From Clytia hemisphaerica (taxonomy: Eukaryota > Cnidaria > Hydrozoa > Leptothecata > Clytiidae), in contig CACVBU010000158.1 in NCBI GenBank assembly GCA_902728285.1, positions 1,302,001 through 1,366,000 of the forward strand: a DNA stretch of 64,000 bases, given 5' to 3'. Shown here piece after piece: positions 1 to 64,000 of the stretch. The notes below the pieces were generated by a model that was not told where the DNA came from, ran no database searches, and saw only the letters and a list, made by a program, of their open reading frames with translations. The first letter of the stretch is position 1; each line of letters opens with the position of its first letter. The position numbers were made by a program, and so were the translations under genes.

Positions 1-257
1 CGCCTCTTTTTTTTTGTTTTGATTTTTTCGAATACTGAACACAGTTGGCCTCGCATACGGAAACTCGAATTCGTACGATTTGGGCTGTTTTTGTATTTTG
101 TACCAAAATCGTATAGTCTAAGACTGGCAACTCTACCGACTGTAAACTCTTTTCGGCAAAAAAACCGTTTGCGAATTTTTTTATTCGGCTTTGGGCTTTT
201 TTCTTAGATAGTGATTCGTCTTAGACTATAGCATAGTCTACCCTGGTGAAGGTCCTT

Positions 258-611
258 CCCGGGGGGGGGGGTACTAGGTTTGCGAGGTGACGGGTATGTC
301 CGAGCCGAAAATTGAAAATCGACCCTTTGAGAGACAAAATTTTGGTGATTTTGGGACCCTTTGAGAGACTTTTTCCTAAATTTTGGTCCATTTTTTCCAA
401 ATTTTGGTTTGATTTTCACCAAATTTTGGTCAAAATTTTTAGAAATCGTGACCCTTTGAGAGAGAAATCTTTGATTTTCGTGATTTTGGGACCCTTTCAG
501 AGACTAACTTTTGAATGTGTACCCCTTTGAGAGACTTTTGAGGAATGAGAAAAGGTACCCTTATGGCTCGCACATACCCGGCACCCATTTTGCCTAAGTA
601 ACCCCCCCGGG
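258..611. repeat. hAT-like MITE with CCCGGGGGG ends and iterated CCCTTTGAGAGAC motif
   Basis: The ends are inverted (CCCGGGGG..GTACTAGG at left, CCTAAGTAACCCCC..GGG at right) and are flanked by an 8-bp direct repeat AGGTCCTT at 250-257 and 612-619, which fits a hAT-type target duplication. The interior carries about five copies of a motif like ACCCTTTGAGAGACT. No transposase is present. Related copies lie at 18185-18527, 41590-41890 and 47382-47633, with remnants near 27918-28210 and 53975-54165. Confidence 0.8.
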
Positions 612-619
612 AGGTCCTT

Positions 620-1358
620 TAAATTGTCTGTTCGTTCGTTATGAGGTTTTCTCGAGATTCACTCATTAGTTTTTTCTGATTTTTTGCTAAAAGATGCAAA
701 ATGGTAATGCCTAAAATGTGACGGAGGCGAAAACATTTTCTCGTCTAAATAATTGAATATTTATTAATAAAAATAGATTCGAGAAGTCAGTAGCGTTTCT
801 CAGGGGTGTAGGAAAATTGTGTAGGAGAGTAGATTTTTATGACAAAGTAATTATATATTCATAAGGTTAATAAATAATTACTTCGTAACAAAATTTTTCC
901 CTCCTACAGTGCAAGGCCCCCAAAACGGAGACGGCCCCAAAACGTAGGTCGTCATTAAAATGAGGATTTTGACCTGTAGATTTATCAGAATTGGACGATT
1001 TCTGTTTATTTTGAAAGAATGATGGTTATACTTAAAAATGAGCATGTTTTTGCTGGTTTGAGACAGATTCAAAATAACATGCGTCTGAAGAAAATATTTC
1101 AAGGGGTGTTGGAAAATTCGTGTTGGAGAGCAGATTTTTATGTCAAAGTAAATATCTATTCATAACATTAAGGGATAATCACTTCGTAACAAAATTTTGC
1201 CCTTTTTTAGAAAGCCTTTTCTTTAAACGGGTAGCGTTTGCCTGAAAAATACTTTGTGTTTAATGCAAAGAGTAAAATGATTCTTGATCATCTAAATTTA
1301 AGTCTTTTTTAACAAGAAACTTTTTTACCTAGCTTTTCAACAAGAAACTTTAATTACT
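620..1358. repeat. AT-rich spacer with a ~100-bp direct repeat
   Basis: No coding potential is visible. A unit of about 100 bp, beginning GGGGTGT(A/T)GGAAAATT and ending CTTCGTAACAAAATTTT, occurs at 803-902 and again at 1103-1201 in the same orientation, with roughly 85-90 percent identity by eye. It may be the ends of a decayed element or a local duplication. Confidence 0.5.
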
Positions 1359-1624
1359 ACACCCCTGTATCACAAACCCACTGGGACCCCAGCCTCACTG
1401 GCGTCTCTGGTGAGAAAATACCTCGGAATTTCAGCCCCGCTTGGAAAATGACTTTGATTTCATTCCCATTCGAGATTCAATCTTTAAAAATTACACTCCA
1501 AAATTCCCCACTGGATTTTTTAACCTTGAAACAATATAATTTCTATCCCCATTTGGATTTCAATAGGAATTTTTATCCCCACTTGAGGGGAAAAGTTCCA
1601 GTGGGGCTGTGAGACAGGAGTGTT
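1359..1624. repeat. MITE, ACACCCCTGT-end family (copy 1)
   Basis: The left end reads ACACCCCTGTATCACAAACC and the right end is its imperfect inverse (GCTGTGAGACAGGAGTGT). The interior is a series of CCCCACTGGGAAAAT-like blocks. The family recurs at 12940-13333, 49360-49633 and 49966-50212, with a right-end fragment near 51407-51432. The following stretch up to 1958 shows nothing recognisable. Confidence 0.7.
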
Positions 1625-1958
1625 GTATTAATGGAAAAAAGTTTTTCCGTTTATTCGAGATATAATATATAGTCATTGTGTCAATGATATTCAAATCATA
1701 CGTTTCAACATGATAATGTATCTACACTATTTGTACGTACCAAATATTCATTGTTGCTGCTGGGTAAAAAAGTTATTGATGTTGAATATTAAATCATCAG
1801 TTGTGCAATAAATTTGAAGATTACTCTGATCAGGTTCGCCAACCATCTTACTTTTCTATTAAATCCATATTTCGGATTGTTTAATGAGCTTTTGCACGTG
1901 TTGATTGGATAAAGCAAAACAATTGCACCAAAACAAGCATCGGTCCAAAAATAGATAT

Positions 1959-2254
1959 TACCTTATCGGCCAAAACTAAGAAGTCGGCCTTAATTTTCGT
2001 TCGCCTCAATTATTAGTCGGCTCTAATTTTAGTTACCTCGTCAAAATTTAGTCACTGAGGGCCGGCTAATAATTAACACCGACTAAAAATTGGGCCATTT
2101 CTAAATTTACAAGCAGATGGAAATTAGGAGAAAGCTTAAAATACTGGAAAATAAGGAAAGCTTAATTATAAACTTTTAATTTGGCCCAAATTTTTAGTCG
2201 GCCCAAATTTTAGTCAAGTCACTCAGGGCCGACTAAGTTTTGGTCGAAAAGGTA
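1959..2254. repeat. MITE with iterated TTTAGTCGGCC motif
   Basis: The terminal inverted repeats are about 22 bp (TACCTTATCGGCCAAAACTA against the inverse of CTAAGTTTTGGTCGAAAAGG). Between them the motif AATTTTTAGTCGGCC or its inverse appears about eight times in both orientations. No ORF is present. The architecture matches several other elements in the window whose interior repeats the terminal motif. Confidence 0.6.
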
Positions 2255-2391
2255 GTGCCCAGTTACTTTTGCTGTTATTTTGAAGTAAAAGCATTGTAGT
2301 GTTTTGGCTGGTCATATTCACTACATCTCTCTAAATTATAAAAGGCGCGATGTGCGCAGGATTGATGATCTTTTTTGAGATTAGAGAGAGA

Positions 2392-2634
2392 CACTCTTTT
2401 TGTTAGAAACTTTCTTTGAGACTGAGCCTGAGGCTGTTCTTATGTTTTCAGCACTTTGAGCGTCAAAGTTTTCTTATTCTGTTCTTAATTTCAAGGTAAA
2501 TAATTTCAGGGTTTTTTTATCTTTATTCATATTTTGAGAATTTAGCCCTTGATTTGCCAAAGACTGTTTTATTTTTTAAGCATTTTTTAGCCTCCTTATT
2601 CTCATAAGACTGTTCTTATAAAAGAAAAAGAGTG
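2392..2634. repeat. MITE, TAAGAAC family (variant ends CACTCTTTTT)
   Basis: The left end CACTCTTTTTGTTAGAA and right end TTCTTATAAAAGAAAAAGAG are inverted. The interior holds several GTTCTTA/TTCTTA motifs and GAGCCTGAGG-like blocks typical of this family. It is a diverged member of the group best preserved at 54445-54715. Confidence 0.5.
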
Positions 2635-3502
2635 ATTGAATGTTTATGATAATAATGTCACATTGTGCCAAACACCCAAAATAACTTTTGATCTAGAAAA
2701 GTTGAGACTTTGATCTAATACAATTTATTGACAAACAATATTGACCAGGGGTTATTAAGAATGATGTCTGTAAGCTTTATCACACCGAATATTTAAACTA
2801 TGCTGTATACGTCAGCAGGGAAAAAGTGACTCACTACTTCGACAGAGATAATTTTCTAATGATTAAACTTGTTGAGAATATTTTTAGACTTAAAACTCAA
2901 AATGCTAAGAACATCCGAACGCTTCAAAAATTTTATATGATCTTTAATGAAAAACGTCTTTACCTTTTTTCACAAGCATAACTCAGTTCGTCAGCATATT
3001 ATGAAAGATTTTGAAGTGGTCAAGTAAAAATTCGACATTTCACGGGCTACTCGCATTCCATGCTCCCAAAATTGGAACAAATTTTGACAAATTTCTGAGA
3101 TTTCACAAAATAATTGGCTTGTGAATTATAAGCATACAATAATTCATGATCATAAAAAAAAACAAAGACTAAGGACCCTCTATTTAATTCCGAATTCTAG
3201 GTATCAAAGATGGCATTTTTAATTATTCTTGTTGTTTTTCATACGGTTTACGAATGATATTTTTGATAAGATAAATGACATTAAAATAAATTTTGTAAAA
3301 CAAATAATTATTTTTTTATGAAAAGAGATTGACATTAATTTTGTGAGTGAAAAAAATTTACAAATAGTTACTAAAAAAAAAAGAAAAAAAAGTGCAAGAT
3401 AATAATCTACATGTTTTTTATAAGAACATCGAAAAATATTGAACCTTTCGGATGTTTTGGAATTTTTTTAGGGTTATAACCTTGAAATCATTTTCCAATC
3501 AT
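2635..3502. other. AT-rich spacer, no gene seen
   Basis: No ORF with coding character, RNA gene or clear inverted ends is visible. Stray AAGAACATC blocks suggest decayed TAAGAAC-family sequence near 2890-2950 and 3420-3440. Confidence 0.4.
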
Positions 3503-3728
3503 TACACGTTTTTTTTTTATTAGAACCCAGTTTATAAGAACATTGAGGCTGAAATTCGGCGAAGAATTTAGAACATCGTAAGAACATGCCCAGCCTCAGT
3601 TTGGAAAAAATTGACAAGAAACTACAATTTTTTCCTCTTTTCAAGCAGTTTTAACCGAACTTAAGCATAGATTTTCTATAATCGAGAGTCAAATATTGTC
3701 CAAATTTTACCAATTTTAAGTGCTCTTT
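3503..3728. repeat. Half of a TAAGAAC-family MITE overlapping the 3' end of the NTPase-like gene
   Basis: One terminus (TACACG followed by a T-tract and TTAGAAC) is present at 3503. From there to about 3728 the sequence matches, in inverted orientation, the right half of the complete MITE at 6386-6753. The match includes the last ~50 coding bases of the minus-strand gene that ends at 3676. The other terminus is missing. Confidence 0.65.
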
Positions 3729-4506
3729 CTTTCGAGAAAGAAATGTCACCATCGATTTCATCATCCGAAGAAAATTCGTCAACAATCATGAGATTCGTCG
3801 TGCATCTCATGATCCCATTACATGGATGTTCAGTAAAACCACCCGTGTATTTTCCCTTGATGATGATGATGTTATTCCATTCAAAACCGGAAATTGATTT
3901 ATAGTCATCAATCAATAAAATGTTTCTGCCTACGAGATATTGGTATGGACTTTCACCTTTATTGAAATCGCTATTGCGTTCTCCGTAACTTTTCCATTTC
4001 AATTTCAACTTTTTCAATGTTTGAAGATCATCCTTCTTGTATGGAATATAAGATATCACTAGCACTCCTTCTTTCGTGATCCTTCTCATTTCTGTGATGA
4101 CGTCTTCGAACGAGCCGGAATAGCACGGTTTTACTCCGTCAGGGAAGTTTTGTGGTGGAAGTACTAAACCCTCTTTATAGAACGAACTGTTTCTTTCTTC
4201 AAGGCTTAATGCCTCTCTAACGATACTTTCACAGTTTCTTAGATTTACGTCAAGTTTATATTTCATGAAATCGTCATAAACCGAAAGATCTAAAACATTT
4301 AATAAAGTTTCCCGATGAGCGAATCCATTTGATGCAATCCAAATCACATCAACGTGTTGTTTGACTTTCATTATTATTTTTTCACATTCGGTAACCCAAC
4401 ACTCATCGATAAATAATGCGTTGATGTTTCCCTTTCGAATCCTTTTCATCATCTTTTCAATTTCCTCTTCATGCTGTTTGTAAGAATAGAAAAATATTGA
4501 GGAAAT
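3676..4506 (-). CDS. P-loop NTPase-like protein, last exon (Walker B and C-terminal part)
   Basis: This is the final coding exon of a minus-strand gene running from 7509 to 3676. It encodes a hydrophobic strand ending in acidic residues (NALFIDECW), which I read as Walker B. Near its end, FEWNNIIIIKG followed by MRCTTNLMIVD resembles the late motifs of superfamily 1 helicase-like ATPases. The acceptor CAG at 4507-4509 is chosen because it keeps the phase set by the GTAAGT donor of the previous exon. The open frame continues upstream to about 4557, so the true acceptor could differ. The stop is at 3676-3678, and the last ~16 codons lie in MITE-like sequence. I do not recognise the family by name. 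ATP binding is inferred from the motifs; the cellular role is unknown. Confidence 0.65.
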   Translation of the reverse strand: MSSIFFYSYKQHEEEIEKMMKRIRKGNINALFIDECWVTECEKIIMKVKQHVDVIWIASNGFAHRETLLNVLDLSVYDDFMKYKLDVNLRNCESIVREALSLEERNSSFYKEGLVLPPQNFPDGVKPCYSGSFEDVITEMRRITKEGVLVISYIPYKKDDLQTLKKLKLKWKSYGERNSDFNKGESPYQYLVGRNILLIDDYKSISGFEWNNIIIIKGKYTGGFTEHPCNGIMRCTTNLMIVDEFSSDDEIDGDISFSKERALKIGKIWTIFDSRL

Positions 4507-4989
4507 CTGTTCATTTGCATGCAAAAGATCATAAAAGTCTATTACAGAAAAATGCACGATGAAATTTTAATTGAACTATTGTTTCTAACTTTTCTTCAAT
4601 AATACCGGTAATCTTAAAACATTTAAGTACAGTATTAAGATCAGTGCAATATTAGTTTTATAAGGTTGTTTCATTTTTTAAATTCAAAATATTTATCTCA
4701 TACAAAAACAGCAAAATTTTTCTCACTCTAGCAAATTTGAGTGTTTTTTCCGAATGAACATAACGCAATAATCAAATCATGAATCGGCGTTGGCATTTAG
4801 GTTGTAGCCTTAAAACTATCTCAATTTTCGTTTACTTTTACTGCTCAATATCAGTTATTATACGATATCGTTTGTAATCAATAAAACTATGTATTGTAAC
4901 ATAGTTTCGAGGCAATCATTCGATCAAAGCCGTTTTTATTTAGTTAAAATTAGAAAAAGATTCAAAATTAGATTCAAAATGTAACTTAC

Positions 4990-6325
4990 GTAGTACCAGT
5001 GGCCATAGACGTCAACTCCATGTTCTTTTCCCAATTCGTCTTTCAATCTCCATTCAAGAAGGGTTTCTTTATCACGTCTCTCAATGACATACATAACACG
5101 TCCTTTGTATTGCGCCATTCCACTCAATTGTTTTGCTTTTTCCTGAAGGATGAAAGACTTCCCGCACCCGTAAGGGGAATAAAAGAGGATCCTATTGAAT
5201 TCAGAAGTGTCTGTCTTCATGATGGGAAGTTGACGCTGACTGTAAAAGAGTATGTTGTCAGTAGTGCAGACGGTATCGATGGCTTGCGAGATATACTCCA
5301 CCCAGTTCGACGTCGTAATGGGTGCTGTTTTTGAAGCATGAATTGCAAACACAACGATTCTCAGGAGGTCTTTAACTTGATTTACTGCTGGGATGGAAGG
5401 TATTCCAGAGGGAACGGTCGAATAATTTGTCAACACGGTGGATAACCAACATTTCAAATCTGTTTCTTGGTCAATGTAATGTTGATTGTTGAAGAAAAGG
5501 TTGTCCTTCTCGACATAAATGACTGGATGGTACGTCCAGCCTTGTCCCAATTGATCACTCAACCTCTCTTCTATCAACTTATGGTATTTATCCAACTGGT
5601 CAAAAGCCTTTATAGTTAGTGTCCGTTTGATTTCAACACCTATGATTAATCATGGGATCATCCCCCCCCCCAGGAAGATGGGGGGGGAATCAGATTTTGG
5701 TGCCAGGGGGGAAGTGAAAATTTCAAGCTTGATGGGGGGAGAAAGGCGAATAGGGGGTATATTCAGTCCTCTACCTAGTGGGGGGAGTAATAGGATAAAT
5801 ACAGACCTTCCTGGTGTGTTTGGGCATTCAGGCTTATGAGCCTGTCTTTCTTGGGATTTTGAGAGTCTTTTTTTTGCTATAGTAGCTTGCGAATTGAGGC
5901 GAGTCTGGATCATCACTTCGCAACCCTTATACAATACGGCTAGGGGGATTTCCCAATTAGGGGGGGAGCACGAATTTTAAAGACAGGTGGGGGGGAAAGG
6001 CCAGATGGGGGATTTTAGCTCATATTAGGGGGGACCAAAAAGCTGGAGGACGCCATGTTAATTTCTTGGTCCACGAGAAAAGAAGGACGTCAATCTCCTG
6101 ATGCATTTTCTTTTGGACATTAGTGAGGAAACTGATGGAACTGAGAATCACAGTATCTTGAAGAACAGGGTCGTCTTTGAGGGAATAGAGTTTGCGAAAG
6201 AATGAGTGTTCGCCTTTTTCACCGAGCTCCGATAGCACTAATCTGAAAAGCCATTTTATTGTTGGATGGGATGGTGGGTTTTGTTTGACCAAGTTTTTGA
6301 CTTCTTCTTTAACGTCTTTTAACGT
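4990..6325 (-). pseudogene. P-loop NTPase-like protein, middle exon split by a MITE (Walker A part)
   Basis: On the minus strand the exon starts after TTCCAG at 6326-6330 and ends at a perfect GTAAGT donor (4984-4989). It encodes [12 protein letters not shown], a clear Walker A P-loop (GxxxxGKS-like), followed by a predicted strand RVMYVIE. A 407-bp G-rich element plus a 5-bp target duplication (5651-6062) breaks the frame. If those 412 bases are ignored, the two halves read as one continuous open frame of 308 codons, in phase with both neighbouring exons. With the element present the frame runs into a stop within it. The assembled allele is therefore probably non-functional unless the element is spliced out, for which I see no good sites. 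Removing the insertion gives a total protein near 815 residues. Confidence 0.7.
5651..6057. mobile_element. G-rich MITE inserted in a coding exon, TTAAT target duplication
   Basis: The ends CATGGGATCATCC and GGAGGACGCCATG are imperfect inverted repeats, and TTAAT flanks both sides (5646-5650 and 6058-6062). The interior is punctuated by about ten runs of six or more G, spaced roughly 20-60 bp apart, which could form G-quadruplexes. No transposase is encoded. It lies in the middle coding exon of the minus-strand NTPase-like gene. Confidence 0.75.
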
Positions 6326-6385
6326 CTGGAAATGAAATGAAAGATTTTTTACAATTCAATTCGTAAATTGAAATATTCAATTTAA

Positions 6386-6753
6386 TACACGTTTTTTTTT
6401 TTATTAGAACACTTAAAATTTGGCTGAGCCTGGATGTGCTTATTTTTTTAGCAATTTTCAGCCTTAAATGTTCTTAAATGCGTTCTTAATTTTTCAGACT
6501 ACTCTAAATCGACAATATCATGCAAAATAAAGAGCATATAAAATTGGTACAATTTGGACAATATTTGACTCTCGATTTTAGAAAATCCATGCCTAAGTTG
6601 GGTTAAAACTGCTTGAAAAGAAGAAAAATTGTAGTTTCTTGTCATTTTTTTCCAAACTGAGGCTGGGCATGTTCTTACGATGTTCTTAATTTTTCGACGA
6701 ATTTCAGCCTAAATGTTCTTATAAACTAGGTTCTAATAAAAAAAAAACGTGTA
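6386..6753. repeat. Complete TAAGAAC-family MITE in intron 1 of the NTPase-like gene
   Basis: The termini TACACG-T-tract-ATTAGAAC and GTTCTAATAAA-A-tract-CGTGTA are perfect inverses. The interior contains GTTCTTA motifs in both halves. Its central part (about 6540-6640) matches the 3' coding end and downstream sequence of the same gene (3610-3728), so it holds either a captured gene fragment or the source of the gene's current 3' end. Confidence 0.75.
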
Positions 6754-6816
6754 CAGGTATCCATGTGCTTGTATTAAAGAATTTTTACAGTTTTGAGAAT
6801 AAAATTGATAAGTTAC

Positions 6817-7509
6817 CTTTTTGAGAGTTTGGTCCAATTTTGATCCTGGTGATTTTGAAGCCAATCCCTGAATACATGCTTCGATGAATGTGTTGTTGTC
6901 CTCTGTTGTTGATGGTAAAATCAGATCGTTTGGACTTGGTTCATGACAGCATAACATTCTGAAAAAACTTTGGATCGGTTGATTGCTAATCTCTTCCATC
7001 AAAAGATACATGATTTGGACATTCAAGATCCAATTATAGAATTCTCTTGCATCGATATCATTACCGCTAGAGTTGTTTGATTGGAGATCATAGAAAGCTT
7101 GAAGTTCTCCCGTAAACCAAAAGGCTGGCGAATCCTTGTTCAAATTATCCAAACATTTCTTGAGAGTGTTTATGTCAACATCGTAATCAAGGAGATGCGA
7201 GGTTGAATCCTTCTTCGCGTATTGGTGTGATTGAAAAACTGGGGGAATGAAAATTGGATCGTGGCAGTTGGTGTCGAATAATGCTGAATCAGCATACTCT
7301 CTTAAGAGAAGCTGATCAGCGGCATGAATAGGGTCGGTAAATAACTGACCATTCCCGAGGTTGAACTTTCGGTTTTGTTTGTCGATGGTGGATTTTCCAT
7401 TTGTCAATATTTGCTCATACAATGATGTTCGTTGGGTGCATTTTGATGGATCGATATTGTTCGATTTCAATGCTTTGATTTTCTGTTGTAAATTCAATTG
7501 TGATGCCAT
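6817..7509 (-). CDS. P-loop NTPase-like protein, first exon (N-terminal region)
   Basis: The reading frame starts with ATG at 7507-7509 (MASQLNLQQKIKALK) and runs 231 codons to a GGTAAC donor (GT at 6815-6816), which is in phase with the next acceptor at 6325. The N-terminal region is rich in Asn, Gln and charged residues and has no signal peptide or membrane segment, so a cytoplasmic or nuclear protein is likely. I recognise no domain here. The intron that follows (6326-6816) contains a complete MITE. The upstream flank to 7700 shows no obvious promoter element beyond AT-rich sequence. The gene model rests on phase-compatible splice sites and on motifs in later exons, not on homology. Confidence 0.65.
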
Positions 7510-7710
7510 TTTATTTTTTTTAAAGAAACTTGCAAATAGACAAAACAGTAGATATTAAAATTAACACACTTAACAGCCTTTTTTATCAGAATAGAGAAAG
7601 TGATAGTTCAAAGATTCGAAAGATCTTGTTTGCTTTATAAACAGACTTTTGTCAATTATAGTCATACCACGGGACCCTCATTAAGAATTTTTATTCAAAA
7701 TAAGGTCTGT

Positions 7711-8053
7711 TATACCTTAAGGAAGAAATTTTGGCGGGAATTTAATTTGGCGGATGGCCGAAAAAGCTTTTTAAAGGGAATTTAATTTGGCAATTGGACG
7801 AAAAAACTAAATTTGGTGGGAATTTAATTTGGCGTTTGCTGAAAAATTTATCCTTAAAATGGCGTAAAAACAACAAAAAAAGGCAAGCACACCTTAAAAG
7901 AGATCATATTTTCAAAAAGTTTAATTTGGCGGTAATTTAATTTGGCGGATGGCCGAAAAAGAAACTTTGGCGGGAACTTAATTTGGCGGATTCTGGCCAA
8001 ATCCGCCAAATCCGCCAAATTTTCTTTCCGCCAAAATTTCTTCTTTTAAGGTA
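7711..8053. repeat. MITE with iterated AATTTGGCGG motif
   Basis: Inverted ends TACCTTAAGGAAGAAATTTT and the inverse of AAAATTTCTTCTTTTAAGGT delimit the element. The motif TTTAATTTGGCGG (or its inverse CCGCCAAAT) recurs about nine times inside, and the terminal motif itself contains TTTTGGCGG. No coding region is present. Confidence 0.7.
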
Positions 8054-8089
8054 TTCTTTAAAGTAGTTTCTTGGTCTTACAAGAAATGT

Positions 8090-8300
8090 CTTTTTTATAA
8101 GAACAAACAATATAAGAAGATAAGGCTTCGATTATCAAAATACCAAGAAAAAATTAAGAACATTTCAAGGTGTTGCTGACTTTAAAAGCAAAAATACTTA
8201 CAAAATGGCGAAAATAAGAGATGTCAAAAATACTTTTAGCCTTAAAACCCAAAAAATCGGGATATTTTGTGGTTTTCTTTATAAAGCGAACAAACAAACA
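8090..8300. repeat. Diverged TAAGAAC-family MITE
   Basis: It begins TTTTTTATAAGAACAAACA and carries TAAGGCTTCGA, TTAAGAACATTT and TTTAGCCTTAAAA blocks typical of the family. The right end (TTTCTTTATAAAGCGAAC) is degenerate. Confidence 0.45.
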
Positions 8301-8462
8301 TAATTATATTTTCATTTCACAAGATGGAACAAAAGACTCTATCTAATTGGCTATGATACCATACCCTGTGGTTTCCAATTACTGCATACCTTTATAATTT
8401 ATAATATGTTATAAGCACTTTTTTTCTCGATAACTGAACACAACATATTTAACCATTAGGCT

Positions 8463-8628
8463 TCGACGTCTATAGGCGAAGCGAGATACCCTGCAATTAA
8501 TTTATGAGGGAGTGCAGACGTTTATGACATATTCATTATCTCTTGATAAAACAAAGACAATAATTACAGTGTCGTAAAAACTGCTCTCACCCATATATTT
8601 TGCAGGGTATCTCGCTATGCCTATGGCC
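8463..8628. repeat. Short MITE with 25-bp inverted ends
   Basis: ATAGGCGAAGCGAGATACCC at the left and GGGTATCTCGCTATGCCTAT at the right are inverted repeats, separated by about 115 bp of AT-rich sequence. No ORF is present. Confidence 0.65.
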
Positions 8629-8658
8629 AGAAATATATAAGAACACTTTAAGACTTAA

Positions 8659-9191
8659 AGGGACCCCTCGCTTAAAAATGATAACAAGACACTCACTTCA
8701 TAATCATATGAAAAGCAACTTCCCAAAGTATTAGCACGCAAAACTCTTTCTTCGCTCCATAATTACAAATTATAAATTTTGATGTTCACTCAACTTTCAG
8801 AAATTTCAAATGGCTTCTGAAGGCCTTCGAATTTTCTCGCGCTCTTGTCGCACCAAGTTGTCGACACAAATGCACCGGAAAATTACAGTACGAGTGTAGA
8901 GACTTGCTCTGGTTCGAACAGTCTAGAATCCGTGCTCTTCTTCTAAGAAAAACCCTTTGCTTAGAGTCGAGTTGCGGGTTTATGGAGAATCGGTATCGGC
9001 TTCAGAACTCCCAATGAGCCCCGGTTGTGTTGGTTTCAGTCAGACGGAGACGCCATACTGTTTTCAGAGGAATTTTTCGATATCTCTACAGGAACTAGCA
9101 GTAAGTTTTATGTTCTTTGAATATGCTGTTAGGGGTTTTTGGACCAATATAGTTTGATTTCCTAAAGATCACAAACAAGCGAGGGGTCCCT
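8659..9191. repeat. piggyBac-like MITE with TTAA target duplication
   Basis: The ends AGGGACCCCTCGCTT and AAGCGAGGGGTCCCT are perfect 15-bp inverses, bordered by TTAA at 8655-8658 and 9192-9195, as expected for piggyBac or Kolobok type insertion. The ~350-bp core (8740-9100) is less AT-rich than its surroundings and contains a short ATG frame at 8810 (MASEGLRIF). It might be captured gene sequence, but I cannot identify it. Confidence 0.6.
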
Positions 9192-9382
9192 TTAACGGGC
9201 ACTTAGAACATATTTATTCAAAAGTTACTCAAATAAAGTTTTAAAGTTTGTAAAAAAGAGCATGTTAAAATCATGTTTTTAAGCATCAGTCTGAAATGTT
9301 GAGAACACCAAGGCTTTGACATTCTTATAAAAAGTGTGCGTAAGAGGATCTTTGTTTATTTTCTCTCTTGCGTGCAACACAA

Positions 9383-10248
9383 TACACGCTTTTTTTTTAT
9401 AAGAATGGTGTAAATCCATGTTATCATAGGGCCTATTTGTTTCATCACTATTTTTGCTATGTTTACTACAAGTGCACTCGATTCAATTTTTTCTGTCCAG
9501 ATCTGTAGCACTTTTTGTAAATAAACTTGCAAACTCCCTTTTAGCAAAAATAGTAAAAACATCAACCTTCTGCAAGCAAAGCAAAGTTTGCAATTTCTTC
9601 ACAGTAAAAATTACATCTAAAATTAGACTGGATGATACTTTCTTAGTCTGATTGCCGATTTTAAACCAATAAAATTAGAGAAGTGAAGAGCTGAAACTGT
9701 AGCTTGCTTCACGCAAGGGTCTATACCTGAAATCAAAATAGCAGTTGTTTTCATAATGGCGGGATGGTGGTCACACAACCGTAAATAAACAGTGGATTGA
9801 AAATTACTTTTCAAAATTCAAAGTACAGCCAGGGATCATAAAGATGGCAGACAACAAAACTTGCAATATTTATTATCATTTTCAAAGTTTTCATGGAATT
9901 TCATAGCACTTTTAGCAAATAGCATCTACAGCATTTATAGTAAGTGAAACAAATAGGCCCATAGATATTCTAAACTTTTTTGGGAAAATCATCCTAAGAT
10001 ACTCTTACAGCATTCTTAGTTTAGGATCCTAATTCAAACGTCTCAAGCATAAATTGGCATTTTGTGAAAAGAGTGAGTCTTACTTGGGGGTAATTGACAA
10101 TTTATAATTGAAAATGCTCTAAAAATGGCATTCTTAGCTTGAGTAGCAAAATTCCAATATGGTGATATTCTTAGCATTATTCTTAATTTTTTGGTCATTT
10201 TCATCTTGGATATTCTTATAAAGTGTATTCTTATAAAAAAAGCGTGCA
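9383..10248. repeat. TAAGAAT-variant MITE with another MITE nested inside
   Basis: The termini TACACGCTTTTT..TATAAGAAT and ATTCTTATAAAAAAAGCGTG are inverted. Interior motifs are GATATTCTTA and CATTCTTAG, that is, the GAAT version of the family. Its sequence matches, in inverse orientation, the copy at 14176-14528, except for a 532-bp insertion at 9429-9960. Confidence 0.75.
9429..9960. mobile_element. Nested MITE, GGGCCTATTTGTTTCA ends, ATA target duplication
   Basis: The 16-bp inverted ends GGGCCTATTTGTTTCA and TGAAACAAATAGGCCC bound the insertion. The related uninterrupted copy at 14176-14528 acts as an empty-site reference and shows a 3-bp ATA duplication, compatible with a PIF/Harbinger-like mechanism. 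No transposase is encoded. Confidence 0.7.
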
Positions 10249-10833
10249 TGTCAGTTATCTTTGGGTAAAAGATGCTACAGCAGAATTCAGAGAGATAGGT
10301 TAGTTAAACACCCCTGTTTCAGTGACCAAAGCAGTTATTGGCCCAGCGCTAGCAATAGGGCCTTTCATTAGCACTTTTCCGTCCGTCCGTGTATCTGTCT
10401 TTCCGTTTTGGTAGAAACGGCGCTTAAAACCAGTACGTAACACACTTTTTAATTTTGCCGTTTGAAGAGGGAAAAGCTTGCTAAAGTCGGATACTGGCTA
10501 TAAAAGATATCTGATTCCGCGCTCCTTCAAAACAATTTTCAAAACAAAACAAGACGGCGGTCGAAGCGAGGAAGTTGATCCATACTTTCTTGAACATTTT
10601 CTTTGCTTTAGTGGTCAAGAGACTTTCAAACCAAACAAATTTTGTATTATTCTTTATAAACCTTTTTCAACATTCTGCCATATATCTTATAGTCTTTGCT
10701 CAAGTTTTCATAAAGTTTTATGAGTGAAAATTCTACCTTAAATCACTTTCATTTTTAGTTGTAGTTTCTTGTTTTCAAAAAGACTTTATAAATTTTTAGG
10801 AAATAATGGCTTCTGATATAGAAATAAATAAAC
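10249..10833. other. Spacer, no gene seen
   Basis: A stretch near 10330-10420 is slightly richer in G and C (with GTCCGTCCGTGTATCTGTC). I see no conserved protein frame, splice pattern or inverted ends. Confidence 0.4.
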
Positions 10834-11515
10834 TGAAATGCAGCTGATGTGTAAAATTGAATAAGATTGGAACTTTTTTCTTGATGCTACATAAGAAAAC
10901 AGTCACTTCTGGATCTGTCGCTGTTCAGGCTGCCAGTTAACAAGACAACGGTGGCCAGTGGTGGGACGTGGTATGATTTTCAAACCAAACACATAATTAT
11001 TTCAAGTAAACTGATTCTGGAACTTGGTAATGGACACTAAAATGGAGCCCATGTGTAAATTGGAACAAGATTGGAACTTTTTCCATGATGCTATGTACCC
11101 ATGAAAATAGTTATTTCTGAATCTGTCTCGTTTGACGATTGGTGGCTTGATTTGTCAAACTCGACACAGAATTATTTCAAATGAGCTGATTATGGAATCA
11201 TGTTAATGGAGACTAAAATGCCGCTCATGTGTAAATTTGAACAAGATTGGGACTTTTTTCATGATTCTACACGTATATTAAATAAAATGGTCATTTCTGG
11301 ATCTGTCGCATTAAACGATCGGTGGCTTGATTTTTCAAACTCGACTCACATAATTATTTAAAGTATAAACTGATTCTGGAATCTGTTAATTGACACTACA
11401 ATGTAGCTCATGGGTAAATTTGAACTAGATTGAAACATTTTTCATGGTTACAATGCATGAACACTGAAAATGGTCATTTCTGGATCTGTCACATTGACTG
11501 TTAACTCACATTAAA
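10834..11515. repeat. Tandem repeat, ~180-bp unit, about four copies
   Basis: Each unit contains GTGTAAATTTGAACAAGATT, then TTCATGATGCTAC, then CATTTCTGGATCTGTC, then GGTGGCTTGAT, then CATAATTATTT and AACTGATTCTGGAA. Units have diverged by substitutions and small indels. The array is not an obvious coding repeat. Confidence 0.7.
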
Positions 11516-11656
11516 TCTCATGAATTTTATTAGCCTTGATATGCAGATCGTAAACTATTTTATCGTCTAGTTTTTTAAAGATTATTTTTCTGGTTTACGG
11601 TCTGGTCCAACTAACATGCCTGCAGGGATATTTTTCCCAGAATATGTGAGTGCACC

Positions 11657-11936
11657 TACTCCCGGGTACCTAATAGCCGCCCCCCCCGCTAATTAATTTT
11701 TCAAAAAAATTTTCCACTCAGGACATTCTTATTCCAACCCCCCCGCTTATTAATTTTTGGGAAAATATTTTTGAAGGTTCACTTTTTTGTCCCAATTCTG
11801 CTGTATTTGCCTCATTTTCAAAAAATTTCCACCCAGGACATTTCTATTCCAACCCCCTCCCCCGCTTATTAAGTTTTGAGATTTTTTCCAACCCCCCGCT
11901 TATTCTAACCCCCCCGGCTATTAGGTACCCAAGAGT
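11657..11936. repeat. C-tract MITE with GGTACCTAATAGCC ends (copy 1)
   Basis: The inverted ends TACTCCCGGGTACCTAATAG and CTATTAGGTACCCAAGAGTA enclose four to five C-runs, each followed by GCTTATT or GCTAATT. Other copies lie at 14581-14862, 28252-28526 (opposite orientation) and 56026-56323. The regular C-tracts could form i-motif or G-quadruplex structures. Confidence 0.75.
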
Positions 11937-12009
11937 AATTGGTTAAAAAGCGCACACTCACTATATTTTCGCGGGTTTTTTAAAATATTTTTCCATGGGC
12001 GCGCATAAT

Positions 12010-12121
12010 TTATGGAAATTTTCCACCTAGGACATTTTTATTCCACCCCCCCCCCCGCTTATTAAGTTTTGAGATTTTTTCCAACCTCACCCCACTTATT
12101 CCGGAACCCCCAACTATTAGG
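12010..12121. repeat. Right-end fragment of a C-tract MITE
   Basis: This fragment matches only the right half of the element at 11657-11936 (CCACCTAGGACATTTTTATT, C-runs, CAACTATTAGGTACC). It ends directly at the next palindromic MITE, which was probably inserted into it or joined to it. Confidence 0.6.
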
Positions 12122-12375
12122 TACCGTGAGATTGGGTAACTTGCATCAGTGGAGGCAAACATGCATAACCCTCCAATGAAAGACCTGGCTGGTCATTAAA
12201 ATACAAAATTAAATCAAAACAAAAATGGTAGAGTAGAGCTGCGAGTGGAGCTTCATAGTTGTATTTTAATGACCAGCCAGGTCTTTCATTTGAGGGCTAT
12301 GCATGTTACGCATGTTATGCATGTTATGCATGTTATGTTAGCCTCCACTGATGCAAGTTACCCAATCTCACAGTA
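12122..12375. repeat. Palindromic MITE, TACCGTGAGATTGGGTAACT ends (copy 1)
   Basis: Long inverted arms (about 70 bp, including CTTGCATCAGTGGAGGC and AAAGACCTGGCTGGTCATTA) surround a short core. The second copy is at 47737-47958. In this copy the right arm has gained a tandem CATGTTATG expansion (12298-12340). Confidence 0.75.
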
Positions 12376-12939
12376 CCTGAGAGTATTCAACCGGGTGAAC
12401 CTGCGCCGGTTGGTAGGAGACCATTCAATAAAATTTCAAGCGTCTAACCAATGAGAAGTACAGCTGTGATTTTGGAAAAATTTTCCCTGTCTTAACTTTG
12501 ATCCATGTCAACAGGGTCATACATTTGCTGTTTTGCACGCTCGTTTTCAACACGTTACTTTTCGCTGGGCCTTCAAGCCAACAGGCTTCTTGTTTAGTTA
12601 TTAGGAATGATAAAAGAGGGGTTCCAGGGGGTACCCGAGTTCGCAATTCCGCTATCTTTTTCTCCAAATTCCCGTCAAACCAACCGTTGGAAAAATTCCG
12701 CGAATTTCGAATATTTTTTGCCAATTCCGGAAAACATTTTGGAAAAATGTCGTTTTTCCACATTAAAATTGTCGAACTTTCCGTCTCCGTCAGAGGGCCC
12801 AATTTCCGAAATTCCGCCTAAATTTCCATCAAATTCTGCCACTCCGTCCGCCAACCGTGAAAATTGGTAGAAATTTGAATCAAACAACTTTTTATTTTAT
12901 ACTCTGGGAGCATGACAGGCTAATACTTCCTCCTATATC
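12376..12939. other. Spacer, no gene seen
   Basis: Several overlapping open frames occur around 12600-12890 on both strands, but they follow a repetitive AATTCCG/AAATTTCC pattern rather than a protein pattern. The region may be another motif-iterated repeat without clear ends. Confidence 0.4.
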
Positions 12940-13333
12940 ACACCCCTTTCTCATAAACCCACTGGGATCATTTCCCATTGGCTAAATTGCCAAAAATTTC
13001 GCCTCCAGTTGAAAATTAAACCCTTAATTTTTATCCCCGCTGAAAATAACCAGAGAAAGAAATCCTCCCTGAAAAACATATTATGCTATTTTTCCCATCC
13101 CCACTGAATTGTCTGACTTGTCAACAAAAGATAAATATCAATCCCCGGTTATAAAAGATATGGGAATATCAATATCAATCCCCACCGAGTTTTGGTTCAT
13201 TATTTTTACCCCTACTGGCCGATAAAATCACACCAGGTCTGTGAAATGAGGGTTTATTTTCCACTGGGGACACGATATTTTGGCTAATTTTCCTAGTAGA
13301 AAGGGTTCCTAGTGGGTGTGTGGGAAGGGGTGT
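12940..13333. repeat. MITE, ACACCCC-end family (copy 2)
   Basis: It begins CACCCCTTTCTCATAAACCC and ends GTGTGGGAAGGGGTGT, with TATCA on both sides as a possible target duplication. The interior contains CCCCACTGG-type blocks as in the copies at 1359 and 49360. Confidence 0.65.
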
Positions 13334-13587
13334 ATCATGGAATTGGGCAAACCAGCCTATAATTTTTAGCGTTTAACCATCGAATACCATAAGGTTGCTC
13401 AAAAATGCTTTTTTTAGATTGAGATAGATGTTGCATGCTAGAATTACGCAAGGTTTACATCCTAACCTTTGAATACTTAAAAATTTGTATAAGAATATTT
13501 CAGGATAATATTTTTCCCAAAAATTTAAGAATACATGTATAAGTATATATATGGAAAAACACCAATCTTGTAAAGAAGCGTGCAATG

Positions 13588-13795
13588 GGCTCTTCCAGAA
13601 AATGTCCTTATATAGGGGGTGGAAGATATATTGTCCGGAGGGTAAATTTGCTCTGCCCGGGGATAATTTGGGTTGTCCAGGGGGTCAACTGATGCTTGTC
13701 CGGGGGACAAAACCCGATGTCTGAGGGGCCAAAAGTCACTTTGTACGGGGGTAAATCACTGACAATTGTTATATGCTCCACCTCCCCCTCATATT
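13588..13795. repeat. G-tract MITE, GGGCTCTTCCAGAAAATG end
   Basis: The left end matches the inverse of the right end of the element at 28533-28905. The interior has five TGTCC-G-run units about 30 bp apart. The other end is not clear. Confidence 0.5.
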
Positions 13796-14017
13796 AATTT
13801 TTTTTCTGGAAAAGCCTTTCGCTTAGAATATGTAAGATAGGATACTTGGTACTTCTGTTGTCTTGTTTTTTTTTGTCAGACAAAAAGGACATTTTACTCT
13901 GTGGTCATTTAAAATCGCTGTCATTTTGTCGTTATTGCGAAATTTCATTCTCACGCCGCTCACCAATTCATTTAAATTATGTCACAAATATTTCCCTTTC
14001 TTTCCTTCGATATGGAT

Positions 14018-14096
14018 TTTTATAAGAACAAACTATATATATCTTAACTTATTCTTGCTCAATGAACGATAGTCTGTTCTTATAAAAAAAATGTGT
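14018..14096. repeat. Minimal TAAGAAC-family MITE (~80 bp)
   Basis: TTTTTATAAGAACAAACTAT at the left and GTTCTTATAAAAAAAATGTG at the right are inverted, with only about 40 bp between them. It appears to be an internally deleted member. Confidence 0.5.
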
Positions 14097-14175
14097 GGAA
14101 GTAAATTTTAGAAAAACGATTTGATAGAATCTTTTAAACAGAGTGTTTACATCTAGGAGAGAATCGATTAAGAAA

Positions 14176-14528
14176 TACACGCTTTTTTTATAAGAAAACC
14201 CTTTATATAAATGTCCATGATGAAAATGGCCAAAACAATAAGAATATGCTAAGAATATCACCATCATGGAATTTTGCTACTGAAGCTAAGAATGCCATTT
14301 TAGCATTTTCAATTATAAATTATCAATTATCCCCAAGTAAGGCTCACTCCTTTTACAAAAGTGCCATTTTATGCTTGAGATGTATGTACTAAATGTTAAA
14401 TCTAGTATGAATCAGGATCCTAACCTAAGAATGTGCTGTAAGAATATTTTAGGATGATTTTCCCAAAAAAGTTAAGAATATCCATGATGAAATGGATTTA
14501 CACCATTCTTATAAAATAAAGGCATGTA
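14176..14528. repeat. TAAGAAT-variant MITE
   Basis: The left end is TACACGCTTTTTTTATAAGA and the right end is ATTCTTATAAAATAAAGGCA followed by TGTA. Six internal AAGAAT motifs (for example CTAAGAATATC, GCTAAGAATGCC, TGTAAGAATATT) and none of the AAGAAC form make this copy internally uniform. It is the empty-site relative of 9383-10248. Confidence 0.7.
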
Positions 14529-14580
14529 CATAAATATAGCAATAACAAAATTTCTTTTGATTTCATCACGGTTTCTTTCT

Positions 14581-14862
14581 TACTCTCGGGTACCTAATAG
14601 CCGTCCCCCCCCCGCTAATTAATTTTTCGAAAATTTTCCACCCAGGACATTCTTATTCCAACCCCCCCCCCCGCTTATTAATTTTTGGGAAAATGTTTTT
14701 GAAAGTTCCCTTTTTTGTCTTAATTCTGCTGTATTAGCCTCCTTTTCAAACATTTTCCACCCAAGACATTTTTATTCCAACCCCCCCGCTTATTAAATTT
14801 TGAGATTTTTTCCAACCCCCCTGCTTATTCCAACCCCCCCGGCTATTAGGTACCCGAGAGTA
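14581..14862. repeat. C-tract MITE with GGTACCTAATAGCC ends (copy 2)
   Basis: TACTCTCGGGTACCTAATAG and CTATTAGGTACCCGAGAGTA are exact inverted ends over about 20 bp. Five C-runs are spaced through the interior. Confidence 0.8.
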
Positions 14863-14916
14863 AGTGCTAATTGGTTTTTCCTAAGCTTTCTCATTGGTTG
14901 AAATTTTATTACAAAA

Positions 14917-15885
14917 CAGGGAGGGAAGTCATGCAGTTGGTACCAGACATTATGATGACTAACTGCAAAATTGAAAATCTGAGAGCATACCCACCACCCA
15001 TTAGCAGTTAGTACCCAAAAGTACTGAGCACATTTGACTACTTGCAGGTTGACATCACCCTTTTTGCATCTAGTACCCCGCAGTACTAAGTGCATTTGAC
15101 TATTGCCAGGCTGGTCCCTCTTTCTGCCCTATTTAGTGGTCTTGAGTGGCCGAAACTCAAGGTAATCACTATTTGAAACTTGTTAATACCCTAGACAGCC
15201 CTGGGGTTGACACTAACCTTGGTAATTTTTCTCTATTTGATTTAAAATAAACACAAAGCCTAACATCTAAATTCAAGTCTGCCCAACATTATTTAGGTCT
15301 AAAACCCTAGAAATAAGAAAATATCACTTTTGCATTGTTTGACGAAAGCCTGGGAGAAAAGGTTAAGAAGACATTGTAGTGATGCACAACTTAATAAAAA
15401 CAGAAAGCTGGCATTATTTAGCTGCAAATAATTAAAAAAAAAACAATCTTTGACATGAGATTTAAGATTCAAGCTGATTTGGTAAGTCTGGAGGATAAAA
15501 CAAATAAATCAAATATGACCCACCACAGTACTAATCGTCATGATGTCTGCGATCAAGGTCGAAATATATTGAGAATTCCGGTTATTTTAACGTTTTTCAA
15601 GGTTTAAAGCATTCGATTTTGGGCAATCTCTTTAATTTAATCGAATATTTCAATTTGGGATGGGTTGGCAGACTTCCAGGCTATATTCTGAGCCTTATTG
15701 GACTATATATTATTGAACTTTTGGATCCTAAGTCTAGCGTTAAAGCTCAGAGTTAAAACTCTACCCTTACAACCTACTTTAGTTTAGAGTACTTACAAAT
15801 CGATTAGTGGTTTCAAAACTTCTTTGGGAATTTTTTCTCAAATATTATGACTTTGATTGTGATACCAACTGCATGACCCCCCCTG
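14917..15885. repeat. ~970-bp element with CAGGGAGGGAAGTCATGCAG ends
   Basis: The left end and the inverse of the right end (CTGCATGACCCCCCCTG) match over about 25 bp with a few differences. The interior encodes no recognisable transposase. Its right half (15560-15800) resembles sequence at 28990-29240 (shared TTTTAACGTTTTTCAA and CAAGGCTATATTC-like blocks), so it belongs to a dispersed family. Confidence 0.6.
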
Positions 15886-16222
15886 TACGGAATGCAAGTA
15901 TGGTTCCAGAAGCAGCCGGCGGAGAGAGTTTTTAGAAATATGTGTTCTTATCTTCTAGGAGACCAAATGTTATGACCTTTCAATTCTTTATACAAATGAT
16001 GTGTGCCAACATTGATAATGAACCGCTCATGCTGAGAATAAGAAAACAAGCTAAAAGGAACAGGGAGTAAAACTTGAACTTGCTCACATTTCACAAAAGT
16101 CTAAACAAAATAAGATTAAAATATATTGACGAACAACATCCCAAGCCAATTGCATGATACATAGCAGAAAATCAATTTATATTCAACGTCTTTCTTAAAG
16201 GAAAATAAAAAATAGGTAGGAG
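15886..16222. other. Spacer, no gene seen
   Basis: AT-rich sequence without a convincing ORF, repeat or RNA gene. Confidence 0.4.
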
Positions 16223-18052
16223 TCTGCTAAATTGCGTGGGTTGCGTGGGTGCGTGGGTCATTTTTTTGCGTGGGTGCGTGGGTCAAAATAATTTTTGCGT
16301 GGGTCAATTTTTTTGCACGGGTCATATTTTTTGCGTGGGTCAATTTTTTTGCGTGGGTCAAAATTTTTGCGTGGGTCAAAATTTTTGCGTGGGTCATTAT
16401 TTTTTGCGTGCGTCATATTTTTTGCGTGGGTCATTATTTTTTGCGTGGGTCAAAATTTTTGCGTGGGTCAAAATTCTCTCTGTAATTCGAAAAAATGCCT
16501 TGCCTTGAAATTCGAACGGGTCACATCCAAAACGTTTTGCTTTATTTTGTTTATTTTGCATAGCTGTACAGTTCCGTACTTTCTGAATAATATATGGTGA
16601 ATTTGTTCCAATAAGGCTGGGCTTAAAAAATTGTTGGTTTGCCGTCACCTGACCCTAGATTTTGGAGGTGGGTCGGTCGGTCGGAGTTTTATTTTATTTT
16701 GGCGATTTATGAAATTTTCGTCCATGGAAGGGTTAACAGTTTGTTTACATTTAGATAATTTTGAATAAAAAACAGAAGTGCTAGCAGGGAATTTACGATT
16801 CTTATGCTTGAGACAAACAAGATACGAGTTTTAATTTTTTATTGTTTGAAGTTTTTGAAGGAAAAAAATCTTCTTTAAAATGGCAATAAATTTTTTTGGG
16901 TCGGCAGGTTTCGAGGTAGGGTCGGTCGGGTGACGGCAAACCAACAATTTTTTAAGTTCAGCCTAAACGAGGTCGGAAAGATTGTTTCCAACAAAGGAGT
17001 GTCTTTTTATAAGAGGAAGCTTTATATAGAAGCTTTTTAGAAGCTTTACACGTTTTTTTTTTAAGAAACTAGTTTTACCAAGCAGCCTCAATGTTTCTTA
17101 AGAAATCAGCCTTTTGAGCCTTAAATGTTTCTTACATGTTTCTTAGATGTTTCTAAGTTTTTAGGCATTCTGAGCCTCATGTTTCTTAGAAGTGTGTTTC
17201 TTAAAAAAAAAAAGACGTGTATAGCTTCTTATAGCACGCTTTAATCTTTTGGGTTTCCTTTGAGTGTTAAAGAACAAAGCAAATGGCGACAAAATCTGAA
17301 AATTTTTCTACAAAAGTTATATTCATTAGGCGACCGATTACTAAACAATTTAATCGTTGTCAATTATAGAAAGAAAAGAAGCGGTCATATCTCATTTTTT
17401 TTTGCTTAAAGTTAAAGTGTTTATTTCCATGACACTGGAATCCTGAAATATAGCATGCTAAAATCCAAAAGTGTGATCCTGAAGTGTTTCTACAAAAATT
17501 AGACGGGTGTGTGTTGATTCTGTATAATGTTAAAGTAAATAAGTGCTACTATGTAAAATAAACCACAAGGTGTTACTACATAAAAACTGTGTGCTTTTGT
17601 TTAGTTTTCGTAGATATAAACACAACACATTTTTGTATAAGATAACTTGAAAATTTTAATTTGACAAAAAAAACGTGTTAGCTAACTCGAAAGTTTTAAT
17701 TTGGTAAAAAAATCGAGTTAGCTAAAAAATCACCAAAAAAATAGTGACCCACTCAAAAACTTTGACCCACGCAAAAAGTAATGACCCACGCAAAAAATAT
17801 GACCCACGCAAAAAGTAATGAGCGACGCAAAAAATAATGACCCACGCAAAAAAATATGACCCACGCAAAAAATATGACCCACGCGAAAAAAATTGACCCA
17901 CGCAAAAAAAATTGACCCACGCAAAAAAATCGACCCACGCAAAATGATTTTTGACCCACGCACCCACGCAAAAAAATGACCCACGCAAAAATATTAACCC
18001 ACGCAAAAATATTGACCCACACGCACCCACGGAACCCACGCAATTTAGCAGA
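16223..18052. mobile_element. ~1.8-kb element with array-type inverted ends (GCGTGGGTCA)
   Basis: Both ends start TCTGCTAAATTGCGTGGGTT and are followed by inward arrays of GCGTGGGTCA plus a T/A spacer, about 16 units over 16231-16475 on the left and about 17 inverted units over 17745-18045 on the right. The 1.25-kb middle (16480-17740) encodes no recognisable protein. It contains a nested TAAGAAAC-type MITE (17047-17221) and an internal inverted pair (GGTTTGCCGTCACC near 16640 and GGTGACGGCAAACC near 16930). The ORFs reading through the arrays are repeat artefacts. The superfamily is unknown. Confidence 0.75.
17047..17221. repeat. TAAGAAAC-variant MITE nested in the array-ended element
   Basis: The termini TACACG-T-tract-AAGAAAC and GTTTCTTAAAAA-A-tract-CGTGTA are inverted. 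Six internal TGTTTCTTA-type motifs all carry the GAAAC form of the family motif. It lies between copies of AGAAGCTTT, possibly an older relative into which it was inserted. Confidence 0.75.
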
Positions 18053-18184
18053 TTCAAAAAATAGCAATCTTATCTTTGGTTTTCTATTATATAAAATTGG
18101 CACGATCGCTTGAAAGTTTCGAGCAAACTTCAAGCAAAAACGATTAAGCTAATGAGTAATTCATTTCGCTTTGTAAACTCAAGT

Positions 18185-18527
18185 CGGGGGGGTACTAGGG
18201 TTGGCGCATGAGGGGTATGTGCGGACGGGACCTCCAAAAACCGACCCTTAGAGAGACTGATTTTTGCTGAAAAGGTGACCCTTAGAGAGACTTTTTGAAT
18301 TATTTTTCTAGATTTTTGAAAAAAGTCATACTTTATTACAATTTTTTCTCTGGAAATCCAAAAAAATTCCTAAAAATCCTTAATTTTCCGACCCTTAGAG
18401 AGACTAATTTAAAACTTTCTGATTTTTCCAACCCTTAGAGAGACTTTGAAAGGTAAAAAAACCGACCCTTACCGTCCGCACATACCCATCATCCATTTTT
18501 GCCTAAGTAGCCCCCCCCCCCCCCGGA
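18185..18527. repeat. hAT-like MITE, iterated CCCTTAGAGAGACT motif
   Basis: CGGGGGGGTACTAGGG at the left and CCTAAGTAGCCCCC..GG at the right are inverted ends, with a perfect 8-bp duplication ACTCAAGT at 18177-18184 and 18528-18535. Four internal motifs all read ACCCTTAGAGAGACT, whereas the related copy at 258-611 uses CTTTGAGAGAC throughout. Confidence 0.8.
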
Positions 18528-18535
18528 ACTCAAGT

Positions 18536-19203
18536 TTATTTGCGAGAACCAACATTTACAAGGATAAGTTTGTTTCTTATTCGTGATTTAATAAAAAAAC
18601 TGTTAATTTGATTGGATAAGATATTCATATAAACACATAGTTTACTGTGATTAATATTGGTTCCCATATCCCAGTTTCACAAAAAAATTTTGTTTTGTTC
18701 TTTTCAACTCATCTTACGTTTTGTTGATGAATTCTGAACAGTCATTTAATTGCTCTCATGCTTTCCAACATTTGAAGCGGATCGAAACCTCCCCCAAGAA
18801 ACAAAGGCTATTATTACTTTCGCTTGAACGCTTCACGAGCGGGTCCCAAAATAATGTGCATTTTGAAGAACAATCCAAAAGGAAACTTTTCACCCTAGCA
18901 TTTTGATTTCCTACCTAGCGATTATTCACAATCATTCTTGGAAGAAATGCTACTTCGTTCAAAAAAGCGCTACTTTGTTCAAGAAAGCAAGTTTTTGCCT
19001 GATTTTGCATGTGTTTAGAAGAAAATTGGTAGGCGCTCATAATTTTTAAAAATACAAGCTTCAATTGGAAGCGTTGCGTAAAATAGCAGCGCAACCCTGG
19101 GGAAACGCTGCGAAAAACCGCAACGTTGCGGAATATTGCAACGTTGCGAATCTATGCAATTTGCCGAACTGGTATAAACACTAAACACTTCATGCAAGAT
19201 AAA
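18536..19203. other. Spacer, no gene seen
   Basis: Moderately AT-rich with one short open frame at 18721-18906 that has no recognisable features. No inverted ends were found. Confidence 0.4.
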
Positions 19204-19482
19204 GCACGGATTACACTTTGTGCAAGTATATAGAAGCACGGATTGCACTTCAAAGATATAGCAATAGCAATCACTTTTCAATTTGTATAAACACATATTA
19301 CACTTCGTGCAAGATAAAGCACGGATTACACTTCGTGCAAGATATAATATGTGGTGTATATGTAAGATATAACACGGATTACACTTTCGTGCAAGTATAA
19401 GCACGGATTACACTTCGTGCAAGTATAAAAGCACGGATTACACTTTGTGCAAGATATAGAGACACGGATTACAATTTGTGCA
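19204..19482. repeat. Hairpin-forming tandem array (GCACGGATTACACTTCGTGC)
   Basis: The 20-bp unit GCACGGATTACACTTCGTGC is itself an imperfect palindrome (GCACG stem, 10-nt loop, CGTGC). It recurs about seven times with AAGATATA or AAGTATAAA spacers, at a period near 30-55 bp. Confidence 0.7.
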
Positions 19483-20509
19483 CTTAGTTTTGCGGATATT
19501 TAATCCGCAGCACTGCTTGGAAACAGGACAGACCTCGACTACCTCCAAGCAAAAAGTAGTAGCAGAGAAAAAACAAAATTTACCTCAACATACAAAGTTC
19601 TAAAATTATAGTTATAGAGCTTGGTCTCCCTAGAGAATGAAAGTGCAAACCCATGTTTCCAAAACTTTCCTAGCCAACCCTGGGCAGCAAAACATAAATT
19701 AATAAAAAGCAGCCTTACAAGATCTAAGGCGGCAATCAAAAATATGTTGCGTTTGGGTCGTCCTCCGACTGTTTATTTACAAGAAAACCCGATTTGGAAA
19801 GTCGGCAAAATCGTTGGATTTTTATGGCTGCTGTTCGCAGGTTCGCAGGTTCGCATCTTTCCCATAATGGCGGGCACGGGCGAACGGAGCATGTCTATTA
19901 ATCATTATTTTTTGTTTACTTAACCCACATTGAGTCCCGTTCAAGTTTTTTCATGTACCCTTATTGAAATTTTCATGTCAAAATTCAGCAACGCGGTAGG
20001 GCCAATACCCTGGGGGCCGAAATAAGGGTCACTTTAAGGTTAACACATGTGTGCGCACATTTATGGCGGCATAAGATTCTGTTGATTGCCGACTTAATTC
20101 ATCGAGATTTACTAGATCTTAAAAATCCAACAAAATTTACTACCGACCGACCGACCGACTGGATTGAAGATGTTTTAGGACCCGAATGGAACATATTTTT
20201 GATTGCTGCCTAAAGCCATTTAAAACATCCAAAGATTACACCAGAGTCCATGAACAAGTTTGCATGCATTATCATGACCATGTTTTCTTGAAAAATGAAC
20301 TTGCCTTCTTCTTTTTCATGTTTTCATGTAACAGAAAGCTCTATCTTCACAAGCAAGTGGAGGACTATCCTATTTTTGCCTCAAAATTGCATGCTCCGCG
20401 CCATGTAGATTGGTCTTTTTACGGCTTTAGCGACGTGAGCGCAAACAAGCGGATTGTACCAGACGCCCGCGCTCGATAGGATCGATCATCAATTTCCACG
20501 TAAATCAAA
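19483..20509. repeat. Dispersed repeat core related to 58034-58260
   Basis: Between about 19905 and 20110 the sequence aligns with 58040-58255 through shared blocks (TTTGTTTACT, AGTTTTTTCATG, GTCAAAATT, GCG-rich GTGCGCA and TTGTTGATT-like blocks). In the second locus this core is flanked by ATCGA-rich arrays. Here the neighbours are ACCGACCGACCG and the AATCGAAC element at 20510. No gene is visible. Confidence 0.5.
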
Positions 20510-21582
20510 CCAGACCCGATCAATCGAACTTGTCGAACCAATCGAACAATCGAACTAATCGAACTCCATCGAACGATTAAAGTTCGATTAAAAAAATTAA
20601 TCGAACCTAATCGAACACTCACAATTTTTGAAGCAATAGCAGTTCGATTAGTTCGGTCAGTAAAAAGTTTGATTAGTTCGATGATATTAAATCCTCATAT
20701 ATCTTCCCTCGCTTGCAAAAACTTTATCCTGGCACGCAATTGCCATTTCGACAGTTCCCGGACTTAACAGCTTGACGTTTATTGTACCCAGATATTTGTC
20801 TATCCGGAATAAAGTCGGTAGCCCCTCTGTTGCAATTTCGCGCGCGGCCGAGTGGCGGAATACTACGCCCAAACAAACCGCCTCTGGCGCTAAAAGGATA
20901 CAAGAAAAGTGTGTAAATCTGTTATCGGAAGTAATTTCCCGATTTACATTCCGAATTTGGCTCTGAAAAGAAGCTAATATACGGTGGCGGAGCAGCACAA
21001 ACTTGTCGACCAAAATTGGTTTATCGAACTGACAGACTGATCGAACCGAAACCCATTGATCGAACTTAATAGAACATTCACAATCTTTTAAAAATTCTTA
21101 GAATACACCTTTCCCGTAATTCGTAAAACTAATGCGCGCGCATTATTTTGATGCTCTCCACCGTTTGGTCTCTGGAGGTAAGCAAACCCGTTTTTGCCTG
21201 CGTTCCCTTAGGGAAAGTTGGTTTTTTGAGCTTTTCTTAAGTTCTGTCGAACAAAATCCCCTCAAATTTTAGTATGTTCAACCTATTCATGATATTATAC
21301 CACCCTGAAAATATTTTGCCAATAGAAGGTCGCTGTCAAAAGTTAGAGGCTCAAATCCGAATTTCCCTAACCCCTCGCAGGCAAAAACGCGTTTTTTACC
21401 TCCCAAACAATTTTATACACAACGGTGGAGCGCACATTTTTCCGGGCCATTTCTGAGAAATTTGAATTACGGGAAAGGTGTAGGTATTCGATTAATTTTT
21501 TTAATCGAACTTTAATCGTTCGATGGAGTTCAATTAGTTCGATTGTTCGATTGGTTCGACAAGTTCGATTGATCGGGTCTGG
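20510..21582. mobile_element. ~1.07-kb element with AATCGAAC-array inverted ends
   Basis: Terminal inverted repeats of about 95 bp begin CCAGACCCGATCAATCGAAC and consist of repeated AATCGAAC/TTCGATT units, ending in ATTAAAGTTCGATTAAAAAA. The core (20690-21470) is less AT-rich, with an open minus-strand frame at 20687-21013, but I recognise no protein. It could hold captured host sequence. Confidence 0.7.
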
Positions 21583-21719
21583 ATCAAAGGCACGTAAGGC
21601 AGAGGCCCCTTGGCCTTGAGGTAATTTTTATGGGAAATTTCACTAAAAACAGCTAAAAATGACTTTCCTATCATCAACCAGCATGAAAGCAATAGAAATA
21701 ACATAGTATATACACTTTG

Positions 21720-22606
21720 AAACTCTTTGCAGCCTTATCATAAGCCTTAACTTGGGTTTCTGTGACGGTCCATGACAGCTGACAAGCCCCCAGTCCTCAC
21801 CCTTGATGTACCGTCTTAACTAAAGAATAAAGAGGCAGAAACTTACCTCAAACACTGACTAAACTACAAACAATCAATACATAACATTTCCAACCAATAA
21901 AACAAACCATTTTCGATTAAATAAACATAAAAAGTTAGTTACAGCAGTCAATGAGCTCATAATTTCCCAAAGAATATTTTGCCTGATTTCCAGTTTGTTT
22001 TGACAGTTAAAATCGAAAGTAGGTGGTTTAATACTATTGAAAATAGTTTGTCTACATTTTCTCTCAGTCGGTCGTGACTTCTTCGGAAAGTGATATATAC
22101 TATCCGTAGATCTAACACGATTTTTTTTCCTATCCGTAATTCCGTTTTCAGGGGGTATTGGGTCTTTAACAGTTAGGTAAACTCTTTGCAGCCTATCATA
22201 AGCCTTAACTTGGGTTTCTGTGACGTCCATGACAGCTGACAAGCCCCCAGTCCTCACCTTGATACCGTCAACTAAGAATAAAGAGGAAGAAACTACTCAA
22301 ACTGACTAAACTACAAAAATCAATCATAACATTTCCAACCAATAAACAAACATTTTCGATTAAATAAACATAAAAGGTAGTTACGCAGTCATGAGCCATA
22401 ACCCGAATATTTTGCCTGATTTCCAGTTTGTTTTGACAGTTAAAATGAAAGAGTGGTTAAACTATTGAAATAGTTTGTCTACATTTTCTCTCAGTCGGTC
22501 GTGACTTCTTCGGAAAGTGATATATACTATCCGTAGATCTAACACGATTTTTTTTCCTATCCGTAATTCCGTTTTCAGGGGGTATTGGGTCTTTAACAGT
22601 TAGGTA
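21720..22606. repeat. Tandem duplication differing mainly by small indels
   Basis: Copy 1 (21720-22178, 459 bp) and copy 2 (22179-22606, 428 bp) start AAACTCTTTGCAGCC and end AACAGTTAGGTA. The last ~135 bp are identical. The first part differs by about thirty one- to three-base gaps with few substitutions. This is what an unpolished long read would look like rather than old divergence. No gene is visible. Confidence 0.75.
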
Positions 22607-22796
22607 GGGTCATGGTTGCTAGTAACGGCTTGTCACTGTGCCGGGTGCATACTCGGCGCCTTGGGCCCCGCAGGGTTGCTAGTAACGGCTCGAATTTCAG
22701 TCAGGTTAAAAAAGGTGTACTTTTACCCATATTATAATAACATCACCCCCGTCTTTTTTGTCATTCTATAAGTATTTCCAAATTTTGTTTTCTGAT

Positions 22797-22880
22797 GTGC
22801 GAGTGTGGCTCAACGAATAGCGTGTTGGCTTCCGAATCCGAAGGTCTTTCTTTAGTGGTGGTTCGAATCCGACCCGGTGC
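22797..22880 (+). repeat. tRNA-derived SINE head
   Basis: TGGCTCAACGAATAGCG resembles an A box, and GGTTCGAATCC at 22861-22871 is a perfect B box of an RNA polymerase III promoter. The acceptor stem does not pair, so this is tRNA-derived rather than a working tRNA gene. Confidence 0.55.
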
Positions 22881-23185
22881 GATGATTTGATTGGTCGAAA
22901 AATGATTGACAGGTATCAAAACTTAGTCAGAAATGAGAAACTAAGTCTCAAACAGTCAGTAGAAGCAAAGATACAGAAGAAAGATAGGAGAGGAAAAGGA
23001 GTAGAAGGAGTGTTAGATATACGGATAGTAGTTATCACCTACCGACTTCTTCACAAAGACGAAAGACAGATCTGGACTTATTTCTTACTTTCCTGTCTCT
23101 TGTTCGTAGTTTTTCTGACTTTCTGGTTCTTTGTGAGTTATTTTCTATGGTATCTAACTTACTGAATGACTTACCGACATATCGC

Positions 23186-23265
23186 CACCGGTGGGATTCG
23201 AACCCACTAAATGCAAAGTTCCGATGTTTCGAAACCCATTGCCTTATCCACTGCGCCACGGACTC
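23186..23265 (-). repeat. tRNA-like sequence, opposite orientation
   Basis: On the minus strand it reads GTCCGTGGCGCAGTGGATAA, with an A box (TGGCGCAGTGGA). A perfect five-pair T arm around GGGTTCGAATCCC gives the B box. The acceptor strands do not pair and the variable region is unusual, so it is best read as a SINE head or tRNA pseudogene. Confidence 0.55.
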
Positions 23266-23452
23266 ATGCCGGGAAAGTGCTTCTGACAGCTATTTATATT
23301 GTACAAACTGCAGACCAGACTGTATTAAGAGAAAATCACAAAAGAGTGCTTTTTTCGAGCTCCAACCCTAACCCTAACTGTTAATAACCCAATTCCTAGC
23401 CAATCTGATACGTAACCACTAGACCAGCGGCCGAGGCAGTGGATTGTGTCAC

Positions 23453-24414
23453 TTCGTAGGGCACCCCTTAGATCAGGGCAAATTTTTGATATTATGCTCC
23501 TAATAGGGTGTAGAATTGACAAAAAAAATTTGCCCTTCGAATCTCCTGCAGTTTTCGAGTGAATCGATTCTTAGTTAATCGATAGAACTTATCAAGGGTC
23601 CCCCCTTTACTAACGGTTTTTTCGAAGTCTGAAAATCAAATATCTGAGACTACCAACGGATTCAGCGTGAAAAGTAGATAAAGAAAATGGGGTTATTTGT
23701 TAAGTTTCGACCACCTGGTGCCGAGAAATGGCATTTTAAGGCGAAAAATCGACGTTTTTGGCGTTTCCGATGACGTCAGCATTTTCCTATGAGCATTTTC
23801 AGAAAAAGTCATTCCCACAGCTGGATAGCCCTGAATTAGTAGTACCCAAAAATGGTATGGTTTGTTAACTTTCGATGTCTAGATCTCGAGATATTTTGGT
23901 TTAAATATTGAAAATCATCGATATTTTTTGCTGAGTCAGCAGTTTTTCAGCATAATTATCCACCTTAAAAATGAATTATCTCGAGATCTATACATTGAAA
24001 GTTGACAAACCATACCATTTTAGGATACTACTAATTCAGGGCTATCCAGCTGTGGGAATGACCTTTTCTGAAAATGCTCATAGGAAAATGCTGACGTCAT
24101 CGGAAAACGCCAAAAACGTCGATTTTTCGCCTTAAAAATGCCATTTCTCGGCAACAGGTGTCGAAACTTAACAAATAACCCCATTTCTTATCTACTTTCA
24201 CGCTGAATCCGTTGGTAGTCTCAGATATTTGATTTTCAGACTTCGAAAAAACCGTTAGAAAGGGGGGACCCTTGATAAGTTCTATCGATTAACTAAAAAT
24301 CGATTCACTCGAAAACTGCAGGAGATTCGAAGGGCAAATTTTTTTTGTCGATTCTACACCCTATTAGGAGCATAATATCAAAAATTTGCCCTGATCTAAG
24401 GGGTGCCCTACGAA
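23453..24414. repeat. ~960-bp near-perfect palindrome (fold-back)
   Basis: The left arm begins TTCGTAGGGCACCCCTTAGA and the right arm ends with its inverse at 24414. Each arm is about 430-480 bp with only scattered differences, and the centre is near 23934. It contains no coding region. Inserted fold-back element or inverted-duplication artefact are both possible. Confidence 0.8.
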
Positions 24415-24727
24415 AACCATTTTTAAGGCCTTTTTTGAATCTCGGACGCTGGTCTACACACATAAACCACACCCATACCCAACCCTACCAGGTCGCCTGC
24501 AGGTCCTGACACTATTCCCGCATACCGGATCCGAAAAATAGATACATGTCTTTCGTCTTTACGAAGAAGCTTTCACCCTCTCAGTCATAGAAGCAGTAGT
24601 GGTGAAGAAGTAAAGCTCGAATCTCATTGGCTTTCCACTTTTTCAAAGATCCAGGCTATTTATTATCAAAGATTCAGGCTATTTAATTCCGTATTCTAAT
24701 TCAAAGTTGATAAATTTCAGAATTTTA

Positions 24728-25108
24728 AATCCGAATCTTGTGTTCTCCGTGTTGTGTCTGCAATGGGAAAAATAAATTTTAAGATGGTAATGACACAAGA
24801 ACACAGAGAACACAAGATTTAGTCGTACTATTTTAGAATTTATGTTTCCCATCACGGTGGACACACGAACACGGAGAACACAAGTTTCAGTCTTACTATT
24901 TCAGAATTTATTTTTCCTATCGTGGGGACACAAGAACACAGAGACCATATTTTAGAATTTATTTTTCCCATCGTGGTGGACACAAGAACACGGAGAACAC
25001 AAGATTCAGCCTTACTATTTTAGAATTCAGTTTTTCCATCGTGGTGGACACAAGAACACGGAGAACACAACATTCCGTCTTACTATTTTAGAATTTATTT
25101 TTCCAATC
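24728..25108. repeat. ~70-bp tandem repeat with inverted first unit
   Basis: Five direct units read ACACAAGAACACGGAGAACA, then AGATTCAGTCTTACTATT, then TTAGAATTTATTTTTCC and CATCGTGGTGG. The first unit (24728-24785) is in inverse orientation, so the array starts with an inverted pair. Confidence 0.65.
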
Positions 25109-25378
25109 GAAAAAATCATGACAAATCTAGGCTGAGAGAGTATGTCAAGCCTGATGATGAATCTAGCCCGTGAACATTTTTAGCCTGAATGACCAGTTCT
25201 TTATCAGCCAATCAGATTGCTTCTTTACTTACTTCACCTTAACCCCATAGAAGACATTTCCCGGGATTTAAAGGCGTTTTTAAGGCGGTAGGGCGGCTTT
25301 TCTTAAAACCGCACGAAAAACGTATATTTACGGCCTCGGCTATCGCGGCCTCGGCTATCGCTTAAAACTACTTTAACC

Positions 25379-25873
25379 GTAGAAATTTTAGCGAGAGTAA
25401 TTTTAGCGTATATTAGCGAGTCAGGAAAATCTTGATTTTTTTTGGATTTATTTTAGCGAACCACGATTTCAAAAAATTCCGCGTGGATAAATTTTAGCGA
25501 ATACTTGTCTGAGAAAATTTCGCATGGATTAATTTTAGCGAATCGCCATTTTCAAATAACTTTTTGAGATGTATTTTGGTGAAAGTTCGAGATATAACGG
25601 AGGTTCGAGATAAGCGTGTGTTTTTAAGCCTACATTTTCTTACAGAACTCTAGGGACCGACAAAAATAAATATCTTTATTAGTTTTCGCAAAAATCGTAA
25701 AAAAAAAAAGAAGAAAAAAACTGGATTTATTTTAGCGAATTGCATTTTTGAAAAATTTAGCGCGGATAAATTTTAGCGATCTGTCGATTCGGCGTGTTTT
25801 AGCGAGATTTAATTTTAGCGAAAATAGGGAAAACTCGCTAAAACGCTAAAATTAGTCTCGCTAAAATTTCTAC
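25379..25873. repeat. MITE with iterated AATTTTAGCGA motif
   Basis: The ends GTAGAAATTTTAGCGAGA and TCTCGCTAAAATTTCTAC are exact inverses. About ten internal copies of ATTTTAGCGA repeat the terminal motif. A direct repeat close to ACGTATATTTACGGCCTCGG lies outside on both sides (25319 and 25886), which may be a surrounding older repeat. Confidence 0.7.
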
Positions 25874-26017
25874 AATTAAATAAAACGTAAATTTACGGCC
25901 TCGGCGTGGTAAAGGTTTAAAGAATATCATTTTATTTTACTTCTCATAATCTGATTCGATTCGATCTGTCAAAATTTCCCAGAAATGACCCCCGATTTAG
26001 GACGTACATTGTCTGCC

Positions 26018-26350
26018 TACACGCTTTTTTTTTCTTTTACAAGAATATATGTTATAAAAAAAGTATTCATGATGAAATTGGCTCGAAGATTGAGAATATC
26101 CTAAGAATAGCGCCATCATGAATTTCTTTGTGCTAATCCAAAATTTCTATTTTAAGCTTTCTTCGAGTCTAACTCTCCTCCTAATTTACACTAACATTTT
26201 AAGAGTTTTTGGGCTTTGTAACACACTGAAATAGTATTATTTACGAAAATTTTGCCATAAACCCTCTTTCATATTTTATTATTTGAGGTTGGATTTTATT
26301 ATTTGACTTGAAAATTCCCTAAGAATGCCTTAAGATTATTTTAACTAACC
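26018..26350. repeat. Truncated TAAGAAT-variant MITE
   Basis: The left end TACACGCTTTTTTTTTC..ACAAGAAT and internal CTAAGAATAG, CCTAAGAATGCC and TTAAGATT blocks place it in the GAAT group with 9383 and 14176. The matching right end is not found. Just downstream (26406-26487) lies a short imperfect CTGTAACCT/TAACCTG array. Confidence 0.5.
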
Positions 26351-26599
26351 TGGGATCTTGATTCACTCAAAGAGAGTTTAAAAACAAAAAAAGTGGTGTC
26401 TTTGATTTACCAGAGGATTCATTTGGGATCTGTAACCAGATCTGTAACCTGGACTAACCTGTAACCTTAACCTGTAACCTGAACCTATATTTATTACGTA
26501 TAGTCGTTTTGGATAAACATCAAGATAGGGCCATTTAAGAAAACACATTGACAATTTTCGTTTGGTACGTATATACATGTATTTTTATAAGAATAGTTC

Positions 26600-27917
26600 A
26601 TTTTGGTTGATGGTGAAGTATTCTTAACGTATTCTTATTTTTCCCACCAACATTATGTCCGCCTTTTGCAGTATATAATTATAAGGTTGAGGCCCCTAAA
26701 CCACACATTTTCTTTTATTAGCAACTCCATTTTTCAGGTCAGGCCTGGAGTTACTAAGGATTTTTCAAAATTCAGACCCAAAGTTGCTTGTAAGGTTGCT
26801 TATCAAATTTCAAGCTTAAAATGGTTGAGAATCACATTTTTGCATTTTTCAACAATTTTTCAATTTTAAATGGACAGTAGAGGCATTTTTCATTGAATTA
26901 AAATATACAGTCATTTTTACTTCAAAATGTCTATATACTTGAAAATTCACCATTAGAGGAAAATAGTCCCCCTCGCGAAAAATTCTATGACAGGATTTTT
27001 TCTGATACGGCACCCGTACTTGGAGTCTCTACTGTGTAATTTTGCCATGTTGCCCTTACGAAATGGACAGAGAGCTTGAGCATGGTGGACAGAAAGCAAT
27101 CACGATCTGATCTCATAGGTTACCCTTGGGATTTGGCCGATTCTCACCCTCATATTCTTATAGAAGCTTTTTTTAAACTAGTCATAGCTTTCACTAACTG
27201 CCCCCTCTAGAAATGTAATGTCATGTACATAAATGCTCTTACAACAATATTTTAAATATTTTTTGACCCTGAAGCTTTATACTTTGTTTTAATAACAAAA
27301 CGTGTATGTTAGTATCTTATGATATTACGATATTATGTCGTATTTCCTGGGCTTTTTTGGCAACAACAACTGTCAGAGCGCTTGTGAAGATTTATTATTA
27401 AAGCCATCGTATTCAGCGCCATCGATTTCCTATACAAAGCTTCGATACCGACAAGCTTTTTGTGAAATTTGAGGCTAAAATGGCTAATTTCACAAGATGT
27501 GTGCTTATAAAAGACATGAAGAAGTGTTTTATCTTTTATTCGGCATAATAATAGATATTTACTTTTCAATACGAAAAAATAAGATGAAAAATTCCATCAT
27601 TTACATTTTTACACGCTCTTTTTGTAAACAATAACGAAAAAGAAAGACATTTTACCCATTCAATTCACATAACACTGACTTTATTACTACTACTTTAAAA
27701 AGAATAATTTTTACACGGAACTTTAAAGATTACGGAATAGACTAACTACGGAGATGCTTGCACGACAAAACAAACACGCAACAAAATTTCGAGATTCCAG
27801 TCCAATATCTAAGCGTGAAGCTATGAATGCCTCCTCACTCACTTCGTTCGTTGCGGGGGCAATAAAAAGCGTGTTGTAATGAGACATGGGTGTTTTAAAA
27901 AATGTTGAGACATTGCA
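26600..27917. other. Spacer, no gene seen
   Basis: AT-rich sequence with scattered short frames only. A TTCTTATAGAAGC fragment near 27155 is probably a decayed MITE end. No RNA gene or splice pattern was recognised. Confidence 0.4.
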
Positions 27918-28210
27918 TCCGGGGGGACTAGCATTGCGGGATAATGGAAATGTGCTGCCCGACTATTGGTAGTCGGGTCCTTAAAGGGAACAAAGCAGAT
28001 CATTAAAGGGACTGAAATCGAGGAAAGACCCGAATTTTCGTGAACTTCGCGACCCTTTTTGGGACTGTTATACTAGAAGAGTTTTGAGGGTCACGATATG
28101 GAATTTCAGCTGTTCACAATCCTTAGGGGACTGGAATTAGATTTTGTGTTTTATTTTAGCGGGATTTTAAAGATCCAAAAAGGCACCCCGTTAAAGGCGT
28201 CACATATTCA
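27918..28210. repeat. Remnant of the hAT-like GGTACT MITE family
   Basis: CCGGGGGGACTAGCATTGCG at the left and repeated AAAGGGAC/AGGGGAC blocks inside resemble 258-611 and 18185-18527. The right end (CACATATTCATCATCATTTT) is degraded. Confidence 0.45.
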
Positions 28211-28251
28211 TCATCATTTTTGGCCAATACTATGAAGTCTTTACCCTCAAT

Positions 28252-28526
28252 TACTCTCGAGTATCTAATAGCCAGGGGGTTGGAATAAACGGTGGGGTTG
28301 GAAAAAATCTCAAAACTTAATAATCGGGGGGCGGGGGGGGGTTTGGAATAAAAATGTCCTGGGTGGAAAATGAGGCTAATACAGCATAATTGGGACAAAA
28401 AACGGAATTTTCAAAAACATTTTCCCAAAAATTGATAAGCGGGCGGGAGGGTTGGAATAAGAATATCCTGGGTGGAAAATTTTCGAAAAATTAATTAGCG
28501 GGGGGGGGCGTAGGTACCCGAGAGTA
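28252..28526. repeat. C-tract MITE, inverse orientation (copy 3)
   Basis: TACTCTCGAGTATCTAATAG at the left and TAGGTACCCGAGAGTA at the right are the family ends, with G-runs on the plus strand. It directly adjoins the next G-tract element. Confidence 0.75.
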
Positions 28527-28532
28527 ATCGTT

Positions 28533-28905
28533 TTACTTGTTTCGTAATCGTCTCCCCTTTTCCTATAGAGGGTAAAGAGTAACATGTCCGGGAAGGGTAA
28601 AGAGTATGATGTCCAGTGGAGTGTTTGTCCAGGGGTTGAAACTGGAATTTGAAGATGGAGGAGGGTAATAGGGGTGGAGGATATTTAGGACGGGGGGGGG
28701 GGGTAAACACCTTTGTCCGGGTAATACGAATTTACCGAAGTCTATAGGGTAAAATGTGTTGTCCGGGGGGTCATTTTGCTGTGTCCGGGGGGTAAAAAAG
28801 CCATGTCCGGGGGGTAAATTTTGCATTTGTCTGGGGGGTCGAGCTTCAAAAATGATATATCCTCCACCCCCCATGTAGGAACTTTTTCTAGAAGAGCCCA
28901 ATACT
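28533..28905. repeat. G-tract MITE with repeated TGTCCGGGGGG units
   Basis: The right end, inverted (GGGCTCTTCTAGAAAAAG), matches the left end of 13588-13795. Eight to ten TGTCC-G-run units are spaced about 25-35 bp apart. No coding region is present. Confidence 0.6.
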
Positions 28906-30057
28906 GCTAATATAACATTTATGATAGTCGAACACAACGTTTGTTTGTACTTTAATCTAACGTTGTATGGATATTACGGACGTCATATATTTGATATTTT
29001 AGTGCATTTTAACGTTTTTCAAAATTTAAAGCTCGGGTGAGGATTGCTATTATTTAGCACTTCTATTTTCTTTCATTGAATATTTTAATTTTAGAGGGGC
29101 ATGATGGCTTCAAGGCTATATTCAAAACCTTATTGGAGAAAATTTGAGCTTTTAAATTCCGAGATCCTTAACCTGAGATCAGATTGTGAATGTTTTCTGC
29201 ACACCACGCTGAAGCTCTAAAGGGATGTGTGAAAACAAACAATCTGACGAATATGCAATCTCGAAATCGTAAGGACCGCGTTCGTCTAAAAGGACTGGGA
29301 ATGACAACAAAGTTGCGCGATCTTGTTTATGAATAGGGCGCCGTATTAGTTTTTATTTTTCCGGCGCACAACAAGATTCTTGTTGTAGAATTTTCCGCGG
29401 GAGGACTATTTTCCTCAGATGTATAATTTTCAAGTGCCTTTAGAGGTTTACCGTGCGCGTAAGAAAATTATGAACATCTGTTATCAGGTTAGAGATCCTA
29501 AGGTCATAAGTCTCATGCCAAAATTCAAAGTTGAAACTCTAATTTCTAACTCTAGTTTAACGCGCTACTATTTTTTTTATTTTCTGATGCTACTCTGATT
29601 CAACGTTATGGACGTTACGGACGTTAGATGGACGTCAAAACAATGCTGTGTACCAGCTGAGATCAAGTCTTACTCGAATATCTTTAATCACTTTAAGCAT
29701 CTGTGAAGATTTGTTAGTAAAATGTAAGTGACCAACAAGATTTGTTAGCGCATGGTTTTACATGAATAGTCAGCATGGGGTGATAAACAGTATTAAAATG
29801 CATCACGCAATCTAGTTGAAAAACCCTCTCTCTCATTGCTCTAGTATGCTCAAAAACAATTTCTATTCATGATATGCTCCATTGCAATGGCGTCAAGCTC
29901 CAAAGTTCCTGAATAGAAAATCGTATGCTTGACATCCCAAAATTTTAGATTAGTGGTATAAAATCTGCATAATAAGGTGTGAAAAAAAAGATGATGGTTC
30001 AATGCCATGAAGAGGAGGCTTTGGAGATCTTTGTTAGAGTTTCGGCGAAACATTTTC
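28906..30057. other. Spacer with diverged repeat related to 14917-15885
   Basis: Blocks at 28990-29240 and 29460-29570 resemble the interior of the element at 14917-15885. Near 29600-29655 an ACGTTATGGACGTT...GTGTACCAGCTGAG stretch resembles the right end of the CACACAACGT MITE family. No gene is visible. Confidence 0.45.
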
Positions 30058-30061
30058 TTAA

Positions 30062-30620
30062 CCCTATTCAAACTAGGCTTTTAGGGGCGGTTCATAACTA
30101 GGGGGGAGCTTTTCCTGTACCACCCCTTAACTTTTGATCTAGTGGGTCTTTTTGAATGAAATTTGACACACAAGATCCTTGTCACGTAAGGTAACTTTTG
30201 AGAAAAAATCTTTTTGATGACGTCCCTCATCATGCCCAAAGTGAGCAAAAACCGAAATTTTCCATTGTTCTTATAAATAGGTATTGTATTCTAGCAAAGG
30301 CTTTAGAAAAAAGTTGCCTGAGTTTAAAATGCTTATTTTATCCTAAATATTCAATAAATTACGGTTTAAACGATATATTTGACATTAAAAATAAATTTGT
30401 ATTGGAAAAGTGTCAATTTTTGTGACATCTTACTGTCAGAAATGTCATCATGCTCAAGGTGTGAAAATATTTAGGTGTCAATTTTGTTTTTATTTTGAAG
30501 CAAAATAAAAGTTAGGAATTTACAAAAATTTCACGGCAAAAGCTCTATTATTTCAGGAGCTATTACCAATAGTTTGACTTCCGAACAGAAAGAGCCCCCC
30601 CCCCCCTAGTCCGAATAGGG
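30062..30620. repeat. piggyBac-like MITE with TTAA target duplication
   Basis: CCCTATTCAAACTAGG at the left and CCTAGTCCGAATAGGG at the right are inverted, with TTAA at 30058-30061 and 30621-30624. The interior is AT-rich and non-coding. Confidence 0.7.
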
Positions 30621-30624
30621 TTAA

Positions 30625-31195
30625 AATGCACCACGCAAGTAATTAGAATCATGCCTAGATCTATTTCGACTTATCCCCATTTAAAATTTAATTGAAACTA
30701 TTGTGCTCCAAATCCATCACGCTGAATTTTTTGAGCTAGACAAAATTGATTGTCTATATCCATTTAGATATTGCCAAAAAATTCATCGCAATGGGAAAAG
30801 CATGGCGCAGAATTGACGTTGCGTTTTGTGTCATGCGTTGAAATCCGGGGGTTTGACGTCACTTTTTTACGTCAAAAAGAGAAGCTTTTTAAAATTTTAA
30901 TGTTTCATAGCACTTTTGTATCATCATTCTACAGTTATTAAATTTACTTCAGAGGGCTAAGTTTGGTATTTTTGAAACCCTGAATTCTTCCTCTTTCGAT
31001 TGATATTAAAATTACATTACGAATGAGTTATGAAAGAAAATTTCAAGTTATTTTACAACCACAACTTTTTCCAGCTATATCCAAAAAAAGACAGTTTTCT
31101 AAGTGCATTTAATGTAAGAAATATTTGTCTTGTAATTTGGCACCCCTCTAAGAAGAAACTTCAGTTCTTTTTCTTTCCAACGATGTGTAAATATC
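30625..31195. other. Spacer, no gene seen
   Basis: AT-rich, no coding signature. It ends at the TATGG target site of the BEL element. Confidence 0.4.
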
Positions 31196-31200
31196 TATGG

Positions 31201-31518
31201 TGTAAAAACGGAAATTTATGTTAATTCCTTTCAGGAAAATCAGGATAGTCACTTCAAACAATATCTTCAATAAATTTCATGATGCACCTTATCTTCTATA
31301 AAATACTGAAATAAGAGAGCGACCTTCTAAACACGAGGCCGTTATAAGTGAAAAATTAGCCAATAAAAATAAGTCACAAAAGTCACGTGATAACTACCAA
31401 TCAAATAATAAGAAAATTAAGTACATCGAAGCGAGCGCTTACGGCGCGTGCCAAAAATAAAGAAAAGTAAAAAATATATTTATAAGAAAAATAACTGTAA
31501 AAAGTGAGGTTTTTTACA
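31201..31518 (-). repeat. BEL/Pao 3' LTR
   Basis: This is the downstream LTR of the minus-strand element. It matches the LTR at 37970-38287 except for a few substitutions and one-base gaps in A-runs near its AT-rich end, suggesting a fairly recent insertion. Confidence 0.9.
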
Positions 31519-31639
31519 TCCTCAGCGACCAAAGAACTAAAGTTCATGAAAAGGTTCAAAGATATTGATTTCGTAATCTTCGCAGGTTCTGTCCCTCGAT
31601 TGCAGCCTTTCTCGTACTGGTTCTCCCCCGATTATGTAC

Positions 31640-31949
31640 TACTTTCTCACAGTTTTCAACCATTTTGAGCTGGTCGGTAGCGGTGGGTGAACAGGTGTCT
31701 CAGGCGTCTGTTGATGGTTATCGACGATTTCAAAAGGAATGATTTGGCCAGTGGGCGGTGAATGGATCCTCGTTTTCCATTCTTGGTGACGGTAGATAAC
31801 TTTGCACCGCGGATGTTGCATCTTTTCCACTGACGTTCTTCACCTTTAGCGATGGGCCTTTGATCTCGGAAGGTGTGTGTCGTCTTGACCAAAATTATGT
31901 CTCCGACGACGAGCTTACGTTTATCCGGTTTGTTGATCTCTCTGTACAT
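31640..31949 (-). pseudogene. BEL/Pao pol, integrase C-terminal region
   Basis: The minus-strand frame contains KLVVGDIILVK followed by an RWKRCNI-like stretch, resembling the C-terminal DNA-binding part of BEL integrases (VGDLVLV-type motif). It is separated from the rest of the integrase by a decayed interval (31950-32324) with stops in all frames. Confidence 0.65.
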
Positions 31950-32324
31950 ATGTGATTGACGGAGTTCATTTATATAAATCGACGAAAAACGGTACGGAAA
32001 TGTTCTAAAATTTTATGTAAGTGACGAAGACGTTTAACTGGAACGAAAGTGTTCGCAGAAACAAGGAAAAATTATCATGAATGTCAGTTCCAAAATAGAT
32101 GATTGAGTGATGGATGGGTTTCGGTATCATCCTCGTTAACGTAGGTTAGTGGCCGTGTTGATGGAGCTTTCAATTTCAATCAGCACGGTCTCAAGTTCTT
32201 CATAAGTAAGGAAAGAAAGTCCTAAACTCTTTTTAAGTGAGGATTAACAGATCTCACCAGTCTCTCATAAAATCTCCCCACCAAGGAGAAGCTGAAGAAA
32301 AAACGTGTTTAATGTTGAGCGATG

Positions 32325-32840
32325 TCATAAATCTTTTGACGGTAGACGAGCGGAATGTTTTTGCATTGTCACTAATAACAAGCGAAGGCGTACCCCTTCG
32401 GGCGACGAAACGTTTGAATGCACGGATGAACGATTCTTTGACAAGTCCGGTACCAACCTAAATGGACTGCTCGAGAAGTAGCACACGTAGGAGAAGAATG
32501 TAACATTTAAGACTGTCCTTTTTGGTTTATCCTTATCTAAAAAAATTTCTAAAATAAAGGGGACCTGCAAATCCATGCCAACAGAATTAAATGAACGTTC
32601 GTGAAAATCAACCCTAAAATCGGGTAAGTCCGGTGTTGGAGGTGAACGCAATGTTCTACCTTGAAAACGAATACATACGACACATTGTCTGATGGTGTTC
32701 TTCACGGCTTTTCTTCCTTGCACAATCCAATATCTTCTTCGAACGTCGGCCAGTGTTGAATCAATCCCCTGATGCTTTGTCCGTTCGTGTGAATTCCAAA
32801 TGACAAGCTTCGTGAACGGGCTGGTGGCGTTGCGAATCAA
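32325..32840 (-). pseudogene. BEL/Pao pol, integrase zinc-binding domain and start of core
   Basis: HERTKHQGIDSTLADVRRRY followed by CVVC is the HHCC zinc-binding domain typical of retroelement integrases. VGMDLQVPF marks the first catalytic Asp region. The frame is lost beyond this point, so the remaining catalytic acidic residues are not present in one reading frame. Confidence 0.8.
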
Positions 32841-33556
32841 TATTGGGATGCTTTTTGGTGTGGTGATATCGTATTGTCAAAACGACCACGGGACCGTAAT
32901 AAATTTTCTTTCTCGAAGACACCAAGTGATTTCGTCAGCTTTCGATATGTTGGGATGGACTTCATTAGGCGTTGTTCCTCCTTGATCCAGTTGGTAAGAG
33001 CAGCTTCTTGTTCTTCAGATGAAATGACATCTTTGATAACATGACCATTGTTGCATTTAGCTTTGATGTTGGAGACGAAGCGGTATACAAGTGCGGTAAC
33101 TTTAATCAATTTTTGTAAGGTGCTGTATCTACCAACATCAATGATTTTGCTCAGGCCGATGTCATTGTCAGATTTGTCAGTCGTAAAAAGAAAAGAAACG
33201 CTACTCAAAACTTCATCCTTGCACTCAAAAAGATCATAAGAAGAACGACCATCAAAGTCAACAAAACGATTTCGAGCTTCAGAAAGAACGTCAGACTTAT
33301 CAGTGTCGAGAAGAGAAGATTCGTTAGAAAGAAAAGAAGAAAGCTTATCTTCGTCAAAGAGTATCTCCGGTCCTTTAAACCATTTCTCACAAAAAGCGTC
33401 TTTAAACTGAGGAACCATCCTTGTAGGGATATCCGCAGGATTATCCTTTCCAGGGATGTGATGCCAATCCTCCTTCTGAACAACCTTTCTTGCAGACACT
33501 ACACGGTTCTCAACCCAAGGCTTCCAAGTCTTTCTATTCCCTTTTATCCAGCACAA
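32837..33556 (-). pseudogene. BEL/Pao pol, RNase H end and linker
   Basis: WHHIPGKDNPADIPTR is the conserved sequence at the end of the RNase H region of BEL elements. The following ~170 residues are the linker before integrase. A frameshift separates it from the upstream reverse transcriptase part. Confidence 0.8.
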
Positions 33557-34518
33557 GGCAACCTTCGAATCAGACCAACATCGAGTAGCATCAACAGAAA
33601 AATACGACCGGAGAGAGCAGATCTAACATTATTCAACAAATCACTCAACAACACACAACTAAGAAGTTCAAGTCTAGGAATCGTCACCTTTTTCAAAGGA
33701 GCAACCTTACTTTTCGAAGTCAAAAAGAAAACACTGATCCCAGTCTCGGAAATCACTCTCAAATAAATAACACTACAATAAAGAATCTCAGAACTATCAC
33801 AAAATCCATGCAACTCAACTCTTAAAGTATCACTGTTGCAGGAAACAAAAGCAAATCTATCAATTTCAACAATCTTCACACTTTCCAAAGCGTCTAAAAA
33901 ACCATACCAAGTACAAGCTATGTCTGTTGGAACCTTGTCGTCCCAACCACACTTAACTTTGCAAACAAGCTGAAAAATAGTCTTCACTCTAGCAGTGATA
34001 GGAGTCAAAATTCCTAAAGGGTCGTAAATAGAAGCAGCAAGACTCAAAATGGTTCTCTTAGTTAAGGTTATCGTTCGACCCTTTTCCAGAAACGAATCAA
34101 ACCTAAAGACAAATACATCTTTGGAAATGTCCCACTCAACACCAAGTACCCTTTTGCATTCATCCTGAGATTGAAATTGGGATTGAGCAAACGAGCTATC
34201 ATCTTCAATACACTTGGGTTGTAACGGTGGTTCTTTAGATGAGAAAAATTCTTGCAGTTCAGCGTCATTGGAAGTCCATTTCCTTAACTGAAGTCCTGCA
34301 TCAGACATACTAGAAAGTGCTTTTTCACAGAAAATCTTACCACTTTCCACGGTATCAGTACCAGTGGTTATGTCATCGACATACAAATCAGATAAAAATT
34401 GTTCAACAAAAGCTTTGTCAGACTCGAGGTACTTCGACATGTGTTGACGATCGTACCATTGAGTAAAAAAAGGACTAGACGTCAAACCAAAAACACTCTC
34501 AAAAAAAACGATAGACAA
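33544..34518 (-). pseudogene. BEL/Pao pol, reverse transcriptase palm and RNase H start
   Basis: The catalytic YVDDI box is present (FLSDLYVDDITTG), followed by the LGVEWD and IYDPLGILTP motifs that are diagnostic of BEL/Pao polymerases. Downstream, VELHGFCDSS is the first RNase H motif, with the expected catalytic Asp. A frameshift near 34510 separates this part from the upstream fingers domain. Confidence 0.88.
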
Positions 34519-35386
34519 CGACTTCTCTATCAGAGGACGAAGGGTCTTTCCAGAGAAATCTCAAAAAGTCTCTATGATCAGGATGGATGCAGATATTCAA
34601 GAAAGCTTGCTTAATATCAGCTAAAATACCAATCTTGTTCATTCTAAAACGTAGTAAAATGTCAAAAATCTTAGCAAGTAAATTTGGACCAGGATAAAGG
34701 CAATCATTCAAAGATACACCATTGACAGAACAAGAAGCATCAAACACGGGCCTTATCTTAGTGGTGACCTTGTCTTCACGGATAACTGGTCTATGGGGAA
34801 TGTAATGAACGGTACCCTCTTCTTTCGCAATCTGCGCCTCAGGCACACGTTCGATAATTCCGTCTTTCTCATAATCAATAAAAATTTTCTCGTAGTCAGT
34901 ATTAATACCAAGACGATCGAGACGCGAATTAAGCGATTCCAGACGTTTCACACAGGTCGAAAAGTTGTCAGGCACACTCTCGTGGTCAGGCTTGAAAGGC
35001 AGTTTCGCGACATACCTAGTACCATCATGGTAAATGTCTTTGGTAAATTGGTTAATCACTGAGTTATCCTCGGCACTCTCTGCCTCCTCTATCTGCCAAA
35101 ACTTATGGAGCTTGGCATCAAGTGGATCAACAGTTTGTACCTCAACTCTCATTTGATGACTATAAGTCACTTCAGTCAAACCTTTGAAAACAACAGATCC
35201 ACTCAAAATCCAACCAAGTGAAGATTCACAAGCCACGACACCTTCCTTGCTCTCACGTCTCTTACCAGTAAAAAAGCGAAAATAAAAATCGATACCAACC
35301 AATACCCCTATACTCAAGTCAAACTCCTCGGAAACATCTGCAAACACCAAATCAGAGAATTCAATCAACTTCTTTGCACAATCCAA
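34499..35386 (-). pseudogene. BEL/Pao pol, protease tail and reverse transcriptase fingers
   Basis: The frame contains LLIGVLVGIDFYF-like protease-to-RT linker sequence, then HYIPHRPVIRED, RPVFDAS and GILADIKQAFL, the first conserved reverse transcriptase motifs including a catalytic-region Asp. It continues into 33544-34518 after a frameshift. Family assignment rests on the order and wording of these motifs. Confidence 0.85.
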
Positions 35387-35469
35387 CTTCTGGTTTGCAA
35401 TCGGGCTACAAATGTCCGGAACACAAAGAGCTTCAACTAAAACGTATTTAGAAGACTTCCGATGTTTTC

Positions 35470-35700
35470 ACTTTGAATTGAACAACTTCCAAACGTTTGA
35501 TTTTCCGCATTATTCAAATTTCCAAAAGTCTTATCACTACATTCTCTTTTCTCACGCACTTTAATTTTAAACGGTCTTTTAACTCTGTCGTAATGTAGCT
35601 TCTTTGGCTTCCAGTGTCGAAGAACAATCTTGTTTTCACACTGTTGTGACAACTGGAACCAAAGATCTCACTAGTTTGCAGTCTGCAACAAAAACGCTAC
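35470..35700 (-). pseudogene. BEL/Pao aspartic protease fragment
   Basis: A short minus-strand frame carries FFDTGSQRSYIT, the active-site DTGS motif of retroelement aspartic proteases in its BEL form. It ends in a stop after about 35 more residues, so the protease is broken. Confidence 0.75.
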
Positions 35701-36193
35701 GTGAAGAAACTTGAGCACAATTTTGAGAAACAGGAGTAGGAACAGAGTTGCAACTACAACTACAAGGAGCTTTGGATTCAGACTGAGGCTCACTATTTGC
35801 ATCGGTCAAGATCGAGATCTGATTGTTAGAAATGGTATCAGCTTCAGATCTTTGTTTACCTTCATCGCAAATAGAAATGTGATGCCTCTTGTTACACCTA
35901 TTACATGAGTACTTATCTCTACAAGCATTGGAACGATGTCCACGAGCCAAACAAACAAAACACCTCTTTTCTCTAATTAGAATATCCCGACGTGACTGTG
36001 TATTTGTGACCTTTCGACATTTAGCAGAGCTGTGACTCTTTTTACAAAAGACACAGACGTTCTTCTCAGTATTAGAAAAAAGACCAAGGGCACTATAAAG
36101 TGGATCACTCTCGTCAGTTCGCTCAGCTTTTCCGCCACCAGAATTGGTGCAATTTTCCTGAGCTCTAAGTTCTTCATTGAGATAAGTGAGCAA
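35636..36193 (-). pseudogene. BEL/Pao gag, zinc knuckle region
   Basis: Two to three cysteine-histidine knuckles are visible: CVFCKKSHSSAKC, CFVCLARGHRSNAC (CX2CX4HX4C) and CNRCNKRHHISIC. They are the nucleic-acid-binding end of gag. A frameshift near 36190 separates them from the rest of gag, and another separates them from protease. Confidence 0.85.
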
Positions 36194-37040
36194 TAAATCT
36201 AGTGTCCAGATGGAACTTCCAAAACTTCCTAGAGATCACAATTTTTTTTAGCTCGTCAGGGAGTTTTTCTTTTAAGATAGGGATCAAAAGACTGCCATAA
36301 CCTTTAGCTTCGAGCTTCAAGGCCTTCAAATTTCGCACACAGCTTTCAACGTGGTTGTAAAGCGTTCGAAGGCTCTTTATATTGTCTTTTGATCTTATCT
36401 TCTGTATCCTCAAGAGGGATTGCATGTGTGACGAAATCAAAACTTGCTCGTTCCCATACCTCTCGCATAATATTTCTATGGCTTCCTTGTAATTATCAGA
36501 GTTTAGAGTCAAACCTTTAATCGAATCCAAGGCTTCGCCAGTCAAATATTTTTTCAAAAAGTTAAAGCGGTCAATGTCGTTTTTGCGCTCATTTTCGTGG
36601 ATGGAAATCTTGAACTGATCCCAAAACCCTTGCCACTTGAGCGGATCACCTTTAAACGTAGGGAGCTCTATCTTTGGAAGTCGAGAAACACTTGCCCCAG
36701 AAGAAACGGATGCAGTTGGCAAAGAAACAGACGCAGAGCCATTCGATTTTGCTATCTCCAAAAGCTTAATGTCAAGACAAGCATCGATCTCAGTTGCAGG
36801 AAGCATTAATCCCATGCTTTGAACTACATCGTCACTGATCTTTTCAGGGTCTAAAAGTGGGAGAATCTCTTCATTGATGTCGGAAAGTTGGGCACAAGTG
36901 GAATCTAGCATAGACTTAAAGGATCTTAACTTTGCCTCAGAAATGTCATCACCTTTAAGATACTTTTCGATATTCTCCATAGTGGATTTTAAGAAAGCTC
37001 TAAGGCCTTCTCTCCGCTTGAGTTTTCGATCCAGTGTCAT
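36174..37040 (-). pseudogene. BEL/Pao gag, N-terminal region
   Basis: The frame starts with ATG at 37038-37040 (MTLDRKLKRREGL) and includes KIELPTFKGDPLKWQGFWDQ, a signature of the BEL gag domain often listed as DUF1759. The C-terminal end is shifted near 36200. Between this gene and the primer-binding site lies an A-rich leader of about 930 bp (37041-37957) without a clear gene. Confidence 0.85.
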
Positions 37041-37969
37041 GGTGATATAAAAGACGGAAACTTCAAACAAAAGCCAATTAAATCAGAGAAAGAAAAGATT
37101 TGGAAATTTTCCGACGCGTGCCAATCAAGGAAAGGAAAATTTCAACACTAAATCAAATTACCAAATTAAATAAAAAATCTCAAATACAGCTATCAACAGC
37201 TGATCTAAAAACGATGGGGAAACTTCAAACAATAGAATTCCACCAACCCTCACCTTTTGAAAGAAAAACTCTAGCGAAACACAATCACAATAGCCAAGAG
37301 TAAATAGAAAGAGAGATTCACTATAGCAAAGCAGGAAACTTTAAAATTGGACAAAAACGAGAAAGTATAAGCAAACTTCTCTAGCCAAAAAATCTACTTT
37401 AAACAGAATTTCTTGAGTGCAAAAAATCAAAACAAAAAAAATATCTGTCAAAAAAAATTGTCAGTAAAATGTCCAATGAAACTACGAATTCAGACGGAAT
37501 TTCGAAAAAAAAAATCGTCAAGAAAAAATTCAGAATCGCAATTCAAACTTTATGTTCTCCTCTTCCCACAGGAGAAAAAAAAACAACCGGGAAGAATAAG
37601 GAATACTTTGAACAGGCCTAATCCTATGGACCGGAGATACAGAAACAAAGCCCTTTCACCACCCAGGCAGAAAGGAAAAACGAGTAAAAACACAGATCTT
37701 GGAGCAAAAAAGTCTCAAGAAGCAAAGATAAAATCTTGGAGTAATGGTCTCAAGAATTACAGAAAAATCTCAGCAGAGAAAATCACAAAATATCAAATAT
37801 CAAGAAAAAACGAGACAAGAAAAAACGAGACAAGAAAAAACTTCTCAAAATAAAAAACTCAGAATGTCGAGTAAAAAACGGTCATACGTTTGTAAATCGT
37901 AGAGTCGTATAGCCAATGAGCTTTAAATCGGATGCGGTATCAACCAGTAACCAAGCTGCTGTTGCGCCA

Positions 37970-38287
37970 TGTAAAAACGGAAATTTATGTTAATTCCTTT
38001 CAGGAAAATCAGGATAGTCACTTCAAACAATATCTTCAATAAATTTCATGATGCACCTTATCTTCTATAAAATACTGAAATAAGAGAGCGACCTTCTAAA
38101 CACGAGGCCGTTATAAGTGAAAAATTAGCCAATAAAAATAAGTCACAAAAGTCACGTGATAACTACCAATCAAATAATAAGAAAATTAAGTACATCGAAG
38201 CGAGCGCTTACGGCGCGTGCCAAAAATAAAGAAAAAGTAGAAAATTATTTATAAGAAAAAATAACTGTAAAAAGTGAGGTTTTTACA
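37970..38287 (-). repeat. BEL/Pao 5' LTR
   Basis: This is the upstream LTR on the minus strand and is expected to hold the promoter. Directly inside it (37958-37969, minus strand) is TGGCGCAACAGC, the likely primer-binding site. Confidence 0.9.
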
Positions 38288-38292
38288 TATGG

Positions 38293-39876
38293 GTTGTAAT
38301 GATTTTTCTTTACGCTAGCTTGGCTAAAAGATTTGTCATTCCTCAGACCCCCAAAAAAATCCAGCCTGTAAAAACTGACGTTACTCACAAAAAAGCTTGT
38401 ATTGAAAGGGCCACCTGGACCCAAATTTGGCACCTATCTCTGGAGAAAGTAGATAAAAAATGCCAAAAAATGATGTGTAAAAACCTATATCTTGTAAGGG
38501 AATTTTAGTACGCACTGGTCCTCTGAAGTTTCATGAAATATTTTTCAAAGTTAGCATTTGAAGATTTGACGTCGCTGGCATTACTTTTCACAAATTGTTT
38601 TTATTTTGAATTTCTGATGTATATACCAAAAAATATTTTTGCAATTATAAAAAAGATTGAAGATTGAAAGGTAGAGATTGCATTATTGGACAATTTTTAA
38701 TTCAAACTAGCAGCACAAACTTAAAGACTTGGCTGTATGTATAGAAAAAGAGTAAAAAAAAAAGAAAAACAGTTTGAAACAATTCTTACTTTTACCGAGA
38801 GAGGCACAGACAAATTCTACTACTTTTCTTTTGGCATCTTTCATCTTCAAACTAAAAAAAGACTTACTGTTTCTCCTTGGGAGTTCTTGATATCCAAAAA
38901 TGAATTACCATTGATGAAAATTTAGTTTTAATATAATATAAATACAATCCTTCTTCGAAAACCGAAGGGAAATGTTTACAGTGAAAACTGAAGCAAAGCA
39001 ATACCAATCCTTAAATTTCACAATCAAATTTCAACATGAAAAGTAATTTTAGAACTTTCTCTTTTTAAAAACCTTTTCCAAACTTTTGTATAAAAAAAAA
39101 GAATTATAAAATCACAAACAAAGCTGAGTTTTTTGTTTTGAAAAGTTGATCTGTTCTTTTAAAAATCCACTCACAAACTGACGCGAATTGTTTTTGTTTT
39201 CATATGATACAATTCGAATGTTTTTCGAATACGTGACGCAATTTGATTGGCGGAGATTCGAACACGCGCGAAAAACACTGCAACATCTTCTTTTTTAAGA
39301 TGACACAAAACGTAAGCGCAATTCTGTGCCATGGTCCCACTGGGGTACTGAGACAGGCGGGATGTTTGCAGTAAGATCTTCTTGAAAGATTGAAAGAAAA
39401 TCAAAATAGTTGAGCAGTTAATTGAATAACATTGTACGTGAAGAAACATATTAAAGCACTTTTGAAGGGGTAGAAATCGAGATTACGAAAGTATCAATTG
39501 CTTTTTGTACCAGAACTTTAGAGGTCAAGCCCCCACCCCCCCCCCGGCCTCGAGCACAGATGGAACGGGTTAGTTTGGCTTTTAAAGCAGTGTTGATTAA
39601 AATATCATGGTCGATGAAAATTTGACCTTTTAAACCAGGAGGAAATGTTATGCAACATTGCAATATCTAAATAGTGGTCGATAATAATTAAGTGCCTCAA
39701 TTAAGTAGTAAAGCTCATTAATTAAATGAAGAAATTACGTGCTATTATGTTTAAAGCCTCAGAAAAATTCTATATTCAAGTTTGACTTGATTTTTTGTTC
39801 TTGATTATGTAGATGGTAGTTTTTAATTGATAAAACAATTGATAAAAAATAAAAATAATGTATCTTATCAATACAC
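38293..39876. other. Spacer, no gene seen
   Basis: AT-rich sequence with only short, compositionally biased frames (for example 38737-38925, rich in Lys and Phe). I see no conserved motif, RNA gene or clear inverted ends. Confidence 0.4.
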
Positions 39877-40128
39877 CAGCGCCGTAGCAACTGTGGGGAG
39901 GGGGGCAAGGGGGCTATGCCCCCCCAATAATTTTTTAAAAAATGGTTATTTTGCAAAATGCAAAGTTTTTCTTGTTTTTTTTTTGAAAGCATTTTGTTTT
40001 GAGTGCATTTTCAAGCAATCTAGAGCTTAAAGTTTCAATATTCCCCCCCTCGGGCCAAACCATGGTTGGCCCTCGCGGTGTCACTAAACTTCAGCCACCC
40101 CAATAAGAAAATGCTTCATACGGCACTG
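39877..40128. repeat. hAT-like MITE, CAG(C/T)GCCGTA ends
   Basis: CAGCGCCGTAGCAACTG at the left and the inverse of TTCATACGGCACTG at the right share CAGNGCCGTA, a common hAT end. TACAC occurs on both sides. A local G-run/C-run hairpin (39895-39928) lies near the left end. Confidence 0.55.
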
Positions 40129-40559
40129 TACACGTTGTATTACTTTAGGTTTGGGTGGAAGGTTCATTTTCTTTTTACAAGAACATTTAAAATCTTTGAT
40201 ACCTGTTCTTAGCTTTTTGAGTTTTAAGCCTAAAATTGTTCTTAAAATACAGTAGACTCTCGCTTATTCGAACTTCCAATATTCGAATCTTTCCTCAAAA
40301 TTATTCCCAATCTCCGTCATAAAGAAATCCTTTTAATATACTTCCTAAAATTCGAATCGTTCGGTAATTCAATCAAATTAGATTATTCGTTCAGTTCGAA
40401 TTAGCGACAGTCGTATTCTTAAATTCACCATTTTGTTTGATTTCTTGGGCGTGGGTTGAGTCCGTTAAATCTTAAAAACTTCTTAACTTACTTGTTCTTG
40501 ACATTTAGGCCATCGATGCCTTGTGCTCTGTTCATATAGTTTGTTCTTATAAAAAAACT
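40129..40559. repeat. TAAGAAC-family MITE containing a pogo-like MITE
   Basis: The right end GTTCTTATAAAAAAACTTGC and internal ACAAGAACATTT, CTGTTCTTAGC and GTTCTTAAAAT motifs mark the family. At 40250-40413 a second short element interrupts a GTTCTTAAA motif. Confidence 0.55.
40250..40413. mobile_element. pogo/Tigger-like MITE nested in a TAAGAAC MITE
   Basis: The left end CAGTAGACTCTCGCTTATTC and the inverse of GAATTAGCGACAGTCG share GACT(C/G)TCGCT(T/A)ATTCGAAC. TA lies on both sides (40248-40249 and 40414-40415), the expected target duplication. No transposase is encoded. Confidence 0.65.
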
Positions 40560-40564
40560 TGCAT

Positions 40565-40790
40565 ACTTCTTTATAAATTCAATTTAAGAACAATGCTGAG
40601 CCTGAAATTAGTACTCAATTTCAAGCAATTTAAGTGTCAAAGTAGTACAAATTGGGTATAACGCCTAGAATACCTCAAGTACGTCCTATAAATAAGAACA
40701 CGATAAGAAAGATTTAAGGCTAAAAGTGCCAAAAGAATAAAAACAGCTTTAGTAAAATTTTACTGGTTCTTATAAAAAAAGTTAATCACA
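40565..40790. repeat. TAAGAAC-family MITE, diverged
   Basis: It contains ATTTAAGAACAATGCTGAGC, AAATAAGAACACGATAAG and a right end GTTCTTATAAAAAAAGTTAA. The left terminus shares the sequence around 40555 with the preceding copy. Confidence 0.45.
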
Positions 40791-41589
40791 ATCAAAAAGA
40801 ATTTTTTCGAACATAGAAGCTTGTCAAACTTGTTTATTTTTCATTTAGATTTTGTTGTTGTTTAGTAATTAATGAAATTGTTCAATTAAAATATGCAAAA
40901 GATTTTCTCAGCAAAAATGGTCACGAACAAAAGAAAAACAAGATAAAACTTAATCCGAAAATTGATTTTACCATGATGATGATGAAGAAATACGTGATAA
41001 ACGGATTAATCACGTTCGCAATAACATTCGAGTTGTTGACAAAAGCGATATTTGGTCCGTTCTTTTGTTTAAAGAGGCATTTGCAATTAAAGATAAAAAT
41101 CCAGAGACTTGAATTTGTTCCGCTAGTTGATTTTTGATTTTTCTAGAAAATTGTTCAACATTTTCAGTATTACTATCACTCTGATGATCCTTTTGCTGTG
41201 AAGCGAAATACAGTGGAACCTCTAATTAGCGGACAATATCGGGGAAAGGGGTTAGTGTCCGCTAATTAGAAGTGTCCACCTTTTAGAAACTTTTGATCTC
41301 GGAGCTCCAATTTTGAAATTAGGCCATCCCAGTTTCAGATTAAGTTTTATCTTGTTTTTACTGAAGCTGTCATATAACAAAAGAAAATACACACATCTTT
41401 ACGATCACCACCGAAATATATTGTCAATTTTGGGTATTATAACGTTTCTCAGAATCTATAAAGTTTGTCATGCGTTGCCAAAATAAACATGCTAGCAACT
41501 TTTACTGTCGATTTTAGGTAACTTCTTCGCCCATAACTGAAGCAAAATAATCCGCCACTAAGAAACTTTTATTTAGCTTCCAAAAACGC
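40791..41589. other. Spacer with one Tc1/mariner-type end
   Basis: CAGTGGAACCTCTAATTAGC at 41213 is a typical Tigger/mariner-like end, and its inverse fragment CTAATTAGAAGTGTCCACC lies close by (41254-41280). Otherwise AT-rich with no gene. Confidence 0.45.
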
Positions 41590-41890
41590 GGGGGGGGGGG
41601 GGGGTACTTAGGCAAATTGAGGGTACGCCTTAAGGGTACCTTTTTTGGATTTCCAAAGTCGGAAAAATCAGAAAATCAAATTTTAGTCCCACTAAGGGTC
41701 GGAAAAAATAGGAAAAAATTTCAACTTTTTACCCCCGGAAAGATAGAAATTTGATCAAATTTGTCCCGCTTAAGTAAGGGTCGTAAAATTCCCAAAATTT
41801 TCCTTTGTTTTCTCCTTTTTAGTCTCGGTAAGGGTCCAAAGGTCGAAAGTCGGGCGGCACCCCCCGTCAGCTCGCAACCCTAACTAAACG
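41590..41890. repeat. hAT-like GGTACT MITE, inverse orientation
   Basis: It starts with an 18-base G-run and TACTTAGGCAAA and contains several CTAAGGGTCGGAAAA-type motifs, the inverse form of the ACCCTTAG motif of 18185-18527. The other end stops just short of the expected C-run. Confidence 0.6.
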
Positions 41891-42011
41891 GGCAAAAACG
41901 TTAAAGAACAGCAAACTTACGTTCAACGGAAGCTGTTGAATCTAAGGCTCGTTCAGTTTAAAGTCCGAAGGGCTAGAGTATAATCTTCAACCTTTCCCTG
42001 GCAAGAAAAAT

Positions 42012-42163
42012 TGAAGCTACTATCTCCCGTCCAGAACGCGCCTACAACGCACCGTAATCACGACGGCAGATACTGTCTTTTTGAGGACTTAATTTTTTGC
42101 TTTCAATCCGGCGTTTGTGTGAAAACCACGCGCGGACGTTCTGGATGGGAAATAAGTGGCTTC
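42012..42163. repeat. Short fold-back repeat
   Basis: TGAAGCTACTATCTCCCGTC plus CAGAACG at the left is inverted at the right (CGTTCTGGATGGGAAATAAG plus TGGCTTCA). The arms are about 30 bp and the loop about 90 bp. From here to 42630 the sequence is AT-rich without a gene. Confidence 0.6.
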
Positions 42164-42631
42164 ATCCCAACACATAAACAATATTTTACAGGATGATGGA
42201 GGTTCAATATCGAATATTTAAATGACCACACATGTGGAATTGCACATTGCACATTGTCATTACACATTTAATAAATTTAATAACTTGATTTAATTATAGA
42301 TAAAAAAATAATCAACTTAACATCCATTCATGATCCATCAAACGTACATGTCATTATAAAAATTAGATAAACATCGAAAAAATGTTCCCTGTCTGCGGAG
42401 TAAATATGAAATGACTACAAACCGGTTTTATACCAGAAAATTGGATAAAAATTTCTTTAACCAGAAGAAAAACTTTAACAACAGACAGCAAGATTTTTTG
42501 CAGAAAACATTGCTGTTGTTTTGGTAAAGTGAATCAAAATATTCCATTGGTATTTTGCTCAAAAATATAATCATGCAAAAATATTGATGAGTTGAATTGA
42601 CAATCATTATTAAGTCAGCCGAGAGGCATGT

Positions 42632-42715
42632 AGCGTCAAAACAACGTCCATTTGACATTCATAACGTCCAAATAACGTTATTTGAACGTTAAAACAACGT
42701 TGTGTGCCAGCTGGG
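42632..42715. repeat. CACACAACGT-family palindromic MITE, 45 bp before a start codon
   Basis: The AACGTCCAAATAACGTTATT core and the right end ACGTTGTGTGCCAGCTGGG match the complete 98-bp copies at 47190-47287 and 54972-55069. The left end is replaced. A 14-bp direct repeat GAGAGGCATGTAGC flanks it (42621-42634 and 42720-42733). Confidence 0.75.
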
Positions 42716-42759
42716 AGCTGAGAGGCATGTAGCTGTTGATATATTTTTTAAGTAACATT

Positions 42760-44931
42760 ATGGAGAATTGCAATACTAAGGAGATAAATAAAATGGAGAA
42801 AACCAGTGCAAACCGTATTTCATCAATGAAAATAAAAGTAGCCAACATTTTCAAGCATATCAATGTTAAGCTAATACCGGTCAAGTTGGCTTTTATATTT
42901 TATTACTCATCCATTGGAGCGTGGTGGCCATACATGATGTTGTTTCTAACATCGCTGGGACTAAATCCGTTCCTTGCTGGACTTTGTATTTGTGTACGAA
43001 CTGTGGTATCAACTTTTTCCGTACCATTTTGGGGTTTTATAAGCGACTTTACCGGTCGGCAACATATTGTTTATGTGATTCTAACTCTTGGTTATGCGGC
43101 AACCACGTTATCAGGTCCTATAATAGCAACAAAGTTGAATCATTTTGATCGGAATTCGACTGTAAATGGATCAATGAACGTTCACGATTCAAATACAACA
43201 TTGTTGATTCGAAATTCGACATTATTTGATCAACGAACACCACATAGCAATCATAATTTGACCGGTCTGTATCTACCATCAATATCAAGAGATTATGAAA
43301 CCAACTCTACTGATCCAATAGTAAAGAGGAACAGTAATTCTAGCTTTAGCCAATCAAAACTAGACAAGCATTCCATAGAAACGGACAACCAACCGTTGTA
43401 TTGTACATCGGAATGTAGCGACAATCGAATGTTCACCTTTATGATCATATTAAGTATTTGTATGGGGCTTTTCGAATTCTCGTTACCCGGTTTTATAGAC
43501 GTAAATGTTATGACAGTAACTTCGAAACATCCGAAAACCAGTTTCGGATTTCAGCGGGTTTTCGGCTCCGCTGGGTATGCATTTGGTAGTGTTCTTGCAG
43601 GCTTTGTTGCAGATCGTTTTCAACATCAAACATTGACTACATTTTCAGCACCTATTTTTGTATCTGTACCGTTTTTGGTTGCTGGTTTACCGTTTTATGT
43701 TATGCTTGCGTTGATGGCCAAGAAAGTTACCAGCGAGACAAAAGATGATCCAGAAGACTCTGAAGAAGAGGATAAATCAACTGAAAAATGCAAAGCAGTT
43801 TCTGGAATGTGTAAAGCAATGGAATCAACACCATCTGTGGACAATAAAGGTTATCAGAAAGAAGACAGTTTTGATACCAAATTTGTAAACGAATTATATA
43901 TCCAGAAAGAAATATTTGGCCAATCCAAAAAATCTTCCGAAACAAAAGGATATTCAGAACTAAACTTAAAGGACAATGCAGATTTCCCAAATAAAAAACC
44001 CTTATCAAAAAGTAAACTAGATAACGAGTTCAATGAATCTTGCAATAGTAGTCATAATAATGGTGCGGACAAAAAAAACGAAAATGATGAAGGTAGTAAC
44101 AGTACAGATCTTAAAATTTCAAATCTGTCGAGTTCGAATTCAAATAAGGATAGCACTGAAGACGATGAGAGATCCACAAGTAAATTAGCCAAGGATTTAC
44201 ATGAATCTGTGAAAATAACGGACAAAAATGATGAAAATTGTGACAATGCAGATCTTAAACACTCAAATCAGTCGAATAAGAAATATATAAATAACACTGA
44301 CGATGACAGCTCCACAAGTAATTTGACGGGTATCGAACTCTTGAAATTAACCACCAAAACATGTCTTCAGCCATCCATCTTCGTGCTCTTGCTCACAACT
44401 CTAATCAATGGAATCGCACTAAGTTTTATGAACAGTTTTATGTTCCTACACATGAAAGATGCAATGGGATCTCCTGATACAGTCCTCGGTTTCAACATCA
44501 CTTCAATGATTGCCGGAGAAATCATATTCTTCCTAATTACCAAAACAATAATCAATAAATTTGGAAGTTTCAAATGTTTAGTTGTTTCCTTATTTGGTAA
44601 TGGTGTTCGATTTATACTAATGGCGTTCTGTAAAAACCCTTGGTTAACATTGCCCATACAACTGCTTCATGGAGTCGGGTATGCCTTGTTTTTCGCTTCA
44701 ACTATAGAAATAGCTTACGAATTCTCACCACAAGTGATTCGAACGACTATCTTTAGTATAATTGGTAGTCTTTTCTTTTCTGTGGCAAATGTCATTGGGA
44801 ATCTACTTGGTGGTTGGATTTATGAGACTTACAAAGGACTCATCTTGTTTCTCGTGACTGGAATTTTGTGTAGTGCTTGGAGTATAGTGATTGGGTTTTA
44901 TTATTTGATGCCAAAGCCGAATAGAAAATGA
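42760..44931 (+). CDS. Major facilitator superfamily transporter, MFSD6-like
   Basis: An uninterrupted 723-codon frame starts with ATG at 42760 (MENCNTKEINKMEK). About twelve membrane segments are predicted. TM1 (residues ~40-62) contains FYYSSIGAWWPYMMLFLTSL, and WGFISDFTGRQ (~91-101) is the MFS loop 2-3 signature. A long loop (~124-220), facing the lumen or exterior, carries many N-glycosylation sequons. FGFQRVFGSAGYAFGSVLAG (~262-281) is typical of MFSD6-type proteins. A ~200-residue Ser/Asp/Lys-rich cytoplasmic loop (~322-525) separates the halves, and six more segments end at residue ~716. The substrate is unknown; the role in membrane transport is inferred from the fold. Lack of introns contrasts with the neighbouring receptor gene. 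Upstream TTG in frame (42736) is ignored. Confidence 0.9.
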   Translation: MENCNTKEINKMEKTSANRISSMKIKVANIFKHINVKLIPVKLAFIFYYSSIGAWWPYMMLFLTSLGLNPFLAGLCICVRTVVSTFSVPFWGFISDFTGRQHIVYVILTLGYAATTLSGPIIATKLNHFDRNSTVNGSMNVHDSNTTLLIRNSTLFDQRTPHSNHNLTGLYLPSISRDYETNSTDPIVKRNSNSSFSQSKLDKHSIETDNQPLYCTSECSDNRMFTFMIILSICMGLFEFSLPGFIDVNVMTVTSKHPKTSFGFQRVFGSAGYAFGSVLAGFVADRFQHQTLTTFSAPIFVSVPFLVAGLPFYVMLALMAKKVTSETKDDPEDSEEEDKSTEKCKAVSGMCKAMESTPSVDNKGYQKEDSFDTKFVNELYIQKEIFGQSKKSSETKGYSELNLKDNADFPNKKPLSKSKLDNEFNESCNSSHNNGADKKNENDEGSNSTDLKISNLSSSNSNKDSTEDDERSTSKLAKDLHESVKITDKNDENCDNADLKHSNQSNKKYINNTDDDSSTSNLTGIELLKLTTKTCLQPSIFVLLLTTLINGIALSFMNSFMFLHMKDAMGSPDTVLGFNITSMIAGEIIFFLITKTIINKFGSFKCLVVSLFGNGVRFILMAFCKNPWLTLPIQLLHGVGYALFFASTIEIAYEFSPQVIRTTIFSIIGSLFFSVANVIGNLLGGWIYETYKGLILFLVTGILCSAWSIVIGFYYLMPKPNRK

Positions 44932-44992
44932 CACTTTTTAGCAACATTTTCTACAGAATAATATTATAAAAAGAATATAAGCCGTTGTTCCT

Positions 44993-45100
44993 GGTGAAGT
45001 AGAATTTTGTGTAGTGCTTTGAGTGCAGTGACGGGATTTACTGATTTAAATTGGTAACAAAGCCAAATAAAAAATGAGACTTTTTTAGCAACATTTTTTA
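44993..45100 (+). pseudogene. Duplicated 3' end of the MFSD6-like gene
   Basis: This stretch repeats the last ~65 coding bases and ~35 bases of 3' flank of the transporter (shared AATTTTGTGTAGTGCTT, AAAGCCAAATAAAAAATGA and TTTTTAGCAACATTTT). It has substitutions and small gaps that break the frame. It is a tandem partial duplication. Confidence 0.7.
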
Positions 45101-45106
45101 CAAAGA

Positions 45107-45340
45107 AATACTCACTTATTTTATATAAGAACACGAGGCTGAACCTAAGAACAAATTGAGAATAATCCTGAGCCTCAGCTTTCAGAAATTACTTAGAAAG
45201 TACTTATTTTAAACCCATTTTAAGTTTTTATATAAAAAAAAAACTGTACTAAAAACATCGTAAGAACATTTAAGCCTAAAAAAAAATTAAGAACAGCCAA
45301 ACATGAGCCAAAATTTACTGGTTTTTATAAAAAAGTTTCT
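45107..45340. repeat. TAAGAAC-family MITE, diverged
   Basis: TTATATAAGAACACGAGGCT near the left, CCTAAGAACAAATT, CGTAAGAACATTTAAGCC and AATTAAGAACAGCC inside, and GGTTTTTATAAAAAAG near the right fit the family. Confidence 0.5.
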
Positions 45341-45363
45341 ATTATAAAAAGTATATATGCTAT

Positions 45364-46677
45364 TAAAGTCTATTCACGATAAGTGTGCACTCTTTTTTCA
45401 TTTACCTGTAACTTTTGAAGGAATTCTTCAATCTTTATAAATTTGGTATCATTGGAAAGATATTAGTGAGTGGATCAATTTGAAATAAAAAAATGTTTAA
45501 ACAAATTCTACAAATGAAGATGAAAATGAAGAAGAAAAAAATGAAGATCTTGTAGAAAGGTGCTATAACTATCATTTTCACTGAAGTGAATCCTCGATTA
45601 TCGAACATCATCACTGTGAAAAAATTTCTCAAAAATAATCATTCAGTCAAAAGATATCAAGCAAAGTTATAAGCTGATTGACGTCTAAAAACGCTGTTTT
45701 CTGCTGTTTTTTGGGGTCAATCACTTATTAACTTTGTATCATAACTTTATATTGAATAAATATTTTAGTGAAATTTCTTCATAGTGATGATCTCCTAAGA
45801 TCAAAGAATCTCTCCAGTGAAAATGAAAGTTATAGCACTTCTCTACAAGATCTTCATTTTTTTCTTCTTCATTTTCATCTTCGTTTTTAGATTTTTTTAA
45901 AGACTTTTTTATTTCAAATTGTTCCACTCACAAATATCTCTCCAACGATACTCTAGACAAGTCAATAAAGCGAATTCTATCTTAGGAGTCATCCAAAGAA
46001 GCTTCAGTGACCTGAGTCCTTCGGCATTTTGCACATTGTATACGACCTTTGTCAGACCGCATCTAGAATATGCACAATCAGTATGGCAACCGAAATTACG
46101 CCGCAGCGTTAATCTGATTGAAGGGGTCCAAAGACGGGCAACAAGACTGATTCCGCAGTATCGTAATCTCCACTATGAGGAGCGTTTACAAAGACTCAAG
46201 CTTCCATCTCTTGAGTTTAGAAGACTTTTCTGCGATATGGTCCAAATGTATAAGCATATCCATTTTTATGATCCAAAAACAACTCGGGACAAGCTAGTTA
46301 AAAGAACTCGTCCAGCCAGATTTCACGATCACGAATTCGTTCCAAACTTTGCTGCTGATGGTCTTCGAGGAGCGCAAACAAAGTCATTCTACTATAGAAC
46401 AATCCCTACATGGAATGCATTGCCACGATTTGTCGTCGAGTCGACCTCCATTCACTTGTTTAAACAAAACCTTAATGAAGCGTGGAAAAGACACAAACTT
46501 AGATATTTAACAAATTAGAATTGTAATCAAACCGGTTCGTAGAGGCCCACCTCGGGCCTGTGAACTTGTATACTGTATAATAATAATAATGATACCAAAT
46601 TTATAAAGATTGAAGAATTCCTTCAAAAGTTATAGGTAAATGAAAAAAGAGTGCACACTTATCGTGAATAGACTTTA
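45364..46677. mobile_element. Fold-back element with ~290-bp arms, interrupted by a LINE
   Basis: The left end TAAAGTCTATTCACGATAAG is inverted at 46677. The arms can be followed inward through GTGCACTC, CAATCTTTATAAATTTGGTA, GAAGATCTTGTAGAA and CAAAGTTATAA blocks to a centre near 45690. Without the 639-bp LINE and its duplication the element would be about 670 bp. No transposase is present. Confidence 0.75.
45952..46590 (+). mobile_element. 5'-truncated non-LTR retrotransposon (CR1/Jockey-type) 3' end
   Basis: It encodes the C-terminal end of a reverse transcriptase, in frame to the stop at 46516-46518: FVRPHLEYAQSVWQP and LIEGVQRRATRLIP are hallmarks of CR1/Jockey-like elements. The 3' end carries a (TAA)n tail (TATAATAATAATAAT). 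GATAC flanks both sides (45947-45951 and 46591-46595), and the other arm of the host fold-back shows the uninterrupted site. Severe 5' truncation, typical of target-primed insertion, makes it immobile. Confidence 0.85.
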
Positions 46678-47189
46678 GATAAGAAAACATCTTGTAGCAA
46701 CTTGTAGCACAATTTGAGATGAAATTTGAGAAGCTAAGATTGACGCTATAGAAATAGGTTAGACTTGCCTCAGCTTCGGAAATGGCGGAAACTGGCTGCA
46801 AACAAATAACGTTTGATACCTCTATGTTTCGGTTAGCCTCTAGACCTGGGGAGGACTTTACTTAGGCAAAATAGGTGCTAGACGAGGGTTTTTATTCCCT
46901 CTCAAAAAATTGTACATAGTTTGTTCAGAATATTTGTTATATCGTATGTTTTGTTCATTTTAAATTGTACTGGAAAATTTATATAATAAAACATTTACTC
47001 TAATTTTTGTACCCATTAAAAATAATCAAATAAATAAATCCTCACTGTAAAATATAATACAATTCTTCCATCCCCACTGAACTTTCATACTTGAAAACCA
47101 CGGAACAGAAATCCCAACGCAAGTCATGAAAACACATCGAGTTTCAGTTCTTAATGTTTACCCCCACTAACCGTAAAAAACCCTACCAT
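46678..47189. other. Spacer, no gene seen
   Basis: AT-rich. TCCCCACTGAACTTTC-type blocks near 47070-47180 resemble decayed ACACCCC-family MITE sequence. Confidence 0.4.
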
Positions 47190-47287
47190 CCCAGCCGGCA
47201 CACAACGTCAAAACAACGTACATTTGACATTCATAACGTCCAAATAACGTTATTTGAACGTTAAAACAACGTTGTGTGCCAGCTGGG
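47190..47287. repeat. CACACAACGT-family palindromic MITE (complete)
   Basis: CCCAGCCGGCACACAACGTC at the left and ACGTTGTGTGCCAGCTGGG at the right are inverted ends of a 98-bp element that is almost entirely palindromic (CCAAATAACGTTATTTG centre). Confidence 0.8.
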
Positions 47288-47381
47288 ATCGATGATCCTA
47301 CCATGTCTGTGAGAAAGGGGGAGTCCTTATAAATGTAATGAAAAGTATACAGTTACAATAAGTTTAAATGTACAGCCGACC

Positions 47382-47633
47382 GGGGGTACTAGGACTAAAA
47401 AGGAAAAAAAATAGAAAATAAGAAAGTTTTACGACTCTTATTGGGACTAATTTGACCAAATTTTGATCGGTCAAGGGGCAAAAATGTAAAATTGTCCTAT
47501 TTTTCCGACCCTTAGTTGAGCTGAAAATTCTTTTTTTCAACTCTTAGGGACTTTCAGGTCCCAAAAAGGCGCCCTTAAGGGTGGCACATACCCGTACCCT
47601 TCACTTACTTAAGTACCCCTCACCCTGGAGACT
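47382..47633. repeat. hAT-like GGTACT MITE, diverged copy
   Basis: ACCGGGGGTACTAGGACT at the left and CTTAAGTACCCCTCACC at the right match the family ends. Interior motifs such as CGACCCTTAGTTGAG and CAACTCTTAGGGACT are degraded forms of ACCCTTAGAGAGACT. Confidence 0.6.
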
Positions 47634-47736
47634 CTAATTCTTGATAAGGCTTGTTTTATTCCATAGCAAGCTACAAATGAAAACATAAGTCAACGAACTA
47701 TAGATCATCAACATTATCGGTAATTCTTGATACACA

Positions 47737-47958
47737 TACCGTGAGATCGGGTAACTTGCATCAGTGGAGGCTAACATGCATAGCCCACAAATGAAAGACC
47801 TGGCTGGTCATTAAAATACAAAGTTAAATCAAAACAAAAATGGTAGAGTAGAGCTGCGAGCGGAGCTGCGTAGTTGAATTTAAATGACAAGACATGTCAT
47901 TCATTTGAGGGCTACGCATGTTAGCCTCCACTGATGCAAGTTTCCCGATCTCACGGTA
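47737..47958. repeat. Palindromic MITE, TACCGTGAGATCGGGTAACT ends (copy 2)
   Basis: The arms match those of 12122-12375 (CATCAGTGGAGGCTAACATG, AAAGACCTGGCTGGTCATT). This copy lacks the CATGTTATG expansion, so it approximates the ancestral state. Confidence 0.8.
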
Positions 47959-48391
47959 ACTGGCAGTCCTCTAAAAACCGACAATGCTGTAATTGTCTGA
48001 TAAGTAAATTATTTTGGATTTATAATCCAATTGTTTTCGATTGAGTGTGAAAGAAAGTGTGAATTTTACGATGGGGAAAAAGTTTCAGAGCATTTTTCTC
48101 ACAGGAGAAAATTTTCTGAATCATTCCCTCGTAGAAAATTTTGTAAGATCATTAAACTCAGGTTAGCTTCAAAAATCTTTAAGGATGCTTAAAGATCGCC
48201 TAAACGATCTTTTTAAGATCTTTTCAAGATCTTTGACGATCTTTGCACAGATCTTGGGAAGAAACGATCTTGCAAAGTTTATTTGAAAGATCTTGGCAAG
48301 ATATTATCAAGATTTTCTACCAGGATTTTTCTAGTGAAGAAAAAGGATTCCATGGGATATGTGACATAATTACAGGGATGTTTTATTGGTT
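47959..48391. other. Spacer with a GATCTT-rich patch
   Basis: Around 48165-48310 the sequence repeats AAGATC/GATCTT about twelve times in both orientations, a small motif-iterated patch without clear ends. No gene is visible. Confidence 0.45.
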
Positions 48392-48660
48392 TAGTGACTG
48401 TAGTACAGTAGTAGAGCATCCAGCTGCGGTGCGCAAGGTTGAAGATTCAACTCCCAGTCGGGTCATACCAAAGATTCTCAAAATGGTACTTGTTGTCTCT
48501 TTGCTTGATGCTCAATAATCAAAAGAAGGATCAAGGGTAAGTGGAGCAATCCAGGGAGAAAGAGTGGAGCCCTCCCCTACCTTTGGGTAGATAGCTATTG
48601 AAAGAGGAGCCGTCGGGTCGCCTCCGAGTCGCAGATTTGCTTACTTTTTTGGTTGAAAGT
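48392..48660 (+). repeat. tRNA-derived SINE
   Basis: The head has an A-box-like TAGTACAGTAGTAGAGCATC and a degenerate B box GATTCAACTCC, followed by GGGTCATACCAAAGATTCTC. I recall a similar head and tail in SINEs of several marine invertebrates, but this is unverified. The tail continues to about 48660. Confidence 0.6.
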
Positions 48661-49236
48661 CACTCTGCGAGAGCAATGTTTTGAACTGAGTCCAAAATTA
48701 ATTATTGATCAAACAACCTATTATAAATTTATTCAGAGCTATTCAAGAGTCATTCCCAACACGCAATAGGTTTTAATGATGAAAATTTGTGAATGATATA
48801 TTCAGCATTGCTTGTATATCATTCGAATACTTTCTATCAAACTTTTATTCATGAAATAGCAAGACTTGTCTCTTGTTTAATAGATTTTCTCTTGATTTTT
48901 TTTTTCTGAATCCACAGCTCGAATTGTGAATGCAATAAGAACTTCAAGTTTAGCTCAGATTTTACAAAGTTGAAAATTTTAAGTTTGAGATATATTGTCG
49001 TAATTTTTGATTGATTTTAAAAACGTTATTTTCAATTTGTTGAAATTTTAAAAACATACTACTGCCAGTTTTACGCTCGGAAAAATATTCTAATGCCATC
49101 GGATACGGAGGAATTTTTTACCTGAGAACCGCATTAATCGTCAAACTGGAAGTAGCGTGTTTTTAAGCTTTAATTAACAAATTGAAATAAAACGTATCAA
49201 CATTTGTTTTCTTACTTGTTGAAAGTTATTTTCAAA
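48661..49236. other. Upstream region of the receptor gene, no gene seen
   Basis: AT-rich. It should contain the promoter and 5' untranslated region of the Cys-loop receptor gene starting at 49237, but I cannot place a TATA box or start site with confidence. Confidence 0.4.
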
Positions 49237-49348
49237 ATGAAGCTGTTGAGACAAACTACTGCTGCTCTGATGTTGTTGCTTTTGGCAATTGTTTCGGTAT
49301 CGATGGTAAATGGTTCGATTAATAATGAGACTGATAAATTTATTGGAT
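49237..49348 (+). CDS. Cys-loop anion channel-type receptor, exon 1 (signal peptide)
   Basis: This is the first coding exon of a ligand-gated ion channel gene with seven visible exons (49237-55820). ATG at 49237 begins MKLLRQTTAALMLLLLAIVS, a clear secretory signal peptide with likely cleavage after VNG. The exon ends in phase 1 at the donor GTAAGT (49349). The assembled protein has the Cys-loop, M1, M2 and M3 of the pentameric GABA-A/glycine receptor-like family. The M2 border sequence TPARVALGITTVLTM fits chloride selectivity. It is expected in the plasma membrane of excitable or secretory cells. The ligand cannot be read from the sequence. An ACACCCC-type MITE starts only 11 bp after the donor. 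Confidence 0.8.
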
Positions 49349-49359
49349 GTAAGTTTTAT

Positions 49360-49633
49360 ACACTCCTGTGTCACAGACCCGCTGGGACCCCAGACCCACT
49401 AGGACCCCAGCCCCACGGGAAAATTTGGCAAAAGGTTCGTCCCCCGGCGGGGGGGGGATACCCTAGAATTTACACCCCACTGGGAAACTAAATTTGATTT
49501 CACCCCATTCGAAATTCGATGTTTAAAAATTACACTCCAAAACTATTCCCACTGGATTTTTTAATCTTGAAGCAATAGAATTTTTATCCCCGCTGTGTGG
49601 AAAATTTTCACCAGGGCTGTGTGACAAGAGTGT
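49360..49633. repeat. ACACCCC-family MITE in intron 1 (copy 3)
   Basis: ACACTCCTGTGTCACAGACC and GGGCTGTGTGACAAGAGTGT are inverted ends. Its left end lies 11 bp after exon 1. Confidence 0.75.
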
Positions 49634-49965
49634 TTTTATTAAAGGTTTTATAACTACATAAGTGTTCCCGTTTCATATCAGACACATATTTATTATCAAG
49701 ATGGTGTCTGCCTATTGTTATGTTATGCTGCATAAGCAAAAAATATTATTTTCCTCTTTTTGACCAATCTTGCTCCACACGTGTTGTGACAGTTTGGTTT
49801 AGAGCCTTTTCAGTACTGCGCTCATTTAAACGTGAAAAGGCTACCGTTTATTACGAAAATTGCGCCTTTAACAAATCGAGGGGCAAATCACTAAAATAAA
49901 TCTCGCATTTTTAGTCAAAGAAATATAACATGTACAAATGTTACAGGAACGGCATCCACGTAGTT

Positions 49966-50212
49966 ACACCCCTGTGTCACAGACCCAAGCCCCATTGGAA
50001 AATGTGGCAAAACTTCATGGAATTTTAGCCTCACTGGGAAATTGACTTTGATTTCATCCCCACTCAAAATTAATTCTTAAAAATTGCACTCCCAAACCAT
50101 CCCCACTGGATTTTTTAATCTTGGAGCAATTTCTATCCCCGTCGGGATTTCAAAACGAATCTTTATCCCTATCAAGGAAAAATTTCCACTGAGGCAGTGA
50201 GACAGGGGCGTG
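49966..50212. repeat. ACACCCC-family MITE in intron 1 (copy 4)
   Basis: ACACCCCTGTGTCACAGACC at the left and GCAGTGAGACAGGGGCGTG at the right are family ends. Same orientation as the copy at 49360. Confidence 0.75.
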
Positions 50213-50327
50213 AAGTTGCAGTACAAGATTTTATATTATTGTAAAAAGTCCTTATACTCTCATCTTCTAGCAACGAATTTGTATCATGGTCTCCCCCAAT
50301 ACTATTCTGTGGTTCTGGACTCCAAAG

Positions 50328-50461
50328 CAATGTCCAAACTGTTCGAAGAAATGTTTCAAGATTACGATATGAATGTTTTGCCATCCGTTTCTGGTGAAGC
50401 GCTGAATATTTCAACTGGAATGTATATTAATGATATGGTGCCTATAAACCCTATTAACATG
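50328..50461 (+). CDS. Cys-loop receptor, exon 2 (variant A)
   Basis: The acceptor AAAG at 50324-50327 keeps the phase of exon 1, and the exon ends at ATG|GTATGT (50461). It encodes SMSKLFEEMFQDYDMNVLPS followed by VSGEALNISTGMYINDMVPI and NPINM, the N-terminal extracellular segment (start of the ligand-binding domain, with an N-glycosylation sequon NIS). Splicing to exon 3 gives a continuous INPINM-HYSMDIYFRQYW, as in other family members. A second version of this exon follows at 50782-50882. Confidence 0.75.
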
Positions 50462-50781
50462 GTATGTAGCTTTTACATTTTCACAAAAGCTTTGTTTTTA
50501 GTCGAGTTTAGCATTCAAATGTCGCCTTTAAATCCTATTAACCCTGATTTGTAGGCCCCGGCCGGGGAGGGTCAGAATCTACCACCCTTGATTATTTTTT
50601 ATCTAGAGGAGCTAGAGCAATAAAAATTGGTTTAGATGTTCTCCACCATGACATAAACTTCCAGGAAGAAACAATTTTGATAACTTCATCCAAAAAGTGA
50701 TGACGTTATCAAAAAATTTCCACCTGTCATTAAAGAGCTCTTGTTTTAACACCTCCCCAAATACTATTCCATGGTTCCAAG

Positions 50782-50882
50782 GTTACGATATGAATGTGTT
50801 GCCATCTGTTTCTGGTGAATCACTAAATATTTCAACTGGAATGTATATTAATGATATGTTCCCTGTAAACCCTATTAGCATC
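50782..50882 (+). CDS. Cys-loop receptor, alternative exon 2 (variant B)
   Basis: This is a tandem copy of exon 2 that lacks the ~36 bases coding SMSKLFEEMFQD. It encodes YDMNVLPSVSGESLNISTG and MYINDMFPVNPISI. It has an acceptor CCAAG at 50777-50781 and a donor GTATGT at 50883, and both splice phases are the same as for variant A, so either exon could join exons 1 and 3 in frame. The substitutions are conservative (A to S, V to F, I to V, N to S). This suggests mutually exclusive splicing, although a decaying duplicate cannot be excluded. Confidence 0.65.
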
Positions 50883-50891
50883 GTATGTGGT

Positions 50892-51185
50892 AGTTATCAA
50901 ACAAGTGCGAGTACAATATGAGAAATATTTTACGATTTCCGAGATTTTTCCGTATAAAAAATATACGGAAAATCCGGAACGAGTGAAATATTTCCATTTT
51001 GTACGAGCAAATGTCTGATAACTGGTTTATCGGTGACCCAAAAAATGCACTTTTTCTGTTGGAAAAAAGCGCAGGGCACTTTAGCAAAGTGACGTTAGAT
51101 TGCTGCTACCGCTATGAAACAACATCTTTCCGTCAATTTATATGAAATACAAGATATATTGTGGTCACCGATAAGTGGCTTTTCC
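50892..51185. repeat. Dispersed intronic repeat (copy 1 of 2)
   Basis: It starts AAACAAGTGCGAGTACAATA and includes GAAATATTTCCATTTTGTAC, TTTATCGGTGACCC and AAAAAAGCGCAGGGCACTTT. The second copy in intron 3 is at 52448-52930, where another MITE interrupts it. Confidence 0.65.
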
Positions 51186-51684
51186 TTACACTTTCTCGAT
51201 TTCCAACCTAAGCTGTTGAAAATTAACTTTAGCATTAATAAAAAAACAACCAATTAAGCTTTGTCAGTAGTTTCATTTACTTAGATATACAACCCGGTGA
51301 CCAAAACCACCACCATTGGATTTTTGATGTGAGAACAAATAAAAAATTTTTCATCCTCCTTGGGATTTCGATAGAAATTTCGTCCCCATTGTGGAAAGAA
51401 GTTCTAATCGGAGCTGTGAGAAAGGGGTGTTTTATTTTCGTGAAAGCTTTGTTTTTAGTCTAGCTTAACATACAATTTTTGCCTTTGAAAATCATTTGTT
51501 ATAATTGGTTGAAAATAGCAAGCAAATTAGAAATCAGTGCACACTGAAGCAATTGGATTTTAATAGTATAGACGTAAAAAGGTGTATTTTGAAAATTTGC
51601 ACAGGTTATTTTCTTCTATCTGCTGAAAGTGCTCGATGATATCAAAGTTTGTTCAAATTAAAAGAAAAGAGACTTTGATTTATT

Positions 51685-52114
51685 AAGGTCTTGTTAGACG
51701 ATAACATTCGGTAACATTTTTGTGTAACATTTTCTAAAAATAGCAAATGTTGTACAAAATGTTACCGTGTAACATCGATTAACATTCAGAAACATTCAAA
51801 TGTTAACGAATGTTACGCGCAGATAGCAAATCAAAAAAAAATGATTTGCTCTCATCGGTTAACATTTTGAATCAAAGGATGCCGCCATTTAAAGGGAATT
51901 TAAAAGGATACTTCAAGTGCGCACGTGTTTTTTCGCCGATTTTTCTCTCTTTTTCTCTCTTTTTCTCTCTTTTTTAATAAAAAAAATCAAATGTTACACA
52001 CAAAATGTTTGCGTGTAACATATGTTAACATTTCTTGAGCACATTTTTGAAATCTTCTATTTTTAGAAATGTTAGCAAATGTTACACAAAAATGTTACCG
52101 TCTAACAAGACCTT
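51685..52114. repeat. MITE with iterated AATGTTAC motif
   Basis: AAGGTCTTGTTAGACG and CGTCTAACAAGACCTT are perfect 16-bp inverted ends. More than a dozen AATGTTAC/GTAACATT motifs fill both flanks of a short core with TTTTTCTCTC repeats. It ends 51 bp before exon 3. Confidence 0.8.
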
Positions 52115-52165
52115 TACTATTTAGAACTTTAAGTTTCAATGTGAATATTTATATTTAATTTCTAG

Positions 52166-52428
52166 CATTATTCAATGGATATATACTTTCGGCAATATTG
52201 GAGAGACCACCGATTGGCTTACGATCATCTTCTCCCCGATTATATTCACAAAAGATTCGAAAATCAGTCATACATAAAATCGTTTGCATTCGAATCGAAT
52301 TTCGTGAATCGAGTATGGAAACCTGATTTGTTTTTCTCGTTAGTGAAAACTGGTGAAAATGCAAAGATCACCAAACCGAATCAACTAATTCGGTTAAGTG
52401 CCAATGGTGACATCTTCTACAGCCAAAG
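52166..52428 (+). CDS. Cys-loop receptor, exon 3 (ligand-binding domain)
   Basis: The acceptor TTTCTAG (ending 52165) and donor AAAG|GTATGC define this exon. It encodes HYSMDIYFRQYWRDHRLAYD and RVWKPDLFFSLVKTGENAKI. The W-x-PD motif and the following strands are conserved throughout the Cys-loop family and form part of the binding-domain beta sandwich. It ends in phase 2 (SQ plus AG), completed by the first base of exon 4. Confidence 0.88.
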
Positions 52429-52447
52429 GTATGCATTATGAGATTAT

Positions 52448-52930
52448 GTAATAGTTATCGGACAGTTGCGAGTACAATACAAGAAATATTTTATACGAGT
52501 TCCGAGATTCATTCGTACAACACAGGCTCGGATACAGAGGGAGGCTATAACCAATGGAGGAGAGTGCACTTTATTATCGTATTACCTTATATGGAAACTA
52601 ATTACTCTCCATGAATAAGATAGCCTACCTCCTGTATCCGACCCTGAACATTTTCAGAGCCACTAAGCGAGATCCGGAACTCCGGAAAGAATGAAATATT
52701 TCCATATTGTACGAGAAAATGTCTGATATATTGTTTATCGGTGACCCGAAAAATACACTATTTGTGTTGGAAAAAAGCGCAGAGCACTTTTGTAGCAAAG
52801 TGACGTTTGATTGCGTCTACCGCTACAATGCATCTTTTCGTTAATCTATGTTTTGCGCGTGTAAAATACAAGATATATTGTACTCTTTTTAACCAATCAG
52901 ATTGCAGATATTTTTAGGATCGCCGATAAA
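52448..52930. repeat. Dispersed intronic repeat (copy 2 of 2) with nested MITE
   Basis: It matches 50892-51185 except for an inserted 124-bp element at 52523-52646 and scattered changes. Confidence 0.6.
52523..52646. mobile_element. Short MITE, CAGG..CGGATACAG ends
   Basis: CAGGCTCGGATACAGAGGGA and the inverse of CCTCCTGTATCCGACCCTG form ~25-bp imperfect inverted ends. The element interrupts the intronic repeat copy at 52448-52930. Confidence 0.65.
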
Positions 52931-52942
52931 CAAATTTATTTT

Positions 52943-53112
52943 TTATAAAAACAAACTATATAAGAACATAAGAATTCGATTTCTTCGGTTATAAACTCTT
53001 CTTTTACGATGTCTAGTTATATTCAAGAGTCGGGAAACTTCATTAACAGCCAAAGATAATAATTTTGAGAGTATTTGCAAGAACAAACTATATGAGAACA
53101 TAAGACTTTCAA
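52943..53112. repeat. TAAGAAC-family MITE fragments in intron 3
   Basis: Two partly overlapping left-type blocks (AAACTATATAAGAACATAAG and AACTATATGAGAACATAAG) occur about 120 bp apart, without a matching right end. Confidence 0.45.
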
Positions 53113-53397
53113 TCACAAAAAAAAAATTATATTAAGAACAAGTTAAGTAGATTTTTAAGCTTTATAGATTTTAAACACCCAATTTCTGAGCACACAATGG
53201 TGAATTTTAGGATATTCTTAGGAAATCTTTTAGGCCCAAACAAAAAAGATAAGAAAATCTGGAGGAAGAATGTTTAAACCAGGCTTAAATGTCTTAAATA
53301 ATTTTACTTCATTTGCATATTAGCTTAAAATGGGAATGAAATTCGAATTTTCATAGCTTTCTTGTTTAATCTAAAGATTACTTTTTCGATCTTTTAG

Positions 53398-53480
53398 ATT
53401 AACAATGACAGTATTTTGCGAAATGGACTTGTATGCTTTCCCGTTTGATAAACAAACTTGTCCCTTCTACATCGAATCGT
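53398..53480 (+). CDS. Cys-loop receptor, exon 4 (Cys-loop)
   Basis: Bounded by TTTTAG and GTAAGT, it encodes RLTMTVFCEMDLYAFPFDKQ then TCPFYIES. The two cysteines are separated by exactly 13 residues and include the FPFD core, the defining signature loop that couples ligand binding to gating in this receptor family. It ends in phase 1. Confidence 0.92.
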
Positions 53481-53547
53481 GTAAGTAGAGCCTTACTAAT
53501 CCAAGGTAGAGAAAAGTTCAATTTATAAATGCTGTAAAATACACCTT

Positions 53548-53704
53548 TTTGACCGTAGCCTCCACCCTAAAACCGTTCCAGTCTTTTTTGGCACCTATAG
53601 ACAATAGAAAAATGTATAAAAAAGAATTAAATCGAGTTTAGGGGGATAATTAAATAATTAAGTGGCACGTGCCTGGCTGCACGACTAAGGTCGGAAAATG
53701 TGTT
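53548..53704. repeat. MITE flanking exons 5-6 (left copy)
   Basis: ACACCTTTTTGACCGTAG at the left and the inverse of CTAAGGTCGGAAAATGTGT are inverted ends. TCGAGTTTAGGGGGATAATT and GTGGCACGTGCCTG inside match, in inverse orientation, the element at 55397-55602. Confidence 0.65.
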
Positions 53705-53794
53705 TTGTATCAAGTCTTTCACTCATGTGCTTTATGTTTTGTCACTGATATCTCTAAAAATAACGTCAAGAGAATTGTATTCTTTTTCTTTCAG

Positions 53795-53938
53795 ACGCAT
53801 ACAGTGCAAGCCAAATTTCTCTCAATTGGGTGGAAGGCGGGAAGCCAATCATTCCGCCCAAATTTAAAGATATGTTAGAGTTCACTTTCGATGATCACAC
53901 TTATGACCACGAAGTTGTTGATTATGGGCTCGGCGATA
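53795..53938 (+). CDS. Cys-loop receptor, exon 5 (pre-M1 binding domain)
   Basis: The acceptor TTTCTTTCAG and donor GTAAGT are strong. The encoded YAYSASQISLNWVEGGKPII and LEFTFDDHTYDHEVVDYGLG correspond to the outer strands and loop C region before M1 (ISLNW resembles the LxW strand of glycine and GABA receptors). Phase 1 at both ends keeps the frame. Confidence 0.88.
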
Positions 53939-53974
53939 GTAAGTTGTACCTATGAAATCCAGCCTACAGTGTGT

Positions 53975-54165
53975 CTCAAAAAAAGTGGATTGGGACCCTT
54001 GGAGAGACTTTTCTTAAAAGGATTTCTGTCCAAAATTTAGATTTTCGTGAATCTTGGACCCTTACAGAGACTCAATTCACATTTTAATGGATATTTTTAG
54101 CCCTTTGAGAGGCTTTCGAAGGTGTGAAAAGGGTCTCTTATGGCTCACACATACCCAGCACTCAT
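53975..54165. repeat. Remnant of the hAT-like GGTACT MITE family in intron 5
   Basis: GACCCTTGGAGAGACTTTTC, GACCCTTACAGAGACTC and CCCTTTGAGAGGCTTTC blocks are diverged copies of the family motif. The ends are missing. Confidence 0.5.
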
Positions 54166-54444
54166 AAGGTTCGGTTTCTCGTCAAATTTTCTAAGCACTA
54201 AGGTTCAACGGTCGTTTTTAATCCAAGTACCACCTCTTCCGAGAGCGTTAAAAATATATTTTCCTCGGATGAAGAAATTAAATACTAAATTTACTTCAAA
54301 TGTGGATAAAATCAAAAGTCAAATTCCAAGTGGGGCTGAACTTATAGTACCTCTTTCCCACCGTGGACGAAATTTTGATCAATTTTTCCAGCATCAAATT
54401 CTTTAAGGCGCCAACACCGCGTCTGTGACACAGTTGTGTATATA

Positions 54445-54715
54445 TACACGTTTTTTTTTTTATAAGAACAAACTATATAAGAACATAAGGCTTCGAGGCC
54501 CAAAAATTTAAGAACATTCTAAGAACATTTTAAGGCTTTGGAGACTTAAAAACATGCATTTTCTTAAGAAATTACATCAAAATGCTCAAAAAATGCTGAA
54601 AATAAGAACATCTTAAGAACCAGTAAGAACATTTTTAGGCTTCAAATCCAAAAAAACTAAGAACATCCGAAGGCTTCGAAAATTTTTGACGTTCTTATAA
54701 AAAAAAAAACGTGTA
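54445..54715. repeat. TAAGAAC-family MITE, best preserved copy, next to exon 6
   Basis: TACACG-T-tract-TATAAGAAC and GTTCTTATAAAA-A-tract-CGTGTA are perfect inverses. Inside, TAAGAACA occurs about eight times along with AGGCTTCGA/AGGCTTTGG blocks. The right end lies 24 bp before the exon 6 acceptor. Confidence 0.85.
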
Positions 54716-54739
54716 GGTATATTTATTTTTCTCTTCCAG

Positions 54740-54922
54740 TGTTCCATAGATTACATATCAATTTCAAATTCTCAAGAAATATTCAATACTACATTCTTCA
54801 AATTTATGTACCCGCTCTTCTTATCGTCATTCTTTCATGGGTTGGTTTTTGGATCGATTACCGCTCAACACCAGCCAGGGTGGCCCTGGGAATCACAACT
54901 GTATTGACCATGATTACATTCA
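54740..54922 (+). CDS. Cys-loop receptor, exon 6 (M1 and M2)
   Basis: Preceded by TCTCTTCCAG and followed by GTAAGT, it encodes MFHRLHINFKFSRNIQYYIL then QIYVPALLIVILSWVGFWID (M1) and STPARVALGITTVLTMITF (M2 pore helix). Pro-Ala-Arg at the inner mouth of M2 is the hallmark of chloride-selective members of the family. A relic copy of the M2 part lies at 55302-55372. The exon ends in phase 1. Confidence 0.95.
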
Positions 54923-54971
54923 GTAAGTGGTTTCTTATCTTTTTTGAATTTATTAGTTGTTACCATAGATT

Positions 54972-55069
54972 CCCAGACGGCACACAACGTCAAAACAACG
55001 TCCATGTGATATTCATAACGTCCAAATAACGTTATTTGAACGTTGAAACAACGTTGTGTGCCAGCTGGG
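54972..55069. repeat. CACACAACGT-family palindromic MITE in intron 6 (complete)
   Basis: CCCAGACGGCACACAACGTC and ACGTTGTGTGCCAGCTGGG are inverted ends. The 98-bp length equals that of the copy at 47190-47287. Confidence 0.8.
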
Positions 55070-55077
55070 TTTATAAA

Positions 55078-55289
55078 CCCCGAAGGGCTAGATGTCAGGC
55101 TTTAAGCCATCGCAGGCAAAAAAGTGAATATCGGAAAAAATATTATTGCTATTGTTTTCGAAAACCTGCGAAGTTTCTGATTGGTCAAGCGCTGAAATTC
55201 TATTGTAATGTCACGTGACTTAGGTAGGATTTACTACCTAACCGCGGCACACTTTTTTAGCGAAAGCTCTTACATCTAGCCCTTCAGGA
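55078..55289. repeat. hAT MITE with TTTATAAA target duplication
   Basis: CCCCGAAGGGCTAGATGT and the inverse of ACATCTAGCCCTTCAGGA are the ends. TTTATAAA flanks both sides (55070-55077 and 55290-55297), an 8-bp duplication typical of hAT transposons. The left duplication abuts the previous MITE. Confidence 0.75.
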
Positions 55290-55301
55290 TTTATAAATCT
55301 A

Positions 55302-55372
55302 TGGTCGTTACTTCTCGACGAACCCAGGACAGATCCTGGGAATTACAACTGTGTTGACCATGATTACATTCA
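55302..55372 (+). pseudogene. Relic duplicate of the M2-coding end of exon 6
   Basis: From TACTTCTCG to the donor CA|GTAAGTG it matches the last ~65 bases of exon 6 and stays in frame, encoding STNPGQILGITTVLTMITF. The ion-selectivity residues PARVA are replaced by NPGQI, the M1 part is missing and no acceptor is obvious, so it is probably non-functional. Confidence 0.7.
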
Positions 55373-55396
55373 GTAAGTGCTTCCTCAGTCTTTTCA

Positions 55397-55602
55397 GTAT
55401 ACCTTTTCGACCGTGGTCACGCGATCAGGCACGTGCCACTTTGTTATTTAATCATCCCCCTAAACTCGATCCAATCCCTTTTTTTACACCTTATTTTCTA
55501 ATGTCTATATCTGCGAAAAAAAGACTGAGATGGTTTCAGAGTGGTAAAACGGACAAAAAAAAGCCAACGCGGCAATTGGCGGCTACGTTCGAAAAGATAT
55601 AT
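55397..55602. repeat. MITE flanking exons 5-6 (right copy, inverted)
   Basis: ATACCTTTTCGACCGTGG and the inverse of GGCTACGTTCGAAAAGATAT are the ends. The interior matches 53548-53704 in opposite orientation (CAGGCACGTGCCAC, ATCATCCCCCTAAACTCGAT). Confidence 0.65.
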
Positions 55603-55671
55603 TGATGATCTTATCGCCAACATTGGAGATTGATCTGATCTATTTTTTATTTGAAAATGTTTTTCTTTCAG

Positions 55672-55820
55672 GCAAATCTGTTAGGAACTTGCTACCATTT
55701 GTGAATTATTCCAAACTGATTGATTGGTATTTGCTGGTCTGTTTCTTCTACGTTTTCATGGGGTTAGTTGAGTATGCTGCTGTAGGAGTAATTGATCAAA
55801 AGTGGAAAAGAAAACTTGAG
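55672..55820 (+). CDS. Cys-loop receptor, exon 7 (M3)
   Basis: The acceptor TTTCTTTCAG and donor GAG|GTAAGA frame an exon encoding SKSVRNLLPFVNYSKLIDWY, LLVCFFYVFMGLVEYAAVGV and IDQKWKRKLE. This is the M2-M3 loop and M3 helix (LLVCF..F..LVEYA is strongly conserved), plus the start of the cytoplasmic loop. The exon coding M4 should follow, but I find no candidate before the window ends. The gene is either truncated or its last exon lies elsewhere. Confidence 0.9.
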
Positions 55821-56025
55821 GTAAGATATAACCTACAGTACAGCACCTGACCCCGAGAATGTAGTAAACCCCGAGAATGTAGGTTCCTCATTTTTAAGCA
55901 TTGTAGCCTTAACGATAGTTCAACTTCATGAAAAGTTGTTTCAAGGCATACTTATTTCTAGACATGAAATTTTAACTTCAATTAATTTTTTCCAACGAAA
56001 ATCTGAATCGGATTTGATTGGATAC

Positions 56026-56323
56026 TACTCTCGGGTAGCTAATAGCCGTCCCCCCCCCCCGCTTATCAATTTTTCGAAAATTTTCTACCCAGCACATTCT
56101 TATTCCAACCCCCCCCCCCCGCTATTAATTTTTGGGAAAATGTTGTTGAAAGTTCCCTTTTTTGTCTTAATTCTGCTGTATTAGCCTCCTTTTCAAACAT
56201 TTTCCACCCAGGACATTTTATTCCAAACCCCCCCCCCCCCGCTTATTAATTTTGAAATTTTTTTCCAACCCCCCCTGCTTATTCCAACCCCCCCCCCCCC
56301 CGGCTACTAGGTACCCGAGAGTA
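56026..56323. repeat. C-tract MITE with GGTACCTAATAGCC ends (copy 4)
   Basis: TACTCTCGGGTAGCTAATAG and CTACTAGGTACCCGAGAGTA are the inverted ends. Its C-runs reach 15 bases, the longest in the family here. Confidence 0.78.
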
Positions 56324-57335
56324 CCCGAATTGAGACATTTTTTAAATAAATCCTCTCTAAATCGAAATCTATTGGAATTAAGTTATGATAATAAGGTATT
56401 TTCTTATTCCTAATGAACTAAGGAAATGGGGAAAATAGTCCATTTCAATATTTATTGTTCTAAGTAACACGGCGCAAGATTTTGGTTCGATTTTTCCCAT
56501 ATGACGTCACACAGCTTTTCAAAATGGTAGCCGTCACAACTTAATTTTCCCTCCTGAGCATGGGAAAACATACTATATATTTTCTTACTTTTTCTCTTTA
56601 CTATTCTACATTTTTTCAAGAAATTGTGTTCACATTTGACAATTTCGGACTCATACATTTTATACCTATAAATTTGTTGATTCTTTTTAAAGGCAATAAA
56701 GTTGATAAGGCAAAATAAGTCAATTTTCTGAAAATTAATATCAATCTTGGTATTTAAAAGACAGTAGTCATAAGCTCAAGCAATGAAATAACAATAGAAA
56801 ATGATGTAATGTTATCCAAAAACAGGATTGAGTTTATGGTTTTGAGTGAAACCATGTGTTTTCTTCGAAAATTAGAATTTTTGTGTGAATATACAAGGTC
56901 ACTTTGGATTTGTCACTTGACTGGGAGTTCTAGATATCAGTATTTCGGTTGATTTTAAATTCAAACTTAAGTTTGAAGTATCGGTAAGGCTTTTGCCAAA
57001 TTGTTTTTCGTAAAGTGGCCTAGAACCTTATTTTTGAATAGGGTTTTTGTTGTCATCTTCGCAGCATTGACTTTTTGAAAAATTTCGGCCATCTTTGTTG
57101 TTGTTTATAATTTTTCAGCGTTTCTTGCACATGTGTCCATGCGAACCATTATGGATTTCTTCCAGATTTGTAATGGTGGAATTTTTTTATTTGTTTATTA
57201 TTTATTGCTTTTAATATTTCTGCTGTGAGTTATCCAGCTTCATTTTTTTCACTTACTAATCTAAAGTAGAGAGAGAAAAAAGAACATGATGATATGAATG
57301 GATATCTTTTTTATGAATATAATTGACATATAATC
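56324..57335. other. Spacer, no gene seen
   Basis: AT-rich. No M4-coding exon for the receptor, RNA gene or clear repeat ends were found. Confidence 0.4.
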
Positions 57336-57484
57336 ATGGATCAGCAGTACCAGATAAATGAAGATGTCAGAAATGTTATGGAACATTTATTACTATCAGT
57401 TGAGGATTTCCGAAAACAAAACACTGAATATGTTAATATTACCAACACGGCGACAGCTGATAATAACACCACAGCGGAAACACG
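57336..57484 (+). CDS. Uncharacterised protein, putative first exon
   Basis: ATG at 57336 begins MDQQYQINEDVRNVMEHLLL, an acidic, Asn/Thr-rich stretch. The frame could continue to 57536, but a donor CACG|GTATGG after 57484 joins in phase to the acceptor at 58815. I do not recognise the protein. It is called as an exon only because the splice phases fit and an uncharacterised but protein-like exon follows. Confidence 0.4.
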
Positions 57485-57551
57485 GTATGGTTTTCTTCTA
57501 GAGAGATTATATACTTATAGAAGATTTCCTCAATAGAATAAAATGACATGA

Positions 57552-58645
57552 CCAGACCCAATCAATCGAACTAAGAGATCTTCGACAAAAACTTTCAATT
57601 TTTTTTATCGGCGCATTGGGCCGTTAAGGGGGTGAGGGCATCCAACTACATGCCGATAAAAAACAAGTATTCCAGACCCTCCCACTCGATAATACAATCG
57701 ATAACATTTTTCAATCGATGATCAATCGATGGATTCCAGGGGATCGAAGCGATCAAAGCAATCAAAGCAATCGAAATCAATCAAAGTCGATCGAAGAATG
57801 ACGAATCATTAAAGTATCTTATAAAAACTCCATCTCATCTGAGTGATTGATCAATCCATCGAAGTCAATCGAAGTGATTGTCCAATCGATCGAAGTCGAT
57901 CAAACTTTAAAAAAAATGTAAATCTTGGATTGACTTCGATCGACTACGATTGACTTCGATCGACTTCGATTGTCTGACTGACTCACCTTCAAAGCGCAAA
58001 TCCCAAGTTGATAACACTATTCTTTGAATCATTATTCGCTATAAGCCTTTGTTTACTCACATGCATTGAGTTCTCTCATTGTAGTTTTTTCATGCACCCT
58101 GATTGGAATTTAAAGTCAAAATTTAGCGACGCGTTGGACTTCCTATAAAGTTAGGACGTGCGCGTGCGCATGCTCATTTTAATGGATTTAGTTCGGCAAA
58201 TTAAAGATGGCGAAAAAGGCTTGTTGATTACCAATTTATCGTGATTGGGATTGGGTATAAAATGTTAAAGTGAAAAAAATAAGGCTTATCAAAGCCGATC
58301 GAAGTCACTCATAAAGTGAAAAGAAATGTAAATCTTCGATCGACTTCGATCACTTTGATGGACTTCGATTGATTCGACCGATCACTTCGATCGACTTTGA
58401 GCTCATAATCGATAGGTAACCGGAGCCTTCTCAAAAATTCTGATTATCGATTGGTCATCGATTGTTTAAACTATCGATTGTTTATCGAATGTTGATTAGT
58501 AATTTGTTATCGATTGGTGATCAATTGATCATCGACTAGTTTTTGTCATCGGATGGCTTTCAAATTCCGTCCGTGGTTATCGTTTGAGTGGCGGCAACCT
58601 ATCAATCGATCTTCAAAAGGCCAATCGATCAATAATTAATCGATT
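57552..58645. repeat. ATCGA-rich array element with shared core
   Basis: The left edge CCAGACCCAATCAATCGAAC closely resembles the end of the element at 20510. Arrays of ATCGATCGAAGTC-like motifs (57680-57975) face inverse arrays (58285-58640). Between them, 58034-58260 matches the core at 19905-20110. The right boundary is unclear, and two nested elements are possible. It lies in the putative intron between 57484 and 58816. Confidence 0.5.
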
Positions 58646-58815
58646 TAATCTTTTTTCTACCTGAACTTATTCAATTTTTCTGTCAATGACGTCATCAAAA
58701 TGGCGGATTTTTCAGGGATTTTCCCATTTTTTTCGAGTTTGGTGCATTATGGGACATCTGACAGGACACATTCATGACGGCTAAATTAAGCTTCTCCAAA
58801 AAAGCCCAAATACAG

Positions 58816-59625
58816 GTATGTTTATGAGGTGGAAGTACATGCAGTTTTGAAAAAACCGAAAATGAGCCCCTTACGACCGTTGAGCTGGCAGTTCTGGGCT
58901 AATAATGTACTTTCCACAAGTGCAACCTATCCATCCCCTTTCGCTAATGTACACAAAGGCAACCTTACTCATGTAGGCGGTTCAATCGGAAATGACAACA
59001 GTACATGGAAAGCTCCTGACATGGCTACCAGAAAGAAAGAGTTGAAAAAGCTGAATGAATTTCGAAAAACTCTGCTAAAAGATATCACACCGCAAAAGAA
59101 ACACAAGGAGGAATTGGCATTTATGGCAGAGACTGGCACCAGGCAACTAGGGGAACCAAGAATTGGAGATTTTGCTGATCGTCAGAGGCCAGAGCCGCTC
59201 CTTGTGGAAATCAATAGCTGGCAGCATTTATTAAATGTGTTATATCTGGAATCCGTACGAGATAAATACCACCTTTTTGATCAAATTCTCCGACTACCAA
59301 AGTCAAAAGGTGGCTGTGGTCTCAAGTTTGTGGCAGATAAGATTAAAGAACACTATGAAACTGTCTCAGCACGTATGAAGCTGCTGACCATCCGCCTGAT
59401 TGGTGCACAAGCTATTTTGCTGGCACAATTTGGTTTTCGGTTAATTGATTGTTTAACAACAGAGGATGAATCGAACGGAATGATTATCAACCGATTAGCA
59501 AAACTGTGTGAAACATTACGCAACATTGGGTCAATGATGAATTCGGTTTCGACCAGTCCAGCATACATCTCCAAACTCACAGATCTATGTTCCCTTTATT
59601 TCAACCTCTATGCACTGTTTTTCCC
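58816..59625 (+). CDS. Uncharacterised protein, putative second exon, truncated
   Basis: After the acceptor TACAG (58811-58815) a long open frame encodes LKKLNEFRKTLLKDITPQKK, ETGTRQLGEPRIGDFADRQR, EPLLVEINSWQHLLNVLYLE and RLIGAQAILLAQFGFRLIDC. I recall similar proteins as multi-copy, unannotated products in several marine invertebrates, but I know no function and cannot verify this. The open frame runs on to 59839, but after about 59620 the composition changes to Ser/Thr/Tyr-rich sequence just upstream of a Gypsy gag gene. CCC|GTATCA at 59625 may be an old donor. The gene is probably interrupted by the retroelement. Confidence 0.55.
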
Positions 59626-59845
59626 GTATCATTTTACAGGACATTGTTTACTCACTAATTCGCTTTGTTATCGCAATTATTCACTTTTCGTCGTTTTTGT
59701 GAATACTTCCAACACTCTCACTTATTATTATTCCTTGGTCACACCGCCATCTGGGATTTACGTCATCGTGGTCAACCGCCGATTCGCTCTTCAAAGATTT
59801 CCCAGCTTCAAAAACGCTACATCGCCGTACCCGCCTTAAATTACA

Positions 59846-60905
59846 ATGTCGAACCATGAGGACGCCGCCCCGACCCCCGCCGGCACCGACGCAACTATCG
59901 CCGCTTTAGCCATGGTGCTAGAAATGAAAAAGCAGCAGAAAGTCATGCAGGAACAATGGACCCAATTCATGTCCCAAGTCCTCCCTACCGTAGCTCTCAG
60001 CAACCAAGCACCTGCACTTCCATCTACCAACGAAAGAAATCGATGTTCGAAATCGGACCGGCCGACGATTTCTGCGGATTGCATTGACAATAAATGGATA
60101 ATCTTCACGGATGCGTGGAGACGATACAAACAAATGACCCACCTTCAAAACATACAGGATATCCGGAATGAGCTACGCTCCACCTGCGATTCCAACGTGA
60201 ATGAAATGCTTTACAACTTTGTTGGGGCCGGACGCCCTCGATAGAGCCACCGAAGCAGAACTCGAGGCAGAACTGCTATCATACATCAAATCAGTTGCAG
60301 TAAAAACTATTCACCCTGAAGTTTACCGACAACATTCATCTCCATGCGACGAAATGACATCGCAACGATCACTCACTTCATCTCCCGTTTAAAATCTCAA
60401 GCGATGCTCTGCAACTTTTCACGTAAATGTGACTGCGATGACCAAAACTGTGAAATATCGTATTCCGAAAACATGATTATGTTGCAAGTCATAGCAGGAT
60501 TCTTGAGCTCCTCCCATCGCACAAAGATCTTAAGTGAAATGACTTCCATAGAGACTCTTACCCAAATGACAGACCACCTCCTCACACTCGAAGCAACCGC
60601 CCAAGCCACAGCCATCATTGCCCGCCCAATAAGATGTAAGTGGCGTCAAATCCGACTACCAACGCAACAAACGTAGTGACTTAAGATAGAAGTCACAAGG
60701 CAACAATCGCCCAAACAATCAGGAAGGAGATCGAAAATGCAGAGGATGTGGATACAACCGTCATCCAAATGGAAGAGAGCAATGCCCAGCACAAGGCAAA
60801 AAATGTATTAACTGTGGAAAACTTAACCATTTCGCGAGTGTTTGTATGAGCAGTAAGACGAACGCCATTCAAGACGCCCCAGAAACATCCGACCCAGCCG
60901 AAACA
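59846..60905 (+). pseudogene. Gypsy gag with zinc knuckle, frameshifted
   Basis: The frame opens with ATG at 59846 (MSNHEDAAPTPAGTD) and shows a coiled or helical MKKQQKVMQEQWTQFM stretch. It shifts frame near 60225 and again near 60345. Around 60735-60850 a cysteine-rich region reads CRGCGYNRHPNGREQCPAQG then KKCINCGKLNHFASVC. The second part is a standard CX2CX4HX4C knuckle. Gag would form the particle and bind RNA; here it is broken. Confidence 0.8.
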
Positions 60906-60999
60906 TCCTTCCTTGGTAGCATCACCGAGTCCTTCTGACTAGATGGTGTACCTCACGGACAATGGGAAAATAATAAATTCATCGAACAAAAATCATCCC

Positions 61000-61936
61000 A
61001 CAGCCAACAGTAAATATCTCTATTTCACTCAACTCATCTGCACATCTGAAACTTTGTAAATCGTTTCCTCTGAATGAACTTCAACCTACCAAAGTTAGCG
61101 CATTCGTGGCGTACAGCAGGAATAGAACTGCTTTCACAATTAAATTGTAGTAAAAACGCTTTGATAAAAACTCGACATCGTCTCCGCGCTGTGAATAATA
61201 ACGACATCAGTATTAAAGGCGCAATCATTGCTGACATCACCGTCAGCACATCGACCACCACAGAAATTGTTTACTTATGTGACAAAGTTAAAGGATTTTT
61301 TATATCAAAAACAGCACTGAAAAACTTGAACATCGTACACTCTACTTTCCCGGAGCAGATTGTAACCAGCCAATTGAATGCAACAGTTTCACCAGACGAC
61401 TCTGTTGCCGAGTGCGGATGCCCACGTCGTTCACCGTGTCCACCCATACCTGACACGATTCCGTTCCCAGTGACACCAGAGTATACAGAACAATTAGAGG
61501 TTTGGGTAAAAACGTACTTTTCGAGTAGTGCATTTAACACTTGCAAACATGAAAGTGATGACAGGCGAACCGCTAAAAATCAAATTTCGTGAGGACAAAA
61601 ATCCCGTCTCCGTTCATAAACCGATACCAGTACCACATCACTGGAAAGAATCCGTCAAAGGCCAACTCGATCAAGATGTAAACTTGGGGATAGTCGAACC
61701 AGTCCCCACTGGGACACCTACACACTGGTGTTCTCGGATGATTACCGCTCCCAAGAAAGACGACACACCCCACCGAACAGTAGATTTGCAAAATCTAAAC
61801 GCATCTACCAAACGAGAAACTCATTACAGTCAATCATCCTTCAACATGGTAAGTGTAGTTCCACCGCAAACTAAAAAGACAACCCTCGACGCCTGGAACG
61901 GATACCACAGCGTTCCATTAGCCAACGACGCAAAGG
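61000..61936 (+). pseudogene. Gypsy protease end and reverse transcriptase start
   Basis: The first part (61074-61592) includes CGCPRRSPCPPIPDTIPFPV, a linker I associate with a Gypsy lineage common in marine invertebrates. In a second frame (61528 on) follow PIPVPHHWKESVKGQLDQDV, LGIVEPVPTGTPTHWCSRM and DAWNGYHSVPL, the first reverse transcriptase motifs. The protein then jumps directly to RNase H, so the palm catalytic site is absent. Confidence 0.82.
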
Positions 61937-63192
61937 AAGCAAGGGGATGCCCTAACCTAATTATCGCCGTTGACCACGAGTCTCTGGTACCAATATTTAA
62001 CAAAAGAGAATTGTTCGAGCTAAAATACCCAAGACTGTTAGACATCAGAGAAAAGACTCTAATGTATAACTTCCAAGTAATCCACATCCCGGGCAAGAAA
62101 AACGTAGGTGCAAACTTCATGTCCCGGATACCGCTTTCACCATCGCCAAACACCTCTGATAAGATCGAGGCTGCTATCTCGGCTTCTATTCACCTCCGTT
62201 TAAACCGAAGCAACTCGTGTTTCCTTGAGGACATCTCACGCAAAGCCTCTGAAGACCCCGAGTACATAGATCTCCACCGTACAATTTTCGAGGGATTCCC
62301 AACCAACAAGGAAACTTTACCACAACACATCTTACCTTACTGGAAATTGAAAAATGACTTATATTGTGTAGACAATCTAATTATGCTTGACGATCGCGTC
62401 CTGATACCCTTCGACGTACCCTACTAGAAGAGTTACACCAAGGCGTCAGCACAATGAGAGAAAACGCAAAGAGACGATTCTTTTGGCCACAAATGAGCTC
62501 ACACATACAAAATCACAGGAATCAATGCACCCGATGCAACCAAATCGCACCCTCAAATCGCAAAGATACACCGGAAGTCCCTGATCCGCCGATTTACCCA
62601 TTCCAACAGGCTGTTGCTGATCTCTTTCACATGGCAGGACGCCTGTATATCGTTTTACACAGAACGCTTCTCTGGTTGGCCAGAGGTCGCCTCAACCAAA
62701 CCTGATGCTACAGCTACCACGGTTATTAACATTCTCCGAAGATATTTCACAAATTTTGGCGTCCCCGAAGAACTGTCATCAGACGGGGGTCCGCCATTCA
62801 CATCTCACGAGTTCGAAAACTTTTTAAGATCTTGGAACGTTTTACATCGAATATCATCTGTCGGCTACCCCCAAAGCAACGGACGAGCAGAAGCCGCAGT
62901 TAAGACTGTCAAACGAATATTAACGACCAATATTAGTCAATCTGGGTCACTGGACACCGATAATGTCGCCAAAGCCCTTCTCCTGTACCGAAACACTCCA
63001 TCGCGAGACATGGGATTCGCACCTTCTGAGCTCCTATTTGGACGCAACATCAGAGACCATCTTCCAGCACCAAGACGTTTCCGGAAAGAATGGATTGACC
63101 TAGCTGATATTCGCGAGAACACTTTTACGAGAAGGCACCAACAAGCTTGCACGAAATTACAACGACAACTCCCTGATTTGAAAGTTTCGTGA
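61937..63192 (+). pseudogene. Gypsy RNase H end and integrase, frameshifted
   Basis: VDHESLVPIFNKRELFELKY and IHIPGKKNVGANFMSRIP mark the RNase H end. The integrase zinc domain (HQGVSTMRENAKRRFFWP then CTRC) and the catalytic core with ELSSDGGPPFTSHEF and YPQSNGRAEAAVK, giving the D and E of the DDE triad, follow. Frame changes occur near 62425 and 62640. The stop is at 63190-63192, where the duplicated RT piece begins. Confidence 0.85.
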
Positions 63193-63347
63193 GGACAAAA
63201 ATCCCGTCTCCGTTCATAAACCGATACCAGTACCACATCACTGGAAAGAATCCGTCAAAGGCCAACTCGATCAAGATGTAAACTTGGGGATAGTCGAACC
63301 AGTCCCCACTGGGACACCTACACACTGGTGTTCTCGGATGATTACCG
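63185..63347 (+). repeat. 163-bp exact repeat of the Gypsy RT start
   Basis: The sequence is identical to 61585-61747, offset exactly 1600 bp. It begins inside TTTCGT shared by both contexts and ends at GATTACCG. Confidence 0.9.
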
Positions 63348-63429
63348 ACTCTATTTTTTGTGATCTTCCTGTAAACTTCCTGTGATCTTCCTGTAAACTT
63401 TGGACTCATTTTAAATGCTCAGGGTTATC

Positions 63430-63680
63430 TCCAGACGATGTCAATCGAACGGAATTGAATGAAAATTCTAATCAAATCAATCGAATGCAATCGAATGATT
63501 GCAATTCGATTGCCAAACGCAATTGAATATCAATCGAACATAAAATTCTGGGTAAAATTCGATTGATTCGATTGATATTCGATTACGTTGGATATTAATA
63601 TTCGATTACGTTCGATTGATATTCGATTGATGTTCGATTACGTTCGACTGCGTTCGATTACGTTCGACTGCGTTCGAAGT
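63430..63680. repeat. Motif-iterated array, TTCGATTACG/ATCGAATG
   Basis: AATCGAATG-type motifs on the left half (63440-63545) face ATTCGATTACGTTCGATTG-type motifs on the right half (63555-63680), forming an imperfect inverted structure. The rest of the window to 64000 shows no gene. Confidence 0.55.
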
Positions 63681-64000
63681 AAACATGTGGGCCTGCATGA
63701 TCTGCATTTTCTAGAATCCAGGTTAAAACATCTCTACTGTAATAACGAAACATCTTGAAATCTTTGTTGTTGAACAAACTAGATATAACATCTAGTTTGC
63801 TACCCCTTACTATCTTGCAGAGAAAAGCCCGTTCGTCGCGTTGATTTGTCTTTGATACTTAACCTCCTTATTTTCAAACCTCTAATTCTAAGACCTTTAA
63901 TTTTTGCGCGCCTTTGATTTTATCATTTTATCAAAGTAGTGTCATTCTTTCAAATTTTAAAATAAAAAAAGACGAAAGTTAAATTCAGCAAAAACACTTA

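Follow-up and report, generated by a model that had tools for sequence, protein, structure and literature searches.

It has been reported that subterminal repeats bind transposase in Ac and Herves (PMC3260210, PMC3143072) as well as in Galileo (PMC3688188, PMC4079207). In Aedes, 10 of the 12 long-TIR Mutator families in one report carry subterminal tandem repeats of 9-15 bp, and Muta1, a Mutator-like element of Aedes aegypti, is called there a type 2 foldback element (PMC5225508). In this study we analysed a 64,000-nucleotide stretch of Clytia hemisphaerica DNA (contig CACVBU010000158.1, positions 1,302,001 to 1,366,000), hereafter the window, in which a preliminary description had seen at least nine repeat families of one architecture, with inverted ends and an interior made of a single iterated short motif. 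The explanation that we consider probable is that in several superfamilies, independently of one another, non-autonomous elements have accumulated inward copies of their subterminal transposase-binding sites.

Results

Six families have aligned genomic copies, and their target-site duplications, read in those copies from the 417-Mb genome in which both ends were found, fall into TA (three families), TTA/TAA, 9 bp and 6 bp. The TA duplication of Tc1/mariner elements is found in TTTAGTCGG, TTTGGCGG and TTTTAGCGA. The TTTAGTCGG element (1961..2252), supported by genome matches and the motif test, has terminal inverted repeats starting CCTTATCGGCC with TA on both sides (1959-1960 and 2253-2254); of 9 copies in which both ends were found (10 loci), 8 are flanked by TA. 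The TTTGGCGG element (7715..8051; TIR consensus CCTTAAAGGAAGAAATTTTGGCGG), placed by genome matches, is flanked by TA on direct reading, as are 21 of 29 such copies (30 loci), a count in which the window copy was scored as a miss. The TTTTAGCGA element (25371..25880; TIR consensus CTTTAATCGTAGAAATTTTAGCGA) has a decayed right end, and in its family 23 of 26 such copies (30 loci) are flanked by TA. TA flanks alone are weak evidence, TA being nearly constant, with agreement of 0.73-0.89 when flanks are paired across different copies. Direct reading of L057 and a related repeat of the window (12335-12384, reverse strand) gives filled and empty sites that differ by the element plus one TA. The TTAA of piggyBac/Kolobok, considered for TTTGGCGG and TTTTAGCGA from the window alone, was abandoned when genomic copies revealed TA-bounded ends further out. 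The TAAGAAC element (54447..54713), with ends CACGTTTTTTTTTTTATAAGAAC and TA on both sides as read in the window copy, has one related element, in L041.

The 3-bp TWA duplication of PIF/Harbinger is found in AATGTTAC, whose window element (51686..52113; TIR AGGTCTTGTTAGACG) has TTA on both sides; exact TTA/TAA repeats were seen in 9 of the 10 copies that have both ends (11 loci), and flanks agree in 0.49 of cross-copy pairings. The GCGTGGGTCA element (16220..18055; TIR GAGTCTGCTAAATTGCGTGGGT) has a 1.2-kb middle flanked on each side by an inward-facing array. An exact 9-bp duplication, absent from the window copy on direct reading, is present in 4 of 5 other copies, and pairing flanks across different copies gives no such match. 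Mutator-like duplications are about 8-11 bp long, and both this duplication and the long TIR with subterminal tandem repeats are those of Mutator-like or type 2 foldback elements. The AATCGAAC element (20510..21582; TIR CCAGACCCGATCAATCGAAC) has arms of 96 nt that are 99% complementary and, by direct reading, the duplication ATCAAA on each side; an exact 6-bp duplication recurs in 7 of 8 other copies.

The ATCGA/GAAGTC stretch (57552..58645, right boundary approximate), first described as one element, contains three CCAG-type or CAGGGG-type left ends (CCAGACCCAATCAATCGAAC at 57552, CCAGACCCTCCCACTCGAT at 57672 and CAGGGGATCGAAGCG at 57737) and is a composite. Exact 6-bp duplications flank four of the seven CCAGGGG elements tested (L102, L105, L114 and L116; 8 end pairings), while in L117, which has the same end, the duplication is read as 5 or 7 bp according to where the boundary is set, and L103 and L104, of the same type, have none beside their ends. 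The 8-bp duplication of hAT was found in none of the 8 end pairings of 7 elements with CAGGGGATGTCAATCGAAG ends. An hAT assignment of the CAGGGG ends, suggested by an 8-bp repeat with one mismatch in L105, was ruled out, the exact repeat being the 6 bp beside CCAGGGG. An exact 8-bp duplication, as in hAT but not unique to it, flanks one copy of the ACCGGA family, L062. In the CCCTTTGAGAGAC family the duplication is 8 or 9 bp, read directly at two sites: 8 bp (AGGTCCTT) around the element at 258..611, with ends starting CCCGGGGGGG, and 9 bp (AACTCAAGT) around a second element at 18185..18526 (CCCTTAGAGAGAC). Longer tandem units occur in some elements (a 41-bp unit at 25443, a 40-bp unit at 7730), and several arrays make up long inverted arms.

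All nine families are present where they had been described or close by, and their internal motif counts exceed those of shuffled sequence. Copies were counted with element ends excluded and at most one mismatch, against the mean of 500 dinucleotide shuffles per element; the bounds used differ in places by a few bases from the final bounds, and these tests are post hoc, the motifs having been picked from the same sequence in the preliminary description. None of the 500 shuffles reached the observed count for TTTAGTCGG (3 copies vs 0.07), TTTGGCGG (9 vs 0.98), GCGTGGGTCA (25 vs 0.04), AATCGAAC (20 vs 1.8), TTTTAGCGA (10 vs 0.75), AATGTTAC (14 vs 0.80), TAAGAAC (10 vs 1.2), or CCCTTTGAGAGAC at 262-613 (5 vs 0.01) and at 18188-18518 (4 vs 0.00, none exact). 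The same holds for ATCGA (33 exact copies vs 7.8; 76 vs 51.8 with one mismatch) and for exact GAAGTC (9 vs 0.58); with one mismatch allowed, GAAGTC occurs 18 times vs 10.6, a count reached by 7 of 500 shuffles. An interior made of one motif is nevertheless an overstatement, since motif coverage per element is 0.16-0.32.

The preliminary description had also called for scoring of TIR elements against controls, and we carried out a scan in which motifs were taken only from element ends. The array test was passed by 11 of 57 inverted-repeat elements vs 6 of 171 random segments (Fisher p = 0.0004). Four of the elements first described were flagged (GCGTGGGTCA, AATCGAAC, TTTTAGCGA and AATGTTAC); the CCCTTTGAGAGAC element at 18208-18492 and two pieces of 57552-58645 were found and left unflagged, and the TTTAGTCGG, TTTGGCGG and TAAGAAC elements of the window were not picked up by the scan. 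The array design is thus not universal among inverted-repeat elements, 46 of the 57 having failed the test, including four of TTTGGCGG type (L003, L028, L037 and L056).

Motif counts are nearly constant between copies in five of the six families examined, for example 12-15 in 26 TTTTAGCGA elements and 21-22 in 8 AATCGAAC elements, in a comparison that is biased towards likeness by the choice of best or clean matches to the window copy. The exception is TTTAGTCGG, in which counts range from 4 to 9 in 9 elements and some matches carry an internal stretch (query 33-120) twice. This variation would agree with active inward copying of end motifs, or with one amplification mechanism for all families. 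We regard such a reading as most improbable: near-constant counts in the other five families, in copies so chosen, do not favour copying as an ongoing process, and duplication lengths that differ imply different transposases and leave the single mobilisation mechanism suggested earlier unsupported.

The arrays of GCGTGGGTCA consistently face inward (32 of 32), with motif copies spaced mostly 18-19 bp apart at each end. Orientation is mixed in the other seven of the eight sets counted, so inward orientation was discarded as a general rule, and helical phasing of the motif copies was not detected at 10.5 bp (p = 0.63). The flanks of motif copies have a mean information of 0.03-0.73 bits vs 1.24-1.85 bits inside the motif, where the value is inflated by the selection of copies, which leaves the flank value unaffected. 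Because the flanks carry so little information, the short motif is the unit that is kept.

These features bear on a second alternative, in which slippage or faulty gap repair after excision in near-palindromic elements duplicates the ends, and the useless arrays then spread with the element. The longer tandem units (41 bp at 25443 and 40 bp at 7730), the near-fixed counts seen in five of the six families examined and the 46 elements that fail the array test would all agree with such by-products. We still hold this alternative to be rather unlikely, for it does not readily account for a motif kept where its surroundings are not, for copies in both orientations, or for a near-constant distance between motif and end in unrelated lineages.

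That distance was read on hand-entered ends and slightly trimmed motifs. In eight of the nine families the first motif copy starts at base 13-17 from the element end; the exception is CCCTTTGAGAGAC, which is absent from the first 29 bases of its element. With random positions, the probability of such agreement among five unrelated lineages is 0.0005-0.004, and that of at least five of six lineages agreeing, the failing CCCTTTGAGAGAC lineage being counted, is 0.003-0.02. Among scan-flagged elements, L062, with a script-chosen motif, has it (one mismatch) at base 15 from both ends and 15 copies in 332 bp, whereas L027 does not fit, its motif lying at bases 30 and 223. In L021 the motif lies at base 13 from both ends, with 16 copies in 418 bp. 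The long inverted arms formed by several arrays could instead suggest motifs that serve a host DNA-binding protein, hairpin RNA production or chromatin and favour spread incidentally. This seems to us improbable, given that the motif differs by lineage, where a single host factor would be expected to call for a common one, and adjoins its own terminus in eight of nine families. The arrangement fits an array of putative transposase-binding sites, in line with the repeated binding sites first proposed.

A search for autonomous partners found no transposase gene with the same ends among the DDE_Tnp_4 matches listed or the frames of L103, L104 and C273. DDE_Tnp_4 gave at least 152 matches, with 150 of 486 candidates scored, and by eye none of those listed lies between paired AATGTTAC-type ends. 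In L103 and L104, about 5 kb long with GAAGTC arrays, the listed frames do not exceed 129 and 127 aa, respectively, and the three of these eight frames that were compared with Pfam matched no family. C273, a longer AATGTTAC-type element tried as a partner, holds other DNA and has no listed frame above 110 aa. Five of the unpaired AATGTTAC-type ends were read as 521-bp pieces; two of these, L108 and L109, hardly differ from each other, and L110 proved to be a short copy in which both ends are present.

Discussion

The families had been said to have no sequence relation, which our comparison of ends contradicts for five names. The ends of TTTGGCGG can be aligned with those of TTTAGTCGG and TTTTAGCGA, and AATCGAAC and ATCGA/GAAGTC have CCAG ends and 6-bp duplications in common. 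Read from CCAGGGG, the boundary backed by duplications, the GAAGTC-family end matches that of AATCGAAC at 14 of 24 positions (p = 0.0004-0.0005); read from CAGGGG, one base inside, it gives p < 0.002 with no other end. The L062 ends match no other family. L021 was withdrawn as a further lineage, as its end, read from CCAG, is similar to those of the CCAG group (14-15 of 24 positions; p = 0.0003-0.0006), and its independence may be doubtful. As judged from these ends, about six unrelated lineages are left, so descent from one ancestral array, which holds within the two subsets, is excluded for the whole set. Their duplications differ (TA, TTA/TAA, 6 bp, 9 bp, and 8 or 9 bp in CCCTTTGAGAGAC), which implies different transposases and supports the proposed convergence among lineages.

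To explain these arrays as multiplied binding sites, we propose that the elements are non-autonomous DNA transposons from several superfamilies, MITE-like and in part foldback-like. In each, some 12-16 terminal bases would be followed by a 7-10-base motif, the putative transposase-binding site, of which further copies are spread over the subterminal part or a large share of the interior. The most probable origin of the arrays is a founder element in which end sequence was duplicated. The motif copies may then have outlasted the divergence of the sequence around them, since additional docking sites would help an element to capture scarce transposase. A stronger version, that at least six unrelated lineages (the TA group, TAAGAAC, AATGTTAC, GCGTGGGTCA, the CCAG group and L062) independently became arrays of their own putative transposase-binding motif, the first site lying 13-17 bases in from the cleavage point, we put forward only tentatively. 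If true, it would imply a genome-wide selective regime rewarding docking capacity across superfamilies, for which transposase scarcity and competition among parasites of parasites are candidates. If the arrays are docking sites, the genome is a natural experiment on gene-less transposons competing for transposase, with several unrelated lineages, many copies, and motif number and position varying by family. An iterated motif 13-17 bases from the end would offer a cheap guess at transposase recognition motifs from sequence, and MITE biology would be connected with how short scattered tandem arrays originate.

Compared with known systems, the GCGTGGGTCA family is close to the plan of Muta1 and Muta5, whose long TIRs, as reported, comprise a terminal motif and a 12- or 15-bp subterminal tandem repeat present 9 times, which have many non-autonomous derivatives with variable repeat copies, and which, with their relatives, make 8-9 bp duplications (PMC5225508). 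However, an autonomous Muta1/Muta5 element is known and moves in yeast, and that report describes the plan for Mutator families only (PMC5225508). Galileo and other foldbacks have long, internally repetitive TIRs with several transposase-binding sites identified by binding assay (PMC3688188, PMC4079207), but the TIRs of Galileo exceed 1 kb, whereas the Clytia elements are mostly 0.3-0.7 kb as a whole with motifs of 7-10 bases. In the hAT elements Ac/Ds (maize) and Herves (Anopheles), the transposase is reported to bind a short subterminal motif (AAACGG; CG/AATTCAT) that is repeated near both ends, and short derivatives retain some copies (PMC3260210, PMC3143072). In contrast, the repeats that Ac requires are found within 200 bp of either end (PMC3260210, PMC3143072), while the Clytia motif can span much of the element, and the Clytia families carry no established hAT assignment. 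The array design is therefore already known in kind from Muta1, Galileo, Ac/Ds and Herves; what is unusual here is that so many unrelated array-bearing families stand side by side in one genome.

Results

The preliminary description had assigned at least nine repeat families to one plan, inverted ends around an interior of one iterated motif, and the repeated interior was borne out: when each motif was counted inside its element, ends excluded, and compared with 500 dinucleotide shuffles, counts were above chance in all nine named families, with GAAGTC weak when one mismatch was allowed (observed 18, matched by 7 of 500 shuffles). The motif covers 0.16-0.32 of these elements, and at the second CCCTTTGAGAGAC site (18185-18526) all motif copies carry one mismatch. 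Since these motifs had been chosen by eye from the same sequence, we added a scan that takes its motifs solely from an inverted-repeat element's outer 45 bases and counts them in the remainder, with 60 first-order Markov resamples per element as control. The 256-kb pool, made of the window and the 1.5-kb flanks of 64 fetched loci, holds 57 inverted-repeat elements, 20 of them inside the window. The array test was passed by 11 of the 57 (6/20 in the window, 5/37 in the flanks) versus 6 of 171 random segments from the same pool (Fisher p = 0.0004), a comparison in which the pool keeps some mutually duplicate flanks (e.g. L040 and L042), L056 includes its own search target, and random segments may include elements. 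Four TTTGGCGG-type flank elements did not pass. Thus, the design is over-represented, yet absent at this threshold from most inverted-repeat elements found (46 of 57). Two of the six passing window elements, 14579-14864 and 24733-25075, lie outside the described families; the latter overlaps a 68-bp tandem repeat.

Family ends were defined by genomic copies in the 417-Mb assembly of 951 contigs; the searches covered TTTGGCGG, TTTTAGCGA, TTTAGTCGG, AATGTTAC, GCGTGGGTCA, AATCGAAC and the GAAGTC family, and copy numbers are lower bounds because the best 40 candidates were scored in each search. Among copies with both ends found, exact TA duplications flank 23/26 of TTTTAGCGA (window copy 25371-25880; 30 loci), 21/29 of TTTGGCGG (7715-8051; 30 loci) and 8/9 of TTTAGTCGG (1961-2252; 10 loci), and exact TTA/TAA duplications flank 9/10 of AATGTTAC (51686-52113; 11 loci). 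Exact duplications of 9 bp occur in 4/5 further copies of GCGTGGGTCA (window copy 16220-18055) and of 6 bp in 7/8 further copies of AATCGAAC (window copy 20510-21582). Pairing flanks of different copies as a control gave agreement of 0.73-0.89 for TA, 0.49 for TTA/TAA, and no 9-bp or 6-bp match. The GAAGTC-array family (window composite 57552-58645), with ends CCAGGGGATGTCAATCGAAG, shows exact 6-bp duplications in 4/7 tested elements (L102, L105, L114, L116), one of 5 or 7 bp in L117 and none found in L103 and L104; L113 and L115, which have no usable end pair, were excluded. For CCCTTTGAGAGAC elements, whose ends are CCCGGGGGGG, direct reading gave duplications of 8 bp at 258-611 and 9 bp at 18185-18526, the two sites in the window; a further element, L024, has 7 or 8 bp and another, L016, no exact duplication. 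TAAGAAC elements have TA at both sides. In standard classification, these duplication lengths suggest that the TA, TTA/TAA and 9-bp groups are putative members of Tc1/mariner, PIF/Harbinger and Mutator, respectively; the 6-bp group is assigned to no superfamily.

The families had been described as having no sequence relation. When 14 ends (91 pairs) were compared without gaps over the 24 bases inward from the duplication, TTTGGCGG was identical to TTTTAGCGA at 18/24 and to TTTAGTCGG at 16/24 positions (each p = 0.00005, the minimum attainable); in direct comparison TTTAGTCGG and TTTTAGCGA share 12/24 (p = 0.007) and are joined via TTTGGCGG. Flank elements TTTCGCGA (L037), TTTCGCGG (L068) and one in L003 match two to three of these three TA families at 15-20/24 (p < 0.002, not reached by L037 against TTTAGTCGG), and L037 and L068 are members of this TA group. 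A second, CCAG group unites AATCGAAC, CCAGACCCTCCC and CCAGGGG ends at 14-15/24 (p = 0.0001-0.0005), a similarity that is borderline once the number of pairs is corrected for and that, for the CCAGGGG ends, holds solely when they are read from the boundary defined by the duplications. Given these shared ends, the nine names reduce to about six end lineages (TA group, TAAGAAC, AATGTTAC, GCGTGGGTCA, CCAG group and CCCTTTGAGAGAC). On these end comparisons, a single ancestral array for all families is excluded, and a common array inside each group is likely.

The first motif copy starts at base 17 from the element end in TTTAGTCGG and TTTGGCGG, 16 in TTTTAGCGA, 17 in TAAGAAC (a value set by a run of T), 17 in AATGTTAC, 15 in GCGTGGGTCA, 13 in AATCGAAC and 14 in the GAAGTC family; none lies in the first 29 bases of the CCCTTTGAGAGAC element. 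TTAGTCGG, TAACATT, GCGTGGGT and ATCGAAG, which were used for these offsets, derive from the motifs first described by trimming, reversal or shifting. With lineages taken as independent and offsets as uniform across 20-34 positions, the probability of five offsets within 3.5 bases is 0.004-0.0005, and of at least five of six 0.02-0.003. In an out-of-sample check with motifs chosen by script in the end-motif scan, L062 carries the motif at base 15 counted from either end and 15 times within 332 bp (at most one mismatch); it has an exact 8-bp duplication, and its end is unlike that of any other family (all comparisons p > 0.1). L021 has its motif at base 13 from both ends, with 16 copies in 418 bp and no duplication found; read from CCAG its end resembles the CCAG group, and it was dropped as an independent lineage. 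L027 breaks the rule (bases 30 and 223).

Sequence around the motif copies is variable, copies occur in both orientations except in GCGTGGGTCA (32/32 inward-facing), and they show no helical phasing. Motifs per element number 12-15 in TTTTAGCGA (n=26), 11-13 in TTTGGCGG (n=29), 15-17 in AATGTTAC (n=9), 21-22 in AATCGAAC (n=8), 23-27 in GCGTGGGTCA (n=5) and 4-9 in TTTAGTCGG (n=9), and variation is underestimated here because the counted copies were best matches to the window copy or hand-picked clean ones (GCGTGGGTCA, AATCGAAC). The window AATCGAAC copy measures 1073 bp versus 673-696 bp in the eight counted. The finished array looks as if inherited in five of six families; near-constant counts among such like copies speak, not strongly, against continuous inward copying of end motifs, which had been named as a possibility.

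Autonomous partners with the same ends, which it had been suggested to look for, were not found in the following searches. AATGTTAC-type ends have 72 genome-wide matches (at most two mismatches; reversed control pattern, 0), and DDE_Tnp_4 has 152 reported matches, from 150 scored among 486 candidates; compared by eye, no DDE_Tnp_4 match among those listed lies between paired AATGTTAC-type ends. We also read five unpaired ends and a 2.5-kb candidate; of the frames listed for the candidate, none exceeds 110 aa. L103 and L104, about 5 kb each with GAAGTC arrays and CAGGGG-type ends, have no frames above 129 and 127 aa, respectively, among those listed; L103 lacks the first bases at one end, and in L104 there are two candidates for the right end. 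Several DDE_Tnp_4 matches lie in stop-free open frames of 400-637 aa, and many Harbinger-type transposase genes in the genome are apparently intact.

Pfam identified an MFS-type transporter frame (42733-44931) and a neurotransmitter-gated channel piece (54661-55029), both animal-like in character; the TAAGAAC element at 54447-54713 stands directly before this exon piece and overlaps its stop-to-stop frame. Broken retroelement-like frames at 32325-37082 and 58790-63192 were judged from translations, apart from a Pfam DUF1759 match (36174-37082) in the former. At 3503-6753, two frames on the reverse strand, 296 and 237 aa long, lie between two TAAGAAC-type ends (arms 3629-3732 and 6525-6628, 91% complementary). 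Judged by eye, the 237-aa frame has a P-loop-like stretch; Pfam gave no family above its cut-off for these frames, and an adjoining 273-aa frame begins outside the ends. This arrangement represents either a pair of insertions within introns of a single gene or the capture of a gene fragment. Near-palindromic repeats at 12119-12378 and 47737-47958 contain GGTAACTTGCATCAGTGGAGG or close variants, and by direct reading their relatives are insertion sites of a TTTGGCGG element (L057) and a AATCGAAC element (L095).

Discussion

The preliminary observation is mostly right, with the independence of the families overcounted. Our best reading of the motif arrays is that they may serve as docking sites. 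The motif would be the predicted recognition site of the transposase, just inside the terminal bases required by its catalytic part; additional copies would have been gained in founder elements and kept since they would help a gene-less element win transposase. Each piece of this account is supported elsewhere: Ac transposase binds AAACGG repeats cooperatively (PMC3260210), transposase binding in Herves requires no more than a short repeated motif (PMC3143072), Galileo has binding sites inside tandem repeats of its TIRs (PMC3688188), 10 of 12 long-TIR Aedes Mutator families have subterminal tandem repeats (PMC5225508), and foldback structure is viewed as able to arise independently in different lineages (PMC4079207). 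Among the matches listed from the open-licence literature, titles and abstract openings describe no genome in which so many superfamilies follow such a plan at a constant offset. The explanation is an extension of known transposon biology; what seems new is the breadth over end lineages within a single genome, together with the near-constant position of the first motif, which offers a simple test.
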